This document shows positions 1 through 64,000 of a stretch of 64,000 bases of DNA, piece by piece. The notes under the pieces are model-generated. The model did not search any database. It had not been told where the DNA came from and worked only from the letters and a program-made list of their open reading frames with translations. Each line of letters starts with the position of its first letter. Position 1 is the stretch's first letter. This stretch comes from Paraburkholderia ginsengiterrae (GTDB lineage Bacteria; Pseudomonadota; Gammaproteobacteria; Burkholderiales; Burkholderiaceae): assembly GCF_001645125.1 (NCBI RefSeq), contig NZ_LXKA01000143.1, positions 62,001 to 126,000 of the forward strand, given 5' to 3'. Made by a program: the position numbers and the translations under genes.

Positions 1-579
1 CGCCGCTTCGACGGTCAGGGCGCGCGCGCCTTCGTCGAATGAGGCGGGGACGGTGAGCACCACGTCCTGGCGTTCGAGCGGCGCATCGGGAAACCGCTGG
101 TTCCAGGCCGCGCGCACGTGCGCCAGATAGCTCGCGCTGGCTTCTACAGGAGAGACCTTGTGGACGTCGTCGGCGGCGCCCCACGGCAGGATCGGCGCGA
201 CGCGGTCAACCGACGCGTGCGAGAGCCAGCTTTTCGCGCTCGCCACTAGCCGTCCCGGCACCTGAGCGCCCAGCAGGCGCGCGAGCCGGCCGATCACGAC
301 CGGCTGCGCGTCTTCCGTACCGGTAGTATTAGCGGCGGCGGACCACGGCAGTTGCAAATCGCCGGGGCTCAGTTCGCCCGGCGCCGCGTGATAGCGCACC
401 GAGGGCAGCAGCGGGCGCGCGGCCACTTCGCCGGGGCTCACCAGCTGCTCGATTTCGAAGACGCGGATCTGCTGCGAACCACCCGGCGAACCACCTGCCG
501 CGCCCGCCTCGGCGTAGGCGAGCACCGTGTTGCTGGTGCCGAGATCGATACCGACGCTATACCGCTTCATCTCACTCAT
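1..579 (-). CDS. Hsp70-family chaperone-like ATPase, second paralogue (C-terminus beyond window)
   Basis: The first 193 codons are visible; the gene runs off the left edge. The N-terminus has the actin/Hsp70 phosphate-1 loop (GIDLGTSNT, residues 10-18), followed by a segment closely parallel to the neighbouring Hsp70 at 576-2444, so the two are tandem paralogues. The start at ATG 579 is chosen because it overlaps the TGA of the upstream Hsp70 gene (ATGA), indicating translational coupling. By family it should be a cytoplasmic ATP-dependent chaperone-like protein, but these Burkholderia Hsp70-family proteins are divergent from DnaK and no DnaJ or GrpE partner is visible here. Client and role are unknown. 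Confidence 0.85.
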   Translation of the reverse strand, partial: MSEMKRYSVGIDLGTSNTVLAYAEAGAAGGSPGGSQQIRVFEIEQLVSPGEVAARPLLPSVRYHAAPGELSPGDLQLPWSAAANTTGTEDAQPVVIGRLARLLGAQVPGRLVASAKSWLSHASVDRVAPILPWGAADDVHKVSPVEASASYLAHVRAAWNQRFPDAPLERQDVVLTVPASFDEGARALTVEAA

Positions 580-2444
580 GCATTCGCGTTGCCGCGCACG
601 TCGAACTCGACTTTCCAGCGCTCGTCGGTGCCGCGCGGCATGGCTTCGAGTTCGAGCGTGCCCGCTTCGGTGACGCGCGCGTGCAGCTTCACCGGGCCGA
701 CTTCGCCGGCGGTGCGGCCGGCGGCGGGCAGCGTTGCCTGAATCTCTTCCAGCTCCTGCAATTCCTCCGGGCCCCAGAAGTCGAGCAGCGTGCCGACCTG
801 ATCCTGACGGCGCACCGACGACCCGAAGAAGCGGAAGTGCACCGGTTCGCCGACCACCAGCCCGAACTCCTGCGCGGGCAACTCGGCCTCGGTGCCTTCT
901 TCCATGCCGAACGGCGCCACGCACAGCGCCTGGATCGGCGGCTCGAGACCCGGCACGGCGGGCATCGCCGATTCGATCGCAATGTAGTACGCACGGGCGG
1001 TGCCGCCGCGAATCCGCACGCCCTGGCCGCGCCGCACGTAGCCGTAATAGGCCGCGCCGCGCGCGACCGCCAGATCGAGATCGGCGCCTTCGAGCAACCG
1101 TGCCGGCGCTGCGCCTTCAGCCGCGAGCCAGCCGTTGAGCGTGCTCATGATGCGCTCGACCAGCAGCGGCGACTTGAACACGCCGCCGTTGAACAGCACG
1201 GCGGTGGGATGCAGGAAGCTCGCATCCCGCGCCGCGGCCGTCTCGCCCAGACCTTCCAGTTCGGCGAGCGCGCCCACCTGGCGGCCGAGGAAGGCCGCCA
1301 GATGCCGCGTGATGCCGGCGTCCTGCGCGTAGGGCAGGCCGAGCTGCGTGAGACCCGCGCGAGCCCGGCTCACCGGACGCGCGGCGCTGTCCACCTGCGG
1401 GAAGAAGCCTTCGAGGATCGTCTGGGTCAGCTCCGCGCGCGTCAGCTCGGTGCGGATCGAGCCGCCGATCAGTTTCGAGCCGCGGCTCGGCACGACGAGC
1501 GGCACGGTCTCGGTGGCGGAGTCGCTCAGCAGCGTTTCCTTGGCCGAGCGGCATGCATAGGTAAGGGCGCGCAATTGCCATGCGTCGGCCTGGGTGCCTT
1601 GCGCCGCCAGCTTGCGCGCGACCACGTGCGCGAGTGCGAGGTCCATGTTGTCGCCGCCGAGCAGAATGTGCTCGCCGACCGCGACACGATGCAGTTCGAG
1701 ATTGCCGTCGCGCTCCACCACCGCGATCAGCGAGAGGTCGGTCGTGCCGCCGCCCACGTCGACCACGAGAATGATGTCGCCGACCTTGACCTGCTTGCGC
1801 CACTGGCCGCCGCTCTTCTGAATCCAGCTATACAGCGCGGCTTGCGGCTCTTCCAGCAGCGTCATGCGGCCATAACCGGCCGCCTCGGCGGCTTCGGCGG
1901 TCAGCTCGCGCGCGGCCGGATCGAACGAGGCGGGTATCGTCACCGTGATGTCCTGCTGGCTGAACGGCGCGTCCGGATGCGCGTGGTCCCATGCCTCGCG
2001 CAAATGCGTCAGATAGCGCACCGAGCTTTCCAGCGGCGAGACGCGCGCGATTTCCGGCGGCGCGTCGTTCGGCAGAATCGCCGCGCGCCGGTCGACGCCC
2101 GGATGGCACAGCCAGCTCTTCGCGCTCGACACGAGCCGGATCGGCGTGGCCGCGCCGCGGCTGCGCGCGAACTCGCCGACCGCGAACTCGCGCTGACCGG
2201 TCCACGGAAGATAGAGGTCGCCGGAGGCGAGCTCGTCCGGATGCGGCAGATAGAGGAACGAGGGCAGCAGGTCGAGGTTGCCGATCGCGCCGGGGCCCGT
2301 GAGCTGGGCAACAGGCAGCACACCCTGGGTCGTTTTCTCGCCGTCGCTGGCGCTGGTGTCCACATAGGACAGCGCGCAATGCGTGGTGCCCAGGTCGATG
2401 CCAATGACGTAACGTGACTCGCGTGACTGGTTTGCGTCGCTCAT
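576..2444 (-). CDS. Hsp70-family protein, first paralogue
   Basis: A 622-residue protein with an Hsp70 nucleotide-binding domain: GIDLGTTH at residues 15-22, a second phosphate motif DVGGGTTDLSL near residue 230, and an adenosine-type motif FNGGVFKSP near residue 420. The C-terminal third does not look like a canonical DnaK substrate-binding domain and has no DnaK-like tail. It sits in the middle of a three-gene unit: its ATG overlaps the stop of the DUF2760 gene and its TGA overlaps the ATG of the next Hsp70. Family knowledge supports ATP-dependent protein remodelling; the specific client is unknown. Confidence 0.92.
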   Translation of the reverse strand: MSDANQSRESRYVIGIDLGTTHCALSYVDTSASDGEKTTQGVLPVAQLTGPGAIGNLDLLPSFLYLPHPDELASGDLYLPWTGQREFAVGEFARSRGAATPIRLVSSAKSWLCHPGVDRRAAILPNDAPPEIARVSPLESSVRYLTHLREAWDHAHPDAPFSQQDITVTIPASFDPAARELTAEAAEAAGYGRMTLLEEPQAALYSWIQKSGGQWRKQVKVGDIILVVDVGGGTTDLSLIAVVERDGNLELHRVAVGEHILLGGDNMDLALAHVVARKLAAQGTQADAWQLRALTYACRSAKETLLSDSATETVPLVVPSRGSKLIGGSIRTELTRAELTQTILEGFFPQVDSAARPVSRARAGLTQLGLPYAQDAGITRHLAAFLGRQVGALAELEGLGETAAARDASFLHPTAVLFNGGVFKSPLLVERIMSTLNGWLAAEGAAPARLLEGADLDLAVARGAAYYGYVRRGQGVRIRGGTARAYYIAIESAMPAVPGLEPPIQALCVAPFGMEEGTEAELPAQEFGLVVGEPVHFRFFGSSVRRQDQVGTLLDFWGPEELQELEEIQATLPAAGRTAGEVGPVKLHARVTEAGTLELEAMPRGTDERWKVEFDVRGNANA

Positions 2445-3019
2445 AGCTCCACCTCGGCCGGTGCGATGACCTTCGCGTTGTGGCTGTCCGCGAGCTTCGG
2501 CAGACGCCCTTCGTCGACCCGCCAGCCGCGATGGCTAATGCTGCCGTTGAACGGCGCCTTGCCGACGACGTTGCCGGTCAGACGGATCGAGGCCGCGTCG
2601 AAGCCTTCGGCCAGCGTGACGCGGCTGCCTTCGGCTTCGTCGCGCACCGGGCGGATCGTGAAGTGCTCGCGCAGCGTGGCGCGGCAACCGTCGTGCACGA
2701 GGCGCGCGGCCGCGCCGATGTCGGCGTCGCTATAGCTCTTGATGTCCTCTTCGACGAAATCGATGAAGCGGGCGTCGCGTTGCAGCAAGCCGAGCAGTTG
2801 CAGCGCGGCGTCGGGACTCGCTTCCTTCAGCACGGGCGCAGGCTTCGGAGCCGGTGCCGGTGCGGCGGCGGGCGCCGGCGTGGGGGCCGGGGCGGGCGCT
2901 GCACCACCCTTGCGCAGACGCAACACTCCGGCGGCGAACTCACCGTCGCCGAGGATGCTGAAGAACGTGCCCACGGCAAGGGAAATCCTGCCGAGGAAAG
3001 ACGGGTTCGAATCGGTCAT
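2441..3019 (-). CDS. DUF2760 domain-containing protein
   Basis: A 192-residue protein with a short hydrophobic N-terminal stretch (about residues 10-25), a low-complexity Ala/Pro linker (about 38-65) and a C-terminal globular region of DUF2760 type beginning near residue 70. In Burkholderiales such proteins are encoded directly before Hsp70-family genes, as here, where the ATGA overlap with the Hsp70 start couples their translation. The order DUF2760-Hsp70-Hsp70 suggests it is an accessory or adaptor for the two ATPases; this is inference, since the domain has no assigned biochemical function. Confidence 0.85.
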   Translation of the reverse strand: MTDSNPSFLGRISLAVGTFFSILGDGEFAAGVLRLRKGGAAPAPAPTPAPAAAPAPAPKPAPVLKEASPDAALQLLGLLQRDARFIDFVEEDIKSYSDADIGAAARLVHDGCRATLREHFTIRPVRDEAEGSRVTLAEGFDAASIRLTGNVVGKAPFNGSISHRGWRVDEGRLPKLADSHNAKVIAPAEVEL

Positions 3020-3318
3020 AAATGCTCCTGAGGTGCTCTGTTAAAGGACGAGCTGTCCTGGCCGCGCCGCACGCGAACGGCCGCGAGGCCCCCTGGCGGG
3101 GCTTGCGCGGGCGGTCGTCATGCGAGTTGGCGAGGGCCGGCGGCATGCCTGCCGCCGACGTCTGATTTATCCGGGAGCGCGGCGCGGTTCGCGCGCACAA
3201 AACCCGTATTTTGCCTTGCGGCGGGCCCGAAGCGGACAAAGCCGGGCATTCTAGCGGGCAATGCGGTGAGATTGGCGGGTTGTCACGAACCGATCACGCG
3301 CCTGTGTGCCCGGCGCGC

Positions 3319-4218
3319 TCACGCGTGCTGCGGTCCGAATTCGGCCACCACCTGGTCGATAAACACGCGCAATTTCGGCGTGACGCGGGCGGCGGGAAAC
3401 ACCAGATGCATCGGCCGCGCTTCGGCTTCGTAGCCGTCCAGCAGGCGCACGAGTCGGCCTGCCGCGAGTTCGTCCTTCACCGCGACCTCCGGCGCGAGGA
3501 TCACGCCGCCGCCGTTGAGCGCGGCGGCCAGCAACGCCTTCACGTCGTTGGCTTCGAAGCGGCCGGCAATCGGCACGACATGTTCGGTGTTGGCGCTATC
3601 GGTAAAACGCCACTCGGTGGCGGGCGGCATGCTCGTAAAGACGAAGCTCAGACATTCGTGTTCCGTCAGCGCCCGCGGCGTGCGCGGCTCACCCCGTTCA
3701 GCCAGATAGCCGGGCGACGCGCACGCGACCAGCCGGTAAGGCATGAGCGGCCGGGCGATCAGCGAGGAGTCGGACAGCGCGCCGAGACGGATTGCCGCTT
3801 CATAGCCTTCATCGATCAGGTCGACGAAGCGGTCGGTCAGCGTCAGCTCGACCCGCACCTCGGGATTCGCCTTCAGGTAGCGCGTGATCAGCGGCGCAAG
3901 ACAGCAGGCGCCGAACGTGACGGGCGCGTTGATGCGCAGCCGACCGCGCGGCGCAGCGGACAGCGCCTGGGCAACCGATTCGGCTGCTTCGGCATCGGCC
4001 AGAAGCGCCTTGCAACGCTCGTAGAAGATCTGGCCGATCTCGGTGAGGCTCTGGCGGCGCGTCGTACGGTTGATGAGACGCGCGCCGACGCGTTCCTCGA
4101 GCGTGCTCACGTGCTTGCCGGCCATTTGCGCCGAGATGCCGAACGCGAGCGCCGCCGCGGCGAAGGAGCCGCTGTCGGCCGTCTTGACGAAAATCGCCAT
4201 GCTGGTCAGTCGATCCAT
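3319..4218 (-). CDS. LysR-family transcriptional regulator
   Basis: A 299-residue protein with an N-terminal winged helix-turn-helix (about residues 3-60: SFAAAALAFGISAQMAGKHV region, then RLINRTTRR) and a C-terminal effector-binding domain typical of the LysR family, CrgA/DmlR-like subgroup. The start at ATG 4218 is preferred over upstream in-frame codons because it has a GGGGAA ribosome-binding site and begins with the usual MDRLTSM. It is divergent from the oxidoreductase gene at 4352, the classic LysR-target arrangement, and a perfect dyad lies between them at 4236-4251. Effector unknown. Confidence 0.93.
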   Translation of the reverse strand: MDRLTSMAIFVKTADSGSFAAAALAFGISAQMAGKHVSTLEERVGARLINRTTRRQSLTEIGQIFYERCKALLADAEAAESVAQALSAAPRGRLRINAPVTFGACCLAPLITRYLKANPEVRVELTLTDRFVDLIDEGYEAAIRLGALSDSSLIARPLMPYRLVACASPGYLAERGEPRTPRALTEHECLSFVFTSMPPATEWRFTDSANTEHVVPIAGRFEANDVKALLAAALNGGGVILAPEVAVKDELAAGRLVRLLDGYEAEARPMHLVFPAARVTPKLRVFIDQVVAEFGPQHA

Positions 4219-4235
4219 GATTCCCCACTCAGATT

Positions 4236-4251
4236 TTCGACAGTCGTCGAA
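4236..4251. promoter_or_regulatory. Dyad in LysR/oxidoreductase divergent region
   Basis: TTCGAC-AGTC-GTCGAA is a perfect 6-bp inverted repeat with a 4-bp spacer, 18 bp upstream of the LysR start codon and about 100 bp upstream of the divergent oxidoreductase. Its position and symmetry suit a LysR autoregulatory/activator site, but no binding evidence exists in the sequence alone. Confidence 0.4.
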
Positions 4252-4351
4252 ATTCGCACATTTATTCCGTTCGAGTTTTGAATCATAGTGGTTCTCACCG
4301 TTGAGCGCGTGTTCAACGGCTCGATCCCCGGACAGGCATGGAGTGTGAAAC

Positions 4352-5020
4352 ATGAAAATAGGAATTCTCGGCGCGGGCTTTATCGGCCGCGCGATGGCGG
4401 CGCTGGCGCAGCAGAACGGTCACACGGTCATGATCAGCAACTCCCGCGACCCGCGTACGCTGGTCAGCACGGGCGCGGCGCTCGGCTGCGCGCTCGGCAC
4501 GGCGCAGGAGGCCGCGGCTTTCGGCGATGTGGCGGTAGTGGCGGTGCCGTTCAGCAGCATTGATGCATTACCGGCGGAAGCGCTTGACGGCAAGATCGTG
4601 ATCGACACCTGCAACTACTATCCCGACCGCGACGGCCGGATCGAGGCGCTCGAGAGCCGCGCCACGACCACCAGCCAGATGCTCGCCGCCGCTTTGCCGG
4701 GCGCCAGGGTAGTGAAGGCCTTCAACGCGATCCTGGCGAAGAATCTCGAAGCAGATGGCAGGCAGCCCAACGCACCCGACACGGCAAAGCGCCGGGCACT
4801 GCCGTTTGCCGGTGACGATGACGAGGCCAAACGCGTCGTGAGCGGCTTGCTCGATCAATTCGGCTTCGATCCCGTCGATGCCGGCGCGCTGGCGGACAGC
4901 TGGCGCTTCGAGCGCGCGAAGCCGGTGTATTGCACTGCGCTCGACCGTGCGGGCATGCTGGAAGGTTTGGCGGCGGCGCGGCGGGACGTGGAAGTGCCGC
5001 ATGGATCGTGGCGGCACTGA
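4352..5020 (+). CDS. NADPH-dependent F420-reductase-like oxidoreductase
   Basis: A 222-residue Rossmann protein. The dinucleotide-binding GxGxxG motif is at the extreme N-terminus (GILGAGFIGRA, residues 4-14), followed by SNSRDP, where a nucleotide-phosphate-binding arginine is expected, and a central segment VKAFNAI typical of the F420-dependent NADP reductase-like family (Pfam F420_oxidored). Proteobacterial members generally lack F420, so it probably acts on another small substrate using NADP(H). It is divergent from, and probably controlled by, the LysR regulator at 3319-4218. Its TGA forms the first three bases of an 11-bp repeat array. Confidence 0.85.
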   Translation: MKIGILGAGFIGRAMAALAQQNGHTVMISNSRDPRTLVSTGAALGCALGTAQEAAAFGDVAVVAVPFSSIDALPAEALDGKIVIDTCNYYPDRDGRIEALESRATTTSQMLAAALPGARVVKAFNAILAKNLEADGRQPNAPDTAKRRALPFAGDDDEAKRVVSGLLDQFGFDPVDAGALADSWRFERAKPVYCTALDRAGMLEGLAAARRDVEVPHGSWRH

Positions 5021-5127
5021 GCGCTCATTGGGCGGTCATTGAACGGTCAATGAGCGGCCAATGAGCGTCTGTTGAGCGGTCAAAGTGCCGTCAACGCGCA
5101 ATCGACGCGCGATCAACGCACAGCGAA
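5018..5127. repeat. Degenerate 11-bp tandem array (about 10 units)
   Basis: Seven consecutive 11-mers from 5018 to 5094 fit a consensus TGAGCGGTCAA (for example TGAACGGTCAA at 5040, TGAGCGGCCAA at 5051, TGAGCGGTCAA at 5073). Three weaker units (5095, 5106, 5117) follow in the same phase. The first unit begins with the stop codon of the upstream gene. The array fills the convergent gap before the end of the pqiC gene at 5168. The period is close to one DNA helical turn. Confidence 0.8.
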
Positions 5128-5167
5128 CCCGTCTCGCGGATTGCGCGCTGATCCGTCAGCGCCCGCA

Positions 5168-5893
5168 TCAATCCGCAGGGCAAGGCACGCTGGCATCCGC
5201 CGCACGCGCGCGTGTCGACGACGCGCCCGTTGTCGTGGCTGCGGTCTGCGTGCGGCTCACCGGCAACGCGTTGAGCGAGGCGACGCCGGCGGCCATTTTC
5301 GCGGCCACCTGATCGAGCGCGAGGCGGTGGCCGGCCACGAGCGCGTCGTTGTCGCTCGCCACCGTTTCGGTGATCACGCTGCGGCATGTCATCACGGTTT
5401 GTGTATGCAGCGCTCGCACGCTCCATACCGCATCGATCAGCGTGTGCGAACCGGGCCACGACTCGAAACGCCGCACGCTCACCTTGACGCGATAGACGGG
5501 CACGCCATCCGGATGCGGCGTGCCGGATACGTCGATGGCGTTCAGCCGCCGGGTCAGATCCTGCGACAGCGCCTGACGGATTTCATCGGCGGGCAGCGAC
5601 GCCCAGCGGCTTTGCTCGAGCACGCCGACCTGATTCGCGCCGGTCTGCACCACGAATGCGGTGCGCGCGATCTGCGGCGGCACGTCGACTGGCGGGACTT
5701 CGATTAACAGCGCGGCGCCGGTGCCGCTGGAGGTCACCGGTGTGTCGCCGGAGCCGAGCGTGTAGAAGCTGGCCGACGGCGAAGAACAGGCCGCCAGCGA
5801 GGCGGCCAGCGAGGCGGCGAGAGCGGCCAGTCCCCAGAGGACCCCGATGCCGCCGAACACACCCCGGCGGCAGGCGCGTTGCGAGGTAGTCAT
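5168..5893 (-). CDS. pqiC: PqiC-type ABC transport auxiliary lipoprotein
   Basis: A 241-residue protein with a lipoprotein signal peptide: hydrophobic stretch to residue 35 and lipobox LAAC with Cys36. The mature part matches the PqiC/YmbA auxiliary lipoprotein family (SFYTLGS start, central RWASLPADEIRQALSQDL segment). It should be anchored in the outer-membrane inner leaflet and help the MCE protein PqiB bridge the envelope for lipid transport. Its ATG overlaps the pqiB stop codon (ATGA). No pqiA integral membrane gene is present upstream, so the inner-membrane partner is encoded elsewhere or absent. Confidence 0.88.
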   Translation of the reverse strand: MTTSQRACRRGVFGGIGVLWGLAALAASLAASLAACSSPSASFYTLGSGDTPVTSSGTGAALLIEVPPVDVPPQIARTAFVVQTGANQVGVLEQSRWASLPADEIRQALSQDLTRRLNAIDVSGTPHPDGVPVYRVKVSVRRFESWPGSHTLIDAVWSVRALHTQTVMTCRSVITETVASDNDALVAGHRLALDQVAAKMAAGVASLNALPVSRTQTAATTTGASSTRARAADASVPCPAD

Positions 5894-7593
5894 GGCTTGT
5901 CTCCGGATTTTCCGCGCACCAGCGATTCCGGATGACGCTCCAGATAATCGGCCAGCGCGTTCAGCGACTGCAGCGTGCGGGTCAGTTCCTGCAGCGCCTG
6001 ATGCACGTCCGACTGCATCGGCGAATCCTGCTGCAACGTCGCCTCGGCCGAGCCGAAGGTCCGCTGCGCGGCGACGAGCGTATCGCGTGCCTGCGGCACC
6101 ACCTCGCTGTTCAGGCGGCTGAACAGCGCGTCGGCGTTTTTCAGCGAGTTGTTCAGGTTCGCGCCGATCTGGTCGAACGGGAGCCGGTCGAGTTTCTTCG
6201 CGATGTCGGCCACCTGCGTCTGCAGCGCGTCGAGCGTGTTCGGAATGGTCGGCATTTCGATCGGATCGCTCGCGGTGTCGAATTTGACCGGCGCCGCGTT
6301 CGGGAAGATGTCGAGCGCGATGTACAACTGACCCGTCAGCAGATTGCCGGTGCGCAACTGGCCGCGCAAGCCACGCTCGACGAGACGCTGCAGCAACTGG
6401 TGGCTTGCCGTGCTGCCAGGCTCGGGTATGGGCGCTGAACCGCGGGAGCGCCGTTTCAGCCGGTCAGGGTAGATTTCGAGCGACACCGGCATGGAGAACC
6501 TGTGGGTTTGCGGATCGTAATCGACGCCGATATCCGTCACCTTGCCGAGCGCAATGCCGCGGAAGTCGACCACCGCGCCCACCGACAGCCCGCGCAGCGA
6601 CTGGTCGAAGGTCATTACCGCGCGGATCGGGATGCCGTCCGGCGCGCGCATGGCGTCCGTTTCGTCCGACCCGAGGCGGAAGTCGGCCTGCTCCGTCGCC
6701 TGCGGACCCATAGCCTGGCCCGGCGGAGTCTGGAACGCGAGGCCGCCGACCACAATCGCCGCGAGCGACTGCGTGTTGACGACAAAGCCGGACGAGTCGA
6801 GCCGCACATTGACGCCGCTCGCGTGCCACCAGCGCGTATTGGTGCCGACGTACTGGTCGTATGGAGCGGACACGAATACCTGCATCGTCACACCGGTGCC
6901 GTCCTTGTCGAGCGAAACGCCGTAGACCTGGCCCACCTGCACGCGCCGGTAGAAGATCGGCGAGCCGACGTCGATCGAACCGAGCGCATCGCCGTGCAGC
7001 GTATAGCGGTGACCCTTCTGGTCGCCGGTGACGGGCGGTGGCGTTTCGAGTCCGATGAAGCGGGTTTCCATGTCCTTGGAGTGGCCGACGTCCACGCCGA
7101 TATAGGCGCCCGACAGCAGCGTGTCGATGCCCGACACGCCGCTCGCGCCGACGCGCGGGCGAACCACCCAGAAGCGCGTGTCCTTGACGGCGAAATTCTC
7201 CGCCTCTTTGGTCAGTTGCACGGCGATGTCCACGTGGGATTGATCTTTTGACAGCTTGATCGTTTTCACCACGCCGATTTCGACGTCCTTGTACTTGACC
7301 TGGGTCTTGCCGGGTTCGAGGCCCTCGGCGCTGTTGAAGGTGATGGTGATCGCCGGGCCGCGTTCCGTGACCGACTTGACGACGAGCACGATGCCGATCA
7401 ACGCGGCGATCAGCGGAATGACCCAGACCAGCGAGGGCAGCCAGCTACGGCGCAGCACAATGTCCGGATCGGGCAGCTCGGGGGGCACGGCGGGTCCTTG
7501 CGGGCGGCTCATGGGTAGGTTCAGGATCTTGGCAGGGGGCTGGCTGTCGCGCACCGCGGGACCCCGTATTGGGTGCGGGCCGGCGACCCGCAT
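5890..7593 (-). CDS. pqiB: PqiB-type MCE/MlaD intermembrane transport protein
   Basis: One N-terminal membrane helix (WLPSLVWVIPLIAALIG region) followed by three successive MCE/MlaD domains and a C-terminal helical segment, the layout of PqiB (546 residues in E. coli). MCE repeats begin at GPAITITFNSAEGL and GHRYTLHGDALGS, with a third around AVMTFDQSLRGLSVGA. Such proteins form periplasm-spanning tubes for lipid movement. The start is uncertain: ATG 7593 has an AAGGGTGA element upstream, GTG 7605 lies just before it, and family similarity only becomes clear from the Met at 7512. The gene is coupled to pqiC. Confidence 0.88.
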   Translation of the reverse strand: MRVAGPHPIRGPAVRDSQPPAKILNLPMSRPQGPAVPPELPDPDIVLRRSWLPSLVWVIPLIAALIGIVLVVKSVTERGPAITITFNSAEGLEPGKTQVKYKDVEIGVVKTIKLSKDQSHVDIAVQLTKEAENFAVKDTRFWVVRPRVGASGVSGIDTLLSGAYIGVDVGHSKDMETRFIGLETPPPVTGDQKGHRYTLHGDALGSIDVGSPIFYRRVQVGQVYGVSLDKDGTGVTMQVFVSAPYDQYVGTNTRWWHASGVNVRLDSSGFVVNTQSLAAIVVGGLAFQTPPGQAMGPQATEQADFRLGSDETDAMRAPDGIPIRAVMTFDQSLRGLSVGAVVDFRGIALGKVTDIGVDYDPQTHRFSMPVSLEIYPDRLKRRSRGSAPIPEPGSTASHQLLQRLVERGLRGQLRTGNLLTGQLYIALDIFPNAAPVKFDTASDPIEMPTIPNTLDALQTQVADIAKKLDRLPFDQIGANLNNSLKNADALFSRLNSEVVPQARDTLVAAQRTFGSAEATLQQDSPMQSDVHQALQELTRTLQSLNALADYLERHPESLVRGKSGDKP

Positions 7594-7648
7594 CGCAGTA
7601 CTCACCCTTCGCGCCGGGCGCTTGCCCGCCCTGCGGTGACGTGCACAC

Positions 7649-8614
7649 TCAGGGCTGCACGGCCTCCCATGATGAATCCGGGTCGAACGACTTCAGCGCG
7701 GCCGCGGCATGCGCGGACTGTGGCCCCAGGTTCTTCTGATAAATCTGCCCGTCCCGATTGACGATGAAGCTCATCACGCCGCTCTTGCCATACTCGGCGG
7801 GCCAGGCGACGAGCGCGTAACCCTTCGTCATGGTGCCGTTCTCCACGTAGTTCTGGCTGCCGCCTTTGGCATGCGGCCCTTGCGCACTCAGGATGCGGAA
7901 GTGATAACCGTGGTAGCCCTCTTTGGTGACGGTCGCAGAATGCGGCATCGTCGCGGCAAGCGGGCCGAGTGGACTTTCCGCCTCACCCGTCGCGGTCGGC
8001 CAGTACAGGCCGTCGTGCTTGCCCGGCGTGCTGAGGATGTGCAGCGCGTAATGCTGGGTCAGCCCCTGGTAGTCGCGTTGCGCGTCGAGATAGGCGAGCG
8101 ACGTCAGCATTGCCGCGCGCTCGTTGCGGCCGATGCGGCGCGTCATGATTTCATCGCGGCCGGCCGCAGGATCGAAGCGCCATCCTTTCGACGCTTCCAC
8201 GAGCGGAATTGGCAACGTCCAGCCGCTGGTGCCGACTGACAGATGCTTGCTCGCGTGGCCGTTGAGCGGCGCAGGGTCGTCGACGATCTGGTGTCCAGCC
8301 GACCAGGCGCCGAGAAAATCGTAGATGTCGTCTTCGCCGATGTCCTTGGTCGGAATGAAACGGGTGAAGTCCTTGCCGAGCACATGCTGCATGGCGTCGT
8401 TGTCGCTCGTGGAGAGGGCGTCGACAAATGCGCTGACTGCCGCTTCGGGCGTCGGATATACCGCTTGAGCGTGCGCAGTGGCCGCGCCGAACAGCTGGGC
8501 GGCGAGGCCGAACGCGCTGCCGGCAAGGCGAGGGATGACGCGAGGGGCGAGGGCCGGCGCGACAGCGTCGGCAAAACGCGCACCGAGGGCGCGAAACGGT
8601 TGGATGCGAATCAT
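7649..8614 (-). CDS. DUF2950 family exported protein
   Basis: A 321-residue protein with a long N-terminal signal region ending about residue 50 (FGAATAHAQA) and a DUF2950 body (YPTPEAAVSAFVDAL, later GYALVAWPAEYGKSGVMSFIVN). The family is periplasmic or envelope-associated and of unknown biochemical role. It follows the DUF3300 gene at 8667-9977 on the same strand after a short gap, and the two families are commonly neighbours in Burkholderia, so they probably act together. Confidence 0.88.
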   Translation of the reverse strand: MIRIQPFRALGARFADAVAPALAPRVIPRLAGSAFGLAAQLFGAATAHAQAVYPTPEAAVSAFVDALSTSDNDAMQHVLGKDFTRFIPTKDIGEDDIYDFLGAWSAGHQIVDDPAPLNGHASKHLSVGTSGWTLPIPLVEASKGWRFDPAAGRDEIMTRRIGRNERAAMLTSLAYLDAQRDYQGLTQHYALHILSTPGKHDGLYWPTATGEAESPLGPLAATMPHSATVTKEGYHGYHFRILSAQGPHAKGGSQNYVENGTMTKGYALVAWPAEYGKSGVMSFIVNRDGQIYQKNLGPQSAHAAAALKSFDPDSSWEAVQP

Positions 8615-8666
8615 GAGCGGCTCCTGTCAGATCGGTTTAACGAGCAGTTCAACTAGCGGTTCAACG

Positions 8667-9977
8667 TTACCGGGCGAAGTGGCGACCGCCGCCACCGCCT
8701 CGCTGACCGCCGCCGCCCGCTCCGAGTCTCCCGCCGCCGCCTCCACCGCCGGACGCGAAACCGCCACCGCGCTGCTGTCCGCCACCGCCTGCTCCCAGAT
8801 TCCCGCCACGCTGCTGTCCTCCGCCATTCGATCCGAAGCCGCCGCCGTTATTCGCCATCGATTGCCGGCTTGCCTGCCCGCGCTGCGTGTCCCGCTGCGT
8901 CTCGCCACCGTTGCCGGCGCCGCGCAAAGCATTGTCGCGATTCGCGTTCTGCGCGCTGTTGCGGATGTTGCCGGCATTGTCGCCGCCGTGCTGGATACCC
9001 TGCAGGCGTTCGCTGGCCGTGCCGCCCATATTCTGGCCGGTGCGGTTCTGCAAGGTCTGCTGCGCCTGCGCCCGTGACGCCGACGTATCGCGGCCGCGAT
9101 ACGCGTCGCGCTGCGCACCGCTGATATTGGCGTTGGTGTTGCGGTTGACGTTAGCGTTGCGGTTCCAGTTGGTGGTGCTGCTGTTCACATCAAGCCGGTG
9201 GTTAACATTGATGTTGTTGTACTGATTGACGTTGATGTTGACGCTGTGATTGTTCCAGTTGACGTTGCTCCACAACGAACTGGTAATCGCGACGCCGACG
9301 CCGAACGCGAGCCCCGCGGCGAGGCCGCTCGCTACCGCGTAGCCCGGCGGGGGCGGCACATACACCGGTGGATAGGCGGGATAGGGCCATGCGCCGTAGA
9401 CCACAGTCGGGTTGTAGGTCGGCACATACACGACCTGAGGGTTCACCGGCACGATCTGGACCGTGTTCTGTTCGACAATCACTTTCTGCTGCTGATTGGT
9501 CTGCAGGTTGCCGGCCTTCTGGGCCTGCTTGCGCAAGCGTTGCACCGAGTCCATCACGTCGTTCGGCTGCGCGAGGAAGGCGTTGCCGAGCTGTGTGACC
9601 CAGTCGGGTTTCGACGCCATCGTGGCGAGCACTTGTGGAAACGCCACCAGCGATTGCACGCTCGGATCCCACGGCTGCGAACCGACCGCCTTCACTGCAT
9701 CGTCGCCCTTGAGGTTGGGATTGGCCTTCGACCATGCGGCGGCGGCGGGCACGTCCTGCGGGAAGGTGGAGGCCATCAGCACCTGCGCGAGGAGGGCGTC
9801 AGGGTAGAGCGCGATCGGCGCGGTCAGCGAGTCCAGCTGTTGATTCGAGAGCGTGGCCGGTGACTGTGCGTAAGCGGCAGGCACCGTGACCTCGATGAAG
9901 AGTGGTGCGCCGGCGAGTACGGTCAATGCGGCGAACAGAATGTGCGAGCTTCTCTGGTATGCCCTTGAGCGTTTCAC
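8667..9977 (-). CDS. DUF3300 family exported protein with Gly-rich tail
   Basis: A 436-residue protein starting at GTG 9977, supported by GGGAGAG eight bases upstream; the ORF extends further without a better start. It has a signal peptide (ends at AYAQ about residue 38) and a DUF3300 domain (LDSLTAPIALYPDALLAQVLMASTFP). This is followed by a Pro/Tyr-rich stretch (AYPPVYVPPPPGY), a short hydrophobic Gly/Ala segment, an Asn-rich region and a very glycine-rich C-terminus. The low-complexity tail suggests a surface- or matrix-exposed structural protein. It precedes the DUF2950 gene. Confidence 0.9.
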   Translation of the reverse strand: MKRSRAYQRSSHILFAALTVLAGAPLFIEVTVPAAYAQSPATLSNQQLDSLTAPIALYPDALLAQVLMASTFPQDVPAAAAWSKANPNLKGDDAVKAVGSQPWDPSVQSLVAFPQVLATMASKPDWVTQLGNAFLAQPNDVMDSVQRLRKQAQKAGNLQTNQQQKVIVEQNTVQIVPVNPQVVYVPTYNPTVVYGAWPYPAYPPVYVPPPPGYAVASGLAAGLAFGVGVAITSSLWSNVNWNNHSVNINVNQYNNINVNHRLDVNSSTTNWNRNANVNRNTNANISGAQRDAYRGRDTSASRAQAQQTLQNRTGQNMGGTASERLQGIQHGGDNAGNIRNSAQNANRDNALRGAGNGGETQRDTQRGQASRQSMANNGGGFGSNGGGQQRGGNLGAGGGGQQRGGGFASGGGGGGGRLGAGGGGQRGGGGGRHFAR

Positions 9978-10583
9978 GATGAAGTCTCTCCCGGTTGGAA
10001 GTTGTAGGTATCGCAGTGGTGCGGTGCGCGAGACGTCGACGTTGTTACACTGGTCTATAGCGGTTGACTCCGTGATGGAGGGGGGAACTGGCGCTGAGAA
10101 TCTCAATGCGGGTGCAGCGGCGCCTCGGCGCCGGATCTCTATACGCCGTGAATCGCGATGGCAAGACTAATAAACCTTTTCCGTTGAAATGTGCAATCTT
10201 TTGGTCAAATAAATTTAGGTTGAATTTCTGGCACCAATGGATTAGCTGGTTGATGCATTATGGCAATGCCCTGCCGGTTTGCGCATCCGACAGTTGTCGT
10301 GCGTTCATCACCAGGATCCACAGGGTGTTCGAAGTACCACTGAATTGCATGGCACCAGTACAACCGGATTCATTCCAATCATGGCGCATGAACTGTTACC
10401 GCATAAGACAGGATGCGCGAGTGATGCCTTTTGCGAATTGTCACCAAAAGCCGCGTGTGAAACCGATCGAATAATAGCGTGGCGGGATACGGGCCGTTTT
10501 ATATAAAAACAGAATTGTGTCAGGCGTTTTCTGAAATCTTTCGGCTAGTCGCGACGGCGTCGAATGCGCATGGCGGCAAATGG
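9978..10583. other. Intergenic region, no supported gene
   Basis: This stretch is more AT-rich than its neighbours, especially 10180-10520, and lies between the DUF3300 gene start and the MocR gene end. It should hold the DUF3300 promoter. Short open frames on the plus strand (for example 10106-10474) lack a ribosome-binding site and any recognisable protein signature. Confidence 0.5.
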
Positions 10584-11918
10584 CTAATACGTATAAGCGC
10601 CGATCACTTGCCTCACCTTTTCCAGCGCCTGTCGCAGGGTGTCCAGGTCAAGTGAACCGAGTGCGAGGCGCAGCGCATGAGGCACGTGTTCCGATGTCGA
10701 GAAGGGCTCGGCGGTCGACACGGCGATGCGCTCGCGCATGAGCGCCATGGCAATCCGGTCGGCCCGAACCTCCTCGTCCAGCGGGAGCCAGAGAAAGTAC
10801 GAGGCGGGATGAGCGACGCGCCGCAATCCGTCGAGGATTTCCGCCGCCATCGTTTGACGGACCCTCGCATCACGACGTTTTTCCACCTCGAGCCGGGTCA
10901 CCGTGCCATCGTCGATCCAGCCGCAGGCAATGGACGTCATCACGGCGGCAGTGTTCCAGGTCGTGGACCTGATCGCGCGCTCGATTGGGGGCACCCATTG
11001 AGCGGGCGCGGCGATGAAGCCGACCCGCAGTCCGGTGGCCACGCTTTTCGATAGTCCCGACACATACACCGTCGTTTCAGGCGCGAGCGCCGCCAGTGGG
11101 GGCGGCGGGTCGTCGGCCAGGAAGGCATACGCTGCGTCCTCGATGATGAGTAGTCCGTGGCGACGGGCAAGCGCGATCAGTTCATGCCGACGTTCGGCGT
11201 TCATCACCCACCCGAGCGGGTTATGCAGTGTCGGCATGGTGTAGACGGCACGCACCTTGCGGTTCTTGCAGAGCCGGGCGAGCGCCTTCGGGTCAGGGCC
11301 GTCGCCCGCATTTGGAATCGGCGCGAGTTCGAGGTGCAATGTGTTCGCCAGCACCTTGAAGCCCGGGTACGTCAGCGCGTCGACGGCGACCACGTCGCCT
11401 GGCCGCAGCAGCGCCATGACGGTAGCCGCGAGCCCATGTTGCGCGCCGTTGACGATCAAAATCTGCTCGCCCTCGACCGCTAATCCGCGGCTGGCGAGAT
11501 GTCGCGCGACCGTCTCCCGCTCGTGCTGCCGCCCGCCGTGCGGCTGATAGCGCAGCAGCGAATCCAGATCGCCGGACGACGCGAGCTGGCGCAAGGCGTT
11601 CCTCAATAGCTCGGCCTGGTCTGGCAGCGACGGATAGTTGAAGCTGAGGTCCGCCAGATCCGACGCCAAGGTGTGCTGATCGATGCCGAGGCCCGGCGGA
11701 AGAGACGTTTCCCTGACGAACGTGCCGCGTCCGGTCTCGCCGCTGACGAGGCCCATCGCGCCAAGCTCGGCATACACGCGCGTCGCGGTGACGAGGGCGA
11801 GTCTTTCCCGCACGGCGAGTTGCCGATGGGTTGGCAGGCGCGTGCCAGGCGGCAGACGCCCCGACCGGATGTCGGCTGCCAACGCATCCACGAGAAGTTT
11901 GTAGCGGGCTTGGGCCAT
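10584..11918 (-). CDS. MocR-type regulator: GntR HTH fused to aminotransferase-like domain
   Basis: A 444-residue protein. Residues 1-75 form a GntR winged helix (RLPPGTRLPTHRQLAVRERLALVTATRVYAEL), and the remainder is a fold-type I aminotransferase domain with the PLP lysine in SGLSKSVATGLRVG and the NPLG and DAAYAFL motifs. MocR proteins use PLP adducts as effector signals. ATG 11918 is chosen over upstream TTG 11939 because the family begins at MAQARYK. It is divergent from the DJ-1/PfpI gene at 12024, its probable target; the intergenic region has two TTGATT direct repeats. Confidence 0.93.
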   Translation of the reverse strand: MAQARYKLLVDALAADIRSGRLPPGTRLPTHRQLAVRERLALVTATRVYAELGAMGLVSGETGRGTFVRETSLPPGLGIDQHTLASDLADLSFNYPSLPDQAELLRNALRQLASSGDLDSLLRYQPHGGRQHERETVARHLASRGLAVEGEQILIVNGAQHGLAATVMALLRPGDVVAVDALTYPGFKVLANTLHLELAPIPNAGDGPDPKALARLCKNRKVRAVYTMPTLHNPLGWVMNAERRHELIALARRHGLLIIEDAAYAFLADDPPPPLAALAPETTVYVSGLSKSVATGLRVGFIAAPAQWVPPIERAIRSTTWNTAAVMTSIACGWIDDGTVTRLEVEKRRDARVRQTMAAEILDGLRRVAHPASYFLWLPLDEEVRADRIAMALMRERIAVSTAEPFSTSEHVPHALRLALGSLDLDTLRQALEKVRQVIGAYTY

Positions 11919-11943
11919 GCGGGAATGTATCCATGACAATTAT

Positions 11944-11958
11944 TTGATTGTATTGATT
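11944..11958. promoter_or_regulatory. Direct repeat TTGATT x2 in MocR/PfpI divergent region
   Basis: TTGATT occurs at 11944-11949 and 11953-11958, separated by 3 bp, in an AT-rich island between the two divergent starts. MocR regulators are known to bind direct repeats, so this is a candidate operator; assignment is inference. Confidence 0.35.
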
Positions 11959-12023
11959 TTCGGCCATACGATGATTCACCGCAACCCGACCTCACGCCCC
12001 CGTTCGCCGAGGAAAACAACACC

Positions 12024-12677
12024 ATGCACATTGCCATTCTCACTTTCGAAGGTTTCAACGAACTCGACTCGCTGATCGCTCTTGGCGTGCTCAATCGCGT
12101 CAGGAAACCGGACTGGCGCGTCTCGATCGCCAGCCCCGCGGCACGGGTACGGTCGATGAACGGCGTGGTGCTCGAATCGCACATCGGCCTGCAGGAGGCG
12201 TGCACGGCCGACGCGGTCATCGTGGGCAGCGGCAGGCTGACGCGTGACGTTGTCGCCGATGCGGCGCTCATGGCGCAATTGCGTTTCGATCCGGCACGGC
12301 AGTTGCTGGCCGCGCAATGCTCCGGCACGCTGGTTCTGGCGAAGCTCGGCTTGCTCGACGGCGTGCCGGCCTGCACCGACCTGACGACGAAGCCGTGGGT
12401 TCAGGAGGCCGGCGTCGACGTTCTGAACCAGCCTTTCTTCGCCAACGGCAATGTCGCCACCGCCGGCGGGTGTCTCGCTTCGCATTATCTTGCCGCCTGG
12501 ATCATCGCCCGCCTCGAAGGGATCGAAGCGGCGGAAAGCGCGATTCACTACGTCGCGCCGGTGGGCGAAAAAGACGACTACGTGTCGCGCGCCATGCGGC
12601 ACATCGCGCCGTTTCTGCAGAACAAAGCGCCGACTGTTCGCCCGCAGGAGATGGCGGATCAGCGCAGTGCCGGATAG
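12024..12677 (+). CDS. DJ-1/PfpI family protein
   Basis: A 217-residue class-I glutamine-amidotransferase-like protein: N-terminal IAILTFEGFNELD with the conserved Glu, and the nucleophile elbow AAQCSGTLVLAK with Cys about residue 99. The family includes transcription-factor sensor domains, isonitrile hydratases and glyoxalase III-type enzymes; there is no C-terminal HTH here, so it is a stand-alone enzyme or chaperone. A purine-rich CGAGGAAAA precedes ATG 12024. Divergent placement from a MocR regulator suggests induction by an amine or PLP-reactive compound. Confidence 0.88.
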   Translation: MHIAILTFEGFNELDSLIALGVLNRVRKPDWRVSIASPAARVRSMNGVVLESHIGLQEACTADAVIVGSGRLTRDVVADAALMAQLRFDPARQLLAAQCSGTLVLAKLGLLDGVPACTDLTTKPWVQEAGVDVLNQPFFANGNVATAGGCLASHYLAAWIIARLEGIEAAESAIHYVAPVGEKDDYVSRAMRHIAPFLQNKAPTVRPQEMADQRSAG

Positions 12678-12971
12678 GGGCCGGCGTTCCGGGTTTCCTT
12701 TCTACGCCATAGCCAATGGTGTATGTTGAATGAGGCACACCCTGTCGTTCATGCGTGGAAGCGCATCGGAATTGCGCAACGCAAGGTGTGCCGAACATAA
12801 GAACAATAATGTGCGGCGTTCGCTGGCATGACCCATGGCGAGGCTGGCTATGTTCTCGGGGGACGCAGGCGAAAACGGGAAGCACGAAGCGCAAAAGGAC
12901 CTACGATCTCCGCACGCGCCACTGCCTGTCCGGCATGTTGCACCGCGAGAGAATCAGAACCGGAGCGAGAC
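12678..12971. other. Leader region of the Kup gene, no supported gene
   Basis: This region contains the kup promoter and 5' untranslated leader. An open frame continues upstream of the kup start to 12828 without similarity. I looked for riboswitch-like features and could not support any known class. Confidence 0.4.
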
Positions 12972-14897
12972 ATGAGCCAGTCAATTTCAGCCAATCCTGA
13001 GACGGGCAAGTCCGGCGGGCACGGACATCATCGGGGGGCGACGGCCGCGCTCTCGCTTGCCGCGCTCGGCGTCGTGTATGGCGACATCGGCACCAGCCCG
13101 CTCTACGCGATTCAGACCGTATTCGATCCCACCAACGGACTCGCACTCAATGCGCTGAATATCGTCGGCATCGTCTCGCTGATCGTCTGGTCGCTGATTA
13201 TCGTGGTCTCGCTCAAGTACGTCGCGTTGATTCTGCGCGCCAACAATCACGGCGAGGGTGGGATCATGGCGCTGCTGGCGCTGGCCGACTCGTCGGTCGC
13301 GGACCGGCCGACGCTGCGCCGCACGCTGCTCAGCGTCGGCATCATGGGCGCGGCGCTGTTCTACGGCGACAGCGTCATCACGCCGGCCATCTCCGTTCTG
13401 AGCGCGGCCGAAGGACTGGAAGTCGCCGCGCCGTTTCTCAAGACCTGCGTGATTCCGGTAACGCTGGTTGCGCTGGTCACGCTGTTCCTGCTGCAAAAGC
13501 GCGGCACGTCCGGCATCGGCAGCGTGTTCGGACCGGTGATGGTGCTCTGGTTCATCGTGATTGCGGTGGTGGGCGTCGTCAATATGATGCAGGCGCCCGC
13601 GATACTGGTTGCGCTCGATCCGTTCACGGGGCTTGCATTCTGCCTGCGTCACAAGTGGCTGGCCTTTGTGGCACTGGGCGCGGTCGTGCTGTCGTTGACC
13701 GGCGCGGAGGCGCTCTATGCCGACATGGGGCATTTCGGCGCGCGGCCGATCCGGCTGACGTGGTTCGGTCTCGTGTTTCCGGCCCTCGCGCTGAACTATC
13801 TGGGGCAGGGTGCGTTGCTGCTGGCCGACCCGGGCGCGCTGCAAAATCCGTTCTACAGAATGTTCCCGCAATGGGCGCTCTATCCGATGATCGGGCTGGC
13901 GACAGCCGCGACCGTGATCGCGTCGCAGGCGGTGATCTCCGGCACGTATTCGATGACGAAGCAGGCCATGCAGCTCGGTTTTCTGCCGCGCATGAACGTG
14001 GTCTACACGTCGGAAAGGGAAATGGGGCAGATCTACGTGCCCGGCATCAACTGGACCTTGCTGGCGGCGGTCGTGGCGGCGGTGGTGGGCTTCGGTTCGT
14101 CCACGGCGCTCGGTTCCGCTTACGGTATCGCCGTGACCGGCACGATGCTGATCACGACCATGCTGACCTTCTTCGTGATTCGCTACGCGTGGCATCTCAA
14201 CTGGGCGCTCTGTGTGTTCGCGACGGTATTTTTCTTCGTGATCGACGCGACGTTCTTCTCCGCGAACCTGCTGAAGATTACGCAGGGCGGCTGGTTCCCG
14301 CTGCTGATCGGCCTGATTATCTACACCATCATGGCGACCTGGGGCCGCGGCGCGGAAATGATGCGCACGGAAGCGCGCAACAGGGCCGGCACGATGCCGC
14401 TCAAGTCCTATCTGACGACACTGCTGGCGCGCTCGCCGATGCGCGTAGGCGGTACGGCGATTTTTCTGTCGGCCGAGCCCAATGCGGTTCCTCATTCGCT
14501 GATTAACAATCTGATGCATAACCGCGTGCTGCACGATCGCGTTGTTTTCCTGACGGTCAACAATGAGGAGGTGCCGTGGGTGCCGGCGAGTGAGCGGGTC
14601 AGCGTGCATCGTCTCGATTCGCACTGCTTCCAGATCATCATCGCGTATGGCTTTATGGATGAGGTGAATCTGCCGCGTGCGCTCGAAGGCTGCAAGGTGG
14701 ATGACCTCCCGTTCGAACCCGCGGAAACCTCCTGGTTCCTGAGCCGCGCGACCCTGGTGCCGACGCCGGGCAGCGGCATGGCGATGTGGCGCGAGCGTCT
14801 GTTCTCGGTCATGCTGCACAACGTCGGCAACGTCGCGGCGTATCTGAAGCTGCCGGCCAACCGGGTGATCGAACTGGGCGCGCGAGTGGAAATCTGA
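12972..14897 (+). CDS. kup: Kup-type potassium uptake transporter
   Basis: A 641-residue membrane protein of the KUP/HAK/KT family: N-terminal signature ALGVVYGDIGTSPLYAI, about twelve hydrophobic helices to residue ~450, and a cytoplasmic C-terminal domain of about 190 residues. It catalyses K+ uptake, probably with protons. The start at ATG 12972 has GGAG six bases upstream, and the conserved family sequence begins soon after. Its neighbours (EF-G-like GTPase, Pcm, nucleotide enzymes, PoxB) suggest a role in stress or slow-growth adaptation. Confidence 0.95.
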   Translation: MSQSISANPETGKSGGHGHHRGATAALSLAALGVVYGDIGTSPLYAIQTVFDPTNGLALNALNIVGIVSLIVWSLIIVVSLKYVALILRANNHGEGGIMALLALADSSVADRPTLRRTLLSVGIMGAALFYGDSVITPAISVLSAAEGLEVAAPFLKTCVIPVTLVALVTLFLLQKRGTSGIGSVFGPVMVLWFIVIAVVGVVNMMQAPAILVALDPFTGLAFCLRHKWLAFVALGAVVLSLTGAEALYADMGHFGARPIRLTWFGLVFPALALNYLGQGALLLADPGALQNPFYRMFPQWALYPMIGLATAATVIASQAVISGTYSMTKQAMQLGFLPRMNVVYTSEREMGQIYVPGINWTLLAAVVAAVVGFGSSTALGSAYGIAVTGTMLITTMLTFFVIRYAWHLNWALCVFATVFFFVIDATFFSANLLKITQGGWFPLLIGLIIYTIMATWGRGAEMMRTEARNRAGTMPLKSYLTTLLARSPMRVGGTAIFLSAEPNAVPHSLINNLMHNRVLHDRVVFLTVNNEEVPWVPASERVSVHRLDSHCFQIIIAYGFMDEVNLPRALEGCKVDDLPFEPAETSWFLSRATLVPTPGSGMAMWRERLFSVMLHNVGNVAAYLKLPANRVIELGARVEI

Positions 14898-14947
14898 CAG
14901 GCCTGATGGACGGACAAGCGGGCGGGAGCCCGTCAGTCCGCCACTCA

Positions 14948-16996
14948 TCACGCCGTGTCGTCGCCCTGTTTTTTGTGCTGCGACGCCATCCGCTCCTGCT
15001 GGGCGGGTGGCACCGGATCGTAGTGGCTGATCTGGATGCTGTAGCTGCCGTGTCCGCCGGCAATCGCGTTCAGGCGCGACTGATAGTCGTTGAGTTCCGA
15101 CAACGGCACTTGCCCCGCCACGATCACGGCATTGCCGTCGGCCGTGCGCGTGCCATGCACCTGGCCGCGCTTTGAGGACAGATCGCCGATGATGTCGCCC
15201 AGCGTCGCTTCCGGCGTCATCACCTCGATGTCCACGATCGGTTCGAGCAGGATCGGCCGGGCTTTCAGCACCGCATCGATGAAGGCCTTGCGCCCGGCGC
15301 TGACGAAGGCCACTTCCTTTGAATCGACCGAATGGCTCTTGCCGTCGAAGACGGTGACGCGCACGTCCTGCATCGGGTAACCGGCCAGCGGTCCGCTGTC
15401 GATGACCTGTAAGACGCCTTTTTCCACGGCGGGCATGAACTGGCCGGGAATCGCGCCACCCTTGACGGCGTCGACGAATTCGAAGCCCGTGCCGCGCGGC
15501 AGCGGCTCGACGCTCAGCATCACTTCCCCGAATTGCCCGGCGCCGCCCGTCTGTTTCTTGTGACGATAGTGACCATCGGCCTTCGCGCCGATGGTTTCCC
15601 GATAGGCGATTTTCGGCGGCCGCGTGACCACCTCGAGCTTGTATTGATCGGCTAGCCGCTCCAGCATGAGACGCAGATGCAGCTCGCCCAGCCCGCGTAC
15701 CACGGTCTCGTTAGTGCCGACCGGGTGCTCGATGCGCAGGCACGGGTCTTCCGCGCTCAGCTTTTGCAGAATTTCCCAGAGGCGTTGCTCGTTGCCCGGA
15801 CGTGCCGGCTCGATCGCCAAACCATAAATCGGCGTGGGAAAGTCGAGCGGGGTCAGGTGGATGTTGCCGTCCTCGGGGGCGTCGTGCAGCACGGCGTCGA
15901 AACCGATCTCGTCGACCTTGGCCGTGGCGCAGATGTCGCCTGGCCCGGCTTGCGGCACGTCCACGTGTTCCTTGCCCTGCAGCATCATCAGATGCGCGAC
16001 CCTGAACGGCTGGCGCGCGTCGCCGATATAGAGCTGGCTGTCGCGCCTTACCGTGCCTTGATGGATGCGAAACACAGCCATCTTGCCGATGTAGGGATCC
16101 ATCACAATCTTGAACGCGTGCGCGAGGACATGCTTGTCGGCGTCCGGCTCGGCGCGCACGACTTCGCGGCGGCCGCCGGCATCGCGATAGAAGAGGGGCG
16201 GGTTGCCTTCCATGGGATTGGGCAGAAGCCGCACGAACACGTCGAGCAACTCCGCAATGCCGGCACCGTTGACCGTCGACGTGAAGCAGACCGGCACCAG
16301 ATGGTTTTCGCGCAGCGCCCGTTCGAAAGGCTCGTGCAATTGTTCCGGGCTGATCGCCTCGCCTTGCTCCAGGTACAGCTCCATCAGCTCGGGGTCGATC
16401 TCGACCACCTGATCGACCAGTGCGTCGTGCGCCGCGGCGACGGACAGAAAATCGGCATCGCCGGCGGGATTGAAAAAACAGTCCACCACCTGGCGGCCGC
16501 CTTGCGCCGGCAGGTTGATGGGCAGGCAATCCTTGCCGAAGGTCTCCTGAATTTGCACCAGAAGGCCAGGAAGATCGACCTTTTCGCCATCGATCCCGTT
16601 CACGATGATCATTCTGCAGAGCTTACGTTCCTCCGCCCACGCCATCATGCGCCGGGTGATCATCTCAATGCCGGTCTGCGCATTGATGACGATCGCGGCA
16701 GTCTCGACCGCGGGCAGCGCGCTGATCGACAAGCCGGAAAAGTCCGGATAACCCGGCGTATCCAGCAGATAGAGGCGGGTATCGCGGTAGTGCAGGTGGG
16801 CGATGTTGGAGTTGAGCGAGTGGTGATATTTGCGCGCGAGCGGGTCGAAGTCGCAGACCGTGGTGCCGCGCTCCACGCTGCCGGCCGCATGGATGCCTCC
16901 GCCATGGAACAGCAGGGCTTCCACAAGCGATGTCTTGCCACATCCGGCATGCCCGACCAGAGCGATCGTGCGGATGGCGTCGGGACTGTAACGCAT
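14948..16996 (-). CDS. EF-G-like translational GTPase (non-canonical)
   Basis: A 682-residue EF-G paralogue with P-loop GHAGCGKT (residues 15-22), DTPG (79-82), and domains II-V in EF-G order (GELHLRLMLERL; KKQTGGAGQFGEV; GYPMQDVRVTVFDG). It belongs to the EF-G-like group found beside the canonical FusA. The G4 guanine-specificity motif, normally NKxD, reads NGID at residues 133-136, so the conserved Lys is Gly. It is convergent with kup, which ends 50 bp away. It may act in ribosome rescue, recycling or stalled-ribosome handling; the substrate step is not known. Confidence 0.92.
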   Translation of the reverse strand: MRYSPDAIRTIALVGHAGCGKTSLVEALLFHGGGIHAAGSVERGTTVCDFDPLARKYHHSLNSNIAHLHYRDTRLYLLDTPGYPDFSGLSISALPAVETAAIVINAQTGIEMITRRMMAWAEERKLCRMIIVNGIDGEKVDLPGLLVQIQETFGKDCLPINLPAQGGRQVVDCFFNPAGDADFLSVAAAHDALVDQVVEIDPELMELYLEQGEAISPEQLHEPFERALRENHLVPVCFTSTVNGAGIAELLDVFVRLLPNPMEGNPPLFYRDAGGRREVVRAEPDADKHVLAHAFKIVMDPYIGKMAVFRIHQGTVRRDSQLYIGDARQPFRVAHLMMLQGKEHVDVPQAGPGDICATAKVDEIGFDAVLHDAPEDGNIHLTPLDFPTPIYGLAIEPARPGNEQRLWEILQKLSAEDPCLRIEHPVGTNETVVRGLGELHLRLMLERLADQYKLEVVTRPPKIAYRETIGAKADGHYRHKKQTGGAGQFGEVMLSVEPLPRGTGFEFVDAVKGGAIPGQFMPAVEKGVLQVIDSGPLAGYPMQDVRVTVFDGKSHSVDSKEVAFVSAGRKAFIDAVLKARPILLEPIVDIEVMTPEATLGDIIGDLSSKRGQVHGTRTADGNAVIVAGQVPLSELNDYQSRLNAIAGGHGSYSIQISHYDPVPPAQQERMASQHKKQGDDTA

Positions 16997-17157
16997 GGTC
17001 GCCCTCGTCCAGTGGTGGAGGTGGGGTCATTATTGGCGAAAACAGGTCCATGCGCCATACGGTGCGCCCGCCTGAATTCGTCACCGGCCGACGAAAAGCC
17101 GAATTCGCCGCAGCGCCTACAATGTAGGCATGGTCGCAACTCGTCAAGGAGGCTGCC

Positions 17158-17313
17158 ATGACTCAGTCGATGATTAGCTTTGTAGTGGGCCTCGCGGTCG
17201 TGCTGGCCGTGGCTGTCATGCTGGCGCGGCGTTATATGCGCGATCACAAGGGCGAGGGGATGGCTCAGTGGCTCGATGCGCACCATATGAGCTGGATGCA
17301 CCATAAGCATTGA
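17158..17313 (+). CDS. 51-residue membrane peptide with His/Met-rich C-terminus
   Basis: A short frame from ATG 17158 to TGA 17313 with an excellent ribosome-binding site (AAGGAGG six bases upstream). The product has one N-terminal hydrophobic helix (about residues 5-24), a basic stop-transfer RRYMRDHK, and a C-terminus rich in His and Met (HHMSWMHHKH). It is not recognised as a named family. Topology rules place the His-rich end in the cytoplasm. The strong translation signal and intact helix argue for a real gene. It is followed by a stem-loop (17321-17339) and, further on, an intrinsic terminator. Confidence 0.7.
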   Translation: MTQSMISFVVGLAVVLAVAVMLARRYMRDHKGEGMAQWLDAHHMSWMHHKH

Positions 17314-17320
17314 TCATGCC

Positions 17321-17339
17321 GCCCGCGGCCTTCGCGGGC
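17321..17339 (+). repeat. GC-rich stem-loop after the 51-residue peptide gene
   Basis: GCCCGCG-GCCTT-CGCGGGC forms a perfect 7-bp stem eight bases after the stop codon. There is no U-run, so at most it is a weak terminator or an mRNA-stabilising hairpin. Confidence 0.45.
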
Positions 17340-17456
17340 CGGCAATAAACGGACTGGCCCGCTGGATTGATCCGACAAAACACCCGATTGTGCAGAGGGA
17401 TTCGGTGTGCGAAAGTTATCTGGCGTCAGGTTGCTACCCGAACGCGTGTGATTGAG

Positions 17457-17487
17457 GGCCGCGGCATATCGTTCGCGGCCTTTTTTT
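17457..17487 (+). terminator. Intrinsic terminator
   Basis: Perfect 7-bp stem GGCCGCG / CGCGGCC with a 10-base loop, immediately followed by seven T residues (17481-17487). It is a textbook Rho-independent terminator on the plus strand, 144 bp after the 51-residue peptide gene and 88 bp before pcm. It ends either the peptide transcript with a long 3' tail or an unannotated small RNA from the 17340-17487 interval. Confidence 0.8.
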
Positions 17488-17575
17488 GGCCGCCGCACAG
17501 CAGGCCGCAGTCGATCGATGCTCCCCGCCAGTCGTTTGTGCACGAATCCTGCGTGACCATCAGAAGGAGGTCACC

Positions 17576-18229
17576 ATGATCGATTTCAGACAAGCGCGTG
17601 AGTGGATGGTGGTGCAGCAAATCGCGGGACGGGGCATACGCGATGCCCATGTGCTATCCGCAATGCGCCAGGTGCCGCGCGAGGAATTCGTGCCGGCGTA
17701 CCTGCGTGACTGCGCATACGACGACAATGCATTGCCGATTGCAAGTCAGCAGGCCATCTCGCAGCCCATCGTCGTCGCGCAGATGATCGAGGCGGCTGAA
17801 CTGGGCCCGCACGACCGGGTTCTCGACATCGGCACGGGCTCCGGGTATGCCGCGGCGATTGCGGCGGCCATCGCCGCCCACGTTGATTCCGTTGAACGCG
17901 ATCCGCTTCTCGCCGATACCGCTCGCGAGACGCTGGCGCGGCTGGGCATTGCCAACGTGACGGTGCATCTCGGCGACGGGACCCTCGGCCTCGCCGCGTA
18001 TGCGCCGTATGACGCAATTATCGCGGGCGCCGGTGGTCCGCGCGTCCCGCGCGCGTGGCGCTCGCAACTTTCGGTTGGCGGGCGGATTGTCATGCCGGTA
18101 GGCCGCGAGCGTCATCATCAGCAGTTGATCAAGCTGGTTCGCCGGGGCGAACACGACTATCACGAGTACTCGTTCGGCGATGTGAGCTTCGTGCCGCTCA
18201 TCGGTGACGATGGTTGGGCGCCGTACTGA
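17576..18229 (+). CDS. pcm: Protein-L-isoaspartate O-methyltransferase
   Basis: A 217-residue SAM-dependent methyltransferase repairing isoaspartyl residues in aged proteins. Visible motifs are VPREEFVP and QAISQPIVVAQM (PCMT substrate region), the SAM loop VLDIGTGSGYAAA, and the C-terminal GRIVMPVG. ATG 17576 has AAGGAGG upstream, overriding the longer frame from 17486. It acts in the cytoplasm in stationary-phase protein maintenance, matching neighbouring nucleotide-salvage and PoxB genes. Confidence 0.95.
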   Translation: MIDFRQAREWMVVQQIAGRGIRDAHVLSAMRQVPREEFVPAYLRDCAYDDNALPIASQQAISQPIVVAQMIEAAELGPHDRVLDIGTGSGYAAAIAAAIAAHVDSVERDPLLADTARETLARLGIANVTVHLGDGTLGLAAYAPYDAIIAGAGGPRVPRAWRSQLSVGGRIVMPVGRERHHQQLIKLVRRGEHDYHEYSFGDVSFVPLIGDDGWAPY

Positions 18230-18281
18230 GTGCGTGAGTGCGGGTGCGGTCTGATACGTTAGGAACGTATGCGTGCACGCG

Positions 18282-19202
18282 TTATTGGCCGATTGCCAGA
18301 GGGACGGCAACGCGCTGCAACAGGTTCATCGGGCCAAGTTCCCTGATGACCTGCATCTGTACCGCGTCGCGCACGAAAAGCGATCCGGCGAAACCCAGCG
18401 CATTCACCGAAATGCCCTCGGCGCATTCCGACGACCGGGGCACGAACAACATCCATCGGCGCGTGACAAGCAAATTGTAGGGCGCTGAATGATGCAGTTC
18501 GCCATTCATCTTGATTGCCCGCAGGCCCGTCGCCTCGAGCAATGCGCCATAGCAATCCAGCATGGTGTGCGCCGTGTGCAGCGAGGCCGCGGAAGCCGGT
18601 TTCATTTGGGCCAATGCGTGCCGGAAAGTCAGGCCCGGCATCGTGCCGATTGCACCCTCCATCCGTGCGGATGCAAGGACCGGCTCAATGGGGAGCGGCA
18701 GCCCCGCTTCACCGAGCGGCAGCGGCACGATCTGCAGGTGCTTATGTGGCTGGCTCGCACCCGCTTGCGCACCGCCATTGTAGAAGGCCAGACCGTCGAA
18801 TTCGGCCATGCACGCGGACAAAGCGGCGAAGTCCGCCAGGTCGAGCAGCGCCTCCTGTGGTCTGAAGCTGCGGGTGACGATCAGGAGGTGATGGTCGATG
18901 ACATTGAACTTGTTGAGCAGTGCGACGTGAGTGTCCGAGACATCGGCCACGAACAGGTCCGGGTCATAAGGGAGGAACGGATTGAACGCACGACGGTCCC
19001 GGACCGTTGTCTTGTCCGCCTGCCGGCTTTGCTCCTTGCTGGCGAGGCTCGAGACCTGGCGAACGAGGAAGGGTATGCCGTCTTCTTCGATCAGCGTTTG
19101 AGTCGTCTCGATCGGTCGCAGCGCGCCGCGCCGCAACGCGTGTTCGGTCTGGCGGAGGATGGCCGGCCACAGGGTGCCCGGCTGGAGCTGCGGAGGTTCC
19201 AT
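18282..19202 (-). CDS. ATP adenylyltransferase / Ap4A phosphorylase-like protein
   Basis: A 306-residue protein of the ATP adenylyltransferase family (HIT superfamily). Diagnostic segments are RRAFNPFLPYDPDLFV, NKFNVIDHHLLIVT and the catalytic histidine motif QPHKHLQIVPLP. The family phosphorolyses Ap4A to ADP and ATP, or makes dinucleoside polyphosphates from ADP, in the cytoplasm. It lies 42 bp downstream of the adenosine-specific kinase gene on the same strand, forming a likely two-gene nucleotide-handling operon. It is convergent with pcm. Confidence 0.9.
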   Translation of the reverse strand: MEPPQLQPGTLWPAILRQTEHALRRGALRPIETTQTLIEEDGIPFLVRQVSSLASKEQSRQADKTTVRDRRAFNPFLPYDPDLFVADVSDTHVALLNKFNVIDHHLLIVTRSFRPQEALLDLADFAALSACMAEFDGLAFYNGGAQAGASQPHKHLQIVPLPLGEAGLPLPIEPVLASARMEGAIGTMPGLTFRHALAQMKPASAASLHTAHTMLDCYGALLEATGLRAIKMNGELHHSAPYNLLVTRRWMLFVPRSSECAEGISVNALGFAGSLFVRDAVQMQVIRELGPMNLLQRVAVPLAIGQ

Positions 19203-19244
19203 AAGTCGGCAGATGGACGCGTTGCGGCAGGAGGGCAGGCGGGC

Positions 19245-19730
19245 CTACGCCTTGTAGCCGATCGCGCGGAGCAGGTCCTTGCGCCATTGAACGTCTTCTT
19301 CGGCTTCCACACCGAGCGGCCCAAACCCGTCGACCACGCCCAGGATCGCGCGTCCCTGATCCGTTTCGGCAACCACGACTTGCGTGGGATTCGCCGTCGC
19401 GCAGAAGATCCGGCAGACCTCCGGCACAGCTTTTATCGCGTTCAGCACGTTGACCGGGAAAAAGCCGTCGCCGAGAACAATCATGAAGCTGTGACCCGCA
19501 CCGATGGCCGAGGCATTCCGGCTGGCTAGTTCTATCAGATCGGCGTCGGTGCCGGAGCGGCGCACAAGGCGCTTGCCGGAGGCTTCGCAAAACGCCAAAC
19601 CGAACTTGATGCCCGGAACGGTGCCGACCATGGCCTCATGCAGGTCCTCGACCGTTTTGATGAAGTGGCTTTGACCGAGAATGAAGTTCGTCGCCTCGGG
19701 CTTGCTGATGGGTACCGTAAGCAGTTCCAT
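19245..19730 (-). CDS. Adenosine-specific kinase (PF04008 family)
   Basis: A 161-residue protein of very high conservation: NFILGQSHFIKTVEDLHEAM, GIKFGLAFCEASGKRLVR, GAGHSFMIVLGD, NVLNAIKAVPEVCRIFCATANP and DVQWRKDLLRAIGYK are all family hallmarks. Structural work on an archaeal member assigned adenosine-binding and kinase-like activity, but the physiological role in bacteria is poorly tested. GAGG lies six bases before ATG 19730. It probably forms an operon with the ATP adenylyltransferase that follows. Confidence 0.92.
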   Translation of the reverse strand: MELLTVPISKPEATNFILGQSHFIKTVEDLHEAMVGTVPGIKFGLAFCEASGKRLVRRSGTDADLIELASRNASAIGAGHSFMIVLGDGFFPVNVLNAIKAVPEVCRIFCATANPTQVVVAETDQGRAILGVVDGFGPLGVEAEEDVQWRKDLLRAIGYKA

Positions 19731-20090
19731 GTCGGACCTCGCTTGGTGTTGGCAGGCACACTAGGAGAAGTGTTTCCGGCAGCGGCGGGGCTGATGGGCG
19801 CACCCGTTGCGCCTACTGTGCAGCGTAATGAACTTCAGTCTAGTATCGCCCAAAACCGGTCCGGTTTCCGAGCAATTGCGTGCCGTATCCGCTAACCCGC
19901 AGGACGCGCTTCCAGCCAGGGCAAGTGGCCAGCACGCTACGGTTGAACCTTTCCGAAACCACGGTTCTTGCGATTTCGATAAATGCGTGCGAATCGAGAA
20001 GTACGCCTCGACGAGACACGAGAGTATGAACGCAGTGAAACCGAGGCCGCGGGCACGTGTGCTTGTACGCCTTACAAACAGGAGAGTGAC
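19731..20090. other. Divergent promoter region; palindrome AAACCGG-T-CCGGTTT
   Basis: This region lies between the adenosine-specific kinase (minus) and poxB (plus) units. At 19853-19867 it holds a 15-bp near-perfect palindrome (two 7-bp arms around one T), a candidate regulator site. No supported gene is seen. Confidence 0.4.
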
Positions 20091-20153
20091 ATGCTCGAAG
20101 GATACGCAGTAGCGCGAACCCCTCTTCGCTCTTTCATGGGAGCCGCCTCATGA
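20091..20153 (+). CDS. 20-codon leader reading frame coupled to poxB
   Basis: ATG 20091 is preceded by CAGGAGAGTGAC, a strong ribosome-binding site. The frame runs 20 codons (begins [11 protein letters not shown]) and its TGA overlaps the poxB ATG as ATGA. The geometry is that of a translationally coupled leader. PoxB also has a GGGAG element of its own inside this frame. The peptide has no recognised family; it may be a regulatory leader or merely a ribosome-loading device. Confidence 0.45.
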
Positions 20154-21871
20154 CTACCGCCGCGGATTATGTGGTCGATGCCCTGACCCACGCCGGCGTG
20201 AAGCGCATCTATGGTGTGGTCGGCGACTCGCTTAACGGCATTTCCGATTCGCTCAGACGTTCCGGCGAGATCGACTGGATTCACGTGCGCCACGAGGAGG
20301 GCGCGGCATTCGCGGCGGGCGCCGAAGCGCATCTCACCGGCGAGCTCGCCGTCTGCGCCGGCAGCTGCGGGCCGGGCAACCTGCATCTGATCAACGGGCT
20401 CTTCGACTGCCATCGCAGCGGCGTGCCCGTGCTGGCGATCGCGGCGCACATCCCCAGTTCGGAAATCGGCATCGACTACTTTCAGGCGACGCACCCGGAA
20501 AGCCTCTTCAAGGAGTGCAGCCACTATGTGGAGCTCGTCTCGAACGTCGGCCAGCTGCCGCAGATCCTGACCCGTGCGATGCGCGTCGCGGTCGGCCGGC
20601 GCGGTGTGGCTGTCGTCGTGATTCCGGGCGACATTGCGCTCTCGCCGACAGCCGCCGAGGTGGCGCCCTGGCTGATTCCCTCGGTGCCGCCCGTGCTGCG
20701 GCCTTCCGACGAAGAGATCTCACGCCTCGCCGCCATGCTGCACTCGGCATCTCGCGTGACGCTGATGTGCGGCGCCGGCTGCGCGGGCGCGCATGACCAA
20801 GTGGTCGAGCTTGCGAAGCGCCTGAAGGCACCTGTGGTGCACTCGCTACGGGGCAAGGAGTACGTCGAGCACGATAATCCTTACGATGTCGGCATGACGG
20901 GCATGGTGGGGTTTGCATCGGGCTATGCGGCGATGAAGGCGTGCGACATGCTCCTGCTGCTCGGCACCGATTTCCCTTACCGGCAGTTCTATCCGGACGA
21001 CGCGAAGATTGCGCAGATCGACGTGCGTCCCGAGGCGCTCGGCAACCGCTGCTCGCTCGATCTGGGCCTGCTCGGCTCGGTCAAGGACACGCTCGCCGCC
21101 TTGCTGACGGTCCTCGAGGAAAAAACCGATTCGTCGCATCTTGATAGCGCGCTCGAGCACTACCGGCACGCACGCCAGGATCTCGACGCGCTCGCGGAGA
21201 GCAACCCGTCGAGCACGACGATCCATCCGCAATACGTGACGCGGCTCGTGAGCCAGCTCGCGGCCGACGACGCCATCTTCACCTGCGACGTCGGCACGCC
21301 GATCGCATGGACGGCGCGCTATCTGAAGCTCAACGGCCGGCGCCGGCTGGTCGGTTCGTTCAACCACGGCTCGATGGCGAACGCGCTGCTGCATGCGATC
21401 GGTGCACAGGCCACGTATCCGGACCGCCAGGTGATTTCGATGTCCGGCGACGGCGGCTTCACGATGATGATGGGCGAATTCCTCACGCTCGTTCAGGCGG
21501 GCCTGCCGGTGAAAGTGATCGTCCTGAACAACGGCACGCTCGGCTTTGTCGAGATCGAAATGCGCGCGTCGGGTTTCGTCGATACCGGCACCGACCTCGT
21601 CAATCCGAACTTCGCGCGCATGGCCGAAGCGGTCGGCGTGAAGGGGATCCGGGTCGAGAAGCCACAGGAGCTCGAAGGTGCGATAGCGGCGGCGCTGGCG
21701 CACGATGGGCCCGCGCTCGTGGATGTTGTCAGCGCACGTCAGGAACTGATCATGCCGCCGAAGACCACCATCGACGAAGCGTGGCATTTCGGCCTCTTCA
21801 TGATGAAGGCTGTGATGGACGGACGCGGCAAGGGGCTGATCGATCTCGCGAAGGTGAATCTGACGCGGTGA
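20150..21871 (+). CDS. poxB: Thiamine-dependent pyruvate:quinone oxidoreductase (PoxB-like)
   Basis: A 573-residue ThDP enzyme: N-terminal Pyr domain with catalytic Glu in [15 protein letters not shown], central FAD/transhydrogenase-like domain, and PP domain with the GDGG...N motif ([14 protein letters not shown] to LNNGTLGF). PoxB oxidatively decarboxylates pyruvate to acetate and CO2, passing electrons to ubiquinone at the inner membrane; it is typically stationary-phase induced. The C-terminal ~20 residues that give lipid activation in E. coli are not obviously conserved. Other ThDP enzymes such as acetolactate synthase are less likely by overall motif set. Confidence 0.9.
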
Positions 21872-21983
21872 ACGGTCCTGTTTCGCCGGGCGGGGAAGGA
21901 GGGCGGTCTGCTGTTCGGGACCGCCCCTCGACCTTTGACCGTAGCGGTACGTGTTGATCAGGTCTCCACGGGGGCACCGCCGT

Positions 21984-22973
21984 CTAGTCGAAGCGATGGA
22001 TCGAACACGCGGCAGCGCCTACCTGCGCGCGATAGCGGCTGGGCGTCTCGCCGATACGTTGCTTGAATACCGTCGTGAAATGCGTTTGCGAACGAAAACC
22101 GGTGGCGAGCGCAATATCCAGCACACCCTGGGTAGTTGTTGCGAGCAGCACCTGCGCCGTTTCGATGCGCCTTTGCACGAGGAAATCGTGGGGACTCGTG
22201 CCGGTGACTGCGCGGAACTGCGCGGCGAAGTGCATGCGGGTGAGTCCCACGCTTTGCGCGATGTCGTGGAGCCGGATGGGCTCAGACAGATGCGCGTCAA
22301 TGAATTCCATGGCCCGTTTGAGGCGCCAGCGAGGCAGGATCGTGGCCGTGCGCTGCTGACTGCGCGCCGTGTGAGTTTCGTGCGAAAGCAAACGCGTGAC
22401 GATCGCGAGGCCAATGCTGTCGGTAAACAGATCACTGACCGTCGAGCCTTCGGCGTGTGCCCATACGAGCACCTGAGCAAGCCGCGCCACGGCGACGTCT
22501 GGCACGATGTCGGCGTTGCCGAGCATGACATCGCCCACAGATGGCCGGCCGGTGATGTGAGCGTAGCACTCGCGCAGCAGCGCTTGTGGCGCGTAAAGGT
22601 GTAGCACGTCGCAGGGGGCTCTGAAGATTGCACTGACTTCCTGCCCGGGTCGCGTAATTTGCGTCACGCCCGGCGTCACGCGGCCGTCGCAGATCACGCG
22701 GCCGCCGTGACAGAACGTCAGTTCGGTGGACTTCAGACTGATCGCGATTGTGTGGTGCGGGGCTTCGCTCCGATTGACGACGCGTTCGGCACAGGCTGCG
22801 GGAAGCGTCCAGCGCGACAGGCCTAGTGTGTTATCGGGCAACGGAGAACACGTGGGTGTCTGTCGTGTATCGTAGCGCCAGGCCGTTTCCGCCGTGATGG
22901 TCCGTGAGGTGCCGTTTATCTCCTGTAGCGCCGTCAATGCGGCGCCATCGTCTGGCGATGTTTTCACGTTCAA
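21984..22973 (-). CDS. AraC-family transcriptional regulator
   Basis: A 329-residue protein with a variable N-terminal domain and a C-terminal double HTH (about residues 225-320: IRLHDIAQSVGLTRMHFAAQFRAVTG, then second helix pair ending GETPSRYR). It is convergent with poxB, ending 112 bp from it, and divergent from a small secreted protein. Effector unknown. It resembles the AraC subgroup whose N-terminal part senses hydrophobic or aromatic compounds, but that is weak evidence. Confidence 0.92.
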   Translation of the reverse strand: MNVKTSPDDGAALTALQEINGTSRTITAETAWRYDTRQTPTCSPLPDNTLGLSRWTLPAACAERVVNRSEAPHHTIAISLKSTELTFCHGGRVICDGRVTPGVTQITRPGQEVSAIFRAPCDVLHLYAPQALLRECYAHITGRPSVGDVMLGNADIVPDVAVARLAQVLVWAHAEGSTVSDLFTDSIGLAIVTRLLSHETHTARSQQRTATILPRWRLKRAMEFIDAHLSEPIRLHDIAQSVGLTRMHFAAQFRAVTGTSPHDFLVQRRIETAQVLLATTTQGVLDIALATGFRSQTHFTTVFKQRIGETPSRYRAQVGAAACSIHRFD

Positions 22974-23327
22974 ACTCCCTCCAGTAGCTCCGCACGAAGA
23001 TTGCTAAGGATTTGAAGTGCATTGTGGCTGCTGCGGTTTGCCTGACACTGACTCATCGATTACAGGTTTGTTATGTGCGAGTGATACTGCGAAATACCTT
23101 TCGCAACTGATCGATTTCAGGTTGTTGATATCTATGCACCGCCGCAACCTGAATGGTGCGTCTGGCACGCGTCCGACGCGTCGGACAAACATAAGCGGAA
23201 TCACCCATTCGGATGCACATGTCGACACACTGAACTAGACTTAACCGCAAGCTAATGAATCCGCACAATCCTGTGGAAACGTTTTCCGAATCCTTACGTG
23301 TGTAAAGCGAAAGAAATGTGGAGGGAT
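22974..23327. promoter_or_regulatory. Divergent region with 16-nt palindrome
   Basis: This is the 354-bp gap between the AraC regulator and the small secreted protein. A perfect palindrome GTCCGACGCGTCGGAC sits at 23171-23186, a plausible regulator site or cruciform. No other gene is supported. Confidence 0.4.
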
Positions 23328-23690
23328 ATGCGATTTTTTATCGGATTGTTGGCCGTATGCCTTATTCAGATCAGCGCGTTGGCGGATGAGGGCGAGGCGT
23401 TAACCCGCGAGCAGGCACTTTCTATGGTGCCGGGATCGACCATGAATCGGATCGGGCAGAATGGTGGCGTTCGTGAATGGACCAATGGCGCGGACGGGAC
23501 CGCGACAGTTAGCCGACTTCCAAATCCCGGGTCGAAGCAGGGAGTACGGAAAGCTGATGCACGTTGGTCGATTTCCGATGACGGGCGATATTGTCTGGAC
23601 GAAGACTGGTCCACGGAGCAGGGTGGACCGTTGCATTGGTGTTCCCGCATTACGCGAGACCCAGACGGGCGGTTACGGTTACTGCACTGA
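23328..23690 (+). CDS. Small secreted protein, possibly DUF995-like
   Basis: A 120-residue protein starting at ATG 23328 with GGAGGG just upstream. It has a clear signal peptide (MRFFIGLLAVCLIQISALA, cleaved near residue 19) and a compact mature domain with the pattern REWTNGADGTATV ... WSISDDGRYCLDEDW ... WCSRI, two cysteines likely forming a periplasmic disulfide. This pattern recalls DUF995-type proteins, but I cannot confirm the assignment. Function unknown. Confidence 0.75.
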   Translation: MRFFIGLLAVCLIQISALADEGEALTREQALSMVPGSTMNRIGQNGGVREWTNGADGTATVSRLPNPGSKQGVRKADARWSISDDGRYCLDEDWSTEQGGPLHWCSRITRDPDGRLRLLH

Positions 23691-23776
23691 TCATTGCGCA
23701 GGGAACATCGCGCTCGCAGGCGTCGGCGAGTGAAAGGGCGTTTGTCGGCCATCTTCGGCCAATCGCCCGCATCTCC

Positions 23777-23800
23777 GAGCGGACATTCGAGTGTCCGCTC
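23777..23800. repeat. 9-bp inverted repeat in convergent gap
   Basis: GAGCGGACA-TTCGAG-TGTCCGCTC forms a perfect 9-bp stem between the convergent ends of the small secreted protein and the SDR gene. No U-run follows on either strand. It may serve as a bidirectional barrier or terminator. Confidence 0.5.
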
Positions 23801-23882
23801 CGCCTGAAAGACTTGCCTTCGAGACAACGTGGCATTCCAGGACCCGCGCAGTCATGCAGAAAGGTGATCGTGCTCTCGTGGA

Positions 23883-24626
23883 TTAGCGTGCGCTGTCGAT
23901 GATCGAGCCTCCGTCAGGGGTGAGGCTGTAGCCCGTCAGGAACTGCGCATCCTTGCTCGCCAGGAAAAGGACAACGGGCGCAATGTCATCGTCCGGCGAT
24001 CCATATCGGCCGAGAGGATTGGTTGGGGCGGGCACGTTGGTTTCCTTGTCCCATGTTTCAGCGACTGGTAGGACATTGTTCACCGTTATCTTATCGGCGC
24101 CCCATTCTTTCGCTGCAGTTCGCGTCAGGGCACGAACCGCCTCTTTCGCCATGTTGTACGGTCCGTAACCCACAAGGCCTACGACGCCCGCCATCGAGCC
24201 AAAATTGATGACTCGCCCTTCACCGCTCGCCTTGAGATGGGGGTAGCAGGCCTGCATCGTGCGCAGATAGGCAATCGGGCCGACCTCGAAATTGCGCTGC
24301 AATTGCTTCACGGAGAGATCGATTATGGACGAGAAGGGAGCGGTGGGGTCGAAGGCGTTGTTCACGAGAATGTCAATGCCACCGTAGGATTCGACGACCT
24401 TTTCCACCGCCACCTTGATTTGCCCTGCGTCGCTGATGTCGCATGGCACGCCAAGGGACGTGCCGCCGGAGGCCTTGATCTCGGCGACAACGGTATCGAC
24501 ATTGGCGGGGGTGAACGAAAGAACCGCTACTTTTGCGCCTTCCGCTGCGAACAGCCTGGCAGTAGCGCGTCCGATACCTCGCCCGGCGCCCGTGACGATA
24601 GCTACTTTTCCGTTAAGTCGGCCCAT
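23883..24626 (-). CDS. SDR-family oxidoreductase
   Basis: A 247-residue short-chain dehydrogenase: cofactor motif TGAGRGIG (residues ~13-20), NNAFD in place of the usual NNAG, catalytic Ser in NFGSMAG, and the active-site pair in YGPYNMAKE (YxxxK). ATG 24626 has GGAGA six bases upstream. It lies 12 bp downstream of the DoxX-like gene on the same strand, and a divergent HxlR regulator suggests control by electrophile or quinone stress. Substrate unknown. Confidence 0.92.
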   Translation of the reverse strand: MGRLNGKVAIVTGAGRGIGRATARLFAAEGAKVAVLSFTPANVDTVVAEIKASGGTSLGVPCDISDAGQIKVAVEKVVESYGGIDILVNNAFDPTAPFSSIIDLSVKQLQRNFEVGPIAYLRTMQACYPHLKASGEGRVINFGSMAGVVGLVGYGPYNMAKEAVRALTRTAAKEWGADKITVNNVLPVAETWDKETNVPAPTNPLGRYGSPDDDIAPVVLFLASKDAQFLTGYSLTPDGGSIIDSAR

Positions 24627-24638
24627 ATATATCTCCAT

Positions 24639-25049
24639 TCAGTTGCTTTGTTGGATTGGCTGCGTCAGGCTCGGCGCATAGGGTGACGGAACCTGTCGAG
24701 CAGCGTTTTGGGTGGCGAATGAGATGGCGAGGAGCACCAGGCCCACGACTGCGGGCACGGCCGCCTTCGGATTGCGCACACCGAGATGTGCCATGCCAGA
24801 CAAGATCAGGTGATAAAAAATGCCGGCATAGGCGAAATCACTGAGGGGAACACTCAGCCGCGAGAGAATGGCGATAGGGGCCAGGATCTTCACGACGATC
24901 ATGAAGGGCACTAGATGATTGGCGGAGTAGCCCAGCGCGATTTGGGTCTGCTTCACCAAGTCTCGTTTGGTCAGGTACAGGTGAACGGAGACCAGATATA
25001 AAAGCGACAACAGCGCCGTGCTGATCCAATATGCATAGCTCTCAAGCAT
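24639..25049 (-). CDS. DoxX-like membrane protein
   Basis: A 136-residue protein with four predicted membrane helices of the DoxX-like family (YWISTALLSLLYLVS; LVPFMIVVKILAPIAIL; FAYAGIFYHLILSGMAHLG; AVPAVVGLVLLAISFA). The start at ATG 25049 has AGGA seven bases upstream; the frame extends upstream without a coding signature. It is in an operon with the SDR gene and divergent from HxlR. Family members are implicated in redox and detoxification, though poorly defined. Confidence 0.85.
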   Translation of the reverse strand: MLESYAYWISTALLSLLYLVSVHLYLTKRDLVKQTQIALGYSANHLVPFMIVVKILAPIAILSRLSVPLSDFAYAGIFYHLILSGMAHLGVRNPKAAVPAVVGLVLLAISFATQNAARQVPSPYAPSLTQPIQQSN

Positions 25050-25065
25050 GAAGTTTTCCTTTGCG

Positions 25066-25081
25066 AGTCGTCCAATCGACT
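25066..25081. promoter_or_regulatory. Inverted repeat in HxlR/DoxX divergent region
   Basis: AGTCG-TCCAAT-CGACT, two 5-bp arms, lies within the 81-bp gap between the divergent HxlR and DoxX starts. It is a candidate HxlR operator based on position only. Confidence 0.35.
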
Positions 25082-25130
25082 TGGCATGAGAATGTCGCGT
25101 AAGATGAAATCGCGCAAGTAGGATGAAAAA

Positions 25131-25538
25131 ATGGCACTTAGTATGGAAGACCAGACCAATAGCGATGACGAGATCAACATGCACGACGAAATGCGGCGTG
25201 CCTTCGCGCTCCTTTCCGGCAAATGGAAGCTCGAAATAATGTGGCTGCTCAACCAGCGAATCTATCGCTTCGGCGAGCTGAGAAAAGCCATTCCCGGCAT
25301 TACGCAGCACATGTTGACAGCGCAGCTTCGTGAACTGGAGGCGGATGGCTTGGTGTCGCGCACCGTGTTCGCGGAAGTACCCCCGCGCGTCGAGTACGAG
25401 ATCACTCAGAAGGCCCGCGGGCTTGGACCCACGATGGAGGCACTAACGGCCTGGTGGAATAAGTATGGACGGAGCGTGCCGGTAAAGCCCACTTCGCGTG
25501 GGCGAAAAGCCAAAGCGCCCAGGTCAAAGGTGGGATGA
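25131..25538 (+). CDS. HxlR-family transcriptional regulator
   Basis: A 135-residue winged-helix protein with the HxlR signature (FALLSGKWKLEIMWLL; RFGELRKAIPGITQHMLTAQLRELEADGLVSRTV; PPRVEYEITQKARGL) and a basic C-terminal tail. There is no conserved cysteine near the N-terminus, so a thiol-based switch like HypR is unlikely. AGGATG precedes ATG 25131. It is divergent from the DoxX-SDR operon, its probable target. Confidence 0.92.
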   Translation: MALSMEDQTNSDDEINMHDEMRRAFALLSGKWKLEIMWLLNQRIYRFGELRKAIPGITQHMLTAQLRELEADGLVSRTVFAEVPPRVEYEITQKARGLGPTMEALTAWWNKYGRSVPVKPTSRGRKAKAPRSKVG

Positions 25539-25799
25539 CGATGGCGCTAGCGACGTCGTCAGAAGATCGGCGCAACCGCGTTGAGCAGTTCCAACCGCTC
25601 CAACGGGCATAAGTCGTCCGCAGATTCACAGTATGCTGTTTAAGCCTGCGGAGGGGGCATCGGTCGCGATCCGACCAGGAGATCGCGGATCCAGACACAA
25701 GCAGCCGCTCATCGGTGAGCTGGCATCTGCAGCCGAACCGATCCGGATGGTCACTGTACGGCTAAAATCGACGATTCCGAAGACGGTCCGAAGGCCAAC

Positions 25800-26714
25800 A
25801 TGGAAATCAAATGGATTGAAGATTTCATCGCTCTTGCCCAGTACCAGAGCTTTTCCCGCGCCGCTGAATTTCGCAATGTCACGCAATCCGGGTTCAGCCG
25901 CAGAATCCAGTCGCTCGAGCAATGGGTCGGCGCTGAACTGATCGACCGCAGCAGCTTTCCTCCCGTGCTGACACCCGCCGGTCAACTGTTTCGCGAAGTC
26001 GCCGACGATGTGCTTGCACGGCTTCTCGATACGCGGGCCATCATCCGCACCGAGCAGCGCATCGCGGGCAAGAGTCTGCAGATTTGCGCGGGGCACACGA
26101 TAGCGCTGAATTTCCTTCCGACATGGCTCAAGGCACTCGCTCCACAATTCGGCGAGGTGCGGGCCCGGGTCGTGCCGACGAACGTTCACGATTCGATTCT
26201 GATGCTCGTGAACGGTAACTGCGAACTGATGTTTGCCTATCATCATCCGGAGCTTCCCCTTCATCTCGATGCCGCGAGGTACGAGCATGTCACCGTCGGT
26301 CTCGATACGCTGATGCCGACCAGCAGATCGAACGAGCGTTCAGCACCCAAGTTCCGCCTGCCCGGGACGAAGCAACGGCCGCTACCGCTTATCTCCTACA
26401 CGGAGACCAGCTACTTCGGGCGTTGTCAGGCACTGCTGCTGAAGCGAGCCTCGGATGCGCCGTCGTTGCGCCTGCACTACGAGTCCGACATGGCCGAGGT
26501 GCTGAAGAAGCTGGTCATGGAAGGCGAAGGCGTAGCCTGGCTTCCCAGGAGCACGATTACGAAAGAGCTTGCCGATGGCGACCTCGTACCGGCCGGGCCG
26601 GCGAGTTGGCATTTGCAGGTGGAACTGCGCGCATATCGTGATTCGACGAATCGCAGCGACTTCCTCGATACGCTCTGGCATCACCTGCGCGCTGGCTCCG
26701 CTACGCTGGAATAG
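25800..26714 (+). CDS. LysR-family regulator of the adjacent aspartate cluster
   Basis: A 304-residue LysR protein: HTH at about residues 3-60 (FIALAQYQSFSRAAEFRNVTQSGFSRRIQSLEQWVGAELIDR) and a periplasmic-binding-like effector domain. It lies directly upstream of, and co-oriented with, the symporter, racemase and aspartase genes, and is the obvious candidate regulator for them. Effector is not known; an acidic amino acid is a reasonable inference. Confidence 0.9.
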   Translation: MEIKWIEDFIALAQYQSFSRAAEFRNVTQSGFSRRIQSLEQWVGAELIDRSSFPPVLTPAGQLFREVADDVLARLLDTRAIIRTEQRIAGKSLQICAGHTIALNFLPTWLKALAPQFGEVRARVVPTNVHDSILMLVNGNCELMFAYHHPELPLHLDAARYEHVTVGLDTLMPTSRSNERSAPKFRLPGTKQRPLPLISYTETSYFGRCQALLLKRASDAPSLRLHYESDMAEVLKKLVMEGEGVAWLPRSTITKELADGDLVPAGPASWHLQVELRAYRDSTNRSDFLDTLWHHLRAGSATLE

Positions 26715-26886
26715 GGTTTTCCCGCGTTATGCGAGATTCGCATGGGAGCATGTCGTAACAGCATCAGCGTTTTTTTGAACGTCCCTACCATCCGTTCTAC
26801 GGTGAAAGTGCCGCTTCCAGCGCCGCTTTCATTTCTTCTCCCGCGCGTGGCCGTCACTTCCTGCCGTCCACGCCGCTACAGGACGG

Positions 26887-28170
26887 ATGACAATGAAGAA
26901 TCGCCTTACGCTGAGCATCGCGGTAGCCATGCTCGTTGGAGTCGGGGCTGGCTACGCGTGCCACACGAACATTACTGATCCCGCCACGCTGAAAGCAGTG
27001 GCCGGCTACTTCTCGATTGTCACGGATATTTTCCTGCGTCTGATCAAGATGATCATCGCGCCGCTGGTCTTCGTCACACTCGTGTCGGGGCTGGCGGGCA
27101 TGGATAGCGGTGACGATGTAGGCCGGATCGGGCTTCGCTCGGTTGGATGGTTCATCAGCGCATCGCTCATCTCTCTGGCGCTCGGGCTCGTCATGGCCAA
27201 TGCGCTGGAACCCGGAGCAGGTTTGCATCTGACCGAGAGTTCCGGCGAAGTGAACACGGGACTCAACACGGCGGCACTGAACGTCAAGGATGTCATCACG
27301 CACGCATTCCCGACAAGCCTGCTGGATGCGATGGCGCGCAATGACATTCTGCAGATCCTCGTCTTCTCGCTCTTTCTTGGCATCGGCCTTAGTGCACTCA
27401 AGCGCGACGCGCGCGTCGGCATCGTCATCCAGGCGATTGATGGAATGGTTCCCGTGATGCTTCGCCTCACGAACTACGTCATGCGTGCTGCGCCGCTTGG
27501 TGTGTTCGGCGCGATCGCTTCTTCCGTGACGCTGCGTGGCCTCGATGTGATCTACACCTACGGCAAGCTCATCGGATCGTTCTATCTCGGGCTGCTGATT
27601 CTCTGGGCAATCCTCATCGCGATCGGTTACGTGTTTCTCGGACGCAAGGTGGGTAGTCTGCTGAAGGCAGTGCGCGAACCCGCGATGATCGCGTTCTCGA
27701 CAGCTAGCAGCGAGGCTGCCTATCCGCGACTCACCGAGCAACTGGAAAAGTTCGGCGTCGACAAGAAGGTGGTCGGCTTCACGTTGCCGCTGGGCTACGC
27801 ATTCAATCTCGACGGTTCAATGATGTATCAGGCGTTTGCCGCGATCTTCATTGCTCAGGCCTTTGGCGTCCAGATGCCCGTGTCGCAGCAGATCTTCATG
27901 TTGCTGATTCTGATGTTGAGCAGCAAGGGAATGGCGAGTGTGCCGCGCGGGTCGGTGGTCGTCGTTGCGGCTGTCGCGCCGATGTTTCATCTGCCTGCCG
28001 CCGGCGTGGCCCTGGTCCTCGCGATCGACCAGATTCTCGATATGGGTCGCACGATGACCAACGTGATTGGCAATAGCGTTGCGACTGCTGTCATTGCGAA
28101 ATGGGAAGCTGCACGCGAAGCAAAGTCGACGGACGCCTCCTTCGAGCAGGTGGAGGCCAGTGCACGATGA
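26887..28170 (+). CDS. Dicarboxylate/amino acid:cation symporter (DctA/GltP family)
   Basis: A 427-residue SLC1-type transporter: eight-helix core with hairpin-1 serine-rich motif AFSTASSEAAYP, the TM7 motif LDGSMMYQ (GltPh-type NMDGT position), hairpin-2 SSKGMASVPRGS, and TM8 DQILDMGRTMTNVIGN. It imports dicarboxylates or acidic amino acids with H+ or Na+. Its stop overlaps the racemase start (ATGA), and aspartase follows, so aspartate or a D-isomer is the likely cargo. Starts at 26887 and 26893 are both possible. Confidence 0.93.
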   Translation: MTMKNRLTLSIAVAMLVGVGAGYACHTNITDPATLKAVAGYFSIVTDIFLRLIKMIIAPLVFVTLVSGLAGMDSGDDVGRIGLRSVGWFISASLISLALGLVMANALEPGAGLHLTESSGEVNTGLNTAALNVKDVITHAFPTSLLDAMARNDILQILVFSLFLGIGLSALKRDARVGIVIQAIDGMVPVMLRLTNYVMRAAPLGVFGAIASSVTLRGLDVIYTYGKLIGSFYLGLLILWAILIAIGYVFLGRKVGSLLKAVREPAMIAFSTASSEAAYPRLTEQLEKFGVDKKVVGFTLPLGYAFNLDGSMMYQAFAAIFIAQAFGVQMPVSQQIFMLLILMLSSKGMASVPRGSVVVVAAVAPMFHLPAAGVALVLAIDQILDMGRTMTNVIGNSVATAVIAKWEAAREAKSTDASFEQVEASAR

Positions 28171-29627
28171 GCACGACGGTAGCGGAAAGCCGGCGCAAGC
28201 TGGGTGTAGTAGGGGGATTGGGCCCGCTGGCAAGCGCCGATGTGTTCTTCAAGATCGTGAAGGCGACGCCGGCGTCCTCCGACGCCGAGCATGCCGAGGT
28301 CATCTTCGAGCAGCGCCCGTTCAAGGGAGCCGGGGCGGGCAGTGCCGCGACGACGGAGCGCAAGCTGTACATCTTCAACATGATCCGGGACTTCGAGAAA
28401 CGCGGCGTAACGACGGTCGTACTCCCGTGTTTTCTGAGTCACACGTTTATCGACGAACTGAAGGCAAATACGAGTCTGCCTATTGTCGATATCGTCGAAG
28501 CAGTTCGCAGCCACGTGCAGCGGAAGTTCCCCGCCGCGAAGCGTATCGGCGTTCTCGCATCCGATTACGTTCGTGAAAAGAGGCTCTTTGAACGGTATTT
28601 CGCAGCCCCCGAATTCGAAGTGGTGTATCCGCACACTGCCGACAACACCGATACGGTAACGGAAGCCGTCTATGGTTCTGACGGTATCAAGAGCGGCAAT
28701 CTCCGTGGCCGCCCGGTAGAGTTGCTGCGCGCTGCGTGCGAGAGCCTCGTGGCGCGCGGCGTCGACGTCATCGTGCCGGGCATGACGGAAATCGCCCTCG
28801 TCGCCGGGGAAATCGGCCAGTTGCAAGTGCCACTTGTCGATTCCAACATGGCGTATGCGCAGTATGTCTTCTCTGGCGGTCCCGGTTCGGCTGCTCCCGT
28901 TTTCAAGCTCGGCGTGGTGGGTGGCGTTGGCCCGGCTGCGACGATCGATTTCCTTAACAAGGTCGTTCTTCATACGCCGGCGTCGCGCGATCAGGACCAC
29001 ATCAAACTTCTGGTCGAACAGAATCCGCAGATTCCCGACCGAACCGAAAACCTCATTAGCGAAGGAGTGGACCCGACCGTCTCGCTCTACGCCACGTGCA
29101 AAAAGCTGGAAGACGGCGGTGCAGACATCATCGCGATTCCCTGCAACACTGCGCATGCGTTCGTCGACCGGATCCAGCCATACCTCGATATACCTATCGT
29201 CAACATGCTCACGGCCACGGTGCGCTACCTGCGTGAATCCTTTCCCGGCTTGCGCGATATCGGCGTGCTGGCTACATCGGGCACGCTAGGCAGCGGTGTC
29301 TACCAGAAGGCTCTCGAATCACAGGGTCTGCGCCAGATTGCCCCGGGTGCCGCTTTGCAAGCGCGTGTGATGGACGCCATCTACGGAAAGAACGGCGTCA
29401 AGGCAGGTTTCACGACCGGTCAGTGTCGGGAAGACATCATCGCGGCAGTTGAAGGACTGATTGCAGAGGGCGTTGAAGTAATCATTCTCGGATGCACGGA
29501 GCTTCCAATTCTTCTTCCGGCGGGCGAATTCGTCGGCCGCAGCGGCGGGCGCGCTCAACTGGTTGATCCGACTGAAGTCCTCGCGAGGCAATGCATCGCC
29601 TACGCGAAGGGCAGTGCCACTAACTGA
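28167..29627 (+). CDS. Tandem-fused aspartate/glutamate racemase-family protein
   Basis: A 486-residue protein made of two Asp/Glu racemase units, about residues 10-235 and 246-482, each beginning KLGVVGG. The C-terminal unit has both catalytic Cys motifs (PCNTAH, Cys326; LGCTE, Cys443). The N-terminal unit keeps PCFLSH (Cys88), but the second motif reads PGMTE with Met206 where the Cys should be, so it is probably not catalytic. ATG 28167 overlaps the symporter stop. It likely converts D-aspartate to L-aspartate ahead of aspartase; stereochemistry and substrate are inferred. Confidence 0.9.
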   Translation: MSTTVAESRRKLGVVGGLGPLASADVFFKIVKATPASSDAEHAEVIFEQRPFKGAGAGSAATTERKLYIFNMIRDFEKRGVTTVVLPCFLSHTFIDELKANTSLPIVDIVEAVRSHVQRKFPAAKRIGVLASDYVREKRLFERYFAAPEFEVVYPHTADNTDTVTEAVYGSDGIKSGNLRGRPVELLRAACESLVARGVDVIVPGMTEIALVAGEIGQLQVPLVDSNMAYAQYVFSGGPGSAAPVFKLGVVGGVGPAATIDFLNKVVLHTPASRDQDHIKLLVEQNPQIPDRTENLISEGVDPTVSLYATCKKLEDGGADIIAIPCNTAHAFVDRIQPYLDIPIVNMLTATVRYLRESFPGLRDIGVLATSGTLGSGVYQKALESQGLRQIAPGAALQARVMDAIYGKNGVKAGFTTGQCREDIIAAVEGLIAEGVEVIILGCTELPILLPAGEFVGRSGGRAQLVDPTEVLARQCIAYAKGSATN

Positions 29628-29719
29628 GCGGACACCGGCTCGCCCCGAAAGCTTTCGTCGCCCGGTTCGCAAACGCACCGGACGCGCCAACGGTTTTGCC
29701 TTTTCCTTTGGAGCATCAC

Positions 29720-31138
29720 ATGTCAGTTTCGACTCACCGTATCGAGCACGATCTTCTCGGCGATCTGCCCGTTCCGCAGGAGGCGTATTACGGCATCCAT
29801 ACGCTGCGCGCGCTGCAGAACTTCCCGATCACGGGCATTCCAATTTCGACGTATCCGAATCTGGTCAACGCGCTTGCCAGCGTCAAGGAGGCGGCAGCAC
29901 TCGCCAATCACGAGCTGGGCCTGCTGCCGGAGCACAAACTGAAGGCCATCGTGCAGGCCTGCGAGGCGATTCGTCAGGGCGTGCTGCATGACCAGTTCGT
30001 GGTCGACGTCATTCAGGGAGGCGCCGGCACGTCCACGAACATGAATGCGAACGAGGTCATTGCCAATCTCGCGCTGGAGTACCTCGGATGTTGACGCGGC
30101 GACTATGCAGCTTTGCACCCTAACGAGGACGTCAATCTGGGACAAAGTACCAACGACGTTTATCCGACTGCGCTCAAGATCGCTGCTTACATGGGTACCG
30201 TGCAGCTCCTCCATGCAATGGGTGTGCTGCGTGCTTCGTTCGAACGAAAGGCCGAGGAGTTCAGCAATGACCTGAAGATGGGGCGGACGCAGTTGCAGGA
30301 CGCAGTGCCCATGACGTTGGGTCAGGAATTCAGTACCTTTGCCGTGATGCTGGGCGAAGACGAAGACCGTCTGATGGAGGCGTCAAAGCTGATCTGCGAA
30401 ATCAACCTGGGGGCGACCGCGATCGGCACCGGTATCAACACGTCGCCTGAGTACGCGCCGCTTGTATGCCGTCACCTTGCTTCCGTCACAGGCATTCCCG
30501 TCACCACTTCGCCGAATCTCGTCGAGGCAACACAGGACGTCGGTTCGTTCGTGCAACTGTCGGGTGTGCTGAAGCGCGTGGCCGTCAAGCTCTCGAAGGT
30601 CTGCAATGACCTCCGGTTGCTCTCCAGTGGTCCACGCGCAGGCTTTGGGGAAATCAACCTCCCGCCCGTTCAGGCAGGTTCCAGCATCATGCCGGGCAAG
30701 GTGAACCCGGTTATCCCCGAAGTGATGAACCAGATTGCGTTCGAGGTGATCGGTAACGATGTGACGGTCAGTTTCGCGGCAGAAGCGGGTCAGTTGCAGT
30801 TGAACGCGTTTGAGCCGGTTATCGCGCACAGTCTTTTCAAGAGCGTCGCCCATCTTCGGGCGGGCTGCCTGACATTGGCATCAAAATGCGTGGACGGCAT
30901 CACCGCGAACCGTGAGCGACTGCAGTCACTCGTCGAGAACTCCATCGGCATTGTGACTGCGCTGAACCCCTACATCGGATATGTGAATGCAACCCAGGTC
31001 GCTCAGCAGGCACTCGTTTCCGGCCGGAGCGTCGCGGAGATTGTCGTTGAGCGTGGTCTTCTCACGCGGGTACAACTGGATGATATCCTTCAGCCGACGA
31101 TGCTGACCCAACCCAGACAGGCCGTCGTATTGCGGTGA
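29720..31138 (+). pseudogene. aspA: Aspartate ammonia-lyase gene interrupted by in-frame TGA
   Basis: From ATG 29720 the frame encodes aspartase N-terminus (DLPVPQEAYYGIHTLRA; GGAGTSTNMNANEVIAN) to codon 124. It then meets TGA at 30092-30094 and continues in the same frame (RGDYAALHPNEDVNLGQSTNDVYP; signature AGSSIMPGKVNP) to 31138. Total length would be 472 residues, normal for AspA. There is no frameshift; changing one base (TGA to CGA) would restore Arg. The stop is followed by C, the leakiest UGA context known in bacteria. A nonsense mutation, a sequencing error or readthrough are all possible. The product would convert L-aspartate to fumarate and ammonia. Confidence 0.85.
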
Positions 31139-31221
31139 TCAGGTGACGGGCGCCGGGGCAAGTCGCTGTCCGCCCCAGCTGCGAGTATGTTATGACCTGG
31201 CGTCCTCAACTGCCGACGACT

Positions 31222-32211
31222 TCAAGGGCTGCTGGTCTGCACCAGCTTTGGCTCGGACATGCGCGTGACGACACGATGTCCCGCATCGTCCGAGAGGGGA
31301 TAGTCCTTGTACGCTGAGAACGCATAGTTCAGGAGGCTGCCTGCACCCGTTATACGGTCGTTAGCCGTTGGTGCGCCCAGGACGACAGCGAACACGCGAC
31401 GCATCATCGGAGGGGAGATCTGCTTCCGTTTTGCAGTGGCGACAATGCAATATCCTGCCGCTCGCGTATGACCCGTCTTCATGCCGTCGACGGAAGGGTC
31501 CTTGCCGAGCAGCCAGTTCTTGTTCCGTTTTTCGAACTTCCCATAGGCGAAGTGCTGCTCTGATGAAAAGGTGTAGTACTCCGGGAAATCCTTGGTCAGG
31601 CGCATGGCCAGCGTGGAAAGGTCGCGGGCGGTCGAGTAGTTTCCCGGCGTTGTGATGCCTGAAGGCGTTGAAAAATGGGTGTGGGTCATCCCGAGCTTTC
31701 TGGCGGTGTCGTTCATCAACTGCTCGAATCCGGCAGGCGAGCCGCCAACGCGTTTGGCCAGCACCAGGGCGGCATCGTTTGCCGACGCGGCAATGAGACC
31801 CTGAACAAGGTCTCTGACAGGTACCTGCTGCCCCGGCACCAGATACATTCTTGCCTCGTCGCCGCCGACCTCACCAATGTCTGCCGCGTCAACAGGCACT
31901 TTCTCGTCCCAACGCACGGACCCGCGCTTCAGCGCATCGAGTGCGACATACGCTGTCACGAGTTTGGTGAGCGATGCAGGCTGCCGCTCAGCGTCCGCGT
32001 TGTGTTCGACCAGTATCTGGCCCGATTCGCCATCAACTAACATCCATGACACTGCCTGAATGTTAGACGGTGGCTGAGCGGCGGCACTTGCGCCTGGTGC
32101 GCTGAGGCACGATGCAATGCCTATCGCGGTAAGCGAGAGCAGAAAAAGAGAGGTTGATAGCCGTGACGTCAAGGTTTGAAGCGTTGTGAATAGGTTGTGG
32201 TAAGTCTGCAC
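31222..32211 (-). CDS. D-alanyl-D-alanine carboxypeptidase (PBP5/6 family)
   Basis: A serine-type DD-carboxypeptidase with the three penicillin-binding motifs: SLTK (SxxK), SAND (SxN) and KTGHT (KTG). A signal sequence precedes the mature domain beginning near NIQAVSWMLVD. It trims pentapeptides in the periplasm. The long C-terminal domain and amphipathic anchor of PBP5 are short or absent, as in PbpG/DacC-like shorter forms. The start is uncertain: GTG 32211 gives a signal peptide of sensible length (329 residues total), but its ribosome-binding site is weak, and the frame stays open to 32346. Confidence 0.85.
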   Translation of the reverse strand: MQTYHNLFTTLQTLTSRLSTSLFLLSLTAIGIASCLSAPGASAAAQPPSNIQAVSWMLVDGESGQILVEHNADAERQPASLTKLVTAYVALDALKRGSVRWDEKVPVDAADIGEVGGDEARMYLVPGQQVPVRDLVQGLIAASANDAALVLAKRVGGSPAGFEQLMNDTARKLGMTHTHFSTPSGITTPGNYSTARDLSTLAMRLTKDFPEYYTFSSEQHFAYGKFEKRNKNWLLGKDPSVDGMKTGHTRAAGYCIVATAKRKQISPPMMRRVFAVVLGAPTANDRITGAGSLLNYAFSAYKDYPLSDDAGHRVVTRMSEPKLVQTSSP

Positions 32212-32727
32212 GCTGTGGACGCATCCTGTCGTGGGTGCCGCAGGGAATGCGAACAGCCTGTATAGACGGGTGGAAGGCGGGCATGATAAGCGGAAATGGC
32301 CCGCCGCATGATGCCGCTCTCGCATGGATCCATGTCGAACTAGCAAGATGCCAGCTACACAGACGAGATTTGCCGGTCTACGCGCCGCGCCACTCGGTCT
32401 GTTTCAAGATGCGGAGGCGCCGAACGTCTGAAGCATTCCGGGAGCAGCCATCAAAGCTGTTTCAGCTTGACCGGCCGCTGTGGGTCGACTTCTGCCCGAC
32501 ATAGGCCGATCGCCAATGGCTCCCATTGTCGGTTCGGAATCGGGCAGGGCCGGTAAGGAAGCGACGTTCGCCTGCGACTTAGCTCAGTCATCAGACGTCG
32601 GCTTCACCTGGTAATCGGCCGTTTGATTGACGAAGATGAACCTTCCTTCATCGGGCTTTGCTGATGCCCACCGTACGGCGATGCTACGGCCGCTAAGCGC
32701 TTGCGTATTCAACCGGTCATTCACCCT
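32212..32727. other. Intergenic region, no supported gene
   Basis: This region lies between the carboxypeptidase 5' end and the sulfatase 3' end. Short open frames (32235-32504) lack ribosome-binding sites and similarity. A small inverted repeat GATGAA-CCTTCC-TTCATC lies around 32634-32651; no U-run follows. Confidence 0.4.
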
Positions 32728-34716
32728 TTAGCACGTTGGTTGTCCCGGGACGGTCCCGCTCTGCGGCACCAGCCGCTTCGCACATCGCTCTTTCTGCAGC
32801 AGTTGCTCAAGCTGGCTCTTCTGCGCCCGATAGGTCCGGTCGTCAGCGAGATTGGCGAGTTCCATGGGGTCGTCGGTGACGTTGTACATCTCGTATTCGT
32901 CCGGGTGCGGCGTCGACTTGACCGTGACCGTGTAGGCGATCGGTTGCGGGCCCAAGTCGTCATCGCGATACGGAGGCGGGGCGGGGATCTGTCCCACCCG
33001 GCGAAGCACCACGTCGTCGACGTTCGGGTAGTTGGGATCGCGGCGATCGCCTGGGTAGCCAGGCGTGCTCCAGAACTGCGGATTGTCGAAGTAATGCGTG
33101 TACTTCCAGACCTTGCCATCCGAGAGGCGCGCGATCACCGTTTCCAGATGATTCGGCTGCACGACGGAGTTGTATCCGATTCCGGTCCAGTTGTCCTGGT
33201 TGAGCCCGCGGCTCGGATCGTCGTCAGTCATGAAATACAGCGGGTCATTGACGTTTTCCGGAGCAACCTCGCCCAGCACCAGCGGCGCAAGATTACGCCC
33301 TACTAACGGCTGCGCATCGGTGTGATCTTCGGAGAGTTTCTTGCGAATCGGCTCGGGGTCTATTCCCGCGAGTCCCAGCAGTGTCGGCAGCAGGTCCACG
33401 TGACTGGTCAACGAATCGACCGAACGTGGCTGCGGAAACAGCGTCTTGCTGTAGATGATCAGCGGGACGCGGATCGCTTCGTCGTAGGCGGTGTACCACT
33501 TCTGATGCATGTTGTCATGCGACCCGAGCAGGTCGCCATGGTCGGACGTGAAGAGGACAATGGTGTTGTCCGCAAACCGCGAACCGAGCAGCGCCTGGAA
33601 GACGGTCATCATCTGGTCGTCGACGTTCTTCTGCAACTGGTAGTAATAGCGGAAGTACTTCTCGAGCGTCGCCGTGTCCCCGAAGATAGGCTGCATCCAC
33701 TTCCCGTAGCTTTCCTGATAGGACGCCTGCGCCGAGGGCTTGTTCGCCAGATTGTCGTTGCGCGTCTGCTTGAATTGCTCAGGGTCGAACAGCAATTCCG
33801 GCACGTAGGAGTGGACGGTGAAATCGAAATCCCCGGCCTGGCCGGTGTTTGCCCATAGCCCCCAGAGCGTGATGTCGTGCGGATTGACGAACGAAGACAC
33901 GATGAACCACGGGCTGGTACTGCCGTCGTGGTCAAGTTTCCGGATCAGGTCTCTGGCCTGCTGCGCGAAACCGACGTCGCGCCCCTGCTGACCGCGTGGC
34001 ACAGAGGAACCGCTATTGAGCGGCGATTTTCCATGTGGCTCGGGGCCGATCCAGCCGCTGAAACCAAAGCGATCGAGGCGCTCGGCGTTGCTGTAGAGCG
34101 CTTCTGCGTCGGCGTCGGGGGCGCCATTCTTCGAGTTGTAGCTCAAGAACTGGGCGTGGGTGCCCGGAATCAGCATGTCGGCGTCCGAGGCGTGCCACTT
34201 GCCGCGCCAGTACGTCTCGTAGCCTGCCGCGCGAAAGTAATCTCCGAGTGTCGGCACGCTGCCGGGGTCGAGCCAGAACACGTCCGGATCGAATGATTCC
34301 TTGGCCGCGCCGGTGGTCTGTGAGACGCCGTGCAGCGACGGATATTGTCCTGTGTAGATCGACGCGCGGCTGGGCGAGCACGCTACCGACGCCGCGTAAT
34401 GCCGCTGAAAATCAACCCCGTTGCGGCGCAGCTGATTCTGCGTCTTGAGATAGGTGTGACGGAAAGCCTGGGTCTGTGGCGACTCGTAGACCGGCGGAAA
34501 GCGGTTCTCATCGCACATCAGGATCAGGAAGTTCGGTTGCTTGCCGCGAGCCTGGGCAGCGGACGCCGCTGCGGCAAGCGCGCCAGGAACAGCGCCTCCG
34601 GCGGCAAGTGCAAGCGCCTCTGCGCCCGCAGCGACGCTGTTGCGAAGGAAGCGGCGACGCGAAGCGTCGCTCACATTCTCGGACGCCGATGATTCTGATT
34701 CGCCGTTATCCTTCAT
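32728..34716 (-). CDS. Tat-exported type I sulfatase-family hydrolase
   Basis: A 662-residue alkaline-phosphatase-superfamily enzyme. A twin-arginine signal (SRRRFLRN, residues 19-26) is followed by an Ala-rich hydrophobic stretch. The mature domain starts with NFLILMCDENR (metal Asp), carries the formylglycine signature CSPSR at residues 113-117, GKWH, a second metal site FTSDHGD, and HVDLLPTLL. The Cys113 form needs a formylglycine-generating enzyme, not seen in this window. It probably hydrolyses sulfate esters (or related phosphonate/choline esters) in the periplasm. Substrate unassigned. Confidence 0.92.
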   Translation of the reverse strand: MKDNGESESSASENVSDASRRRFLRNSVAAGAEALALAAGGAVPGALAAAASAAQARGKQPNFLILMCDENRFPPVYESPQTQAFRHTYLKTQNQLRRNGVDFQRHYAASVACSPSRASIYTGQYPSLHGVSQTTGAAKESFDPDVFWLDPGSVPTLGDYFRAAGYETYWRGKWHASDADMLIPGTHAQFLSYNSKNGAPDADAEALYSNAERLDRFGFSGWIGPEPHGKSPLNSGSSVPRGQQGRDVGFAQQARDLIRKLDHDGSTSPWFIVSSFVNPHDITLWGLWANTGQAGDFDFTVHSYVPELLFDPEQFKQTRNDNLANKPSAQASYQESYGKWMQPIFGDTATLEKYFRYYYQLQKNVDDQMMTVFQALLGSRFADNTIVLFTSDHGDLLGSHDNMHQKWYTAYDEAIRVPLIIYSKTLFPQPRSVDSLTSHVDLLPTLLGLAGIDPEPIRKKLSEDHTDAQPLVGRNLAPLVLGEVAPENVNDPLYFMTDDDPSRGLNQDNWTGIGYNSVVQPNHLETVIARLSDGKVWKYTHYFDNPQFWSTPGYPGDRRDPNYPNVDDVVLRRVGQIPAPPPYRDDDLGPQPIAYTVTVKSTPHPDEYEMYNVTDDPMELANLADDRTYRAQKSQLEQLLQKERCAKRLVPQSGTVPGQPTC

Positions 34717-34825
34717 AGCGCCTCCGCCCCCGCCTATAACGGATGGAATGCTCGGGATGTAATTAGAAAAAGCTTAGACCACCTGGCGGCTCACCTCCCG
34801 GTGATGTGTGGCCCAGCGCACATGT

Positions 34826-35590
34826 TTACCGCACCACGCAATCCACGTCAGTGCTCGCCGCGCTGGTACCCGTCGGCGGAGCATTCTTACTGATCGACAG
34901 CGGCATTGTTACCGGCACGCCCTCCGTTGGCGGAATCACCACCGGCGGAGTGTTCAGGTTGGCGACATAACCGAACTGGCCGGTCTGATAGATCTGCTGG
35001 CCGGCCGGATTGGTGAGCACTATAGCGCCCTGAGACACATCGACATACAGACCATTCTGGGGCATGTTCCCCCGTGGCGTCGGTACGCTGCCGCAATCGC
35101 TCTGGCAGAACACTGCGCCGAAGTTGGTGCCGCGTACACCGATGGCGCCTATCGGCGTCTCGAAGCTGACGGCATCATGGTTGCGCCGTCCGATCAGCCC
35201 GGTTGCCGAGCGCAGGCCGCCGTTGACCAACTGGATGGCGACACTGTCCTTCTCGGGGTGATCAACGTCGAATACGTAGCTTTTGACGATGACCTGCGAA
35301 GAAGGACGCAAGACCATCTCGCCGTTATCGACAAATTTCACGCGGGTGTACGTGTTTGCTTCGGTGACCAACGTGTCACCCTGCAATATGGATGAATTGA
35401 TCGCCAGCACTGCAGTGCTGCCGTCGGCATGTTTCACCGTCAGCACGCCGGACAAATGCGTCACCGTCCCCGCAGTCTGCGCGTAGGCGATGCTGCCGCA
35501 GCCTGACATGGCTAGTAGACACAGCAACTGCCGTGCAAGCCGGAACATCGCACCGTCGCGCCAATGGTTTGTATTGATGAGTCGTTTCAT
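34826..35590 (-). CDS. FecR-domain protein of the two-partner secretion cluster
   Basis: A 254-residue exported protein (signal peptide ending SIAYAQ, about residue 38). Its FecR-type beta domain reads TVTHLSGVLTVKHADGSTAVLAINSSILQGDTL and GAIGVRGTNF. Despite the name, no sigma factor is nearby; such FecR proteins often accompany TpsA genes. It starts 10 bp after the TpsA stop, so it is the last gene of a tpsB-tpsA-fecR operon. Like TpsA it ends with a lone cysteine near the C-terminus (DCVVR). It may assist adhesin folding or anchoring; that is inference. Confidence 0.85.
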   Translation of the reverse strand: MKRLINTNHWRDGAMFRLARQLLCLLAMSGCGSIAYAQTAGTVTHLSGVLTVKHADGSTAVLAINSSILQGDTLVTEANTYTRVKFVDNGEMVLRPSSQVIVKSYVFDVDHPEKDSVAIQLVNGGLRSATGLIGRRNHDAVSFETPIGAIGVRGTNFGAVFCQSDCGSVPTPRGNMPQNGLYVDVSQGAIVLTNPAGQQIYQTGQFGYVANLNTPPVVIPPTEGVPVTMPLSISKNAPPTGTSAASTDVDCVVR

Positions 35591-35600
35591 TGTCGGGATA

Positions 35601-38600
35601 TCAGCTGCAATACAGTTTGGTCGTGGTGGATTTGTTGCCGGTTTTCACCGTGCTCTGGCCGGAACTTGTCGTCGTGTCATCGCCGCCGAACGTGCCTGGC
35701 TCACCGCCCACCGTCGTGGACTCCGCGGGCGATGAACTGCTGGTGCTGGTTGACGAAGTGGAAAGCGTGACGGTCGAACTGACACCCGATGTCGACGTCA
35801 CAGCCTGAACGACGGCATTCGATACGGGCGTTACCGCTTGCGTAACCACGGACGCCGCCGTTTGCGAAGAACCAGGGGGCGGGGGAGTCGTTGGGCTCGT
35901 CGGGGTGACAGGAGTCACCGAGGTCGTAGGCGGCGATGGGCTGGTCGGGGTAACCGGGGTCACGGAGGTCGTAGGGGGCGTTGGGTTCGTCGGGGTGACA
36001 GGTGTCACAGGCGTCACAACCGGCGGCGCCGTCGCCGCCACTGGCACGACTGTGCCGTGGGCGTCAGCAATGCTGACGCCAGCCGCATACGTCACGGCGC
36101 CATTTACCGCGGTGAATGTGGCCAACCCCGGCACAGAAGTCGCGACGTTCGCATTGACCGATATATTGTTGCCGGCGAACGAGTTGATGTTCCCCGCAGT
36201 GGACGCAAGCACGCCGTTGAGCGTGAGATTGTCAGTCGAAGCACCGGTGTTGGCGACCGACAGATCGATGCCGCCCGTCGCGTTGACACCGGCCGTGCCG
36301 ACGATCATCGCGCCAGTGTTGCTTACGCTGACGTTGCCCCCTGCGTTATTGATGCGGTTGACACTCACTGTGCTAGCGTCGGAAGTGTTGAGATGATTGA
36401 CGATCGCGATGTCGCCGGTCGTGGTATTGCTTGCGGAAATTCCCGCGATCTGATTGCCCGCAAGGGTCAGCGTCGTGCCATTGGCAGACGTTGTGCTCAA
36501 CTGCTGCGTGACGTGCAGCGGCGAGAACTGCTGGGTTATCGCCCCGTTTGCCGCGGTCAGCGTCAGGTTGCGCGCGGTGATATCGCCTACCATCAGATCG
36601 CCGCTGCCTTGCGTCACGGACATGTCGCCGCTGGTCGAGATCGAGCCGCCGTTCTGCGAAAAGACGCCAGTGATATTGAGCTGGGAACCGCTACCGGTGC
36701 CGACGATGCTTCCGCCGTTGGTCAAGGACAGCGAAGCAAGACTGGCGACGCCCGTATAAGCCAGAACGCCGCCGCCGGCGGCGACGCTGCCACTGCCGTT
36801 AATGTTGGTCACATTGAGCGTGCCACCCGACATGTACAGATTGGAGCCCGTGTTGAACGTGATGCTGTTGACCGTATCGACACCGTCATAGTATCCATGC
36901 GCCATGCGTGCGCCCGCTGCCACGATGACGTTATCGATGGCAGTCGGGAAGTAACCGGTCGACCAGAAATAGGGGTTGCCCCACAGACTCTCGGCGGTGC
37001 CTGAATAGGTGATAGTCTCCGATCCCGCCATGGCAAGCGACAAGCCCGGCCCCGAGCTGTTGTAAACCGGTTTGATCATCTGCAGGGCGCCGCTGCTGTC
37101 GATCACGTTGCCGAGAACATGACGAAATACACCGGGCGGAGTACTACTGACGGGACCGGAAAGTGCAGCAAAGGTCGTTCCCATCACCGGGACATAGCCG
37201 CCCAGCAAATTTGTTTCCAGCGTTCCACACAGCGAGAGGGACGGCGCAGAGTAGCTCAGGGTGTCGTAGCTGCCGGCGCCGGCGATGTCGATCAGCAGCG
37301 TGCCGGTAGCACTCTGACTATAGCCGCCGTTGATCGACAGCGAACCTATCGCGCCGTCGCCGCCAGGGGCGATCGTGCCGTTGTTGAGCAGGACGCCGGT
37401 GCCCGACGCCACCGAAATCGTGCCGTTACCGGACAGATTTCCCCCGGTGTCGTTGGTGAACGTGCCGGACGTCAGCGTGGCGTTGTGCAGCGCGAGGCTA
37501 CCGGTATTGAGGAGCGAGCCGGCGTTCAGGCTGGCATTGCTCAGTGACAACGTCCCGCCGTTGGTCAATGTCCCTCCGACGCTGAGGTTCGCGGAAGCAT
37601 TGGCGTTCAGCGTTCCTCCGGCAAGGAGTGTCAGGTTGCCGGTGGACAGGGCACCACCGTGGCTGAGGTCGATTGAACCACCGCTCGCCAGCATCAGGTT
37701 GCCGTTGCCGGACGTGCCGAAGCCGTCGCTGACGGATAGTGTTCCACCGTTAGGGCCGAGGGTGGCGTCGCTGACAGTTACTGCGTGGCTGCCGCTTGCG
37801 ATGCCACGGGCGTTGGTGTTGAGGGTCAGCGCGAGCGTGTTCGACGTGCTGGTGACATCGGCGTTGATGTTGATGTTGCCATCGGCGTTCAGGGTCAGGG
37901 ATGCCGCCGCGCCGCTGGTCTTGTTGATGGCAGCGCTAACGGTGATGTCGCCGCCGGTGGCTCCGTCATCGGCGCCGGTGGCGAGGACGACATTGGAGCC
38001 GCTGTTTAGCATGCCCGACACCGTGCCGGCACTGATGGTGGAACCCGCGCCCGTAGAGGCGATCACGTTGCCGGAGTTGGTCGTGTTGCTGGAGCTGCCC
38101 GACACCACTTCGAGCGAGTAGGGATCGATGTACCACTTGCCGCCTGCGCCGACTGTCGGCAGCTTCACCACGTCCAGCGACTGTTTGCCCGATGTTTCGA
38201 CATAGCCGCCCGATCCGGCACGGCCGGTTGCGGAAATATTGCCGTCGAGATAGGCAACCTTGTCCGAATACAGCGTGACGTCGCCGCCCTGGGTCGCACC
38301 ATCGGCGGTCACACTTGAGCTCGCCGTCGTAGTCAGGTTTTGCGAAGCGCGCAGGAAGATCCGCCCGCCCTGATTCACCACGCTGGTTGCGTTGATGGCG
38401 CCACTGTTGTTGATCAGGCCCGCCGCAATGCCGATGTTGCCCGCTTCCGCTGCGATGTCACCGAGGTTGGTGACATTGCCGCCCGTGCCGGTCACATTGA
38501 CCGTCACACCTGGCGTGCCGGTGTCGACGAGTTGCACGGACTGGCCTGCCGCCAGCAGCACCTCGCCGTTCGGGCTGGTGATCACGCCGCTGTTCTTCAC

Positions 38601-39170
38601 GTCGGCGCCGATCAGGTAGACGCTGCCGCCGCCGGCCGTCTTGATGACACCTTGATTCTCGACATGGCCGGCAACGTCGGCGGTACTGAACGTCAGCCGT
38701 CCTGCCAGAAAGTCGCTGTCGCTGATGTTGAGTGCGCTGGCGATGAACCGCGACACGTCGACCACGCCGGACGGTCCGACCAGGATGCCGTTCTGATTGA
38801 TCAGCGCGAAGGTGCCGTTGGACTTGAGCAGGCCGTAGATCTGCGAGGGATCCGAACCGGTCACTCTCGCGAGGAAAGACGATGCCGCCCCCGGCTGGTT
38901 GATGTTGACTACCGCGTTGGCGCCAATGCTGAACGTGCCGAAGCTCGCAATCGCGGAACCGCTGCTTTGGTTGATGTTGAGCGCATTGCCATTTTGCGTG
39001 ATCGTGGCGGTCCCGTACGTAACGTTGCCGCCGGTCGGCAGTGTGTTGGGTGCGGGCGGTGCCGCCATGGACGGGATATTCCACGTCATGAGAATGGCCG
39101 CAACCGCCGTGGCCGACATGCGCAATGGCGAGACGGCTGCCGGCATTTTCAATTGATTTCGACTCGTCAT
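35601..39170 (-). CDS. TpsA: filamentous haemagglutinin-type secreted exoprotein
   Basis: A 1189-residue protein starting at ATG 39170, one base after the TpsB stop. A long signal peptide (ends at MAAPPAP) precedes a TPS haemagglutinin domain (about residues 45-160: NVTYGTATITQNGNALNINQSSGSAIASF; LINQNGILVGPSGVVDVSRFIASALNIS); the usual NPNGI reads NQNGI. The long body is rich in G/N/S beta-helix repeats. It is followed by a Pro/Thr repeat region (15-residue units), a Ser/Thr-rich stretch and a terminal LYCS. It is secreted through TpsB to the surface, with an adhesin or matrix role likely. Overlapping frames upstream to 39308 belong to tpsB. Confidence 0.9.
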   Translation of the reverse strand: MTSRNQLKMPAAVSPLRMSATAVAAILMTWNIPSMAAPPAPNTLPTGGNVTYGTATITQNGNALNINQSSGSAIASFGTFSIGANAVVNINQPGAASSFLARVTGSDPSQIYGLLKSNGTFALINQNGILVGPSGVVDVSRFIASALNISDSDFLAGRLTFSTADVAGHVENQGVIKTAGGGSVYLIGADVKNSGVITSPNGEVLLAAGQSVQLVDTGTPGVTVNVTGTGGNVTNLGDIAAEAGNIGIAAGLINNSGAINATSVVNQGGRIFLRASQNLTTTASSSVTADGATQGGDVTLYSDKVAYLDGNISATGRAGSGGYVETSGKQSLDVVKLPTVGAGGKWYIDPYSLEVVSGSSSNTTNSGNVIASTGAGSTISAGTVSGMLNSGSNVVLATGADDGATGGDITVSAAINKTSGAAASLTLNADGNININADVTSTSNTLALTLNTNARGIASGSHAVTVSDATLGPNGGTLSVSDGFGTSGNGNLMLASGGSIDLSHGGALSTGNLTLLAGGTLNANASANLSVGGTLTNGGTLSLSNASLNAGSLLNTGSLALHNATLTSGTFTNDTGGNLSGNGTISVASGTGVLLNNGTIAPGGDGAIGSLSINGGYSQSATGTLLIDIAGAGSYDTLSYSAPSLSLCGTLETNLLGGYVPVMGTTFAALSGPVSSTPPGVFRHVLGNVIDSSGALQMIKPVYNSSGPGLSLAMAGSETITYSGTAESLWGNPYFWSTGYFPTAIDNVIVAAGARMAHGYYDGVDTVNSITFNTGSNLYMSGGTLNVTNINGSGSVAAGGGVLAYTGVASLASLSLTNGGSIVGTGSGSQLNITGVFSQNGGSISTSGDMSVTQGSGDLMVGDITARNLTLTAANGAITQQFSPLHVTQQLSTTSANGTTLTLAGNQIAGISASNTTTGDIAIVNHLNTSDASTVSVNRINNAGGNVSVSNTGAMIVGTAGVNATGGIDLSVANTGASTDNLTLNGVLASTAGNINSFAGNNISVNANVATSVPGLATFTAVNGAVTYAAGVSIADAHGTVVPVAATAPPVVTPVTPVTPTNPTPPTTSVTPVTPTSPSPPTTSVTPVTPTSPTTPPPPGSSQTAASVVTQAVTPVSNAVVQAVTSTSGVSSTVTLSTSSTSTSSSSPAESTTVGGEPGTFGGDDTTTSSGQSTVKTGNKSTTTKLYCS
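35890..36024. repeat. Three 45-bp tandem repeats inside tpsA
   Basis: Units at 35890-35934, 35935-35979 and 35980-36024 are each 45 bp and similar. They encode 15-residue Pro/Thr blocks (VTPVTPTxPxPPTTS type) near the C-terminus of TpsA. Unit number could vary by slippage, altering the spacer that holds the passenger off the surface. Confidence 0.85.
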
Positions 39171-39171
39171 A

Positions 39172-40803
39172 TCAAAAGCCCAGGCTTGCGCTGACATCGG
39201 CGTGGAAGTCTCCGCGCTTCTCGGTGAGTGAATTGCCGGCCGCGTCGACTCGCGCGACGTCCAGCCTGATGCTGACGTTGCGGCCGAAGGCGTAACGTGC
39301 GCCGACACCCATGCTCGATACGTTCAGGTTCGCTGGAATGCCGCTGCTGCCGACATTGCTGTTGTGGCCATACCCGAAGTCGAAGAAAGCCAGCAGGCGC
39401 AAATTGCCCTTGCTGACGAGTTGAGGCGTATAAATCTCGGTATTGACGAACACGCCGCTATCGGCAACCACCGCGCGCTCCGTGAAACCGCGCACGGCGT
39501 ACATGCCAACCAGGCCGAACTGTTCCGACGACACCAATGGGTTCCTCGTGACCTGCGCAGTGGTGGCGACACGCCATTGCCAGTCGTTGGCGAAGCTTTG
39601 GATGATTGAAGCGTCGCCGTGCAGGATCATGAAGCCGTCGACGGTATCGCGGCTGCCGGGCGTCAGGTACGAATACCGATCGGTGCGGCCGTCGGTGTTG
39701 GTGTATTCCGTGCCGGTCGCAATGTTGCGCGAGATGCCGATGTCGTAATCGATGCTTTGTCCGACGCCGAGCGTCTGGCTGCTATACGTCAGGCTGAGCG
39801 GCATCGTGGAGTAGGGCACGCAGGACGCGACCGGCGGCGTCGGTCCCGCGGTGCTGATTCCCACGCCGTTGACGTTGCAGGTCGAATCGATTTTCTTGTA
39901 GTCGAAGCCGAAGATCAGCTTGCTGGTGGTCTCGCCACGCCGGGCGAAGAAGTGGTTCCAACGGAAGCCGTAGATGTCGCCTTTGCCGGTCAAGCCCAGC
40001 AGGCCGCCGAGTGTCGGCGACGAGCTTGGCGTGTTGATATCGGACTTGCCGTAGAAAAAATCAAGGCTGTCGCCAAGGCTGTACAGCGGGATCCGATAGC
40101 CGACGGAGTAGACGTTGACCCTTACGCCGCTCGGGCTGTCGGGGGAGGTCGTGTACGCCAGCGTGCCCACCTGGTCGAGATTGAACAGGTTGGCGTCCTG
40201 AATGGCGACGCCGGTGCGCCAGCGGCCGGTGGAGGACGCGCCGGTGTTGTCGACCGTGGCGAAGATGTGCAGCGGATTGCTGTCCGCCACCTTGACTTCG
40301 GCGTCGACCGTGCCGGGTTCATTGCCGCTGCTCAGCGTCACGCTGACCTGCTTGGCGGGGTTGTCGTTGCTTAGTTGCACCGCCTCCGAGATTTTGCGCA
40401 GGTTCGGCGACTGGCCGCTCTGGAGTTGCGGCAGCCCGGCGAGGACATTCTTTTCGCTGAAGTGCTGGTTGCCGGTGACGGTGGTTTTGCCAATCCGGTT
40501 TTCGGTCACCTGGATTCTGACGATGCCGCTGGTCAACTCCTGCTCGGGCACATAGACCTGCACAGCGGTGTAGCCCGCTTTGCGATAGGCATTTTCCAGC
40601 GCTTCGAGCGCATGCTGAATGTCGCCGTAGACGCGGTGCGGTCCGCTCATCGGTTGCAACAGCCGTTGCACCTCGTCCGCCGGCAGCAGGCTGTTCCCCT
40701 CCACATCGAAGCGCGTGATAGCGAAGCCGTCGTCGGCAAATGTACTCGTGGCTGCAGCTAGCAATGCCATCCCCGACAGGCATTGCATCAGACGTCGCTT
40801 CAT
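39172..40803 (-). CDS. TpsB: ShlB/FhaC/HecB-family outer-membrane transporter
   Basis: A 543-residue Omp85-superfamily secretion pore: signal peptide (ends STFADD about residue 24), POTRA domains (ITRFDVEGNSLLPADEVQRLL; RIQVTENRIGKTTVTGNQHFSE), then a 16-strand barrel with the conserved loop-6 motif (AVRGFTERAV) and terminal aromatic (ASLGF). It exports TpsA. It is the first gene of the operon, whose promoter must lie upstream of 40803. Stop and tpsA start are separated by one base, indicating tight coupling. Confidence 0.93.
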   Translation of the reverse strand: MKRRLMQCLSGMALLAAATSTFADDGFAITRFDVEGNSLLPADEVQRLLQPMSGPHRVYGDIQHALEALENAYRKAGYTAVQVYVPEQELTSGIVRIQVTENRIGKTTVTGNQHFSEKNVLAGLPQLQSGQSPNLRKISEAVQLSNDNPAKQVSVTLSSGNEPGTVDAEVKVADSNPLHIFATVDNTGASSTGRWRTGVAIQDANLFNLDQVGTLAYTTSPDSPSGVRVNVYSVGYRIPLYSLGDSLDFFYGKSDINTPSSSPTLGGLLGLTGKGDIYGFRWNHFFARRGETTSKLIFGFDYKKIDSTCNVNGVGISTAGPTPPVASCVPYSTMPLSLTYSSQTLGVGQSIDYDIGISRNIATGTEYTNTDGRTDRYSYLTPGSRDTVDGFMILHGDASIIQSFANDWQWRVATTAQVTRNPLVSSEQFGLVGMYAVRGFTERAVVADSGVFVNTEIYTPQLVSKGNLRLLAFFDFGYGHNSNVGSSGIPANLNVSSMGVGARYAFGRNVSIRLDVARVDAAGNSLTEKRGDFHADVSASLGF

Positions 40804-41342
40804 TATTCTTTATGTCCGTCTTTTCCCGGACGATTACCGGATGCCGTTCGTTTCATGGCAACCGTCGTCGCGAGCTGTTATAGGGTCTCCCTTGCCGGCG
40901 TGTTGTCTATGTGCCGACCATGCAGTGCGTTGCTACCGCACGCGCGTAACGCCCATTCACGTTTGTTATCGGCAATGTAAAGCGCAACTTGATAGTGACT
41001 GACCTAAAAAACTTGCGTCTGACGCAGAGGGGGTTCCTGCCCTACGTTATCGAAAGCCTGTTTCGCTCTGGCTGGAAGAACGTGCGCGCAAAAGTGGTGA
41101 ATGTTGTTCCATGCGCTGGTCCGCTCGCGCCGCGCCTGAACGTGTCGCCGGACGTCGTCGAGAAGTACGGACCGCTTCATGATTCGGCCGGTTACGGTCC
41201 GGCAATGCCCCCTGGAATGTTAGGACGCACGCCGCGCATACGGTGCCAGTTGATAAATTGAAGTAATCTTGCACAAAGGCGCCCTAGGAATCCCCGATTT
41301 GCTGAGTTGCTGTTTCGTATAAGCCAAGAACAAGGACGAATG
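40804..41342. other. Intergenic region upstream of tpsB, no supported gene
   Basis: This gap holds the tpsB promoter on the minus strand and the leader of the small plus-strand gene at 41343. Short open frames (for example 40989-41261) have no ribosome-binding site or similarity. Confidence 0.4.
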
Positions 41343-41555
41343 ATGCTCAAGTTCCTCAAGCGATTGTTCAGGACGAACAAGCGGAATCGACCGGGACCAT
41401 CGGAGACTCCCTACTTGCCGATGGTGGATATTTCGACACCCCGCGACGCGCGCGCGTCCGATGTTTGCCACACGGACTCGTCGGCCCATGGTGACCACCA
41501 CACCTCATCACATTCGTTCGACTGCTCGTCCGATGGAGGAGGGCACAGCGGGTAA
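41343..41555 (+). CDS. Small Ser/His/Asp-rich hypothetical protein (70 residues)
   Basis: The frame starts at ATG 41343 (AAGGA six bases upstream; an ATG immediately before is also possible). The N-terminus is basic and amphipathic (MLKFLKRLFRTNKRNR); the middle has PYLPMVD; the C-terminus is rich in Ser, His, Asp and Gly with two Cys (DVCHTDSS; DCSSDGGGHSG). It resembles small proteins seen in Burkholderia whose function is unknown. The spacing of Cys and His could suit metal binding, but this is speculative. Confidence 0.55.
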   Translation: MLKFLKRLFRTNKRNRPGPSETPYLPMVDISTPRDARASDVCHTDSSAHGDHHTSSHSFDCSSDGGGHSG

Positions 41556-41747
41556 GCCGGCGTCAAAATATAACAATGCCGATACCACAACCTCTCCGTG
41601 ATGCATCTCTCGGGCGAAGCGTCGCCCACACCGCGTGTGTTACGAAGGGAAGCGACTCCAGCGTCCACCCGCATTCCCCAGCATAAATGGCGATAGCCCC
41701 GCTTCTGGCATTTGCTTCTCGTTGATCGATTCTATTGGCCGCCATAC

Positions 41748-41771
41748 GCTCCGACGCACACGCGTCGGAGC
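41748..41771 (-). terminator. Hairpin after epoxide hydrolase gene
   Basis: GCTCCGACGC-ACAC-GCGTCGGAGC is a perfect 10-bp stem, ten bases beyond the stop of the minus-strand epoxide hydrolase. There is no U-run, so termination would be weak or Rho-aided. Confidence 0.5.
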
Positions 41772-41781
41772 GCTTGGCGCC

Positions 41782-43134
41782 TTATGTGCGCAAGGACCTT
41801 AACCCCGTGCGCACTTCGTTCGCGAAGATCAGCGGTTCTTCCCATGCCGCGAAGTGTCCGCCCGTTTCAGGCTTATTGAAGTAAATGAGGTTGTGATAGG
41901 CCTTTTCGGTCCAGCTTCTCGGCGCCTGGTAATTTTCGCCTGGGAACGCGCTGATGGCGGCCGGCACGGTGACGTCGGCCGCGAGGAAGAAGTTCGCGTG
42001 CGACTCCCAGTAGAACCGTGCCGCCGAAACCCCCGTATTGGTCAGCCAATACAGCGTGACGTCGTCGAGCACATCGTCTCGTGTCAGCGCGCCGGAGGAA
42101 TGACCGTTGACCGGGTGGCCGAGGACCGCCGCGCTCAACGCAGCGGCGGGCTGGCCGTATCCGTCGCCATGGTCGAGAAGCCAGGAGGCGAGCGCGACAG
42201 GCGAATCGGCGAGACCGTACAGCGTCTGCGGGCGCGTGCCCATTTCGAAGGCGTAGCCGCGCTTCTTTTTGAAGTTGGCGCTCAATTGCTCATACGCGTG
42301 CTTCTCCTCGTCCGACAAGCCGGCAGGCATCGGGTCGCCCGCCGCCAGCGATTTCAGAATCTCCGCCGGAACGGACGCGGGGAAATTGACATGAATGCCG
42401 ATCAGCTCGGGCGGCGCCTGTTTCGCCATGATGTTCGTGACAATGCCACCGAGATCGCCGCCCTGCGAAGCAAAACGCTCATAGCCAAGGCGCTTCATCA
42501 ACGTGACCCACGCTCGCGCGGTGCGCTCCGGTCCCCAGCCCGTTGTGGTCGGCCGCGCCGAAAAGCCATAGCCCGGCAAGGACGGAATCACGAGATGGAA
42601 CGCATCCGAAGCCGGTGCGCCGTACGCAGTTGGATTGACGAGCGGGTCGATGATCTTGAACTGTTCGATGATCGAGCCGGGCCAGCCGTGGGTCACGATC
42701 AGCGGCATCGCGTTTTCGTGCTTCGACCGGACATGGATGAAATGGATATCGAGCCCGTCGACCTCGGTGATGAACTGCGGATATGAATTTAGCCGTGCTT
42801 CGCATTTGCGCCAGTCGTAGCCGCTCGCCCAATATTGAGCGAGCCCCTGAATGGTGGCGAGCTGGATGCCCTGCGATTCGTCGGGCACGGTTTCACGGTC
42901 GGGCCAACGCGTGGCCTTGATGCGCCGCCGCATATCGGTGAGCTGTGTTTCGGGGGCGTGAACGCGGAACGGCCGAATCGCGGTCTTGTCGCCGTTGGCG
43001 GGTTCCGTAATCTTGCCGACGGCCGGGGTCGTGTCCGCGAGGGCAAGCCGGCTCAACGAGCCGGCGGCGAGCGTCGCGGCGGCCACACCGACAAAGTGCC
43101 GGCGCGATGAGGATTGGGGAGCGTCGTTTGACAT
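41782..43134 (-). CDS. Tat-exported epoxide hydrolase (EHN family)
   Basis: A 450-residue alpha/beta hydrolase with an epoxide hydrolase N-terminal domain (IRPFRVHAPETQLTDMRRRIKATRWPD). Its features are the oxyanion motif HGWPGS, nucleophile Asp in SQGGDLGG, and catalytic His in ETGGHFAAWEEP. A twin-arginine signal (SSRRHFVG) and Ala-rich segment direct it to the periplasm. ATG 43134 is preferred over TTG 43149, with GGAG upstream. The next gene upstream on the same strand is another exported alpha/beta hydrolase. It hydrates epoxides, possibly aromatic or juvenile-hormone-like; substrate unknown. Confidence 0.92.
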   Translation of the reverse strand: MSNDAPQSSSRRHFVGVAAATLAAGSLSRLALADTTPAVGKITEPANGDKTAIRPFRVHAPETQLTDMRRRIKATRWPDRETVPDESQGIQLATIQGLAQYWASGYDWRKCEARLNSYPQFITEVDGLDIHFIHVRSKHENAMPLIVTHGWPGSIIEQFKIIDPLVNPTAYGAPASDAFHLVIPSLPGYGFSARPTTTGWGPERTARAWVTLMKRLGYERFASQGGDLGGIVTNIMAKQAPPELIGIHVNFPASVPAEILKSLAAGDPMPAGLSDEEKHAYEQLSANFKKKRGYAFEMGTRPQTLYGLADSPVALASWLLDHGDGYGQPAAALSAAVLGHPVNGHSSGALTRDDVLDDVTLYWLTNTGVSAARFYWESHANFFLAADVTVPAAISAFPGENYQAPRSWTEKAYHNLIYFNKPETGGHFAAWEEPLIFANEVRTGLRSLRT

Positions 43135-43270
43135 GGAATCAGTCTCCAATAGTGATCAGTGTGTTGCCGTTAGCTCGAACAGGTCGTTCGTCATGCACCG
43201 TTTAAACAGAGTTTGAGTTATGCATGCATATACACAGAGAATGGCGAAAGTGATCGCATGCATGCGCCGA

Positions 43271-44320
43271 TCAATCGTGCGTGGCTTGTAGGAAGTCAAG
43301 CATCGTCTTCGCGACGAGCTCGGGTTGCTCTTCCTGGACAAAATGGCCGCTGTCCTGCACTTCGACTGCGTTCAGATTCGTTGCTTTCTGGCTGATGACT
43401 TTCTTCATCCACCCGTAGGCAGGGCCGCCCATCGCGAGAACGGGCATATCGAGCTTGCCGTAGTTCCTGTAATCGACGACGTCTTGCGGCAGTGCCTGAT
43501 ACCAGCCGTCGCTTGCGCGAATGGCCTCGATGCTGTTGTACGCGTGCTCATAGACCGCGCGATCGCGTGCGTCGATTGCACTCTCGTTCTTCAGAAAATA
43601 GGTGAAGATCCAGTCCTGCTCAAGGCCAACCCGGCCGGCGAGCAGCTTTTCGGGTAGACCATGAATCTGGTTAAAGGCGAACCACCACAGGTACGGACGC
43701 GCGCTGCCGAGCTTGTCGCCGACGTTGCCTTGTGGCGGCAGCAGGGGAAACGACAGCAAGCTGTCATCGGGATGCGGCAGTTCGAGCATCACGAGCCGGT
43801 CGGTGGCCTGCGGATAGTTCGCCGCATAGGCGAACGCAACGGCCGAACCGATGTCGTGGCCGGCAACGCTGGCCTTCTCGTAACCGAGTGACTTCACGAG
43901 TTCGTGAATATCTGCAGCCATGGTCTTCTTGTCATAGCCGTTGTCGGGCTTCGACGAAGCACCCATGCCGCGCAGATCGACCGCAATCACCGTGTAGTGT
44001 TCAGCAAGCGCCGGCATGATCTTGTGGAACGTCCACCAGGTTTCAGGCCAGCCGGGCAGCAACACCAAAGGCTCACCCTTGCCGCCGACAACGTAGTGCA
44101 GCCGCACACCGTTAACCTCGGCGTACCCATTGCTGAAGCCGGGAAGCGACTTCACCAGCGCTGCGTCCGATACGCCCGCGGCCCGCGCCGTCACGTGCTG
44201 ATGCACCGGTGCTGGGCGCTGCGCGGCCGTTGCTGGCAACTGCGCGTAGCCAGGGAAAGCGGCCGCCATCAGCGCAGCACAGATGGCACTCGCGGTGGCA
44301 ATCCTGATCAATGATTTCAT
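43271..44320 (-). CDS. Exported alpha/beta hydrolase, epoxide-hydrolase-like
   Basis: A 349-residue protein starting at ATG 44320 (AGGA six bases upstream) with a Sec-type signal peptide (ends FPGYAQ, about residue 27). Its alpha/beta hydrolase core shows HG-type oxyanion loop LLPGWPETWW, nucleophile Asp in GHDIGSAVA, and C-terminal SGHFVQEEQPE with the catalytic His. This matches the soluble epoxide hydrolase/haloalkane dehalogenase-like group. It is co-directional with the Tat-exported epoxide hydrolase 137 bp downstream. Substrate not known. Confidence 0.88.
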   Translation of the reverse strand: MKSLIRIATASAICAALMAAAFPGYAQLPATAAQRPAPVHQHVTARAAGVSDAALVKSLPGFSNGYAEVNGVRLHYVVGGKGEPLVLLPGWPETWWTFHKIMPALAEHYTVIAVDLRGMGASSKPDNGYDKKTMAADIHELVKSLGYEKASVAGHDIGSAVAFAYAANYPQATDRLVMLELPHPDDSLLSFPLLPPQGNVGDKLGSARPYLWWFAFNQIHGLPEKLLAGRVGLEQDWIFTYFLKNESAIDARDRAVYEHAYNSIEAIRASDGWYQALPQDVVDYRNYGKLDMPVLAMGGPAYGWMKKVISQKATNLNAVEVQDSGHFVQEEQPELVAKTMLDFLQATHD

Positions 44321-45131
44321 AGCATGTCCTGAGTCAATATCGAAGTTCAATGGAAGGCGTGCCGAATCTCGAGGCCGGGCTGCGCGAAGTCTGCCGCGTG
44401 CGTGTGAGAAGGCAGGTGCGCGCGATCTCGCCCCTTGTTTCACTGCCTGCATTGCGTTGAGTGTTCAGATCAATGTCCGCTCTCATGTTGCATATGCAAT
44501 AGTCGCCGTTGAACGTATTAGATATTGCGGACGTATCTGGGATGTGTCGTGAAGCACGCCGTGTGTATGTCCATGTATCTGGACACGCTACGGATACATG
44601 GCTGTACATGGAAAGAGGGTGATGTAAAGAATCTCAACGCCGTCTTTCGATCTGATAGTGTTCATGTGCTATCCAGCGCTCGCGGCCGACTTCGGGCTAA
44701 CCATATTGCGGCATAGCGCCCCCGCTGTGCCGCGGTCTCATCCTCAGGCGCCTGGGCTCCTTTCATGCACGCCGTGCCGATCCCCATGGCTAAAAATAAG
44801 CCGGGGAGACCGAAAATGTCCACATTCATTTCCGGGCGGACATCCTGTGCGCCGATATTTCCGGCGAGTTGAGCGTCGCCTGTCGCCGGTGATCATCTGG
44901 GAGGGATCCTTGCGCTGTTGGTCGGCACGGAACTGGGTGCTGTGCCGTTCGAATTTCCCTTTGTCTCCATCAGCAAGGGCAGTGAACCCTGCGGCGTCAG
45001 GGCTCTGCTGGATCTGTGCTGGGCTTTCATTTTCTTCGTCATACGGCTTATGTGGCTGCCAAATGTAGCTCTCGCCGTGCGGCCCTGTCGCGACACCCAT
45101 TTTCAAAGGGTAAACGATAATTTTGTGCGTA
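44321..45131. other. Long intergenic region, no confidently supported gene
   Basis: This is about 0.8 kb between the exported hydrolase and the catabolic locus. It has minus-strand open frames (44744-45106, 120 codons; 44893-45096) with no recognisable domain and no convincing ribosome-binding site. They overlap each other in different frames, so I do not call them genes. Composition is mixed and may mark an insertion boundary of the catabolic locus. Confidence 0.4.
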
Positions 45132-45159
45132 TTGACTCAAAGTGAATTACTGGTACCAT
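45132..45159 (+). promoter_or_regulatory. Predicted sigma-70 promoter of the oxygenase operon
   Basis: TTGACT (45132-45137) and TACCAT (45154-45159) are separated by 16 bp. The predicted start point, about six bases later, falls at the first base of the 45166 dyad operator, the arrangement expected for simple repression. Confidence 0.5.
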
Positions 45160-45165
45160 GAATTC

Positions 45166-45179
45166 ATCAGCATACTGAT
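45166..45179. promoter_or_regulatory. MarR-type operator A (ATCAGCATACTGAT)
   Basis: A 14-bp dyad with arms ATCAG/CTGAT, 19 bp before the ferredoxin start codon. Its reverse complement is found exactly at 53163-53176, and variants at 61243 and 61390. It is the likely binding site of the MarR regulator encoded at 60538-61044. Confidence 0.75.
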
Positions 45180-45198
45180 CAATTTCCAAGGCAAAGCG

Positions 45199-45504
45199 AT
45201 GACACTCAAATTCGCAGCAAATCTTGACGATCTGAACCCGGACGAGCCTTATGCGGCAATGGGCGACAAGGAGCAGATCGCCCTGTATCTCGTAGATGGA
45301 GAGGTCTATGCGACGCACAACGTGTGCACGCATCAATTTGCGCTGCTCAGCGATGGTTTTCTGGAAGACGGATGCATTGAGTGCCCGCTTCATCAGGGGA
45401 AATTCGATGTGAAGACTGGCGCCGCGCTTTGTGCGCCTGTGACCGCGCCGATCAAGACTTACAGGGTCCACGTCGAAGGCGGCGCAGTGATGGTTGAGCT
45501 CTGA
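45199..45504 (+). CDS. Rieske-type ferredoxin of aromatic-ring oxygenase
   Basis: A 101-residue [2Fe-2S] Rieske ferredoxin with both cluster motifs: CTH (in [10 protein letters not shown]) and CPLH (in [10 protein letters not shown]). It carries electrons from the reductase at 45541 to the terminal oxygenase. ATG 45199 is preferred (AAGG eight bases upstream); the in-frame extension to 45142 contains the operator. It is the first gene of a seven-gene run to 53095. By context it is a component of a 6-hydroxypicolinate 3-monooxygenase-like (PicB) system. Confidence 0.9.
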
Positions 45505-45540
45505 GCGCCGAATCTTTTTGACTACGCCAGGAATCTGAAA

Positions 45541-46767
45541 GTGGAAACGATTTTGATTGTCGGTGCCGGACAAGCCGGCGGCTGCGCAGCCGAGACGCTT
45601 AGGGCGCAGGGCTTCGAGGGCTCGATCCTGCTCGTCGGTGATGAACAGCACAGGCCGTACGAGCGTCCTGCACTGTCGAAGACGGTGCTGACGGCAGCGG
45701 ACGATAACGAATGCTTCGACGCGTGGTTACATTCGAGCGACTTCTACGCGACCAGAAAGATCGACTGGATAGCAGACGGTGTCGAAAAACTGGACGTGAC
45801 GCACCGCACTGCGATGCTCAAGAGTGGGCGAAGCATCAGCTTCGACAAATGCCTGCTGACAACGGGCGGTCGCGCGCGCCACCTGCCGGGCACGCCTGTC
45901 AGTCACCATCTATTTACGCTGCGTACTCTGGCGGACGCGATGCGGGTAAGGCAGCGCATGGTCGGCGCGAGTTCGGTGGTCGTCATCGGCGGCGGCTTTC
46001 TTGGGCTTGAGTTTGCAGCCAGCGCAAGGGTGCGCGGAATCGACGTCACCGTGGTTGAAGCGGGTGAGCAATTACTGGGGCGCGCGCTGCCGCGCGAATT
46101 CTCGGACCGCTTGCGCAACAAGCACGAACAGAACGGGGTGAAGTTCATGCTGGGTGCCAAGCTGATTGCCTCAGTTGAGCATGCGCCTGGGGTAACGCTG
46201 ACCTTTGCTGACCATGCATCACAGCGCTGCGATTTCGTCGTGGTTGCCATTGGGCAGGAGCCGAACGAAGAGCTCGCCAAGGCGTCCGGCCTCGAGACAG
46301 GTAACGGCATACATGTTGACGCACACTGCGAAAGCACGGTCGCCGGCATTTATGCAGCAGGCGATTGCGCAAATTTCCCCTTTGGCTCAGCTGGGCGGCG
46401 TCTGCGTCTCGAGTCATGGCAGAACGCACAGGACCAGGCGATCGTTGCCGCACGCAACATGCTGGGCGAGACGGTCGAATACCGGCCAAGCCCCTGGTTC
46501 TGGACGGACCAGTACGACTGGAACGTGCAGATGCTCGGAATGCTCGACGGCCCGGTGGATCAATGGATCGAGCGGCAGACATCGAACGACAGGACCTTAC
46601 TCATGGGCTTGCGCGACAACGTCATTGTGTATGCACTCGCAGTCAATAACGGCGGCGAACTGCGTGCGATTCGCGGTCTCGTTGAGGAGGCGATTCAGGT
46701 CGACCCCGAGGCCCTCGCGGACCTGAACGTCAAGTTGCGACAACTTGAACGTAAAGCTCACTCATAA
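45541..46767 (+). CDS. FAD-dependent ferredoxin reductase component
   Basis: A 408-residue NAD(P)H:ferredoxin reductase of the BphA4/PuxR type: N-terminal FAD motif ILIVGAGQAGGCAAETL, the PYERPALSK motif, a second dinucleotide-binding motif VVVIGGGFLGLEFAA, and GIYAAGDCANFP. It transfers electrons from NAD(P)H to the neighbouring Rieske ferredoxin. GTG 45541 is supported by AGGA eight bases upstream. It sits between the ferredoxin and oxygenase genes in one operon. Confidence 0.93.
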   Translation: METILIVGAGQAGGCAAETLRAQGFEGSILLVGDEQHRPYERPALSKTVLTAADDNECFDAWLHSSDFYATRKIDWIADGVEKLDVTHRTAMLKSGRSISFDKCLLTTGGRARHLPGTPVSHHLFTLRTLADAMRVRQRMVGASSVVVIGGGFLGLEFAASARVRGIDVTVVEAGEQLLGRALPREFSDRLRNKHEQNGVKFMLGAKLIASVEHAPGVTLTFADHASQRCDFVVVAIGQEPNEELAKASGLETGNGIHVDAHCESTVAGIYAAGDCANFPFGSAGRRLRLESWQNAQDQAIVAARNMLGETVEYRPSPWFWTDQYDWNVQMLGMLDGPVDQWIERQTSNDRTLLMGLRDNVIVYALAVNNGGELRAIRGLVEEAIQVDPEALADLNVKLRQLERKAHS

Positions 46768-46785
46768 CGCATTCAGGAGAGTACT

Positions 46786-48078
46786 TTGTATTCGTCAGAG
46801 ACGGTAATCGGGCTCGGTGCGCCGAGCGTCAAAAATAAGCCCATCGAGCAATTGGTCTGGCCGGAAGAAGGCCTCCACGCTATTCCAGACTGGGTTTACA
46901 CGAGTGACGATGTGTACGCTCGCGAGGTTGAGCGGATTTTTCAGGGCCGTACCTGGAACTTCGTTGCGCTGGAGGCTGAAGTGCCCAACAGCGGGGACTA
47001 CAAGCGCTCGTATGTCGGTCCGACGCCGGTGGTAGTCTCGCGCGCAGAAGATGGTTCCATCCACGTGTTCGAAAACCGCTGCGCCCATCGCGGCGCTGAA
47101 TTTTGTCGCCATACGCGCGGCAACAATACTGAATTCGTGTGCCCGTATCACCAGTGGTCCTATGACCTGAAAGGGAACCTGCAAGGTATTCCGTTCAAAC
47201 GGGGTGTGAACAAACTCGGCGGGATGCCACGCGACTTCCGCAATGAGGACCACGGTCTCAAGAAGCTCGCTGTCACGACGCGCAATGGGGTGGTCTTCGC
47301 CTCATTCACGCACGACATGGAGCCGATTGAAGATTACCTCACGCCCGAAATCCTGAAGGATTTCGACACCGTCTTCAACGGCAAGAAGTTGCGCATCCTC
47401 GGGTTTTACAAGAACGAGTTGCCATGCAACTGGAAGATGTACCACGAGAATCTGAAGGACCCGTACCACGCAACGCTGCTGCACTCGTTCCTGGTGGTGT
47501 TCGGCTTGCTGGTTGCAGGAAACCGCTCGGCGATGGTGGCCGACAGTAAATACGGCATACACGGCACGATGGCGTCGGCGAAAAGCGATTCACTCTATGC
47601 AACGGTGGATGCCGACAAGAAAAAGGAAATGCGCTCGTTCCACGAGGGTATGGTCCTCAAGGACGAGCGGTTCCTTGAGTACGTCAAGGAGTTTGATTCA
47701 GAATGGTCGGTGACGATGCAGACAATCTGGCCGAATCTGATTGTCCAGCGTGAAATGAATACCTTGGGGGTCCGGCATATTGTTCCGAATGGTCCGAACA
47801 GCATGATCATGCTGTGGACGATGTTCGGATACGAAGACGACTCTGACGAGACCACGCGTCACCGGCTGCGCCAGGGCAACCTGATGGGGCCGGCGGGGTT
47901 CCTCGGTCTTGAGGATAACGAAGCCATGAAGTTTGTGCAGGAAGGCGTGCGTCGCTCGGTGACCGATCGAAGTGTTCTCAAACTCGACAGCGAGAAAATT
48001 GGCACGGCGGACAATCTGATTTCGGAAGCTGCAATTCGTGCGATGTACAAACACTACCGTGAAGTGATGGGGTTCTAG
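46786..48078 (+). CDS. Rieske non-haem iron oxygenase, alpha subunit
   Basis: A 430-residue terminal oxygenase subunit. The Rieske motif pair is CAHRG and CPYHQW (about residues 97-123). The catalytic iron region reads NWKMYHENLKDPYHATLLH, giving the bridging Asp and two His ligands; a later Asp completes the facial triad. It starts at TTG 46786 with AGGAGAG six bases upstream and no in-frame ATG alternative. Its stop abuts the beta-subunit ATG. In this locus it most likely hydroxylates the pyridine ring (6-hydroxypicolinate to 3,6-dihydroxypicolinate). Salicylate/anthranilate-type chemistry is the alternative. Confidence 0.92.
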   Translation: MYSSETVIGLGAPSVKNKPIEQLVWPEEGLHAIPDWVYTSDDVYAREVERIFQGRTWNFVALEAEVPNSGDYKRSYVGPTPVVVSRAEDGSIHVFENRCAHRGAEFCRHTRGNNTEFVCPYHQWSYDLKGNLQGIPFKRGVNKLGGMPRDFRNEDHGLKKLAVTTRNGVVFASFTHDMEPIEDYLTPEILKDFDTVFNGKKLRILGFYKNELPCNWKMYHENLKDPYHATLLHSFLVVFGLLVAGNRSAMVADSKYGIHGTMASAKSDSLYATVDADKKKEMRSFHEGMVLKDERFLEYVKEFDSEWSVTMQTIWPNLIVQREMNTLGVRHIVPNGPNSMIMLWTMFGYEDDSDETTRHRLRQGNLMGPAGFLGLEDNEAMKFVQEGVRRSVTDRSVLKLDSEKIGTADNLISEAAIRAMYKHYREVMGF

Positions 48079-48588
48079 ATGCTGCCAGGATTCGAGAAGA
48101 AGCCAATTGCACACGACAAGGCACTCGCCGCGCGCGCAGCCGTGGAAGATTTCCATGCCGAATATTGTGCGGTGCTCGACGGGGGCGACATCGAACGGTG
48201 GCCAGACTTTTTTACGGAAAACTGTCTTTATCGGGTGACCGAGTACGAAAATGCCGCCCACGGGTTTCCGGTCGGACTGGTCTACGCGGAAGGCCGGGAC
48301 ATGCTGCGCGACCGCGCAGTTGCTATCTCCAGGACGCAGATGTTTGCTCCGCGGCAGATGCTGCATTTCGTCACTAACGTTCGTATCCTTGACGTTACAG
48401 ACGAAGAAATCATTGCTCAGAGCAATTACATGTTGATGCAGACCCTGGTTGAAGGCGCGACTTCCCTGCATCAGGCGGGTCGGCTTTTTGACCGCTTTGC
48501 TCGAAATGGCAATGAACTGCTCCTGAAGGAACGCCAGGCAATTTACGACACGGCGATGATTGCGAACGATCTGGCTTATCCCGTTTGA
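48079..48588 (+). CDS. Ring-hydroxylating oxygenase beta subunit
   Basis: A 169-residue NTF2-like small subunit (VEDFHAEYCAVLDGGDIERWPDFFTENCLYRV; later LLLKERQAIYDTAMIAND). It gives structural support to the alpha subunit in an alpha3beta3 oxygenase. Its ATG directly follows the alpha stop codon with zero gap. Confidence 0.92.
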   Translation: MLPGFEKKPIAHDKALAARAAVEDFHAEYCAVLDGGDIERWPDFFTENCLYRVTEYENAAHGFPVGLVYAEGRDMLRDRAVAISRTQMFAPRQMLHFVTNVRILDVTDEEIIAQSNYMLMQTLVEGATSLHQAGRLFDRFARNGNELLLKERQAIYDTAMIANDLAYPV

Positions 48589-48639
48589 AGGGGGTGATCA
48601 GAGAATGTTAACAGCGGGCTACAAACCAGGGGGATGCTT

Positions 48640-51045
48640 ATGAGCCACACTGACCCGACGGAAGCGCCCATCGAAAGTGGCGGCGTCGGCGCCCGCGTGA
48701 GGCGTCGCGAGGATGAGCGACATTTGCATGGCAAGGGCAAATTCGTCGCCGACTATACGTTTCCTGATTTGCAGGAAGTCGCGTTCCTGCGCAGCCCGCT
48801 TGCGCATGCGCGCATCGAGCGCATCGGTAAGCCCGAACGCTTCGCCGACCGGGTCATTGTGCGCGAAGACATGCGGACGGCGACAGACATTGTGGCCGAT
48901 TCCAGCTTGCCGACTTACAAGCCCTCGTCGCACCCACCGCTCGCATCTGGGAAGGTGCGCTTTGTCGGCGAGCCTGTGGCGATGTGTTTCGCGAGTTCCC
49001 GCGCGGAGGCAGAGGACATCGCGGAGGAAGTCGAGTTGGATCTGGACGAACTGCCGGCGCTGGCGAGTGCATTCGCGGCACGTGACCGTACGGACGTGCG
49101 GGTGCATGACCACTGGACAGACAATCTCTTCCTCGATCTGAAGGCTGACGTCAATTTCGACGAGCGCTCCAGGGATGCACCGATCGTCATCAAGCAAAAG
49201 GTCGACCTGGCTCGCCAGTGCATGGTCCCAATGGAAGGCAAAGCGGTACTGGCGTACTGGGATCACACGCAGGCGCAACTGGTCGTTATTACGTCGACCC
49301 AGGTCCCGCACATGATCCGTACGGTGCTTTCGCAATGCCTCGGTATTGATCACGCGCAGGTGCGAGTCATTTCGCCGGACGTGGGCGGTGCGTTTGGCTA
49401 CAAATGCGTGCTTCAGCAGGAAGAGCTTTGTGTCGCGTGGCTTGCCCTCACCTACAAACGTCCGTTTCGCTTTATCGAAGACCGTCGCGAGCATTTGATC
49501 GCGGGGGCGAATACGCGTCAGCACCACTACGAACTTACCGCGTATGCGGACAACAACGGGCGACTCCTCGCGCTGGACTGCAATCTGTTGATTGACGGAG
49601 GCGCGTATTCCGCGTGGCCTTTTACGATTGGGCTCGAAACAGGGCAGGCGTTGGGCAATCTGCCTGGCCCCTATGATTTCAGGGGATATCGTTGTCGTAC
49701 CCAGTGCGCGGCAACCAACAAGCCCGGGTTCCTTCCGTATCGCGGCGTGGCACGCACCGGTGTCTGTTTCGCTATCGAGCTGACCATGGACGCCATCGCG
49801 CGGGCTGTCGGCCGTGAGGCGTGGGAGGTTCGCTATGACAACCTGATTCGCGGGGCCGAAATGCCCTATACGAACGTTGTCAAGAAGCACTACGACAGCG
49901 GCGATTTCCAGGAGAGTCTGAAGCGGGCCGCGGAACAGCTTGATGTCGCCAAGTGGCGCCGCCGCCAGAAACAGGGCGAGCCGGACGGCAGGCTGATCGG
50001 CATTGGGTTCGCGACATTCACCGAGCAATCGGCGCACGGCACAGCGGTATTCGCGTCGTGGGGTTTGCCTGTCGTTCCAGGCTACGACCTGGCAACTGTC
50101 CGGATTACAGCGGATGGTGGTCTGGAGGTTCGTGCGGGCATCCATTCCCATGGGCAAGGGATGGAAACGACATTGGCGCAGATCGCCAATGAAGTGCTGG
50201 GCATTCCCATTCAGAAGATCAAGGTCGTGCACGGCGACACGGCCCTCACGCCGTACTCGACAGGCACCTACGCTTCTCGCAGCATCGTCATGGCTGGTGG
50301 TGCGGTTGCTGCAACGTGCCGTGAACTGGTGCCGCGACTGATCAAAATTGGCGCGCACATCCTGGACGAAGCGGAGGACGCGGTCCGATTCGAGGCCGGC
50401 GAGGTGGTGGGCGCAACGGGGCGGGTTTCCCTCGCGGAGATCGGCCACGCGTGGTATTTACGGCCCGAACGGCTACCTCCTGGCGTCGATCTGACCGGGC
50501 TTGAGGCCACCCAAGGTTTCAAGCCAAAGGTCGATACCGGTGCGTTCAGCTACGCGACGCATGCGGCTGCCGTGGCGGTTGACACAAAGACGGGCCACGT
50601 TGATATCCTGGACTACGTCATTGTCGAAGACTGTGGGCGAATGATTAACCCGATGGTTGTCGAAGGCCAGACGATCGGCGGCACGGCACAGGGCATTGGC
50701 ACCGCGTTCTATGAAGAAACGCTATACGACGATAACGCCCAGCCACTGACGTCCACGCTCGCAGACTACATGTTGCCCGGGCCTACGGAGTTGCCGCCGT
50801 TGACCATCATTCATATGGAAACGCCGTCGCCCTATACGGAATTCGGCGCGAAGGGGGTGGGCGAAGGCGGCGCAATTGCACCCCCTGCCACACTTTTCAA
50901 TGCGGTGAACGATGCGCTTAGCCCGATTGGAGCGCTTGTCAGCGAGACACCCCTCACGCCACGACGGCTGCTTACTGCGATTGAGGCGGCCAAAGCGGCC
51001 ACGCATAGCAAGGCAGAAGCCGAACATGCTCACGAGGTGATTTGA
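48640..51045 (+). CDS. Molybdenum hydroxylase large (molybdopterin) subunit
   Basis: An ~800-residue xanthine-oxidase-family catalytic subunit. It has the N-terminal a/b-hammerhead (RREDERHLHGKGKFVADYTFPD), molybdopterin-binding segments (SPDVGGAFGYKC; HSHGQGMETTLAQIANE) and the catalytic Glu motif GAKGVGEGG near the C-terminus. It inserts a water-derived oxygen next to ring nitrogen in N-heterocycles. ATG 48634 and ATG 48640 are both in frame; the second fits the AGGGGG site better. It overlaps the FAD-subunit start. By context it hydroxylates picolinate at C6. No XdhC-type maturation factor is encoded nearby. Confidence 0.92.
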   Translation: MSHTDPTEAPIESGGVGARVRRREDERHLHGKGKFVADYTFPDLQEVAFLRSPLAHARIERIGKPERFADRVIVREDMRTATDIVADSSLPTYKPSSHPPLASGKVRFVGEPVAMCFASSRAEAEDIAEEVELDLDELPALASAFAARDRTDVRVHDHWTDNLFLDLKADVNFDERSRDAPIVIKQKVDLARQCMVPMEGKAVLAYWDHTQAQLVVITSTQVPHMIRTVLSQCLGIDHAQVRVISPDVGGAFGYKCVLQQEELCVAWLALTYKRPFRFIEDRREHLIAGANTRQHHYELTAYADNNGRLLALDCNLLIDGGAYSAWPFTIGLETGQALGNLPGPYDFRGYRCRTQCAATNKPGFLPYRGVARTGVCFAIELTMDAIARAVGREAWEVRYDNLIRGAEMPYTNVVKKHYDSGDFQESLKRAAEQLDVAKWRRRQKQGEPDGRLIGIGFATFTEQSAHGTAVFASWGLPVVPGYDLATVRITADGGLEVRAGIHSHGQGMETTLAQIANEVLGIPIQKIKVVHGDTALTPYSTGTYASRSIVMAGGAVAATCRELVPRLIKIGAHILDEAEDAVRFEAGEVVGATGRVSLAEIGHAWYLRPERLPPGVDLTGLEATQGFKPKVDTGAFSYATHAAAVAVDTKTGHVDILDYVIVEDCGRMINPMVVEGQTIGGTAQGIGTAFYEETLYDDNAQPLTSTLADYMLPGPTELPPLTIIHMETPSPYTEFGAKGVGEGGAIAPPATLFNAVNDALSPIGALVSETPLTPRRLLTAIEAAKAATHSKAEAEHAHEVI

Positions 51046-51884
51046 TGAAGGCCGCTGCCTTTGAATACGTACGCGCCGCCACGTTGGCCGATGCGTTACG
51101 TGAGTTTGGCGAATCGGCGACGGGCGTGAAGCCGATCGCCGGTAGCCAGTCGATGGGGCCGATGCTGAATCTCCGTCTGGCGAGGCCATCGCGCGTGGTC
51201 GACGTGTCACATGTCGACGAACTACGCAGTGTCACTGTCGTAGGGGATGGGGTTCGTGTGGGCGCAGCCATCACTCACGCGGAAATCGAGGACGGGAAGT
51301 ACGAGCCTTTGCGTAACGGATTTATGCAGTATGTCGCTTCGGGTATTGCATATCGCGCGATTCGTAACAGAGGAACCATCGGCGGCAGTCTGGCTCATGC
51401 CGATCCCGCAGCGGACTGGCCGCTGGCGCTTTCGACCCTTGATGCCCGGCTTGAGCTCGCGAAGGCGGGCGGTACGCGTCAGGTGCGCGCCAGCGAGTTC
51501 ATGCTGGGCGCCTTTACAACGCTGCTTGAGGACGGCGAGATTATCTCAGCGGTTCTGTTGCCGAAAATCGGCGTCACCCTGCGGTGGGGCTATTACAAGC
51601 TTTGCCGTAAGACCGGCGAGTTCCCCCACGCGAGCGCAGCTGCCGCGTTCGACGCGCAAACTGGCTTGGCCCGCGTAGTCCTTGGCGCGCTTGACGGTCC
51701 GCCGACCGCGTTGGACGCGCTCGCGCAGTCAGTCGCGCAACAGGGCCCCAGTGCCGCCACGCCGGAAGCGATTGCGGCAAGTGTAGCGAACGCGATGCCG
51801 AACGCAGACGCCATCGACCGCTCGATGCACGCGGCCACGGTTGAGCGCTGTCTTGCACAAGTCTTCGGTTCATCTGCGCGTTAA
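51045..51884 (+). CDS. Molybdenum hydroxylase medium (FAD) subunit
   Basis: A 279-residue FAD-binding subunit of the CoxM/CutM type: IAGSQSMGPMLNLRLARPS and NRGTIGGSLAHADPAADWP are the two FAD-binding signatures. It passes electrons from the [2Fe-2S] subunit to the final acceptor. ATG 51045 shares its A with the stop of the large subunit (TGATG), showing tight coupling. The order L-M-S is one of the usual orders for these hydroxylases. Confidence 0.92.
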   Translation: MKAAAFEYVRAATLADALREFGESATGVKPIAGSQSMGPMLNLRLARPSRVVDVSHVDELRSVTVVGDGVRVGAAITHAEIEDGKYEPLRNGFMQYVASGIAYRAIRNRGTIGGSLAHADPAADWPLALSTLDARLELAKAGGTRQVRASEFMLGAFTTLLEDGEIISAVLLPKIGVTLRWGYYKLCRKTGEFPHASAAAAFDAQTGLARVVLGALDGPPTALDALAQSVAQQGPSAATPEAIAASVANAMPNADAIDRSMHAATVERCLAQVFGSSAR

Positions 51885-51895
51885 CAGGAATTTCC

Positions 51896-53095
51896 ATGTC
51901 TGTCATTGAACTCACTATCAACGACCGGGCGATACGCGGCGAGGTCGCGCCACGCACGCATCTGGGCGATTTCCTTCGCGACAACCAGAATCTGACCGGT
52001 ACCCACCTGGGTTGCGAGCACGGAGTGTGCGGCGCGTGCACGGTCCTGATCGACGGCGAACCGGTGCGCGCCTGCATTACTTTCGCGGTTGCGTGCGACC
52101 ATCAGAAGGTTCGTACCATCGAAGGGTTCGACGACGATGAACTGATGAAGCGCATCCGTCAGTCCTTCTCGGTGCATCACGGCCTGCAGTGCGGCTACTG
52201 CACGCCAGGCATGCTCATTACGGCGCGCGATATTGTGCGTCGCTTTCCTGACGCTGATGAGGCGCGAATTCGTCTCGAGCTGTCTGGAAATCTGTGCCGT
52301 TGTACCGGCTACATGGGCATCGTCAACGCCATCAAAGCCGTACTGGGCGACCTCAAAGACAATCCGATCGCTGACGCTCCCACCGCGCCAGTTCGACAAG
52401 CGGCGCAGGACACGGGTGCGTTTCAGACCTTTGCCGCAGTGGCAGTCGCCCCGTCGGCTGCACTGGAGCGCGCGTCGCAAGAGGCTGGCACGGCATCATC
52501 GGCGTCTACCGCTCAGCCGACGGGTGAGCGCAAAGGCTGGACGGCGATTGATGACAGTTTCGTTTTGCCATTTCCGCTTGAACGGGTCTGGGGCTTTATG
52601 GGAGACCTTCCTTCAGTCACGGCCTGCCTGCCAGGGGCGGAACTGATCGAGCACGATGCCGAAAAAGTAAAAGGCAAGATCGCCATCAAATTTGGGCCGA
52701 TGTCGGCGAATTTTGCCGGCGCTGCACGCCTTGAGCGTGATGATGCAGCGTATCGAGCCGTGATGCGAGGCGCCGGCCAGGACAACATCAGCCGCTCGAA
52801 AGCGAACGGTGACGTGACCTACGCGTTAAGTGATGAAGCCAACGGGACGCAGACGCGCGTGGTAGTCACGCTCGAATACATGTTGCAAGGACCGCTCGCG
52901 CAGTTTTCACGGTCCGGGCTTGTTAAAGACTTTGTTCGACGGATGATTGCTGACTTTGGCATGCGAATTACCGCACAGTTGGGCGGCGCGGATGTGCCGG
53001 ACTCAGCGGCGCTGCAAACCCGATTCAACGTCGGTAGTCTGGTGTGGAGTGTCCTGTGGGGTCGTATAAAACGGATCTTTGGCCGCAGCGAATAA
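51896..53095 (+). CDS. Molybdenum hydroxylase small [2Fe-2S] subunit fused to CoxG/SRPBCC domain
   Basis: A 399-residue fusion. Residues 1-160 form the usual small subunit: plant-type cluster CEHGVCGAC ... C and second cluster CGYCTPGM ... CRCTGY. After an Ala/Thr-rich linker (about 160-205), residues 210-370 are a CoxG-like SRPBCC domain (FPLERVWGFMGDLPSVTACLPGAELIE; KIAIKFGPMSANFAGAARLE) with a basic hydrophobic tail. Stand-alone CoxG helps anchor CO dehydrogenase to the membrane, so the tail may place the hydroxylase near the respiratory chain. AGGA lies six bases before ATG 51896. Confidence 0.92.
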   Translation: MSVIELTINDRAIRGEVAPRTHLGDFLRDNQNLTGTHLGCEHGVCGACTVLIDGEPVRACITFAVACDHQKVRTIEGFDDDELMKRIRQSFSVHHGLQCGYCTPGMLITARDIVRRFPDADEARIRLELSGNLCRCTGYMGIVNAIKAVLGDLKDNPIADAPTAPVRQAAQDTGAFQTFAAVAVAPSAALERASQEAGTASSASTAQPTGERKGWTAIDDSFVLPFPLERVWGFMGDLPSVTACLPGAELIEHDAEKVKGKIAIKFGPMSANFAGAARLERDDAAYRAVMRGAGQDNISRSKANGDVTYALSDEANGTQTRVVVTLEYMLQGPLAQFSRSGLVKDFVRRMIADFGMRITAQLGGADVPDSAALQTRFNVGSLVWSVLWGRIKRIFGRSE

Positions 53096-53162
53096 ATACT
53101 GTTGCAACGATAGCGGAAGACGGGGGCATAGCGTGTCAAGCACGCCGTCTCGTGTCCTTATT

Positions 53163-53176
53163 ATCAGTATGCTGAT
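53163..53176. promoter_or_regulatory. MarR-type operator B (ATCAGTATGCTGAT)
   Basis: The exact reverse complement of operator A, overlapping a TATTAT -10-like hexamer (53159-53164) and ending 18 bp before the decarboxylase start. It marks a separate promoter for the 53195-57561 operon. Confidence 0.75.
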
Positions 53177-53194
53177 GAAAAATTGGAGTTTGTC

Positions 53195-54160
53195 GTGAGT
53201 AAAAGAATTCGGAAGATTGCTTTGGAAGAGCACTTTTCAACGCCTGGCTTTCAGGGCTACTCAAAAAGCTTCACGCAGCACATCGCGCCGGACGTGCTCG
53301 CTGATCTTGCGGCCCGGCTTGCGGATTTCGACGAGCAACGGATCGTCGAGATGGACCGCGCCGGGATCGATTACACCATCCTGTCCCAGACGGGGCCGAG
53401 CGTGCAGGGTGAGACCGATCCGGCCGTGGCACTCGCTCGCGCCAGAGAGAGCAACGACTTTCTGGCACAACAGATTGCGCGGCACCCGACGCGGTTTGGT
53501 GGGTTTGCCACGTTGCCGATGCACACGCCTCAGGGCGCCCTTGACGAATTGACCCGCACCGTCCGTGAGTTCGGTTTTAAGGGCGCGCTGGTGAATGGGC
53601 ACACGCTGGGAACGTACTACGACGACCGCGCTTACGACCCTTTCTGGGAACGGATGCAGGAACTCGATGTGCCGCTGTATCTGCATCCTACCGATGCCTA
53701 TGTGATGCCGAAAGTCTTCGATGGCCATCCAGAATTGACGGGTGCTGCGTGGGGGTGGGGTGTTGAAACCGGCAGCCATGCATTACGCCTTCTCTTCGGC
53801 GGTGTCTTCGACCGATTCCCCAGGCTGAAAATCATTCTGGGCCACATGGGTGAGGGCTTGCCCTACCTGCGCTGGCGGTTTGATAGCCGTTTCGCTGTTT
53901 ACTCGCACGGTATTCGTCTCGAACGCGCGCCTTCCGAGTACATCGGAACAAACATCCTGATTACCACTTCAGGTGTGTGCTCGGCGCCATCTTTGCTTGG
54001 CGCAATCGGGGAAATGGGCCCGGAGGCCGTGATGTTTTCGGTGGACTATCCATACGAATCCACGGCGATTGCCGCCGATTTCATTGAGCAGGCGCCGCTC
54101 GACGAGCATGTCAGAAATCTCGTCTGCCACGACAACGCGGAACGTATCTTCAAGCTGTGA
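53195..54160 (+). CDS. picC: ACMSD-type amidohydrolase decarboxylase, probable 3,6-dihydroxypicolinate decarboxylase
   Basis: A 321-residue TIM-barrel metal enzyme of the amidohydrolase-2 decarboxylase group. Its metal ligands and catalytic residues are visible in ALEEHF (residues 9-14), PLYLHPT, ILGHMGEGLPYLRWR and FSVDYPYE. Known relatives decarboxylate gamma-resorcylate, 2,3-dihydroxybenzoate and, in Alcaligenes, 3,6-dihydroxypicolinate (PicC) to 2,5-dihydroxypyridine. GTG 53195 is chosen (GGAG seven bases upstream). It directly precedes all genes for 2,5-dihydroxypyridine breakdown, which makes the PicC role by far the best fit. Confidence 0.82.
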   Translation: MSKRIRKIALEEHFSTPGFQGYSKSFTQHIAPDVLADLAARLADFDEQRIVEMDRAGIDYTILSQTGPSVQGETDPAVALARARESNDFLAQQIARHPTRFGGFATLPMHTPQGALDELTRTVREFGFKGALVNGHTLGTYYDDRAYDPFWERMQELDVPLYLHPTDAYVMPKVFDGHPELTGAAWGWGVETGSHALRLLFGGVFDRFPRLKIILGHMGEGLPYLRWRFDSRFAVYSHGIRLERAPSEYIGTNILITTSGVCSAPSLLGAIGEMGPEAVMFSVDYPYESTAIAADFIEQAPLDEHVRNLVCHDNAERIFKL

Positions 54161-54219
54161 CGCTGGTTTTCTAACCGCGAGCGGCGAAAACGCCACGTTA
54201 AATCTATCTAGAGGTAACC

Positions 54220-54972
54220 ATGACGAAGCAATACAGAATTGGTCAGATTGTGCCGAGTTCGAATACGACGATGGAGACGGAGATTCCGGCGATGTTGCTC
54301 GCGCGCCAGACGATCCGTGCCGAGCGTTTCACGTTCCACTCCAGCCGCATGCGCATGAAGAAGGTGGTGAAGGAAGAACTGGCCGCCATGGATGCGGAGT
54401 CGGACCGCTGCGCGCTCGAACTCAGCGATGCGCGCGTGGATGTGCTCGGCTATGCGTGTTTGGTCGCGATCATGGCGATGGGGCACGGTTACCACCGCGT
54501 GTCGCAGAAGCGTCTGCATGAGTGCACGGTCGAGAATGGTGGAGCGGCGCCGGTCATCACCAGTGCTGGTGCACTCGTCGATGCGCTAAAGGTGATCGGC
54601 GCAAAGCGTATCGTGGCGGTCGCCCCGTACATGAAGCCGCTCACCGAACTGGTGGTCGACTACATCCGTAACGAAGGTTACGAGGTGCTCGATTACCGTG
54701 CCCTCGAGATTCCCGACAACCTCGACGTGGGCCGTCACGACCCGAGCCTGCTGCCGGGCATCGTTGCCCAGATGGACACGACGCATGCCGACGCGATCGT
54801 GCTCTCGGCGTGCGTGCAGATGCCTTCGCTGCCGGCCGTAGCCAAGGTGGAAGCGATGACGGGCAAGCCCGTCATCACCGCCTCGATTGCGACGACCTAC
54901 GCCATGCTGAAAAAGCTCGGTCTTGAAGCGGTGGTGCCGGGTGCCGGCGCATTGCTCTCGGGTGCGTATTAA
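54220..54972 (+). CDS. maiA: Maleate cis-trans isomerase
   Basis: A 250-residue Asp/Glu racemase-superfamily enzyme closely matching maleate isomerases (NicE/MaiA). The N-terminus is YRIGQIVPSSNTTMETEIP and the two active-site Cys motifs are GYACLVA and LSACVQMPS. It converts maleate to fumarate without cofactor, the last step before the TCA cycle. GAGG precedes ATG 54220. It lies in the decarboxylase-led operon, next to deformylase, dioxygenase and amidase. Confidence 0.93.
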   Translation: MTKQYRIGQIVPSSNTTMETEIPAMLLARQTIRAERFTFHSSRMRMKKVVKEELAAMDAESDRCALELSDARVDVLGYACLVAIMAMGHGYHRVSQKRLHECTVENGGAAPVITSAGALVDALKVIGAKRIVAVAPYMKPLTELVVDYIRNEGYEVLDYRALEIPDNLDVGRHDPSLLPGIVAQMDTTHADAIVLSACVQMPSLPAVAKVEAMTGKPVITASIATTYAMLKKLGLEAVVPGAGALLSGAY

Positions 54973-55015
54973 CGTGCTGACGCTTAACGACTCCGATATC
55001 GACGCCGAGACCCGC

Positions 55016-55870
55016 ATGAGCCACGCATCCACATTCCTCTACGGCGGCAACGTTCACGCGAACGGAATCCGCCAGCACTACCTGCGCTACGGCGGTGCGA
55101 CCGGCGCGCGCGCCGGTCGCGACCCCGTCATCATCGTACCGGGCATCACCAGCCCGGCTGTGACGTGGGGTTTCGTCGGTGAGCACTTCGGCACGACGTT
55201 CGACACCTATGTGCTCGATGTTCGTGGCCGGGGTTTGTCTTCGGCATCGGACTCACTGGACTACAGCCTGGATGCGCAGGCTGCGGACCTGGTCGCGTTC
55301 GCCCAGGCGCTGGGGCTGACGCGCTACAGCGTGGTGGGCCACTCGATGGGCGGCCGCATTGGCGTACGCGCTGCGCGCACGCAGCCGCACGGTCTTGCGC
55401 GGCTGGTCATGCTCGACCCGCCCGTGTCCGGTCCGGGCCGTCGTCCGTATCCGTCGCAACTGCCTTGGTACGTCGATTCGATGCGCCTCGCGCGCGAAGG
55501 CACGGACGCCGGCGGGATGCGCGCGTTCTGTCCCACCTGGACCGATGAGCAGCGCCAACTGCGCGCCGAGTGGCTGCACACGTGTGACGAACGCGCCGTG
55601 ATCGCGAGCTTTGAGGGCTTCCATACCGATGACGTGCATGGGGACCTGCCGCACGTCGGCGTGCCCGTCCTGCTGATGACGGCCGGACGCGGCGACGTGG
55701 TCCGCCCCGAAGACATCGAGGAGATCCGCACCCTGGTGCCGCATCTCGCGCACTCGCACGTGTCCGACGCCGGCCACATGATTCCGTGGGACGACGAACT
55801 CGGTTTCTATCGCGCGTTCGATGACTTCCTCGGAGCGCCGCTGCCGGTTCTGCCCGCCGACCGGGCCTGA
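55016..55870 (+). CDS. nicD: N-formylmaleamate deformylase
   Basis: A 284-residue alpha/beta hydrolase that resembles NicD throughout: NGIRQHYLRYGG, VPGITSPAVTWGFV, nucleophile Ser in VVGHSMGGR, DPPVSGPGRR, LRAEWLHTC, and catalytic His in AGHMIPWDDE. It removes formate from N-formylmaleamate. ATG 55016 is used; GTG 54974, right after the upstream stop, is the alternative start and would add 14 residues. It lies between the isomerase and dioxygenase genes. Confidence 0.9.
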   Translation: MSHASTFLYGGNVHANGIRQHYLRYGGATGARAGRDPVIIVPGITSPAVTWGFVGEHFGTTFDTYVLDVRGRGLSSASDSLDYSLDAQAADLVAFAQALGLTRYSVVGHSMGGRIGVRAARTQPHGLARLVMLDPPVSGPGRRPYPSQLPWYVDSMRLAREGTDAGGMRAFCPTWTDEQRQLRAEWLHTCDERAVIASFEGFHTDDVHGDLPHVGVPVLLMTAGRGDVVRPEDIEEIRTLVPHLAHSHVSDAGHMIPWDDELGFYRAFDDFLGAPLPVLPADRA

Positions 55871-55893
55871 CACCCTCTTTTAAGGAGAACACG

Positions 55894-56928
55894 ATGCCAG
55901 TCAGCGATTACCAGATGGTTGACGCGTGGAAGCAGGTGTTGACACTCTCGCGTCTTGAAGCGGGTCAGACTGTCACGATTCTGACGAGTGCGTCCACGCA
56001 TCCGCAAACACTCTCGACCGCGTTGATCGCGACGCAGTCAATGGGCGCGATCGTCAACCGGCTGGACCTGCCGCCGGTGAATGGCGAGAAGGCGCTCAGC
56101 CGCGACTCGCTCGCCTACCTTGGCACGACACCGCTCACGGGTAACCCCGCAGCGATTGCTGCGCTCAAGGCGAGCGACCTGGTCCTGGACCTGATGACGT
56201 TGCTGTTCTCGCCGGAGCAGCTCGACATTCTGAAGACCGGCACCAAGATCCTGCTCGCGGTCGAGCCGCCTGAAGTGCTTACTCGGCTCGTACCAAGTCT
56301 GGCCGACCGCGAGCGGGTGCTGGCCGCTCATGCCCACATCAACCGGTCCAAAGAGATGCACATTGTTTCGGCCGCCGGGACGGACTTCCACTGTCCGATC
56401 GGCGAATTCGAGGCGATTGCGGAATACGGTTTCGTCGACACGCCAGGCCGGTGGGATCACTGGCCCAGCGGCTTTGCGCTGACGTTCCCGGACGAAGGCC
56501 GCGCCCACGGACGTATCGTAATCGACCGGGGCGACATCCTGCTGCCGCAAAAGTGCTATGTGCAGGACCGGATCGAGCTCACCGTCGAGAACGGCTTTGC
56601 CACCCGCATTGAGGGCGGCATGGACGCGGACCTGCTCAAGGAGTACATGGGCACCTTCAGGGACCACGAGGCGTACGCCATCTCGCATATTGGTTGGGGA
56701 CTTCAGCCGCGCGCGCACTGGTCAACGCTGGGGCTGTATGACCGCGAGGCGACCATCGGTATGGACGCGCGTGCTTTCGAGGGCAACTTCCTGTTCTCGC
56801 TCGGACCGAACAACGAAGCAGGTGGCAAGCGCACGACCACCTGCCATATCGACATTCCGCTGCGCCACTGCGACGTGTTCCTCGATGGTAATGCCGTGGT
56901 GCGCAACGGCCAGGTGCTGGATAAGTGA
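55894..56928 (+). CDS. nicX: 2,5-dihydroxypyridine 5,6-dioxygenase
   Basis: A 344-residue iron dioxygenase matching NicX along its length: ILLAVEPPEVLTRLVPS, EYGFVDTPGRWDHWPSGF, AISHIGWGLQPRAHW and CHIDIPLRHCD. Candidate Fe ligands (Glu and His) lie in those blocks. It opens 2,5-dihydroxypyridine to N-formylmaleamate. The ribosome-binding site AAGGAG is strong. The enzyme is common to the nicotinate (NicX) and picolinate (PicD) pathways, so it does not by itself distinguish substrate; the flanking upper genes do. Confidence 0.93.
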   Translation: MPVSDYQMVDAWKQVLTLSRLEAGQTVTILTSASTHPQTLSTALIATQSMGAIVNRLDLPPVNGEKALSRDSLAYLGTTPLTGNPAAIAALKASDLVLDLMTLLFSPEQLDILKTGTKILLAVEPPEVLTRLVPSLADRERVLAAHAHINRSKEMHIVSAAGTDFHCPIGEFEAIAEYGFVDTPGRWDHWPSGFALTFPDEGRAHGRIVIDRGDILLPQKCYVQDRIELTVENGFATRIEGGMDADLLKEYMGTFRDHEAYAISHIGWGLQPRAHWSTLGLYDREATIGMDARAFEGNFLFSLGPNNEAGGKRTTTCHIDIPLRHCDVFLDGNAVVRNGQVLDK

Positions 56929-56937
56929 GGAATCGGC

Positions 56938-57561
56938 ATGTCCAATGAACTTGATACCTACCAGCGCCAGAGCTTTGGCTCGACGCTCGAACCGAAGGCG
57001 CCGGTGGGTCTGCTTATCGTCGACTTTGTCAATGGCTTTGCCGACCCCGAGGTGTTTGGCGGGGGCAACATCGCACCGGCCATCGAGCGCACCGTTCTTC
57101 TGCTGGCCCATGCGCGCGAGCGGGGCTGGCCCATCGCCCACACGCGCATCGTGTTCGCGGACGACGATGCGGACCAGAACATCTTTACGTTGAAGGTGCC
57201 GGGTCTGCTTGCACTCAAGGAGCACACACACAACAGCGCCATCGTGCCGCAACTCACGCCGCGTAAGGGTGAACTGGTGGTGCGCAAGACGGTGCCCTCG
57301 GCGTTTTTCGGCACTTCGCTGGCTGCGTGGCTTGCGCAGCGTGGCGTGCAGACGCTGGTAGTCGCTGGTGCGGTGACGAGCGGCTGTGTGCGCTCGAGCG
57401 TGGTGGACGCGATGCAGTACGGCTTCCGTCCGTTCGTGCTTTCCGACTGCGTGGGCGACCGCGCCATCGCCCCGCACGAAGCCAATCTGTTTGATATGGC
57501 ACAGAAATATGCTGCCGTCATGACCCGGGACGAAGCACTGAGCGTTCTCGGAAATATGTAA
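56938..57561 (+). CDS. nicF: Maleamate amidohydrolase (isochorismatase family)
   Basis: A 207-residue cysteine hydrolase with the Asp-Lys-Cys triad of the isochorismatase fold: Asp29 in LLIVDFVNGF, Lys in VVRKTVPSAFFGT, Cys in AGAVTSGCVRSSVVDAM. NicF-type enzymes hydrolyse maleamate to maleate and ammonia. It starts 9 bp after the dioxygenase stop with GAGG upstream, and is the last gene of the operon. An inverted repeat follows at 57579. Confidence 0.92.
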   Translation: MSNELDTYQRQSFGSTLEPKAPVGLLIVDFVNGFADPEVFGGGNIAPAIERTVLLLAHARERGWPIAHTRIVFADDDADQNIFTLKVPGLLALKEHTHNSAIVPQLTPRKGELVVRKTVPSAFFGTSLAAWLAQRGVQTLVVAGAVTSGCVRSSVVDAMQYGFRPFVLSDCVGDRAIAPHEANLFDMAQKYAAVMTRDEALSVLGNM

Positions 57562-57578
57562 GCGGGTATGAAGTAAGA

Positions 57579-57602
57579 GGGCGCGTCAGGTAGGGCGCGC
57601 CC
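57579..57602 (+). repeat. GC-rich inverted repeat after the lower-pathway operon
   Basis: GGGCGCG and CGCGCCC arms (7 bp) separated by 10 bases, 18 bp after the amidohydrolase stop. There is no T-run; it may be a weak terminator or processing site. Confidence 0.4.
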
Positions 57603-57660
57603 GATGTTGATCAGTCGCGCCTCTCGAATCGCCACGCGTGTCAACGAGGGTCCGGCTATG

Positions 57661-57690
57661 TTGAGTCACCTTTCAATAATTACGTATAAC
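57661..57690 (+). promoter_or_regulatory. Predicted promoter of the MHS transporter-porin unit
   Basis: TTGAGT and TATAAC hexamers with an 18-bp spacer in an AT-rich stretch, about 40 bp before the MFS start codon. No copy of the MarR dyad lies here, so this unit may be expressed differently from the catabolic operons. Confidence 0.45.
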
Positions 57691-57731
57691 TAAATATATC
57701 TGTGGAGCGAATCGTGCAGCCAGGAGTGGGA

Positions 57732-59327
57732 ATGGACATCTCAACGTCGGAGTCATCGCGGCGCGCTGTCACGCGCCGCGAATTTACGCTTATCATCGCG
57801 TCCTCATTTGGGGCATTACTCGAATGGTACGACTTCTATATCTATGCCGCCCTGGCGGGAACATTCAGTACGCTCTTCTTTCCCAGCGGAAATGAGACCA
57901 CGGCCTTTCTGGCCAGTCTCGCGACATTCGGTGCGGGGTTCCTCGTGCGGCCGCTCGGCGCGCTGTTTTTTGGCCGGCTCGGTGACAGGATCGGCCGCAA
58001 ATATACCTTCATGGCGACCATTGTCCTGATGGGTGTTGCTACAGTGGGTGTAGGGCTGCTTCCTTCGTTTGCGAAGATTGGCGTGTTCGCGCCGCTGTTG
58101 CTCGTATGCCTGCGACTTCTGCAGGGCTTTGCGCTGGGCGGTGAAACGGGCGGGGCGGCGACCTATCTGGCCGAACATTCCCCAGCCAACCGCCGGGGGC
58201 TGTATACCAGCTCGCTGCAAACGACGGCCACACTGGGTTTGCTGGCATCCATCGCAGTTGTCAGCGCGAGCCGATCCGCCATGGACAGTGCATCGTTTCA
58301 GGATTGGGGCTGGCGGGTGCCGTTCCTGATTTCACTCGTGTTACTGGTGATCTCCGTTTACCTTCGGACGAAGTTGGCAGAGTCGCCCACATTTCAGAGT
58401 ATGAAACACGCGGGAAAACTGTCGAAATCTCCAATCAGCGAAAGCTTCGGCAAGTGGGAAAACCTCAAGTACGTGCTGATCATGCTGTTCAGTACCGCGT
58501 CCGGTGTTGGCGTCGTGTTTGGGACCGGCCACTTCTACTCGATGTATTTCCTGCAAAACACGTTGAAGGTCGCGCCTAACGCGGTGAACCTCTATCTGGC
58601 CATCGCATTGGTGTGCGTTTTTCCGTTCTACCTGATCTTCGGCTGGCTCTCTGATCGCATCGGGCGCAAGTGGATCATGATGGCGGCCTGCCTGTTGCTC
58701 GCCGTAACGACGCAGCCAATCTTTCACGCGCTGACCCACTACGCGAATCCGAAGCTGGAGGCGTTCCAGAAAAGTTCGCCGGTTATCGTTCACGCGGATG
58801 ACTGCCACTTTTCGCTGTTTGCTGCGCCGAAGACTGATTGCGACCGCATCCGCTCGTTCCTGAGTGCATCGGGTGTTTCGTACCTGCAGATGCCATTGCA
58901 GTCTGGGCAGTCGGCGGATACCACCATTGGCGACACCACAGTTCACGGCAGCGACCGGCACGACCTGGAGAATGCGCTGCTGGCCGCCGGCTGGGTGCAA
59001 CATGCAGACCCGGCGCAGATCAATGCGCCGATGGTCATCTTCCTGATGTGGCTGCTGATCGTGTACCTCGCGATGGTCTACGGTCCGATGGCGGCTTTCA
59101 TGGTTGAACTGTTCCCCGCGCGAATTCGCTACACGTCGCTATCACTTCCATTCCATCTCGGATCGGGCTGGTTTGGCGGGATGTTGCCCTTCGTCGTTTC
59201 AGCCATGGCGGTTGCGAACGGAAATGTCTACTTCGGCCTGTGGTATCCGATTGTGATTGCGGTTCTCTCTCTCATAGTCGGCGTGTTTTTCGTCCCCGAA
59301 ACGTTTCGTCGGGACATCTCGCAGTAG
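57732..59327 (+). CDS. MHS-family MFS transporter with large extracytoplasmic loop
   Basis: A 531-residue transporter with the metabolite:H+ symporter signature: FGALLEWYDFYIY in TM1, loop motif GRLGDRIGRKYTF, LQGFALGGETGGAATYLAEHSP, and a second GWLSDRIGRKW. Between about residues 350 and 440 there is an inserted soluble segment with two Cys (ADDCHF; KTDCDR), predicted periplasmic. ATG 57732 has AGGAG upstream. It probably takes up the pyridine carboxylate. It is followed by a porin on the same strand. Confidence 0.9.
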   Translation: MDISTSESSRRAVTRREFTLIIASSFGALLEWYDFYIYAALAGTFSTLFFPSGNETTAFLASLATFGAGFLVRPLGALFFGRLGDRIGRKYTFMATIVLMGVATVGVGLLPSFAKIGVFAPLLLVCLRLLQGFALGGETGGAATYLAEHSPANRRGLYTSSLQTTATLGLLASIAVVSASRSAMDSASFQDWGWRVPFLISLVLLVISVYLRTKLAESPTFQSMKHAGKLSKSPISESFGKWENLKYVLIMLFSTASGVGVVFGTGHFYSMYFLQNTLKVAPNAVNLYLAIALVCVFPFYLIFGWLSDRIGRKWIMMAACLLLAVTTQPIFHALTHYANPKLEAFQKSSPVIVHADDCHFSLFAAPKTDCDRIRSFLSASGVSYLQMPLQSGQSADTTIGDTTVHGSDRHDLENALLAAGWVQHADPAQINAPMVIFLMWLLIVYLAMVYGPMAAFMVELFPARIRYTSLSLPFHLGSGWFGGMLPFVVSAMAVANGNVYFGLWYPIVIAVLSLIVGVFFVPETFRRDISQ

Positions 59328-59412
59328 TCCAGGTTTCCCTATATAGCGAAGATTTCCCTTGTTCATTTTGGCAAGGGAGACCTTCGTACAATCCTGCGTA
59401 TAAGGTTTGGCG

Positions 59413-60504
59413 ATGAAAACACCATGGGCCGTTGCTGCAACGGCATGTACTTTTGCGGCTGCCATTCCGGCGCACGCGCAATCTTCCGTGCAACTCTGGG
59501 GTGCACTCGATGCCGGCATCACAATGGTCACCAATCAGAAGGGCGGCCACAACTACACGATGGACAACGGCATCGCGACGCCGAACCTGTGGGGCTTGCG
59601 CGGCACGGAAGACCTCGGCGGCGGCAACAAGGCCATATTTGAACTGATCGACCAGTTCAACCTCGGTACCGGCGCAATTTTTCCAACGAACGGCGGCGGA
59701 CTCTTTGGTCGCAACGCTTATGTGGGCCTGTCAAACGACCAGTACGGGAAACTGACGTTCGGCGAACAGTACGACTTCATGATTGACTCGTTGCTGCGCT
59801 TTGACAATTCGATCTACATCGCGGGGCTGTACGGTTTTCGCGAGGGACCATTTTCGGGTCTTGGCATTCCGGGAAATTCGTCAGGGAACGCGAATTTCGA
59901 CCGCATGTCGGGTACGGCTATCTCCAACTCGGTGAAATACACGACGCCGACGTACTATGGATTCTCGGCCGGCGCGCTTTACAGCTTCGGAGGTGTGCCC
60001 GGTGCGATCGCGCAGAACGACGGTAAGAGCTTCGGCGCCAACTATGCCAGCGGGCCTTTTTCAGCCGGTGTTGCGTATACCTACCAACGATATGCGCAGC
60101 TTGCGAACGGCATGGCAGGGATACGAAATTACGGGGTTGGTGCAGAGTATAAGTTCGGCCTGGCCGCGCTTAACGTCCTGTACACGAACACAAAAAACAC
60201 GGCCAACAATGCAACCATCAATGTGTGTCAGATCGGTGCGCGCTACCAGATTACGCCGGCACTTTCAGTGGGTGGAGACTACGAACTGATGAAAGGCAAC
60301 GCTGTGCTTGCCAGCGACAAGGCTAACCAGTTCTCAGCGGGCATTCGATATGCACTGTCCAAGCGCACGGTACTCTACACGGAAGCCGTGTATCAGAAGG
60401 TGAGCGGCGACAACAACCCACGGGCATGGATCATGGCGGTTTCGAGCGCGTCGGGCAACGACAGGCAACTGCTTACGCGAGTAGGAATATTGCATAAGTT
60501 TTGA
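59413..60504 (+). CDS. Gram-negative trimeric porin
   Basis: A 363-residue Burkholderia-type porin: signal peptide ending AIPAHAQ, first strand SSVQLWGALDAGI, the GRNAYVGL and GKLTFGEQYD blocks, and a C-terminal Phe (LLTRVGILHKF) for Bam recognition. ATG 59413 has AAGG seven bases upstream. It should admit small anionic substrates through the outer membrane. Location right after the MHS transporter suggests a dedicated outer-membrane entry, as NicP-like porins serve nicotinate loci. Confidence 0.92.
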   Translation: MKTPWAVAATACTFAAAIPAHAQSSVQLWGALDAGITMVTNQKGGHNYTMDNGIATPNLWGLRGTEDLGGGNKAIFELIDQFNLGTGAIFPTNGGGLFGRNAYVGLSNDQYGKLTFGEQYDFMIDSLLRFDNSIYIAGLYGFREGPFSGLGIPGNSSGNANFDRMSGTAISNSVKYTTPTYYGFSAGALYSFGGVPGAIAQNDGKSFGANYASGPFSAGVAYTYQRYAQLANGMAGIRNYGVGAEYKFGLAALNVLYTNTKNTANNATINVCQIGARYQITPALSVGGDYELMKGNAVLASDKANQFSAGIRYALSKRTVLYTEAVYQKVSGDNNPRAWIMAVSSASGNDRQLLTRVGILHKF

Positions 60505-60509
60505 CCGCG

Positions 60510-60539
60510 GAACTATGGCGTCCCAGGACGCCATAGTTC
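60510..60539. terminator. Perfect 14-bp inverted repeat between porin and marR
   Basis: The arms at 60510-60523 and 60526-60539 are perfectly complementary (GAACTATGGCGTCC / GGACGCCATAGTTC) around two bases. The repeat lies between convergent genes and includes part of the MarR stop codon. It likely serves as a bidirectional terminator; U-runs are missing on both sides. Confidence 0.6.
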
Positions 60540-61044
60540 AGTCAAAGTGCTTGAGCGATGTGCGGCCGTACTGGTTGTTGCCTTCGACCAGTTGCATCAT
60601 CATCCGGACGAATTCAATGCGCTCCTTGGGATCCAGAGGAGCCAGGAACCGCACCTGAGCCTCGCGCATGCTCTCGTACATGTCGTTCATGACACGCCGC
60701 CCTTTGCTGCTGATATTGGCAATTTTCTGGCGTCCATCAGCGGGACTAGGTTCACGCTTGACAAGCCCACGCTCTTCGAGGCGCCGGAGAACGTCGGCCA
60801 TCGTGGTGCGGTCGACGCCAACTTCAGCGCAGAGTGACGTCTGGTCGAGCCCTGGACGCTCGCTTAGCGTTGTAAGCAAACCGTATTGAACCGGGGTAAT
60901 CGCGAAGTCCTTGCAGCTTTCAAAGAACAACGCGACGTGGATCTGGTTGAGGCGCCGGATAAGGAAGCCGGGACGCTGCCAGAGGTGACCGGTCTCAATC
61001 GCCGAATCAGAGACGTCCGTTTTTTTCTCCGTAACTGTGCCCAT
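60538..61044 (-). CDS. picR: MarR-family regulator of the pyridine-carboxylate locus
   Basis: A 168-residue winged-helix MarR protein. The recognition region is PVQYGLLTTLSERPGLDQTSLCAEVGVDRTTMADVLRRLEERGLVKREPSPADGRQK, followed by the dimer helix. ATG 61044 has AAGGA six bases upstream; the frame extends further without support. It closely resembles NicR/PicR-type repressors. The 14-bp dyads at 45166, 53163, 61243 and 61390 are its likely operators, two of them in its own upstream region. The inducer is probably a pathway intermediate such as 6-hydroxypicolinate (inference). The symbol is given on context and family likeness. Confidence 0.85.
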   Translation of the reverse strand: MGTVTEKKTDVSDSAIETGHLWQRPGFLIRRLNQIHVALFFESCKDFAITPVQYGLLTTLSERPGLDQTSLCAEVGVDRTTMADVLRRLEERGLVKREPSPADGRQKIANISSKGRRVMNDMYESMREAQVRFLAPLDPKERIEFVRMMMQLVEGNNQYGRTSLKHFD

Positions 61045-61242
61045 ATCTATCCTTTTCAAAGAGTCTTGCCATTCAGGACAAGTGTAACTGCTGTCTGCCG
61101 GTGGTGGTCGCTGGCGCCATGCTTCATGGTTGGCCGCGGAGTGCGCGCAAAGGCTGTACACACTCCGCCAGCGCTCGTTGACGTGGCGACCCTAGGGGAA
61201 CCACTGTTGCATTCCGGTTTTTTTCGGGATAAAAACCTATCT

Positions 61243-61256
61243 GTCAGTACGCTGAC
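61243..61256. promoter_or_regulatory. MarR-type operator D (GTCAGTACGCTGAC)
   Basis: A 14-bp dyad with perfect GTCAG/CTGAC arms, 199 bp upstream of the MarR start, in the 413-bp MarR/MFS divergent region. It probably mediates autoregulation or acts with operator C. Confidence 0.65.
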
Positions 61257-61362
61257 GAGTTTACAGCCAAATTGGCATGTCGTCGCTGGCGGCAGACATG
61301 CTCGTGATTTTAAGAGTCAACGTAAGAGAAGGGTCACGCAAGTATTTCGACCCGAAGATTCG

Positions 61363-61391
61363 TTGAAGTGCTAGTCCTATATCCATATAGT
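61363..61391 (+). promoter_or_regulatory. Predicted promoter of the second MFS transporter
   Basis: TTGAAG (61363-61368) and TATAGT (61386-61391) with a 17-bp spacer. The -10 element overlaps the first bases of operator C. Confidence 0.55.
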
Positions 61392-61403
61392 CAGCATACT
61401 GAT
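61390..61403. promoter_or_regulatory. MarR-type operator C (GTCAGCATACTGAT)
   Basis: It differs from operator A at one position only, and overlaps the -10 of the MFS promoter, 54 bp before the start codon. Repression by occlusion is expected. Confidence 0.72.
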
Positions 61404-61457
61404 TAAATGGGTTGGCAGGTCAGTCAAACATCAACTTTCACATGCTTGGAGCCGAAA

Positions 61458-62783
61458 ATGAGTACTACCCCAGCCCGATCGAACGAGGCTGCCTCAGGAG
61501 GGCAGTCGATGTCCTGGAGCGACATCAAAACGCTAGGCCTAGCCTCTCTGGGCGGTGCTCTCGAATACTACGATTTCATCGTCGCGGTATTCTTCACCAA
61601 GCTGCTCGCCACAGTGTTCTTCCCGCCGCACACACCCGAGTGGCTCGCGCAGCTCGAGGTGTTTTGCATCTTCGCCGCCGGCTACCTCGTTCGCCCGATT
61701 GGCGGTATCTTCTTTGCGCACTTCGGAGATCGGATCGGGCGCAAGAAAATGTTTGCGCTCAGCCTGTTTCTGATGGCGTTTCCCACGCTACTGATTGGCC
61801 TGCTGCCCAGCTATGCGATGTTGGGTATGGCCGCGCCACTGCTGTTTCTGCTGTGCCGCATCCTTCAGGGTCTGTCCGTCGGCGGTGAAGTTCCGGGTGC
61901 CTGGATCTTCTGCTCGGAGCACGTGCGCCGTGACCGCGTGGGTCTCGCGTGCGGCCTGCTGATGTCGGGTCTTTGCACCGGCATCCTGCTCGGTGCATTG
62001 AGCGCCAAATACCTGATGGGCAATCTCGATGCGGATAGCCTGAAGAGTTGGGGGTGGCGGGTGCCGTTTATCGCCGGTGGCATCTTTGGACTGGTCTCCG
62101 TCTACCTGCGTCGCTACCTGCACGAAACGCCCGTCTTCGAAGCGTTGCGCGCCAAGCGTGCCGCCGACTCGCGTCTGCCGCTCTCGGTCGTGCTCAAACA
62201 TCACCGCGGAGCAATCGTCGTATCGCTGCTGGCCACGTGGGTTTTCTCCGGGATTTTCGTGTTGTACTTCCTGTACACGCCGACCTTCCTGCAGTCACAG
62301 TTTCACGTTGAGGCGAAAACGGTCTTCACCAACAACTCCTGGTCGATCCTGGGGCTGATCATCGGCAGCACGGTCGCAGGCTGGACCGCCGACAGGATTG
62401 GCGGAGGTAAGGCATACGCGCTGGGCAGCATCGCCATGCTGGTTGTGACAGGTGCCTTCTACTTCGCACTGACTTCCGGCAGCAGCACGGTGTGGCTGCT
62501 CTATATTGCGGGAGGCTTCCTCATCGGTACAATCACGCTCGGACCGTACATCATAGTGAAAAGCTTCCCGCCTGAAGTCCGCTTCACGGGCTTTGCGCTG
62601 TCGTACAACACCGCCTACGCGATCTTCGGTGGGACCGCGCCGGCAGTGGCCTCCTACATGGTAGGCCGCCAGGGTATCCTCATGGCGCCCGCCTGGTATA
62701 TCGCCGCACTCTGCATTCTCGGCGTCATCATCGGCCTCACTTGGCGCGCGCCAGTTCACGCGGACGTTGCATCCTTACACTGA
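61458..62783 (+). CDS. MFS transporter, sugar/metabolite porter type
   Basis: A 441-residue twelve-helix MFS protein with MHS-like motifs: GGALEYYDFIVAVFF, HFGDRIGRKKMF, LQGLSVGGEVPGAWIF and a second loop GWTADRIGGGK. ATG 61458 has GGAG six bases upstream. It is divergent from the MarR gene, with an operator over its promoter, so it is part of the catabolic regulon. It likely imports the growth substrate or exports an intermediate. It is distinct from the MHS transporter at 57732, as it lacks the inserted loop. Confidence 0.92.
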   Translation: MSTTPARSNEAASGGQSMSWSDIKTLGLASLGGALEYYDFIVAVFFTKLLATVFFPPHTPEWLAQLEVFCIFAAGYLVRPIGGIFFAHFGDRIGRKKMFALSLFLMAFPTLLIGLLPSYAMLGMAAPLLFLLCRILQGLSVGGEVPGAWIFCSEHVRRDRVGLACGLLMSGLCTGILLGALSAKYLMGNLDADSLKSWGWRVPFIAGGIFGLVSVYLRRYLHETPVFEALRAKRAADSRLPLSVVLKHHRGAIVVSLLATWVFSGIFVLYFLYTPTFLQSQFHVEAKTVFTNNSWSILGLIIGSTVAGWTADRIGGGKAYALGSIAMLVVTGAFYFALTSGSSTVWLLYIAGGFLIGTITLGPYIIVKSFPPEVRFTGFALSYNTAYAIFGGTAPAVASYMVGRQGILMAPAWYIAALCILGVIIGLTWRAPVHADVASLH

Positions 62784-62971
62784 AGCTGTGGGACGCAGTC
62801 GGTCGCAATCGCAATAAGAACGTGAAGTGGCAATAGGACACGACGACTGCGCCAGGGGGGTAGTCGAACGAAAGGGACTTCCCCATCCCCGAAGCTGCGG
62901 CGGAAGCCGCCAACCGGCCCCGTTCATTCGATTACCCCAAGACGCACCCGTCGCATCACAAGCCTGCGCGA

Positions 62972-63430
62972 TCATGTGGTGGATCGAGCGATGCTGAAAC
63001 TCTCGACATGCGGCAAGTTCTGGAACTCCGTTGAAAGCTGAGCCAGCACATTAGCGTGGCGGCGCGGATCGGCGACGATCAGGAACTGAAGCGAGCATCT
63101 CCCGGCTTCGTATGAAATCAGAAAGCTCTCCGGCGGAATGGTCAAGCGTCGCTTCAATGCAAAGTGAGAAACAGTATCCTCTTGCGGACGATAATTGGCT
63201 GTAAAGTGCACTTTGACCGTCAATGCGGTATGGGCGGGCAGAATGCGCTCCACAGTAGGCATTGTTGCCATGTCCAACGAGAGTAGCCCGGTCAATCCGA
63301 CGGCAGGAACGTAAAGAGTTGTGCCGAACAGGATGCCGATCACGGCGCAGGCCCATACCGACGCGGCAGTCGTCAGGCCGCGAACGTTGCCGCCGTCCTG
63401 AACGATCAGTCCTGCGCCTATGAACCCCAA
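62972..63430 (-). pseudogene. 5'-truncated MgtC/SapB-family remnant
   Basis: The frame encodes the second half of an MgtC protein: LGFIGAGLIVQDGGNVRGLTTAASVWACAVIGILFG and a C-terminal ACT-like part ending HVESFSIARSTT. The first ~80 residues of the family, with the first membrane helices, are missing. Upstream of 63430 the open frame continues to 63670 with unrelated low-likelihood sequence and no ribosome-binding site. Two near-identical 14-mers (GCGGACTTTGTTGT and GCAGACTTTGTTGT on the minus strand) flank the junction zone, suggesting a rearrangement. Probably non-functional. Confidence 0.6.
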
Positions 63431-64000
63431 CGTATCGGGGCACAACAAAGTCTGCGGCAACGCTGAAAAGCCTTTCAGAAACAACAAAGTCCGCAGGATC
63501 GGAAAAATCTGTTTTGCAGTGCAAAAGTTCGACGCCCTCTTGTCTATCGATAACTGTATTTGATAGCCAGCATGGAACACTTCGTGCCGAAGAGTAGAGG
63601 GCTTATTTGCAAGCCTCGGCCGCGCCCGAGACCCCACCCGTTTTTCAAACATCGCTCGACAAGCAGCCATTCCAGTGCGCCGGCCGGGTATTCCTTTGGC
63701 GATTCCGTCGCCAGCAGTTTCATTGAGCGACGCATGGCCTCGCCGAGACCCGGTTGCACAGCTGTCCCCGGCAAAGTTGTTAGGAGCGCCCTAAGGGCGC
63801 TCATTCTGTCTCGCGCGCGTAGCTATCAGTTCAGTTGCAGCCAACACCGGTTCTGCTTTCAAGCAGGTGTCGAGTGACGCGGATGCCCCTGGCCGAAGTC
63901 GACGGCAGATTTCGAGCAATCGAAACAGCGGGGGCGTAGCCTCCGCGTGCTGTGGACCATGGATAGCGAGAAGATGCAGAGGGTCACCTGAGAAGAATGG
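63431..64000. other. Right-edge region, no supported gene
   Basis: The frame on the minus strand at 63544-63804 and that at 63560-63877 on the plus strand have no recognisable similarity. An 8-bp hairpin GAGCGCCC-TAA-GGGCGCTC lies at 63784-63802. The region may be debris from the event that truncated mgtC. Confidence 0.4.

Follow-up and report, generated by a model that had tools for sequence, protein, structure and literature searches.

The 16 genes at positions 45,199-62,783 of a 64-kb stretch of Paraburkholderia DNA (the window) very probably form a complete-looking pic (picolinic acid degradation) cluster that would encode a route from picolinate to fumarate together with its own uptake and PicR control. 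All 16 are open frames with zero internal stops, and comprise picB1B2B3B4, picA1A2A3, picC, picG, picE, picD, picF, a metabolite/H+ symporter (MHS) type transporter, a porin, the divergent picR and a second MHS transporter (Table 1). This inventory confirms, gene by gene, the list given by an earlier sequence-only reading (Rieske oxygenase, Mo hydroxylase, decarboxylase, lower-route enzymes, two MFS transporters, a porin and a MarR regulator). Its interpretation as a picolinate-type degradation locus is likewise supported at the level of sequence by PicC, which shares 74% identity with its Bordetella ortholog in locus L159, by an oxygenase alpha subunit of the pic group, and by operator sites. 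The genes picB3, picA1, picC, picD, picE and picF co-occur in 56 of the 84 related loci, with recurring orders, which argues that their grouping exceeds chance. The active-site residues tested are conserved, with two single exceptions among the loci. What the sequences support is the identity of the genes, their orthology to pic loci, the active-site residues and the operator-like sites.

Table 1. Genes of the predicted pic cluster and putative PicR operators, in window coordinates. Percentages are identities to the Bordetella-type locus L159.
Feature	Position	Strand	Evidence
picB1, Rieske ferredoxin of predicted 6-hydroxypicolinate 3-monooxygenase	45199..45504	+	Rieske domain; 53%
picB2, ferredoxin reductase (FAD)	45541..46767	+	family match; 44%
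picB3, Rieske oxygenase alpha subunit	46786..48078	+	Rieske and Fe ligands, Arg330, pic group; 76%
picB4, oxygenase beta subunit	48079..48588	+	family match; 63%
picA1, molybdenum hydroxylase large subunit	48640..51045	+	MoCoBD_1, MoCoBD_2; 68%
picA2, FAD subunit of Mo hydroxylase	51042..51884	+	family match; 55%
picA3, 2Fe-2S subunit fused to CoxG domain	51896..53095	+	57% over residues 1-396 of 399
picC, predicted 3,6-dihydroxypicolinate decarboxylase	53195..54160	+	Amidohydro_2; probable GTG start; 74%
picG, maleate cis-trans isomerase	54220..54972	+	solved-structure match E 4e-110; 84%
picE, predicted N-formylmaleamate deformylase	55016..55870	+	4l0c 'Deformylase' E 4e-91; start near 55016 inferred
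picD, 2,5-dihydroxypyridine 5,6-dioxygenase	55894..56928	+	solved-structure match E 1e-123; 78%
picF, predicted maleamate amidohydrolase	56938..57561	+	3ot4 'Putative isochorismatase' E 6e-99; 76%
MFS transporter, MHS type	57702..59327	+	best match TIGR00883, below cut-off
Outer-membrane porin	59407..60504	+	Porin_4
picR, MarR-family regulator	60538..61161	-	MarR family match; between the two transporter blocks
Second MHS-type MFS transporter	61407..62783	+	best match TIGR00883, below cut-off
Putative PicR operator TCAGCATACTGA upstream of picB1	45167..45178	.	TCAG-N4-CTGA
Putative PicR operator TCAGTATGCTGA upstream of picC	53164..53175	.	TCAG-N4-CTGA
Putative PicR operator TCAGTACGCTGA, picR side of divergent gap	61244..61255	.	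TCAG-N4-CTGA
Putative PicR operator TCAGCATACTGA upstream of second transporter	61391..61402	.	TCAG-N4-CTGA

The decarboxylase links the cluster to an assayed enzyme. L159 was tied to the assayed Bordetella PicC by exact matches to the published end primers and to an internal mutagenesis stretch (wild-type codon); the published picC primers span the stated 960 bp in L159. In the other genomes compared, the best match to PicC reaches 47%. Residues H163 and H216 are essential in Bordetella PicC (PMC10142695), and both histidines matching these RB50 positions are present in PicC here and in 85 of 85 loci. The most likely start of picC is the GTG at 53195 behind a GGAG. The protein had earlier been described as an "ACMSD-type" decarboxylase. 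The decarboxylase family stands, but the nearest solved structure is gamma-resorcylate decarboxylase (263 bits), and ACMSD is further away (82 bits). A 51% PicC relative in Paraburkholderia sp. D15 was rejected as a pic member, since it lies outside any pic cluster.

The first two reactions would be catalyzed by PicA and PicB. A three-subunit Mo hydroxylase had been predicted from sequence, and its subunits are borne out by identities of 68, 55 and 57% to L159, with the refinement that the third is a 2Fe-2S protein fused to CoxG; this fusion is kept in L159. All four components of the predicted Rieske oxygenase PicB1B2B3B4 are present. PicB2 is the subunit least conserved relative to L159, and low PicB2 conservation has likewise been published (PMC10142695). 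PicA1 (68%), PicA2 (55%), PicB1 (53%) and PicB2 (44%) are less similar to L159 than PicD (78%) and PicG (84%), and specificity could therefore have shifted toward a substituted picolinate, such as a 5-alkyl derivative (for example fusaric acid) or a hydroxypicolinate, instead of or besides picolinate. A fusaric-acid-degrading Burkholderia has been reported, though its authors point to nic genes (PMC10293998). We consider a substituted substrate improbable: the ring-binding alpha subunit is 76% identical to its L159 counterpart, a substituted 2,5-dihydroxypyridine would presumably need to be accepted by standard-looking lower-route enzymes, and Bordetella PicC is inactive on gentisate and 2,3-dihydroxybenzoate (PMC10142695).

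The four lower-route enzymes, previously read as NicX, NicD, NicF and maleate isomerase types, are confirmed by structure matches and by their identity to L159. The structure matched by PicE (4l0c) is one that we take to be NicD, and that matched by PicF (3ot4) is presumably NicF. PicE matches L159 in two pieces, with 70% identity over the larger. PicD contains His265, His318 and Asp320, and a genome-wide search matched no other gene for this dioxygenase than picD. Since these genes belong to the same families as those in nic clusters (nic composition per PMC10269826), the locus might be imagined to convert nicotinate to 2,5-dihydroxypyridine, but this is very hard to reconcile with its content: as noted before from sequence, no NicC-type flavoprotein 6-hydroxynicotinate monooxygenase occurs among the 16 genes, which instead include a decarboxylase together with a four-component Rieske oxygenase.

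Independent support for the pic reading comes from TCAG-N4-CTGA palindromes. The 64 kb contain five such sites against 0.64 expected, a count reached by 0 of 100 shuffles, and four of the five precede picB1, picC, picR and the second transporter. Among same-order relatives, the motif lies 29-35 bp upstream of picB1 in 20 of the 20 loci in which picB1 was found (the set holds 21 loci, and L120 has no picB1 in its stretch). TCAG alone among 256 four-base half-sites occurs more than once in the non-coding stretches of the cluster, which were chosen after the motif had been noticed. It also ranks first among half-sites upstream of picB1 (46 of 67 loci, with 5 for the runner-up) and of picC (47 of 84, with 13 for the runner-up). 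The motif is absent upstream of picC in 37 of 84 loci and upstream of picB1 in 21 of 67; loci lacking it include Bradyrhizobium, Advenella, Ramlibacter, Variovorax and Pigmentiphaga. In the 8.5-Mb genome, the pattern TCAGYRYRCTGA occurs at 27 places compared to 6 for a control pattern, and four of the 27 fall inside the cluster. Three of the 23 places outside were inspected: two lie within reading frames and one is intergenic without a convincing downstream gene start. In Alcaligenes faecalis JQ135, PicR reportedly binds the operator pattern TCAG-N4-CTNN. The sites described here fit this pattern and are putative operators. The regulator gene itself was matched in 70 of 84 loci, and its actual start is probably nearer 61044.

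The best solved-structure match of PicB3 is the large component of salicylate 5-hydroxylase (E 2e-128), and its best NCBIfam match is AndAc, which at 434 bits falls below the cut-off of 750 bits. In the structure-match alignment, read by eye, Arg330 of PicB3, the predicted substrate-carboxylate arginine, aligns with NagG Arg323, the role of which is taken from PMC9060491. A phylogeny of the oxygenase had been proposed as a check on the sequence-only reading. In the resulting tree, PicB3 groups with pic-linked alpha subunits (support 100/99; 100% of the 200 bootstrap trees) and is separate from the eight NagG-like and AndAc-like proteins included, to which it is 40-47% identical. This grouping already contradicts the idea, invited by the structure and family matches, that the oxygenase belongs to a salicylate 5-hydroxylase or an anthranilate dioxygenase locus with no relation to the neighboring pyridine genes. 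We hold this idea to be nearly inconceivable, given also that none of the 16 genes is a gentisate or catechol gene and that oxygenase and pyridine genes have PicR-type operators in common.

Based on homology, which is also what identifies the substrate, we infer the reactions in this strain, transport direction, inducer and repression as follows. Picolinate would cross the outer membrane through the porin and the inner membrane through the MHS symporters. PicA would add a hydroxyl at C6 and PicB a second at C3, after which PicC would remove the carboxylate to give 2,5-dihydroxypyridine. Ring opening by PicD would afford N-formylmaleamate, from which PicE may release formate and PicF ammonia, and PicG would convert maleate to fumarate. 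PicR would repress the picB, picC, picR and second-transporter promoters via TCAG-N4-CTGA, with a pathway intermediate presumably triggering its release. The first MHS transporter was matched in 27 of 84 loci, the second in 21 (the two are related, so cross-matches may be counted), and the porin in eight, one of which (L069) lies outside this gene arrangement.

The same gene order is shared by loci of Caballeronia and Pandoraea and by some of those from Burkholderia and Paraburkholderia. Sequence similarity to eight relatives stops near both cluster edges, which suggests that the pic genes are a unit of ~17.7 kb present at several genomic places. On plasmids, the nearest PicC (at least 59%) and the nearest alpha subunit (at least 65%) are found in one and the same set of 11 records. 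Three plasmid records with same-order loci have no genes annotated in those stretches. Flanking-gene matches established no empty insertion site; the gene to the right has one other match (E <=1e-60) in 143 genus genomes, near a contig start, and the gene to the left has 16 (E <=1e-120). The cluster has 59.2% G+C vs 62.2% on the left flank, a difference too weak to prove transfer. We tentatively raise the possibility, which we think more doubtful than not, that the Burkholderia-group pic genes form one self-contained cassette of ~17.7 kb, carrying four PicR operators, and that it has passed from genus to genus and between chromosomes and megaplasmids. Such a cassette, in which two MHS symporters and a porin take the place of the DctP system of the Bordetella type, might confer picolinate uptake, degradation and control in one transfer, and other picolinates from plants or fungi may also be substrates of its PicA and PicB.

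The locus predicts picolinate catabolism for this Paraburkholderia and for Caballeronia and Pandoraea strains with the same locus, and supplies a testable operator set and a transporter assignment. Animals and microorganisms produce picolinic acid, a chelator that is toxic to bacteria (PMC10142695), so the ability to degrade it could be of consequence in soil and in host-associated niches. Burkholderia strains use picolinate, by genes that were not named (PMC10142695); one B. gladioli strain, with or without pic genes, did not grow on it (PMC10269826). Literature searches turned up neither growth nor enzyme data for pic clusters with this gene order.

Clusters of pic genes are already known and, according to a published prediction, are widespread among Proteobacteria (PMC10142695). 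The locus opens no new kind of biochemistry, and the additions made here are small, namely the operator set, the cassette edges and the transporter swap. The cluster of Bordetella bronchiseptica RB50, which spans bb0268-bb0283 with PicC as BB0271, was compared through L159. Both loci have PicA-PicG homologs, the order picC-G-E-D-F, the PicA3-CoxG fusion and TCAG-N4-CTGA sites upstream of picC and picB1. In contrast, picB and picA run in one direction upstream of picC here, whereas in L159 a DctP-type frame separates the two and picB points away from picA. The uptake genes differ, and a search of L159 for either MHS transporter gave no match. A. faecalis JQ135 is reported to have the same components in a different order, picRCEDFB4B3B2B1A1A2A3. 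No A. faecalis locus is among the 80 loci listed; the reported order (R-C-E-D-F-B4B3B2B1-A) is seen in several loci from Achromobacter and Pusillimonas. The JQ135 picG lies apart from its pic cluster (PMC10142695), unlike picG here. Further counterparts are found in Caballeronia, Pandoraea, Paraburkholderia fungorum and Burkholderia arboris. Unlike the locus described here, 12 Caballeronia loci (two incomplete) and two Pandoraea loci gave no match to the porin, and the genomic surroundings of these counterparts differ where compared. All of them share its gene order, with 56-98% identity per protein.

The reading of this locus as a picolinate-degradation cluster is supported by gene identities, orthology, conserved active sites and operator-like sites, and the cluster is not new in kind. 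All sixteen genes claimed between 45,199 and 62,783 were found as frames without internal stops, and the assignments in the sequence-only reading agree with domain and family searches. The best solved-structure matches were obtained at E values of 1e-123 for the dioxygenase PicD, 4e-110 for the maleate isomerase, 4e-91 for the deformylase, 6e-99 for the isochorismatase-type amidohydrolase and 2e-128 for the oxygenase alpha subunit. No Pfam or NCBIfam model matched PicD, and no NCBIfam model matched the decarboxylase PicC. The third Mo-hydroxylase subunit carries a fused CoxG domain. PicC had been described as an ACMSD-type decarboxylase; its closest solved structure is gamma-resorcylate decarboxylase (263 bits), with ACMSD more distant (82 bits). 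Substrate, fluxes, inducer and transporter roles of the cluster are predicted.

We then consider the active sites. PicC residues Glu15, His17, His168, His221 and Asp288 (numbering of the 325-residue frame starting at 53183) are kept in 85/85 sequences. Among residues that we take to be catalytic, His265, His318 and Asp320 of PicD are kept in 74/75, Cys80 and Cys198 of PicG in 53/53, Cys150 of PicF in 75/76, and Glu742 of PicA1 in the 53 alignments, out of 66, that extend to this residue. The presumed iron ligands of the alpha subunit (Asp225, His228, His233) are kept in 74/74 and the presumed Rieske ligands in 72–73 of 74, the exceptions being a single replacement of His101 by Arg and a single one of Cys119 by Gly. 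A carboxylate-binding Arg is described for an oxygenase subfamily that includes hydroxypicolinate 3-monooxygenase (PMC9060491). Read off the solved-structure alignment, this residue corresponds to Arg330 of the window alpha subunit and is kept in 74/74 loci with a match.

Alignment of intergenic regions brought to light a TCAG-N4-CTGA palindrome that the sequence-only reading did not contain. The 64 kb window holds five copies versus 0.64 expected, and 0 of 100 shuffles reach five.

Positions of TCAG-N4-CTGA palindromes in the window
Feature	Position	Source
TCAG-N4-CTGA site	6111	palindrome scan of window
TCAG-N4-CTGA site	45167, before picB1	palindrome scan of window
TCAG-N4-CTGA site	53164, before picC	palindrome scan of window
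TCAG-N4-CTGA sites	61244 and 61391, between picR and second transporter	palindrome scan of window

Of 256 four-base half-sites, TCAG alone occurs more than once (four versus at most one) in the cluster's non-coding stretches considered here (840 bp in all), which were picked once the motif was known. Across related loci, where the counts take in close relatives and are not independent, TCAG ranks first among half-sites within 300 bp upstream of picB1 (46/67 loci; runner-up 5) and of picC (47/84; runner-up 13), and the centre reads YRYR in 127 of 136 such sites. The palindrome also precedes the MarR gene in 22/71 and the second transporter in 22/28 related loci. PicR from A. faecalis JQ135 reportedly recognises TCAG-N4-CTNN, with 6-hydroxypicolinate as the ligand that releases it. 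Since the motif was not found within 300 bp before picC in 37/84 loci and before picB1 in 21/67, pic regulation probably differs in other groups.

The comparison set derives from a scan of genome contigs with a three-sequence PicC alignment, which matched 289 stretches, 233 of them encoding relatives; the best 80 and four plasmid records make up 84 loci. Because the flanks of scanned loci reach no further than 10 kb per side, absences may be edge effects. At a threshold of 35% identity and half coverage, B3, D and E are each present in 73 loci, F in 75, A1 in 65 and G in 52; all of these except G occur jointly with C in 56. A MarR gene is found in 70 loci and a porin in 8, while the first transporter matched 27 and the second 21, counts that can include cross-matches between these related proteins. 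The window's gene order recurs in loci from Paraburkholderia, Caballeronia and Pandoraea, as well as in some from Burkholderia; R-C-(G)-E-D-F-B4B3B2B1-A is the arrangement found in Achromobacter and in several Pusillimonas loci. Four pic-like loci (L106, L107, L111 and L117, from three Pigmentiphaga genomes and one Burkholderiales MAG) have a nearby Mo hydroxylase 33–34% identical to PicA1 in a different arrangement, possibly reflecting a different substrate or a first step that is not orthologous. A Paraburkholderia sp. D15 plasmid (L156, 12001–12954) encodes a 51% PicC relative beside other amidohydrolases, outside any pic cluster.

An oxygenase phylogeny had been proposed as a check. Of 95 loci offered, 81 had an alpha covering 85% of the query, giving 82 rows with the window. 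Eight non-pic rows (three annotated NagG or AndAc, five with generic annotation only) were chosen from 49 plasmid rows below 60% identity among the matches listed (best 60 of 75 records), and the other 74 were labelled pic by default. A branch supported at 100/99 and recovered in 100% of 200 bootstrap trees has all of these 74 on the same side; the tree contains a long outgroup branch (L154) flagged during tree building. As the tree loci had been chosen by PicC, we used a plasmid collection as a control for circularity: the same 11 records hold both the best alpha hits (at least 65%; next 47%) and the best PicC hits (at least 59%; next 51%).

DNA similarity to eight same-order relatives, most with short flanks, starts at 44,745–45,163 and stops at 62,762–62,806. 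Two more matches of at least 150 bases occur: window 43,917–44,173 matches a non-adjacent place in L078, and the L080 match reflects part of picG present there in a second copy. This Paraburkholderia oxyphila locus has an additional, more diverged maleate isomerase copy (63%; 19741–20366) past the second transporter. A 2.0 Mb plasmid record of Caballeronia sp. SBC1 carries the cluster. With a cut-off of E 1e-100, picC is found in 48/399 family genomes (47 at 75% identity or more) and 2/399 genomes drawn from the order, each count including the source genome (8.5 Mb, 393 contigs). Its presence in 6/145 genus genomes, again including the source (five at 82% or more), makes picC patchy within its own genus. 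No empty insertion site was established from matches to the flanking genes in genus genomes; horizontal movement of the cluster is the natural reading.

Elsewhere, the window encodes a two-partner secretion pair (35604–40803; a 1235-aa TPS-domain protein and a ShlB/FhaC-type transporter) adjoined by a FecR-domain protein, a protein of 508 residues in which two Asp/Glu racemase stretches seem to be fused in tandem (28101–29627), and an elongation factor G-like protein adjoining a KUP-type potassium transporter (12828–16996).

According to a previous study, PicA converts picolinate to 6-hydroxypicolinate, PicB forms 3,6-dihydroxypicolinate, PicC yields 2,5-dihydroxypyridine, and PicD, E, F and G lead from there to fumarate; Bordetella PicC (BB0271) was assayed as an enzyme, with H163 and H216 essential (PMC10142695). 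These residues of strain RB50 are His168 and His221 in the window. The published forward primer located the ortholog in 1 of 268 genomes searched, and the surrounding 18 kb was taken as the Bordetella-type locus L159; L159 matches both end primers as well as the internal stretch from that publication, and the primer span of 960 bp is the same as that published. Identity between window and L159 is 74% for PicC, 76%, 63%, 53% and 44% for PicB3, PicB4, PicB1 and PicB2, 68%, 55% and 57% for PicA1, PicA2 and PicA3, 84% for PicG, 78% for PicD, 76% for PicF, and 70% for PicE over the larger of two matched pieces. The low PicB2 value parallels a published exception, as this subunit shows 47% similarity between Bordetella and Alcaligenes (PMC10142695). 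The two deformylase pieces in L159 (13214–14072) are seemingly out of frame, and picE may be broken there. L159 contains five TCAG-N4-CTGA sites: three precede picC, and two lie between picB1 and a DctP-type frame. This frame (6441–7745), between picA and picB, encodes a DctP-family solute-binding protein, and uptake there thus differs from that in the window, which instead has MHS transporters.
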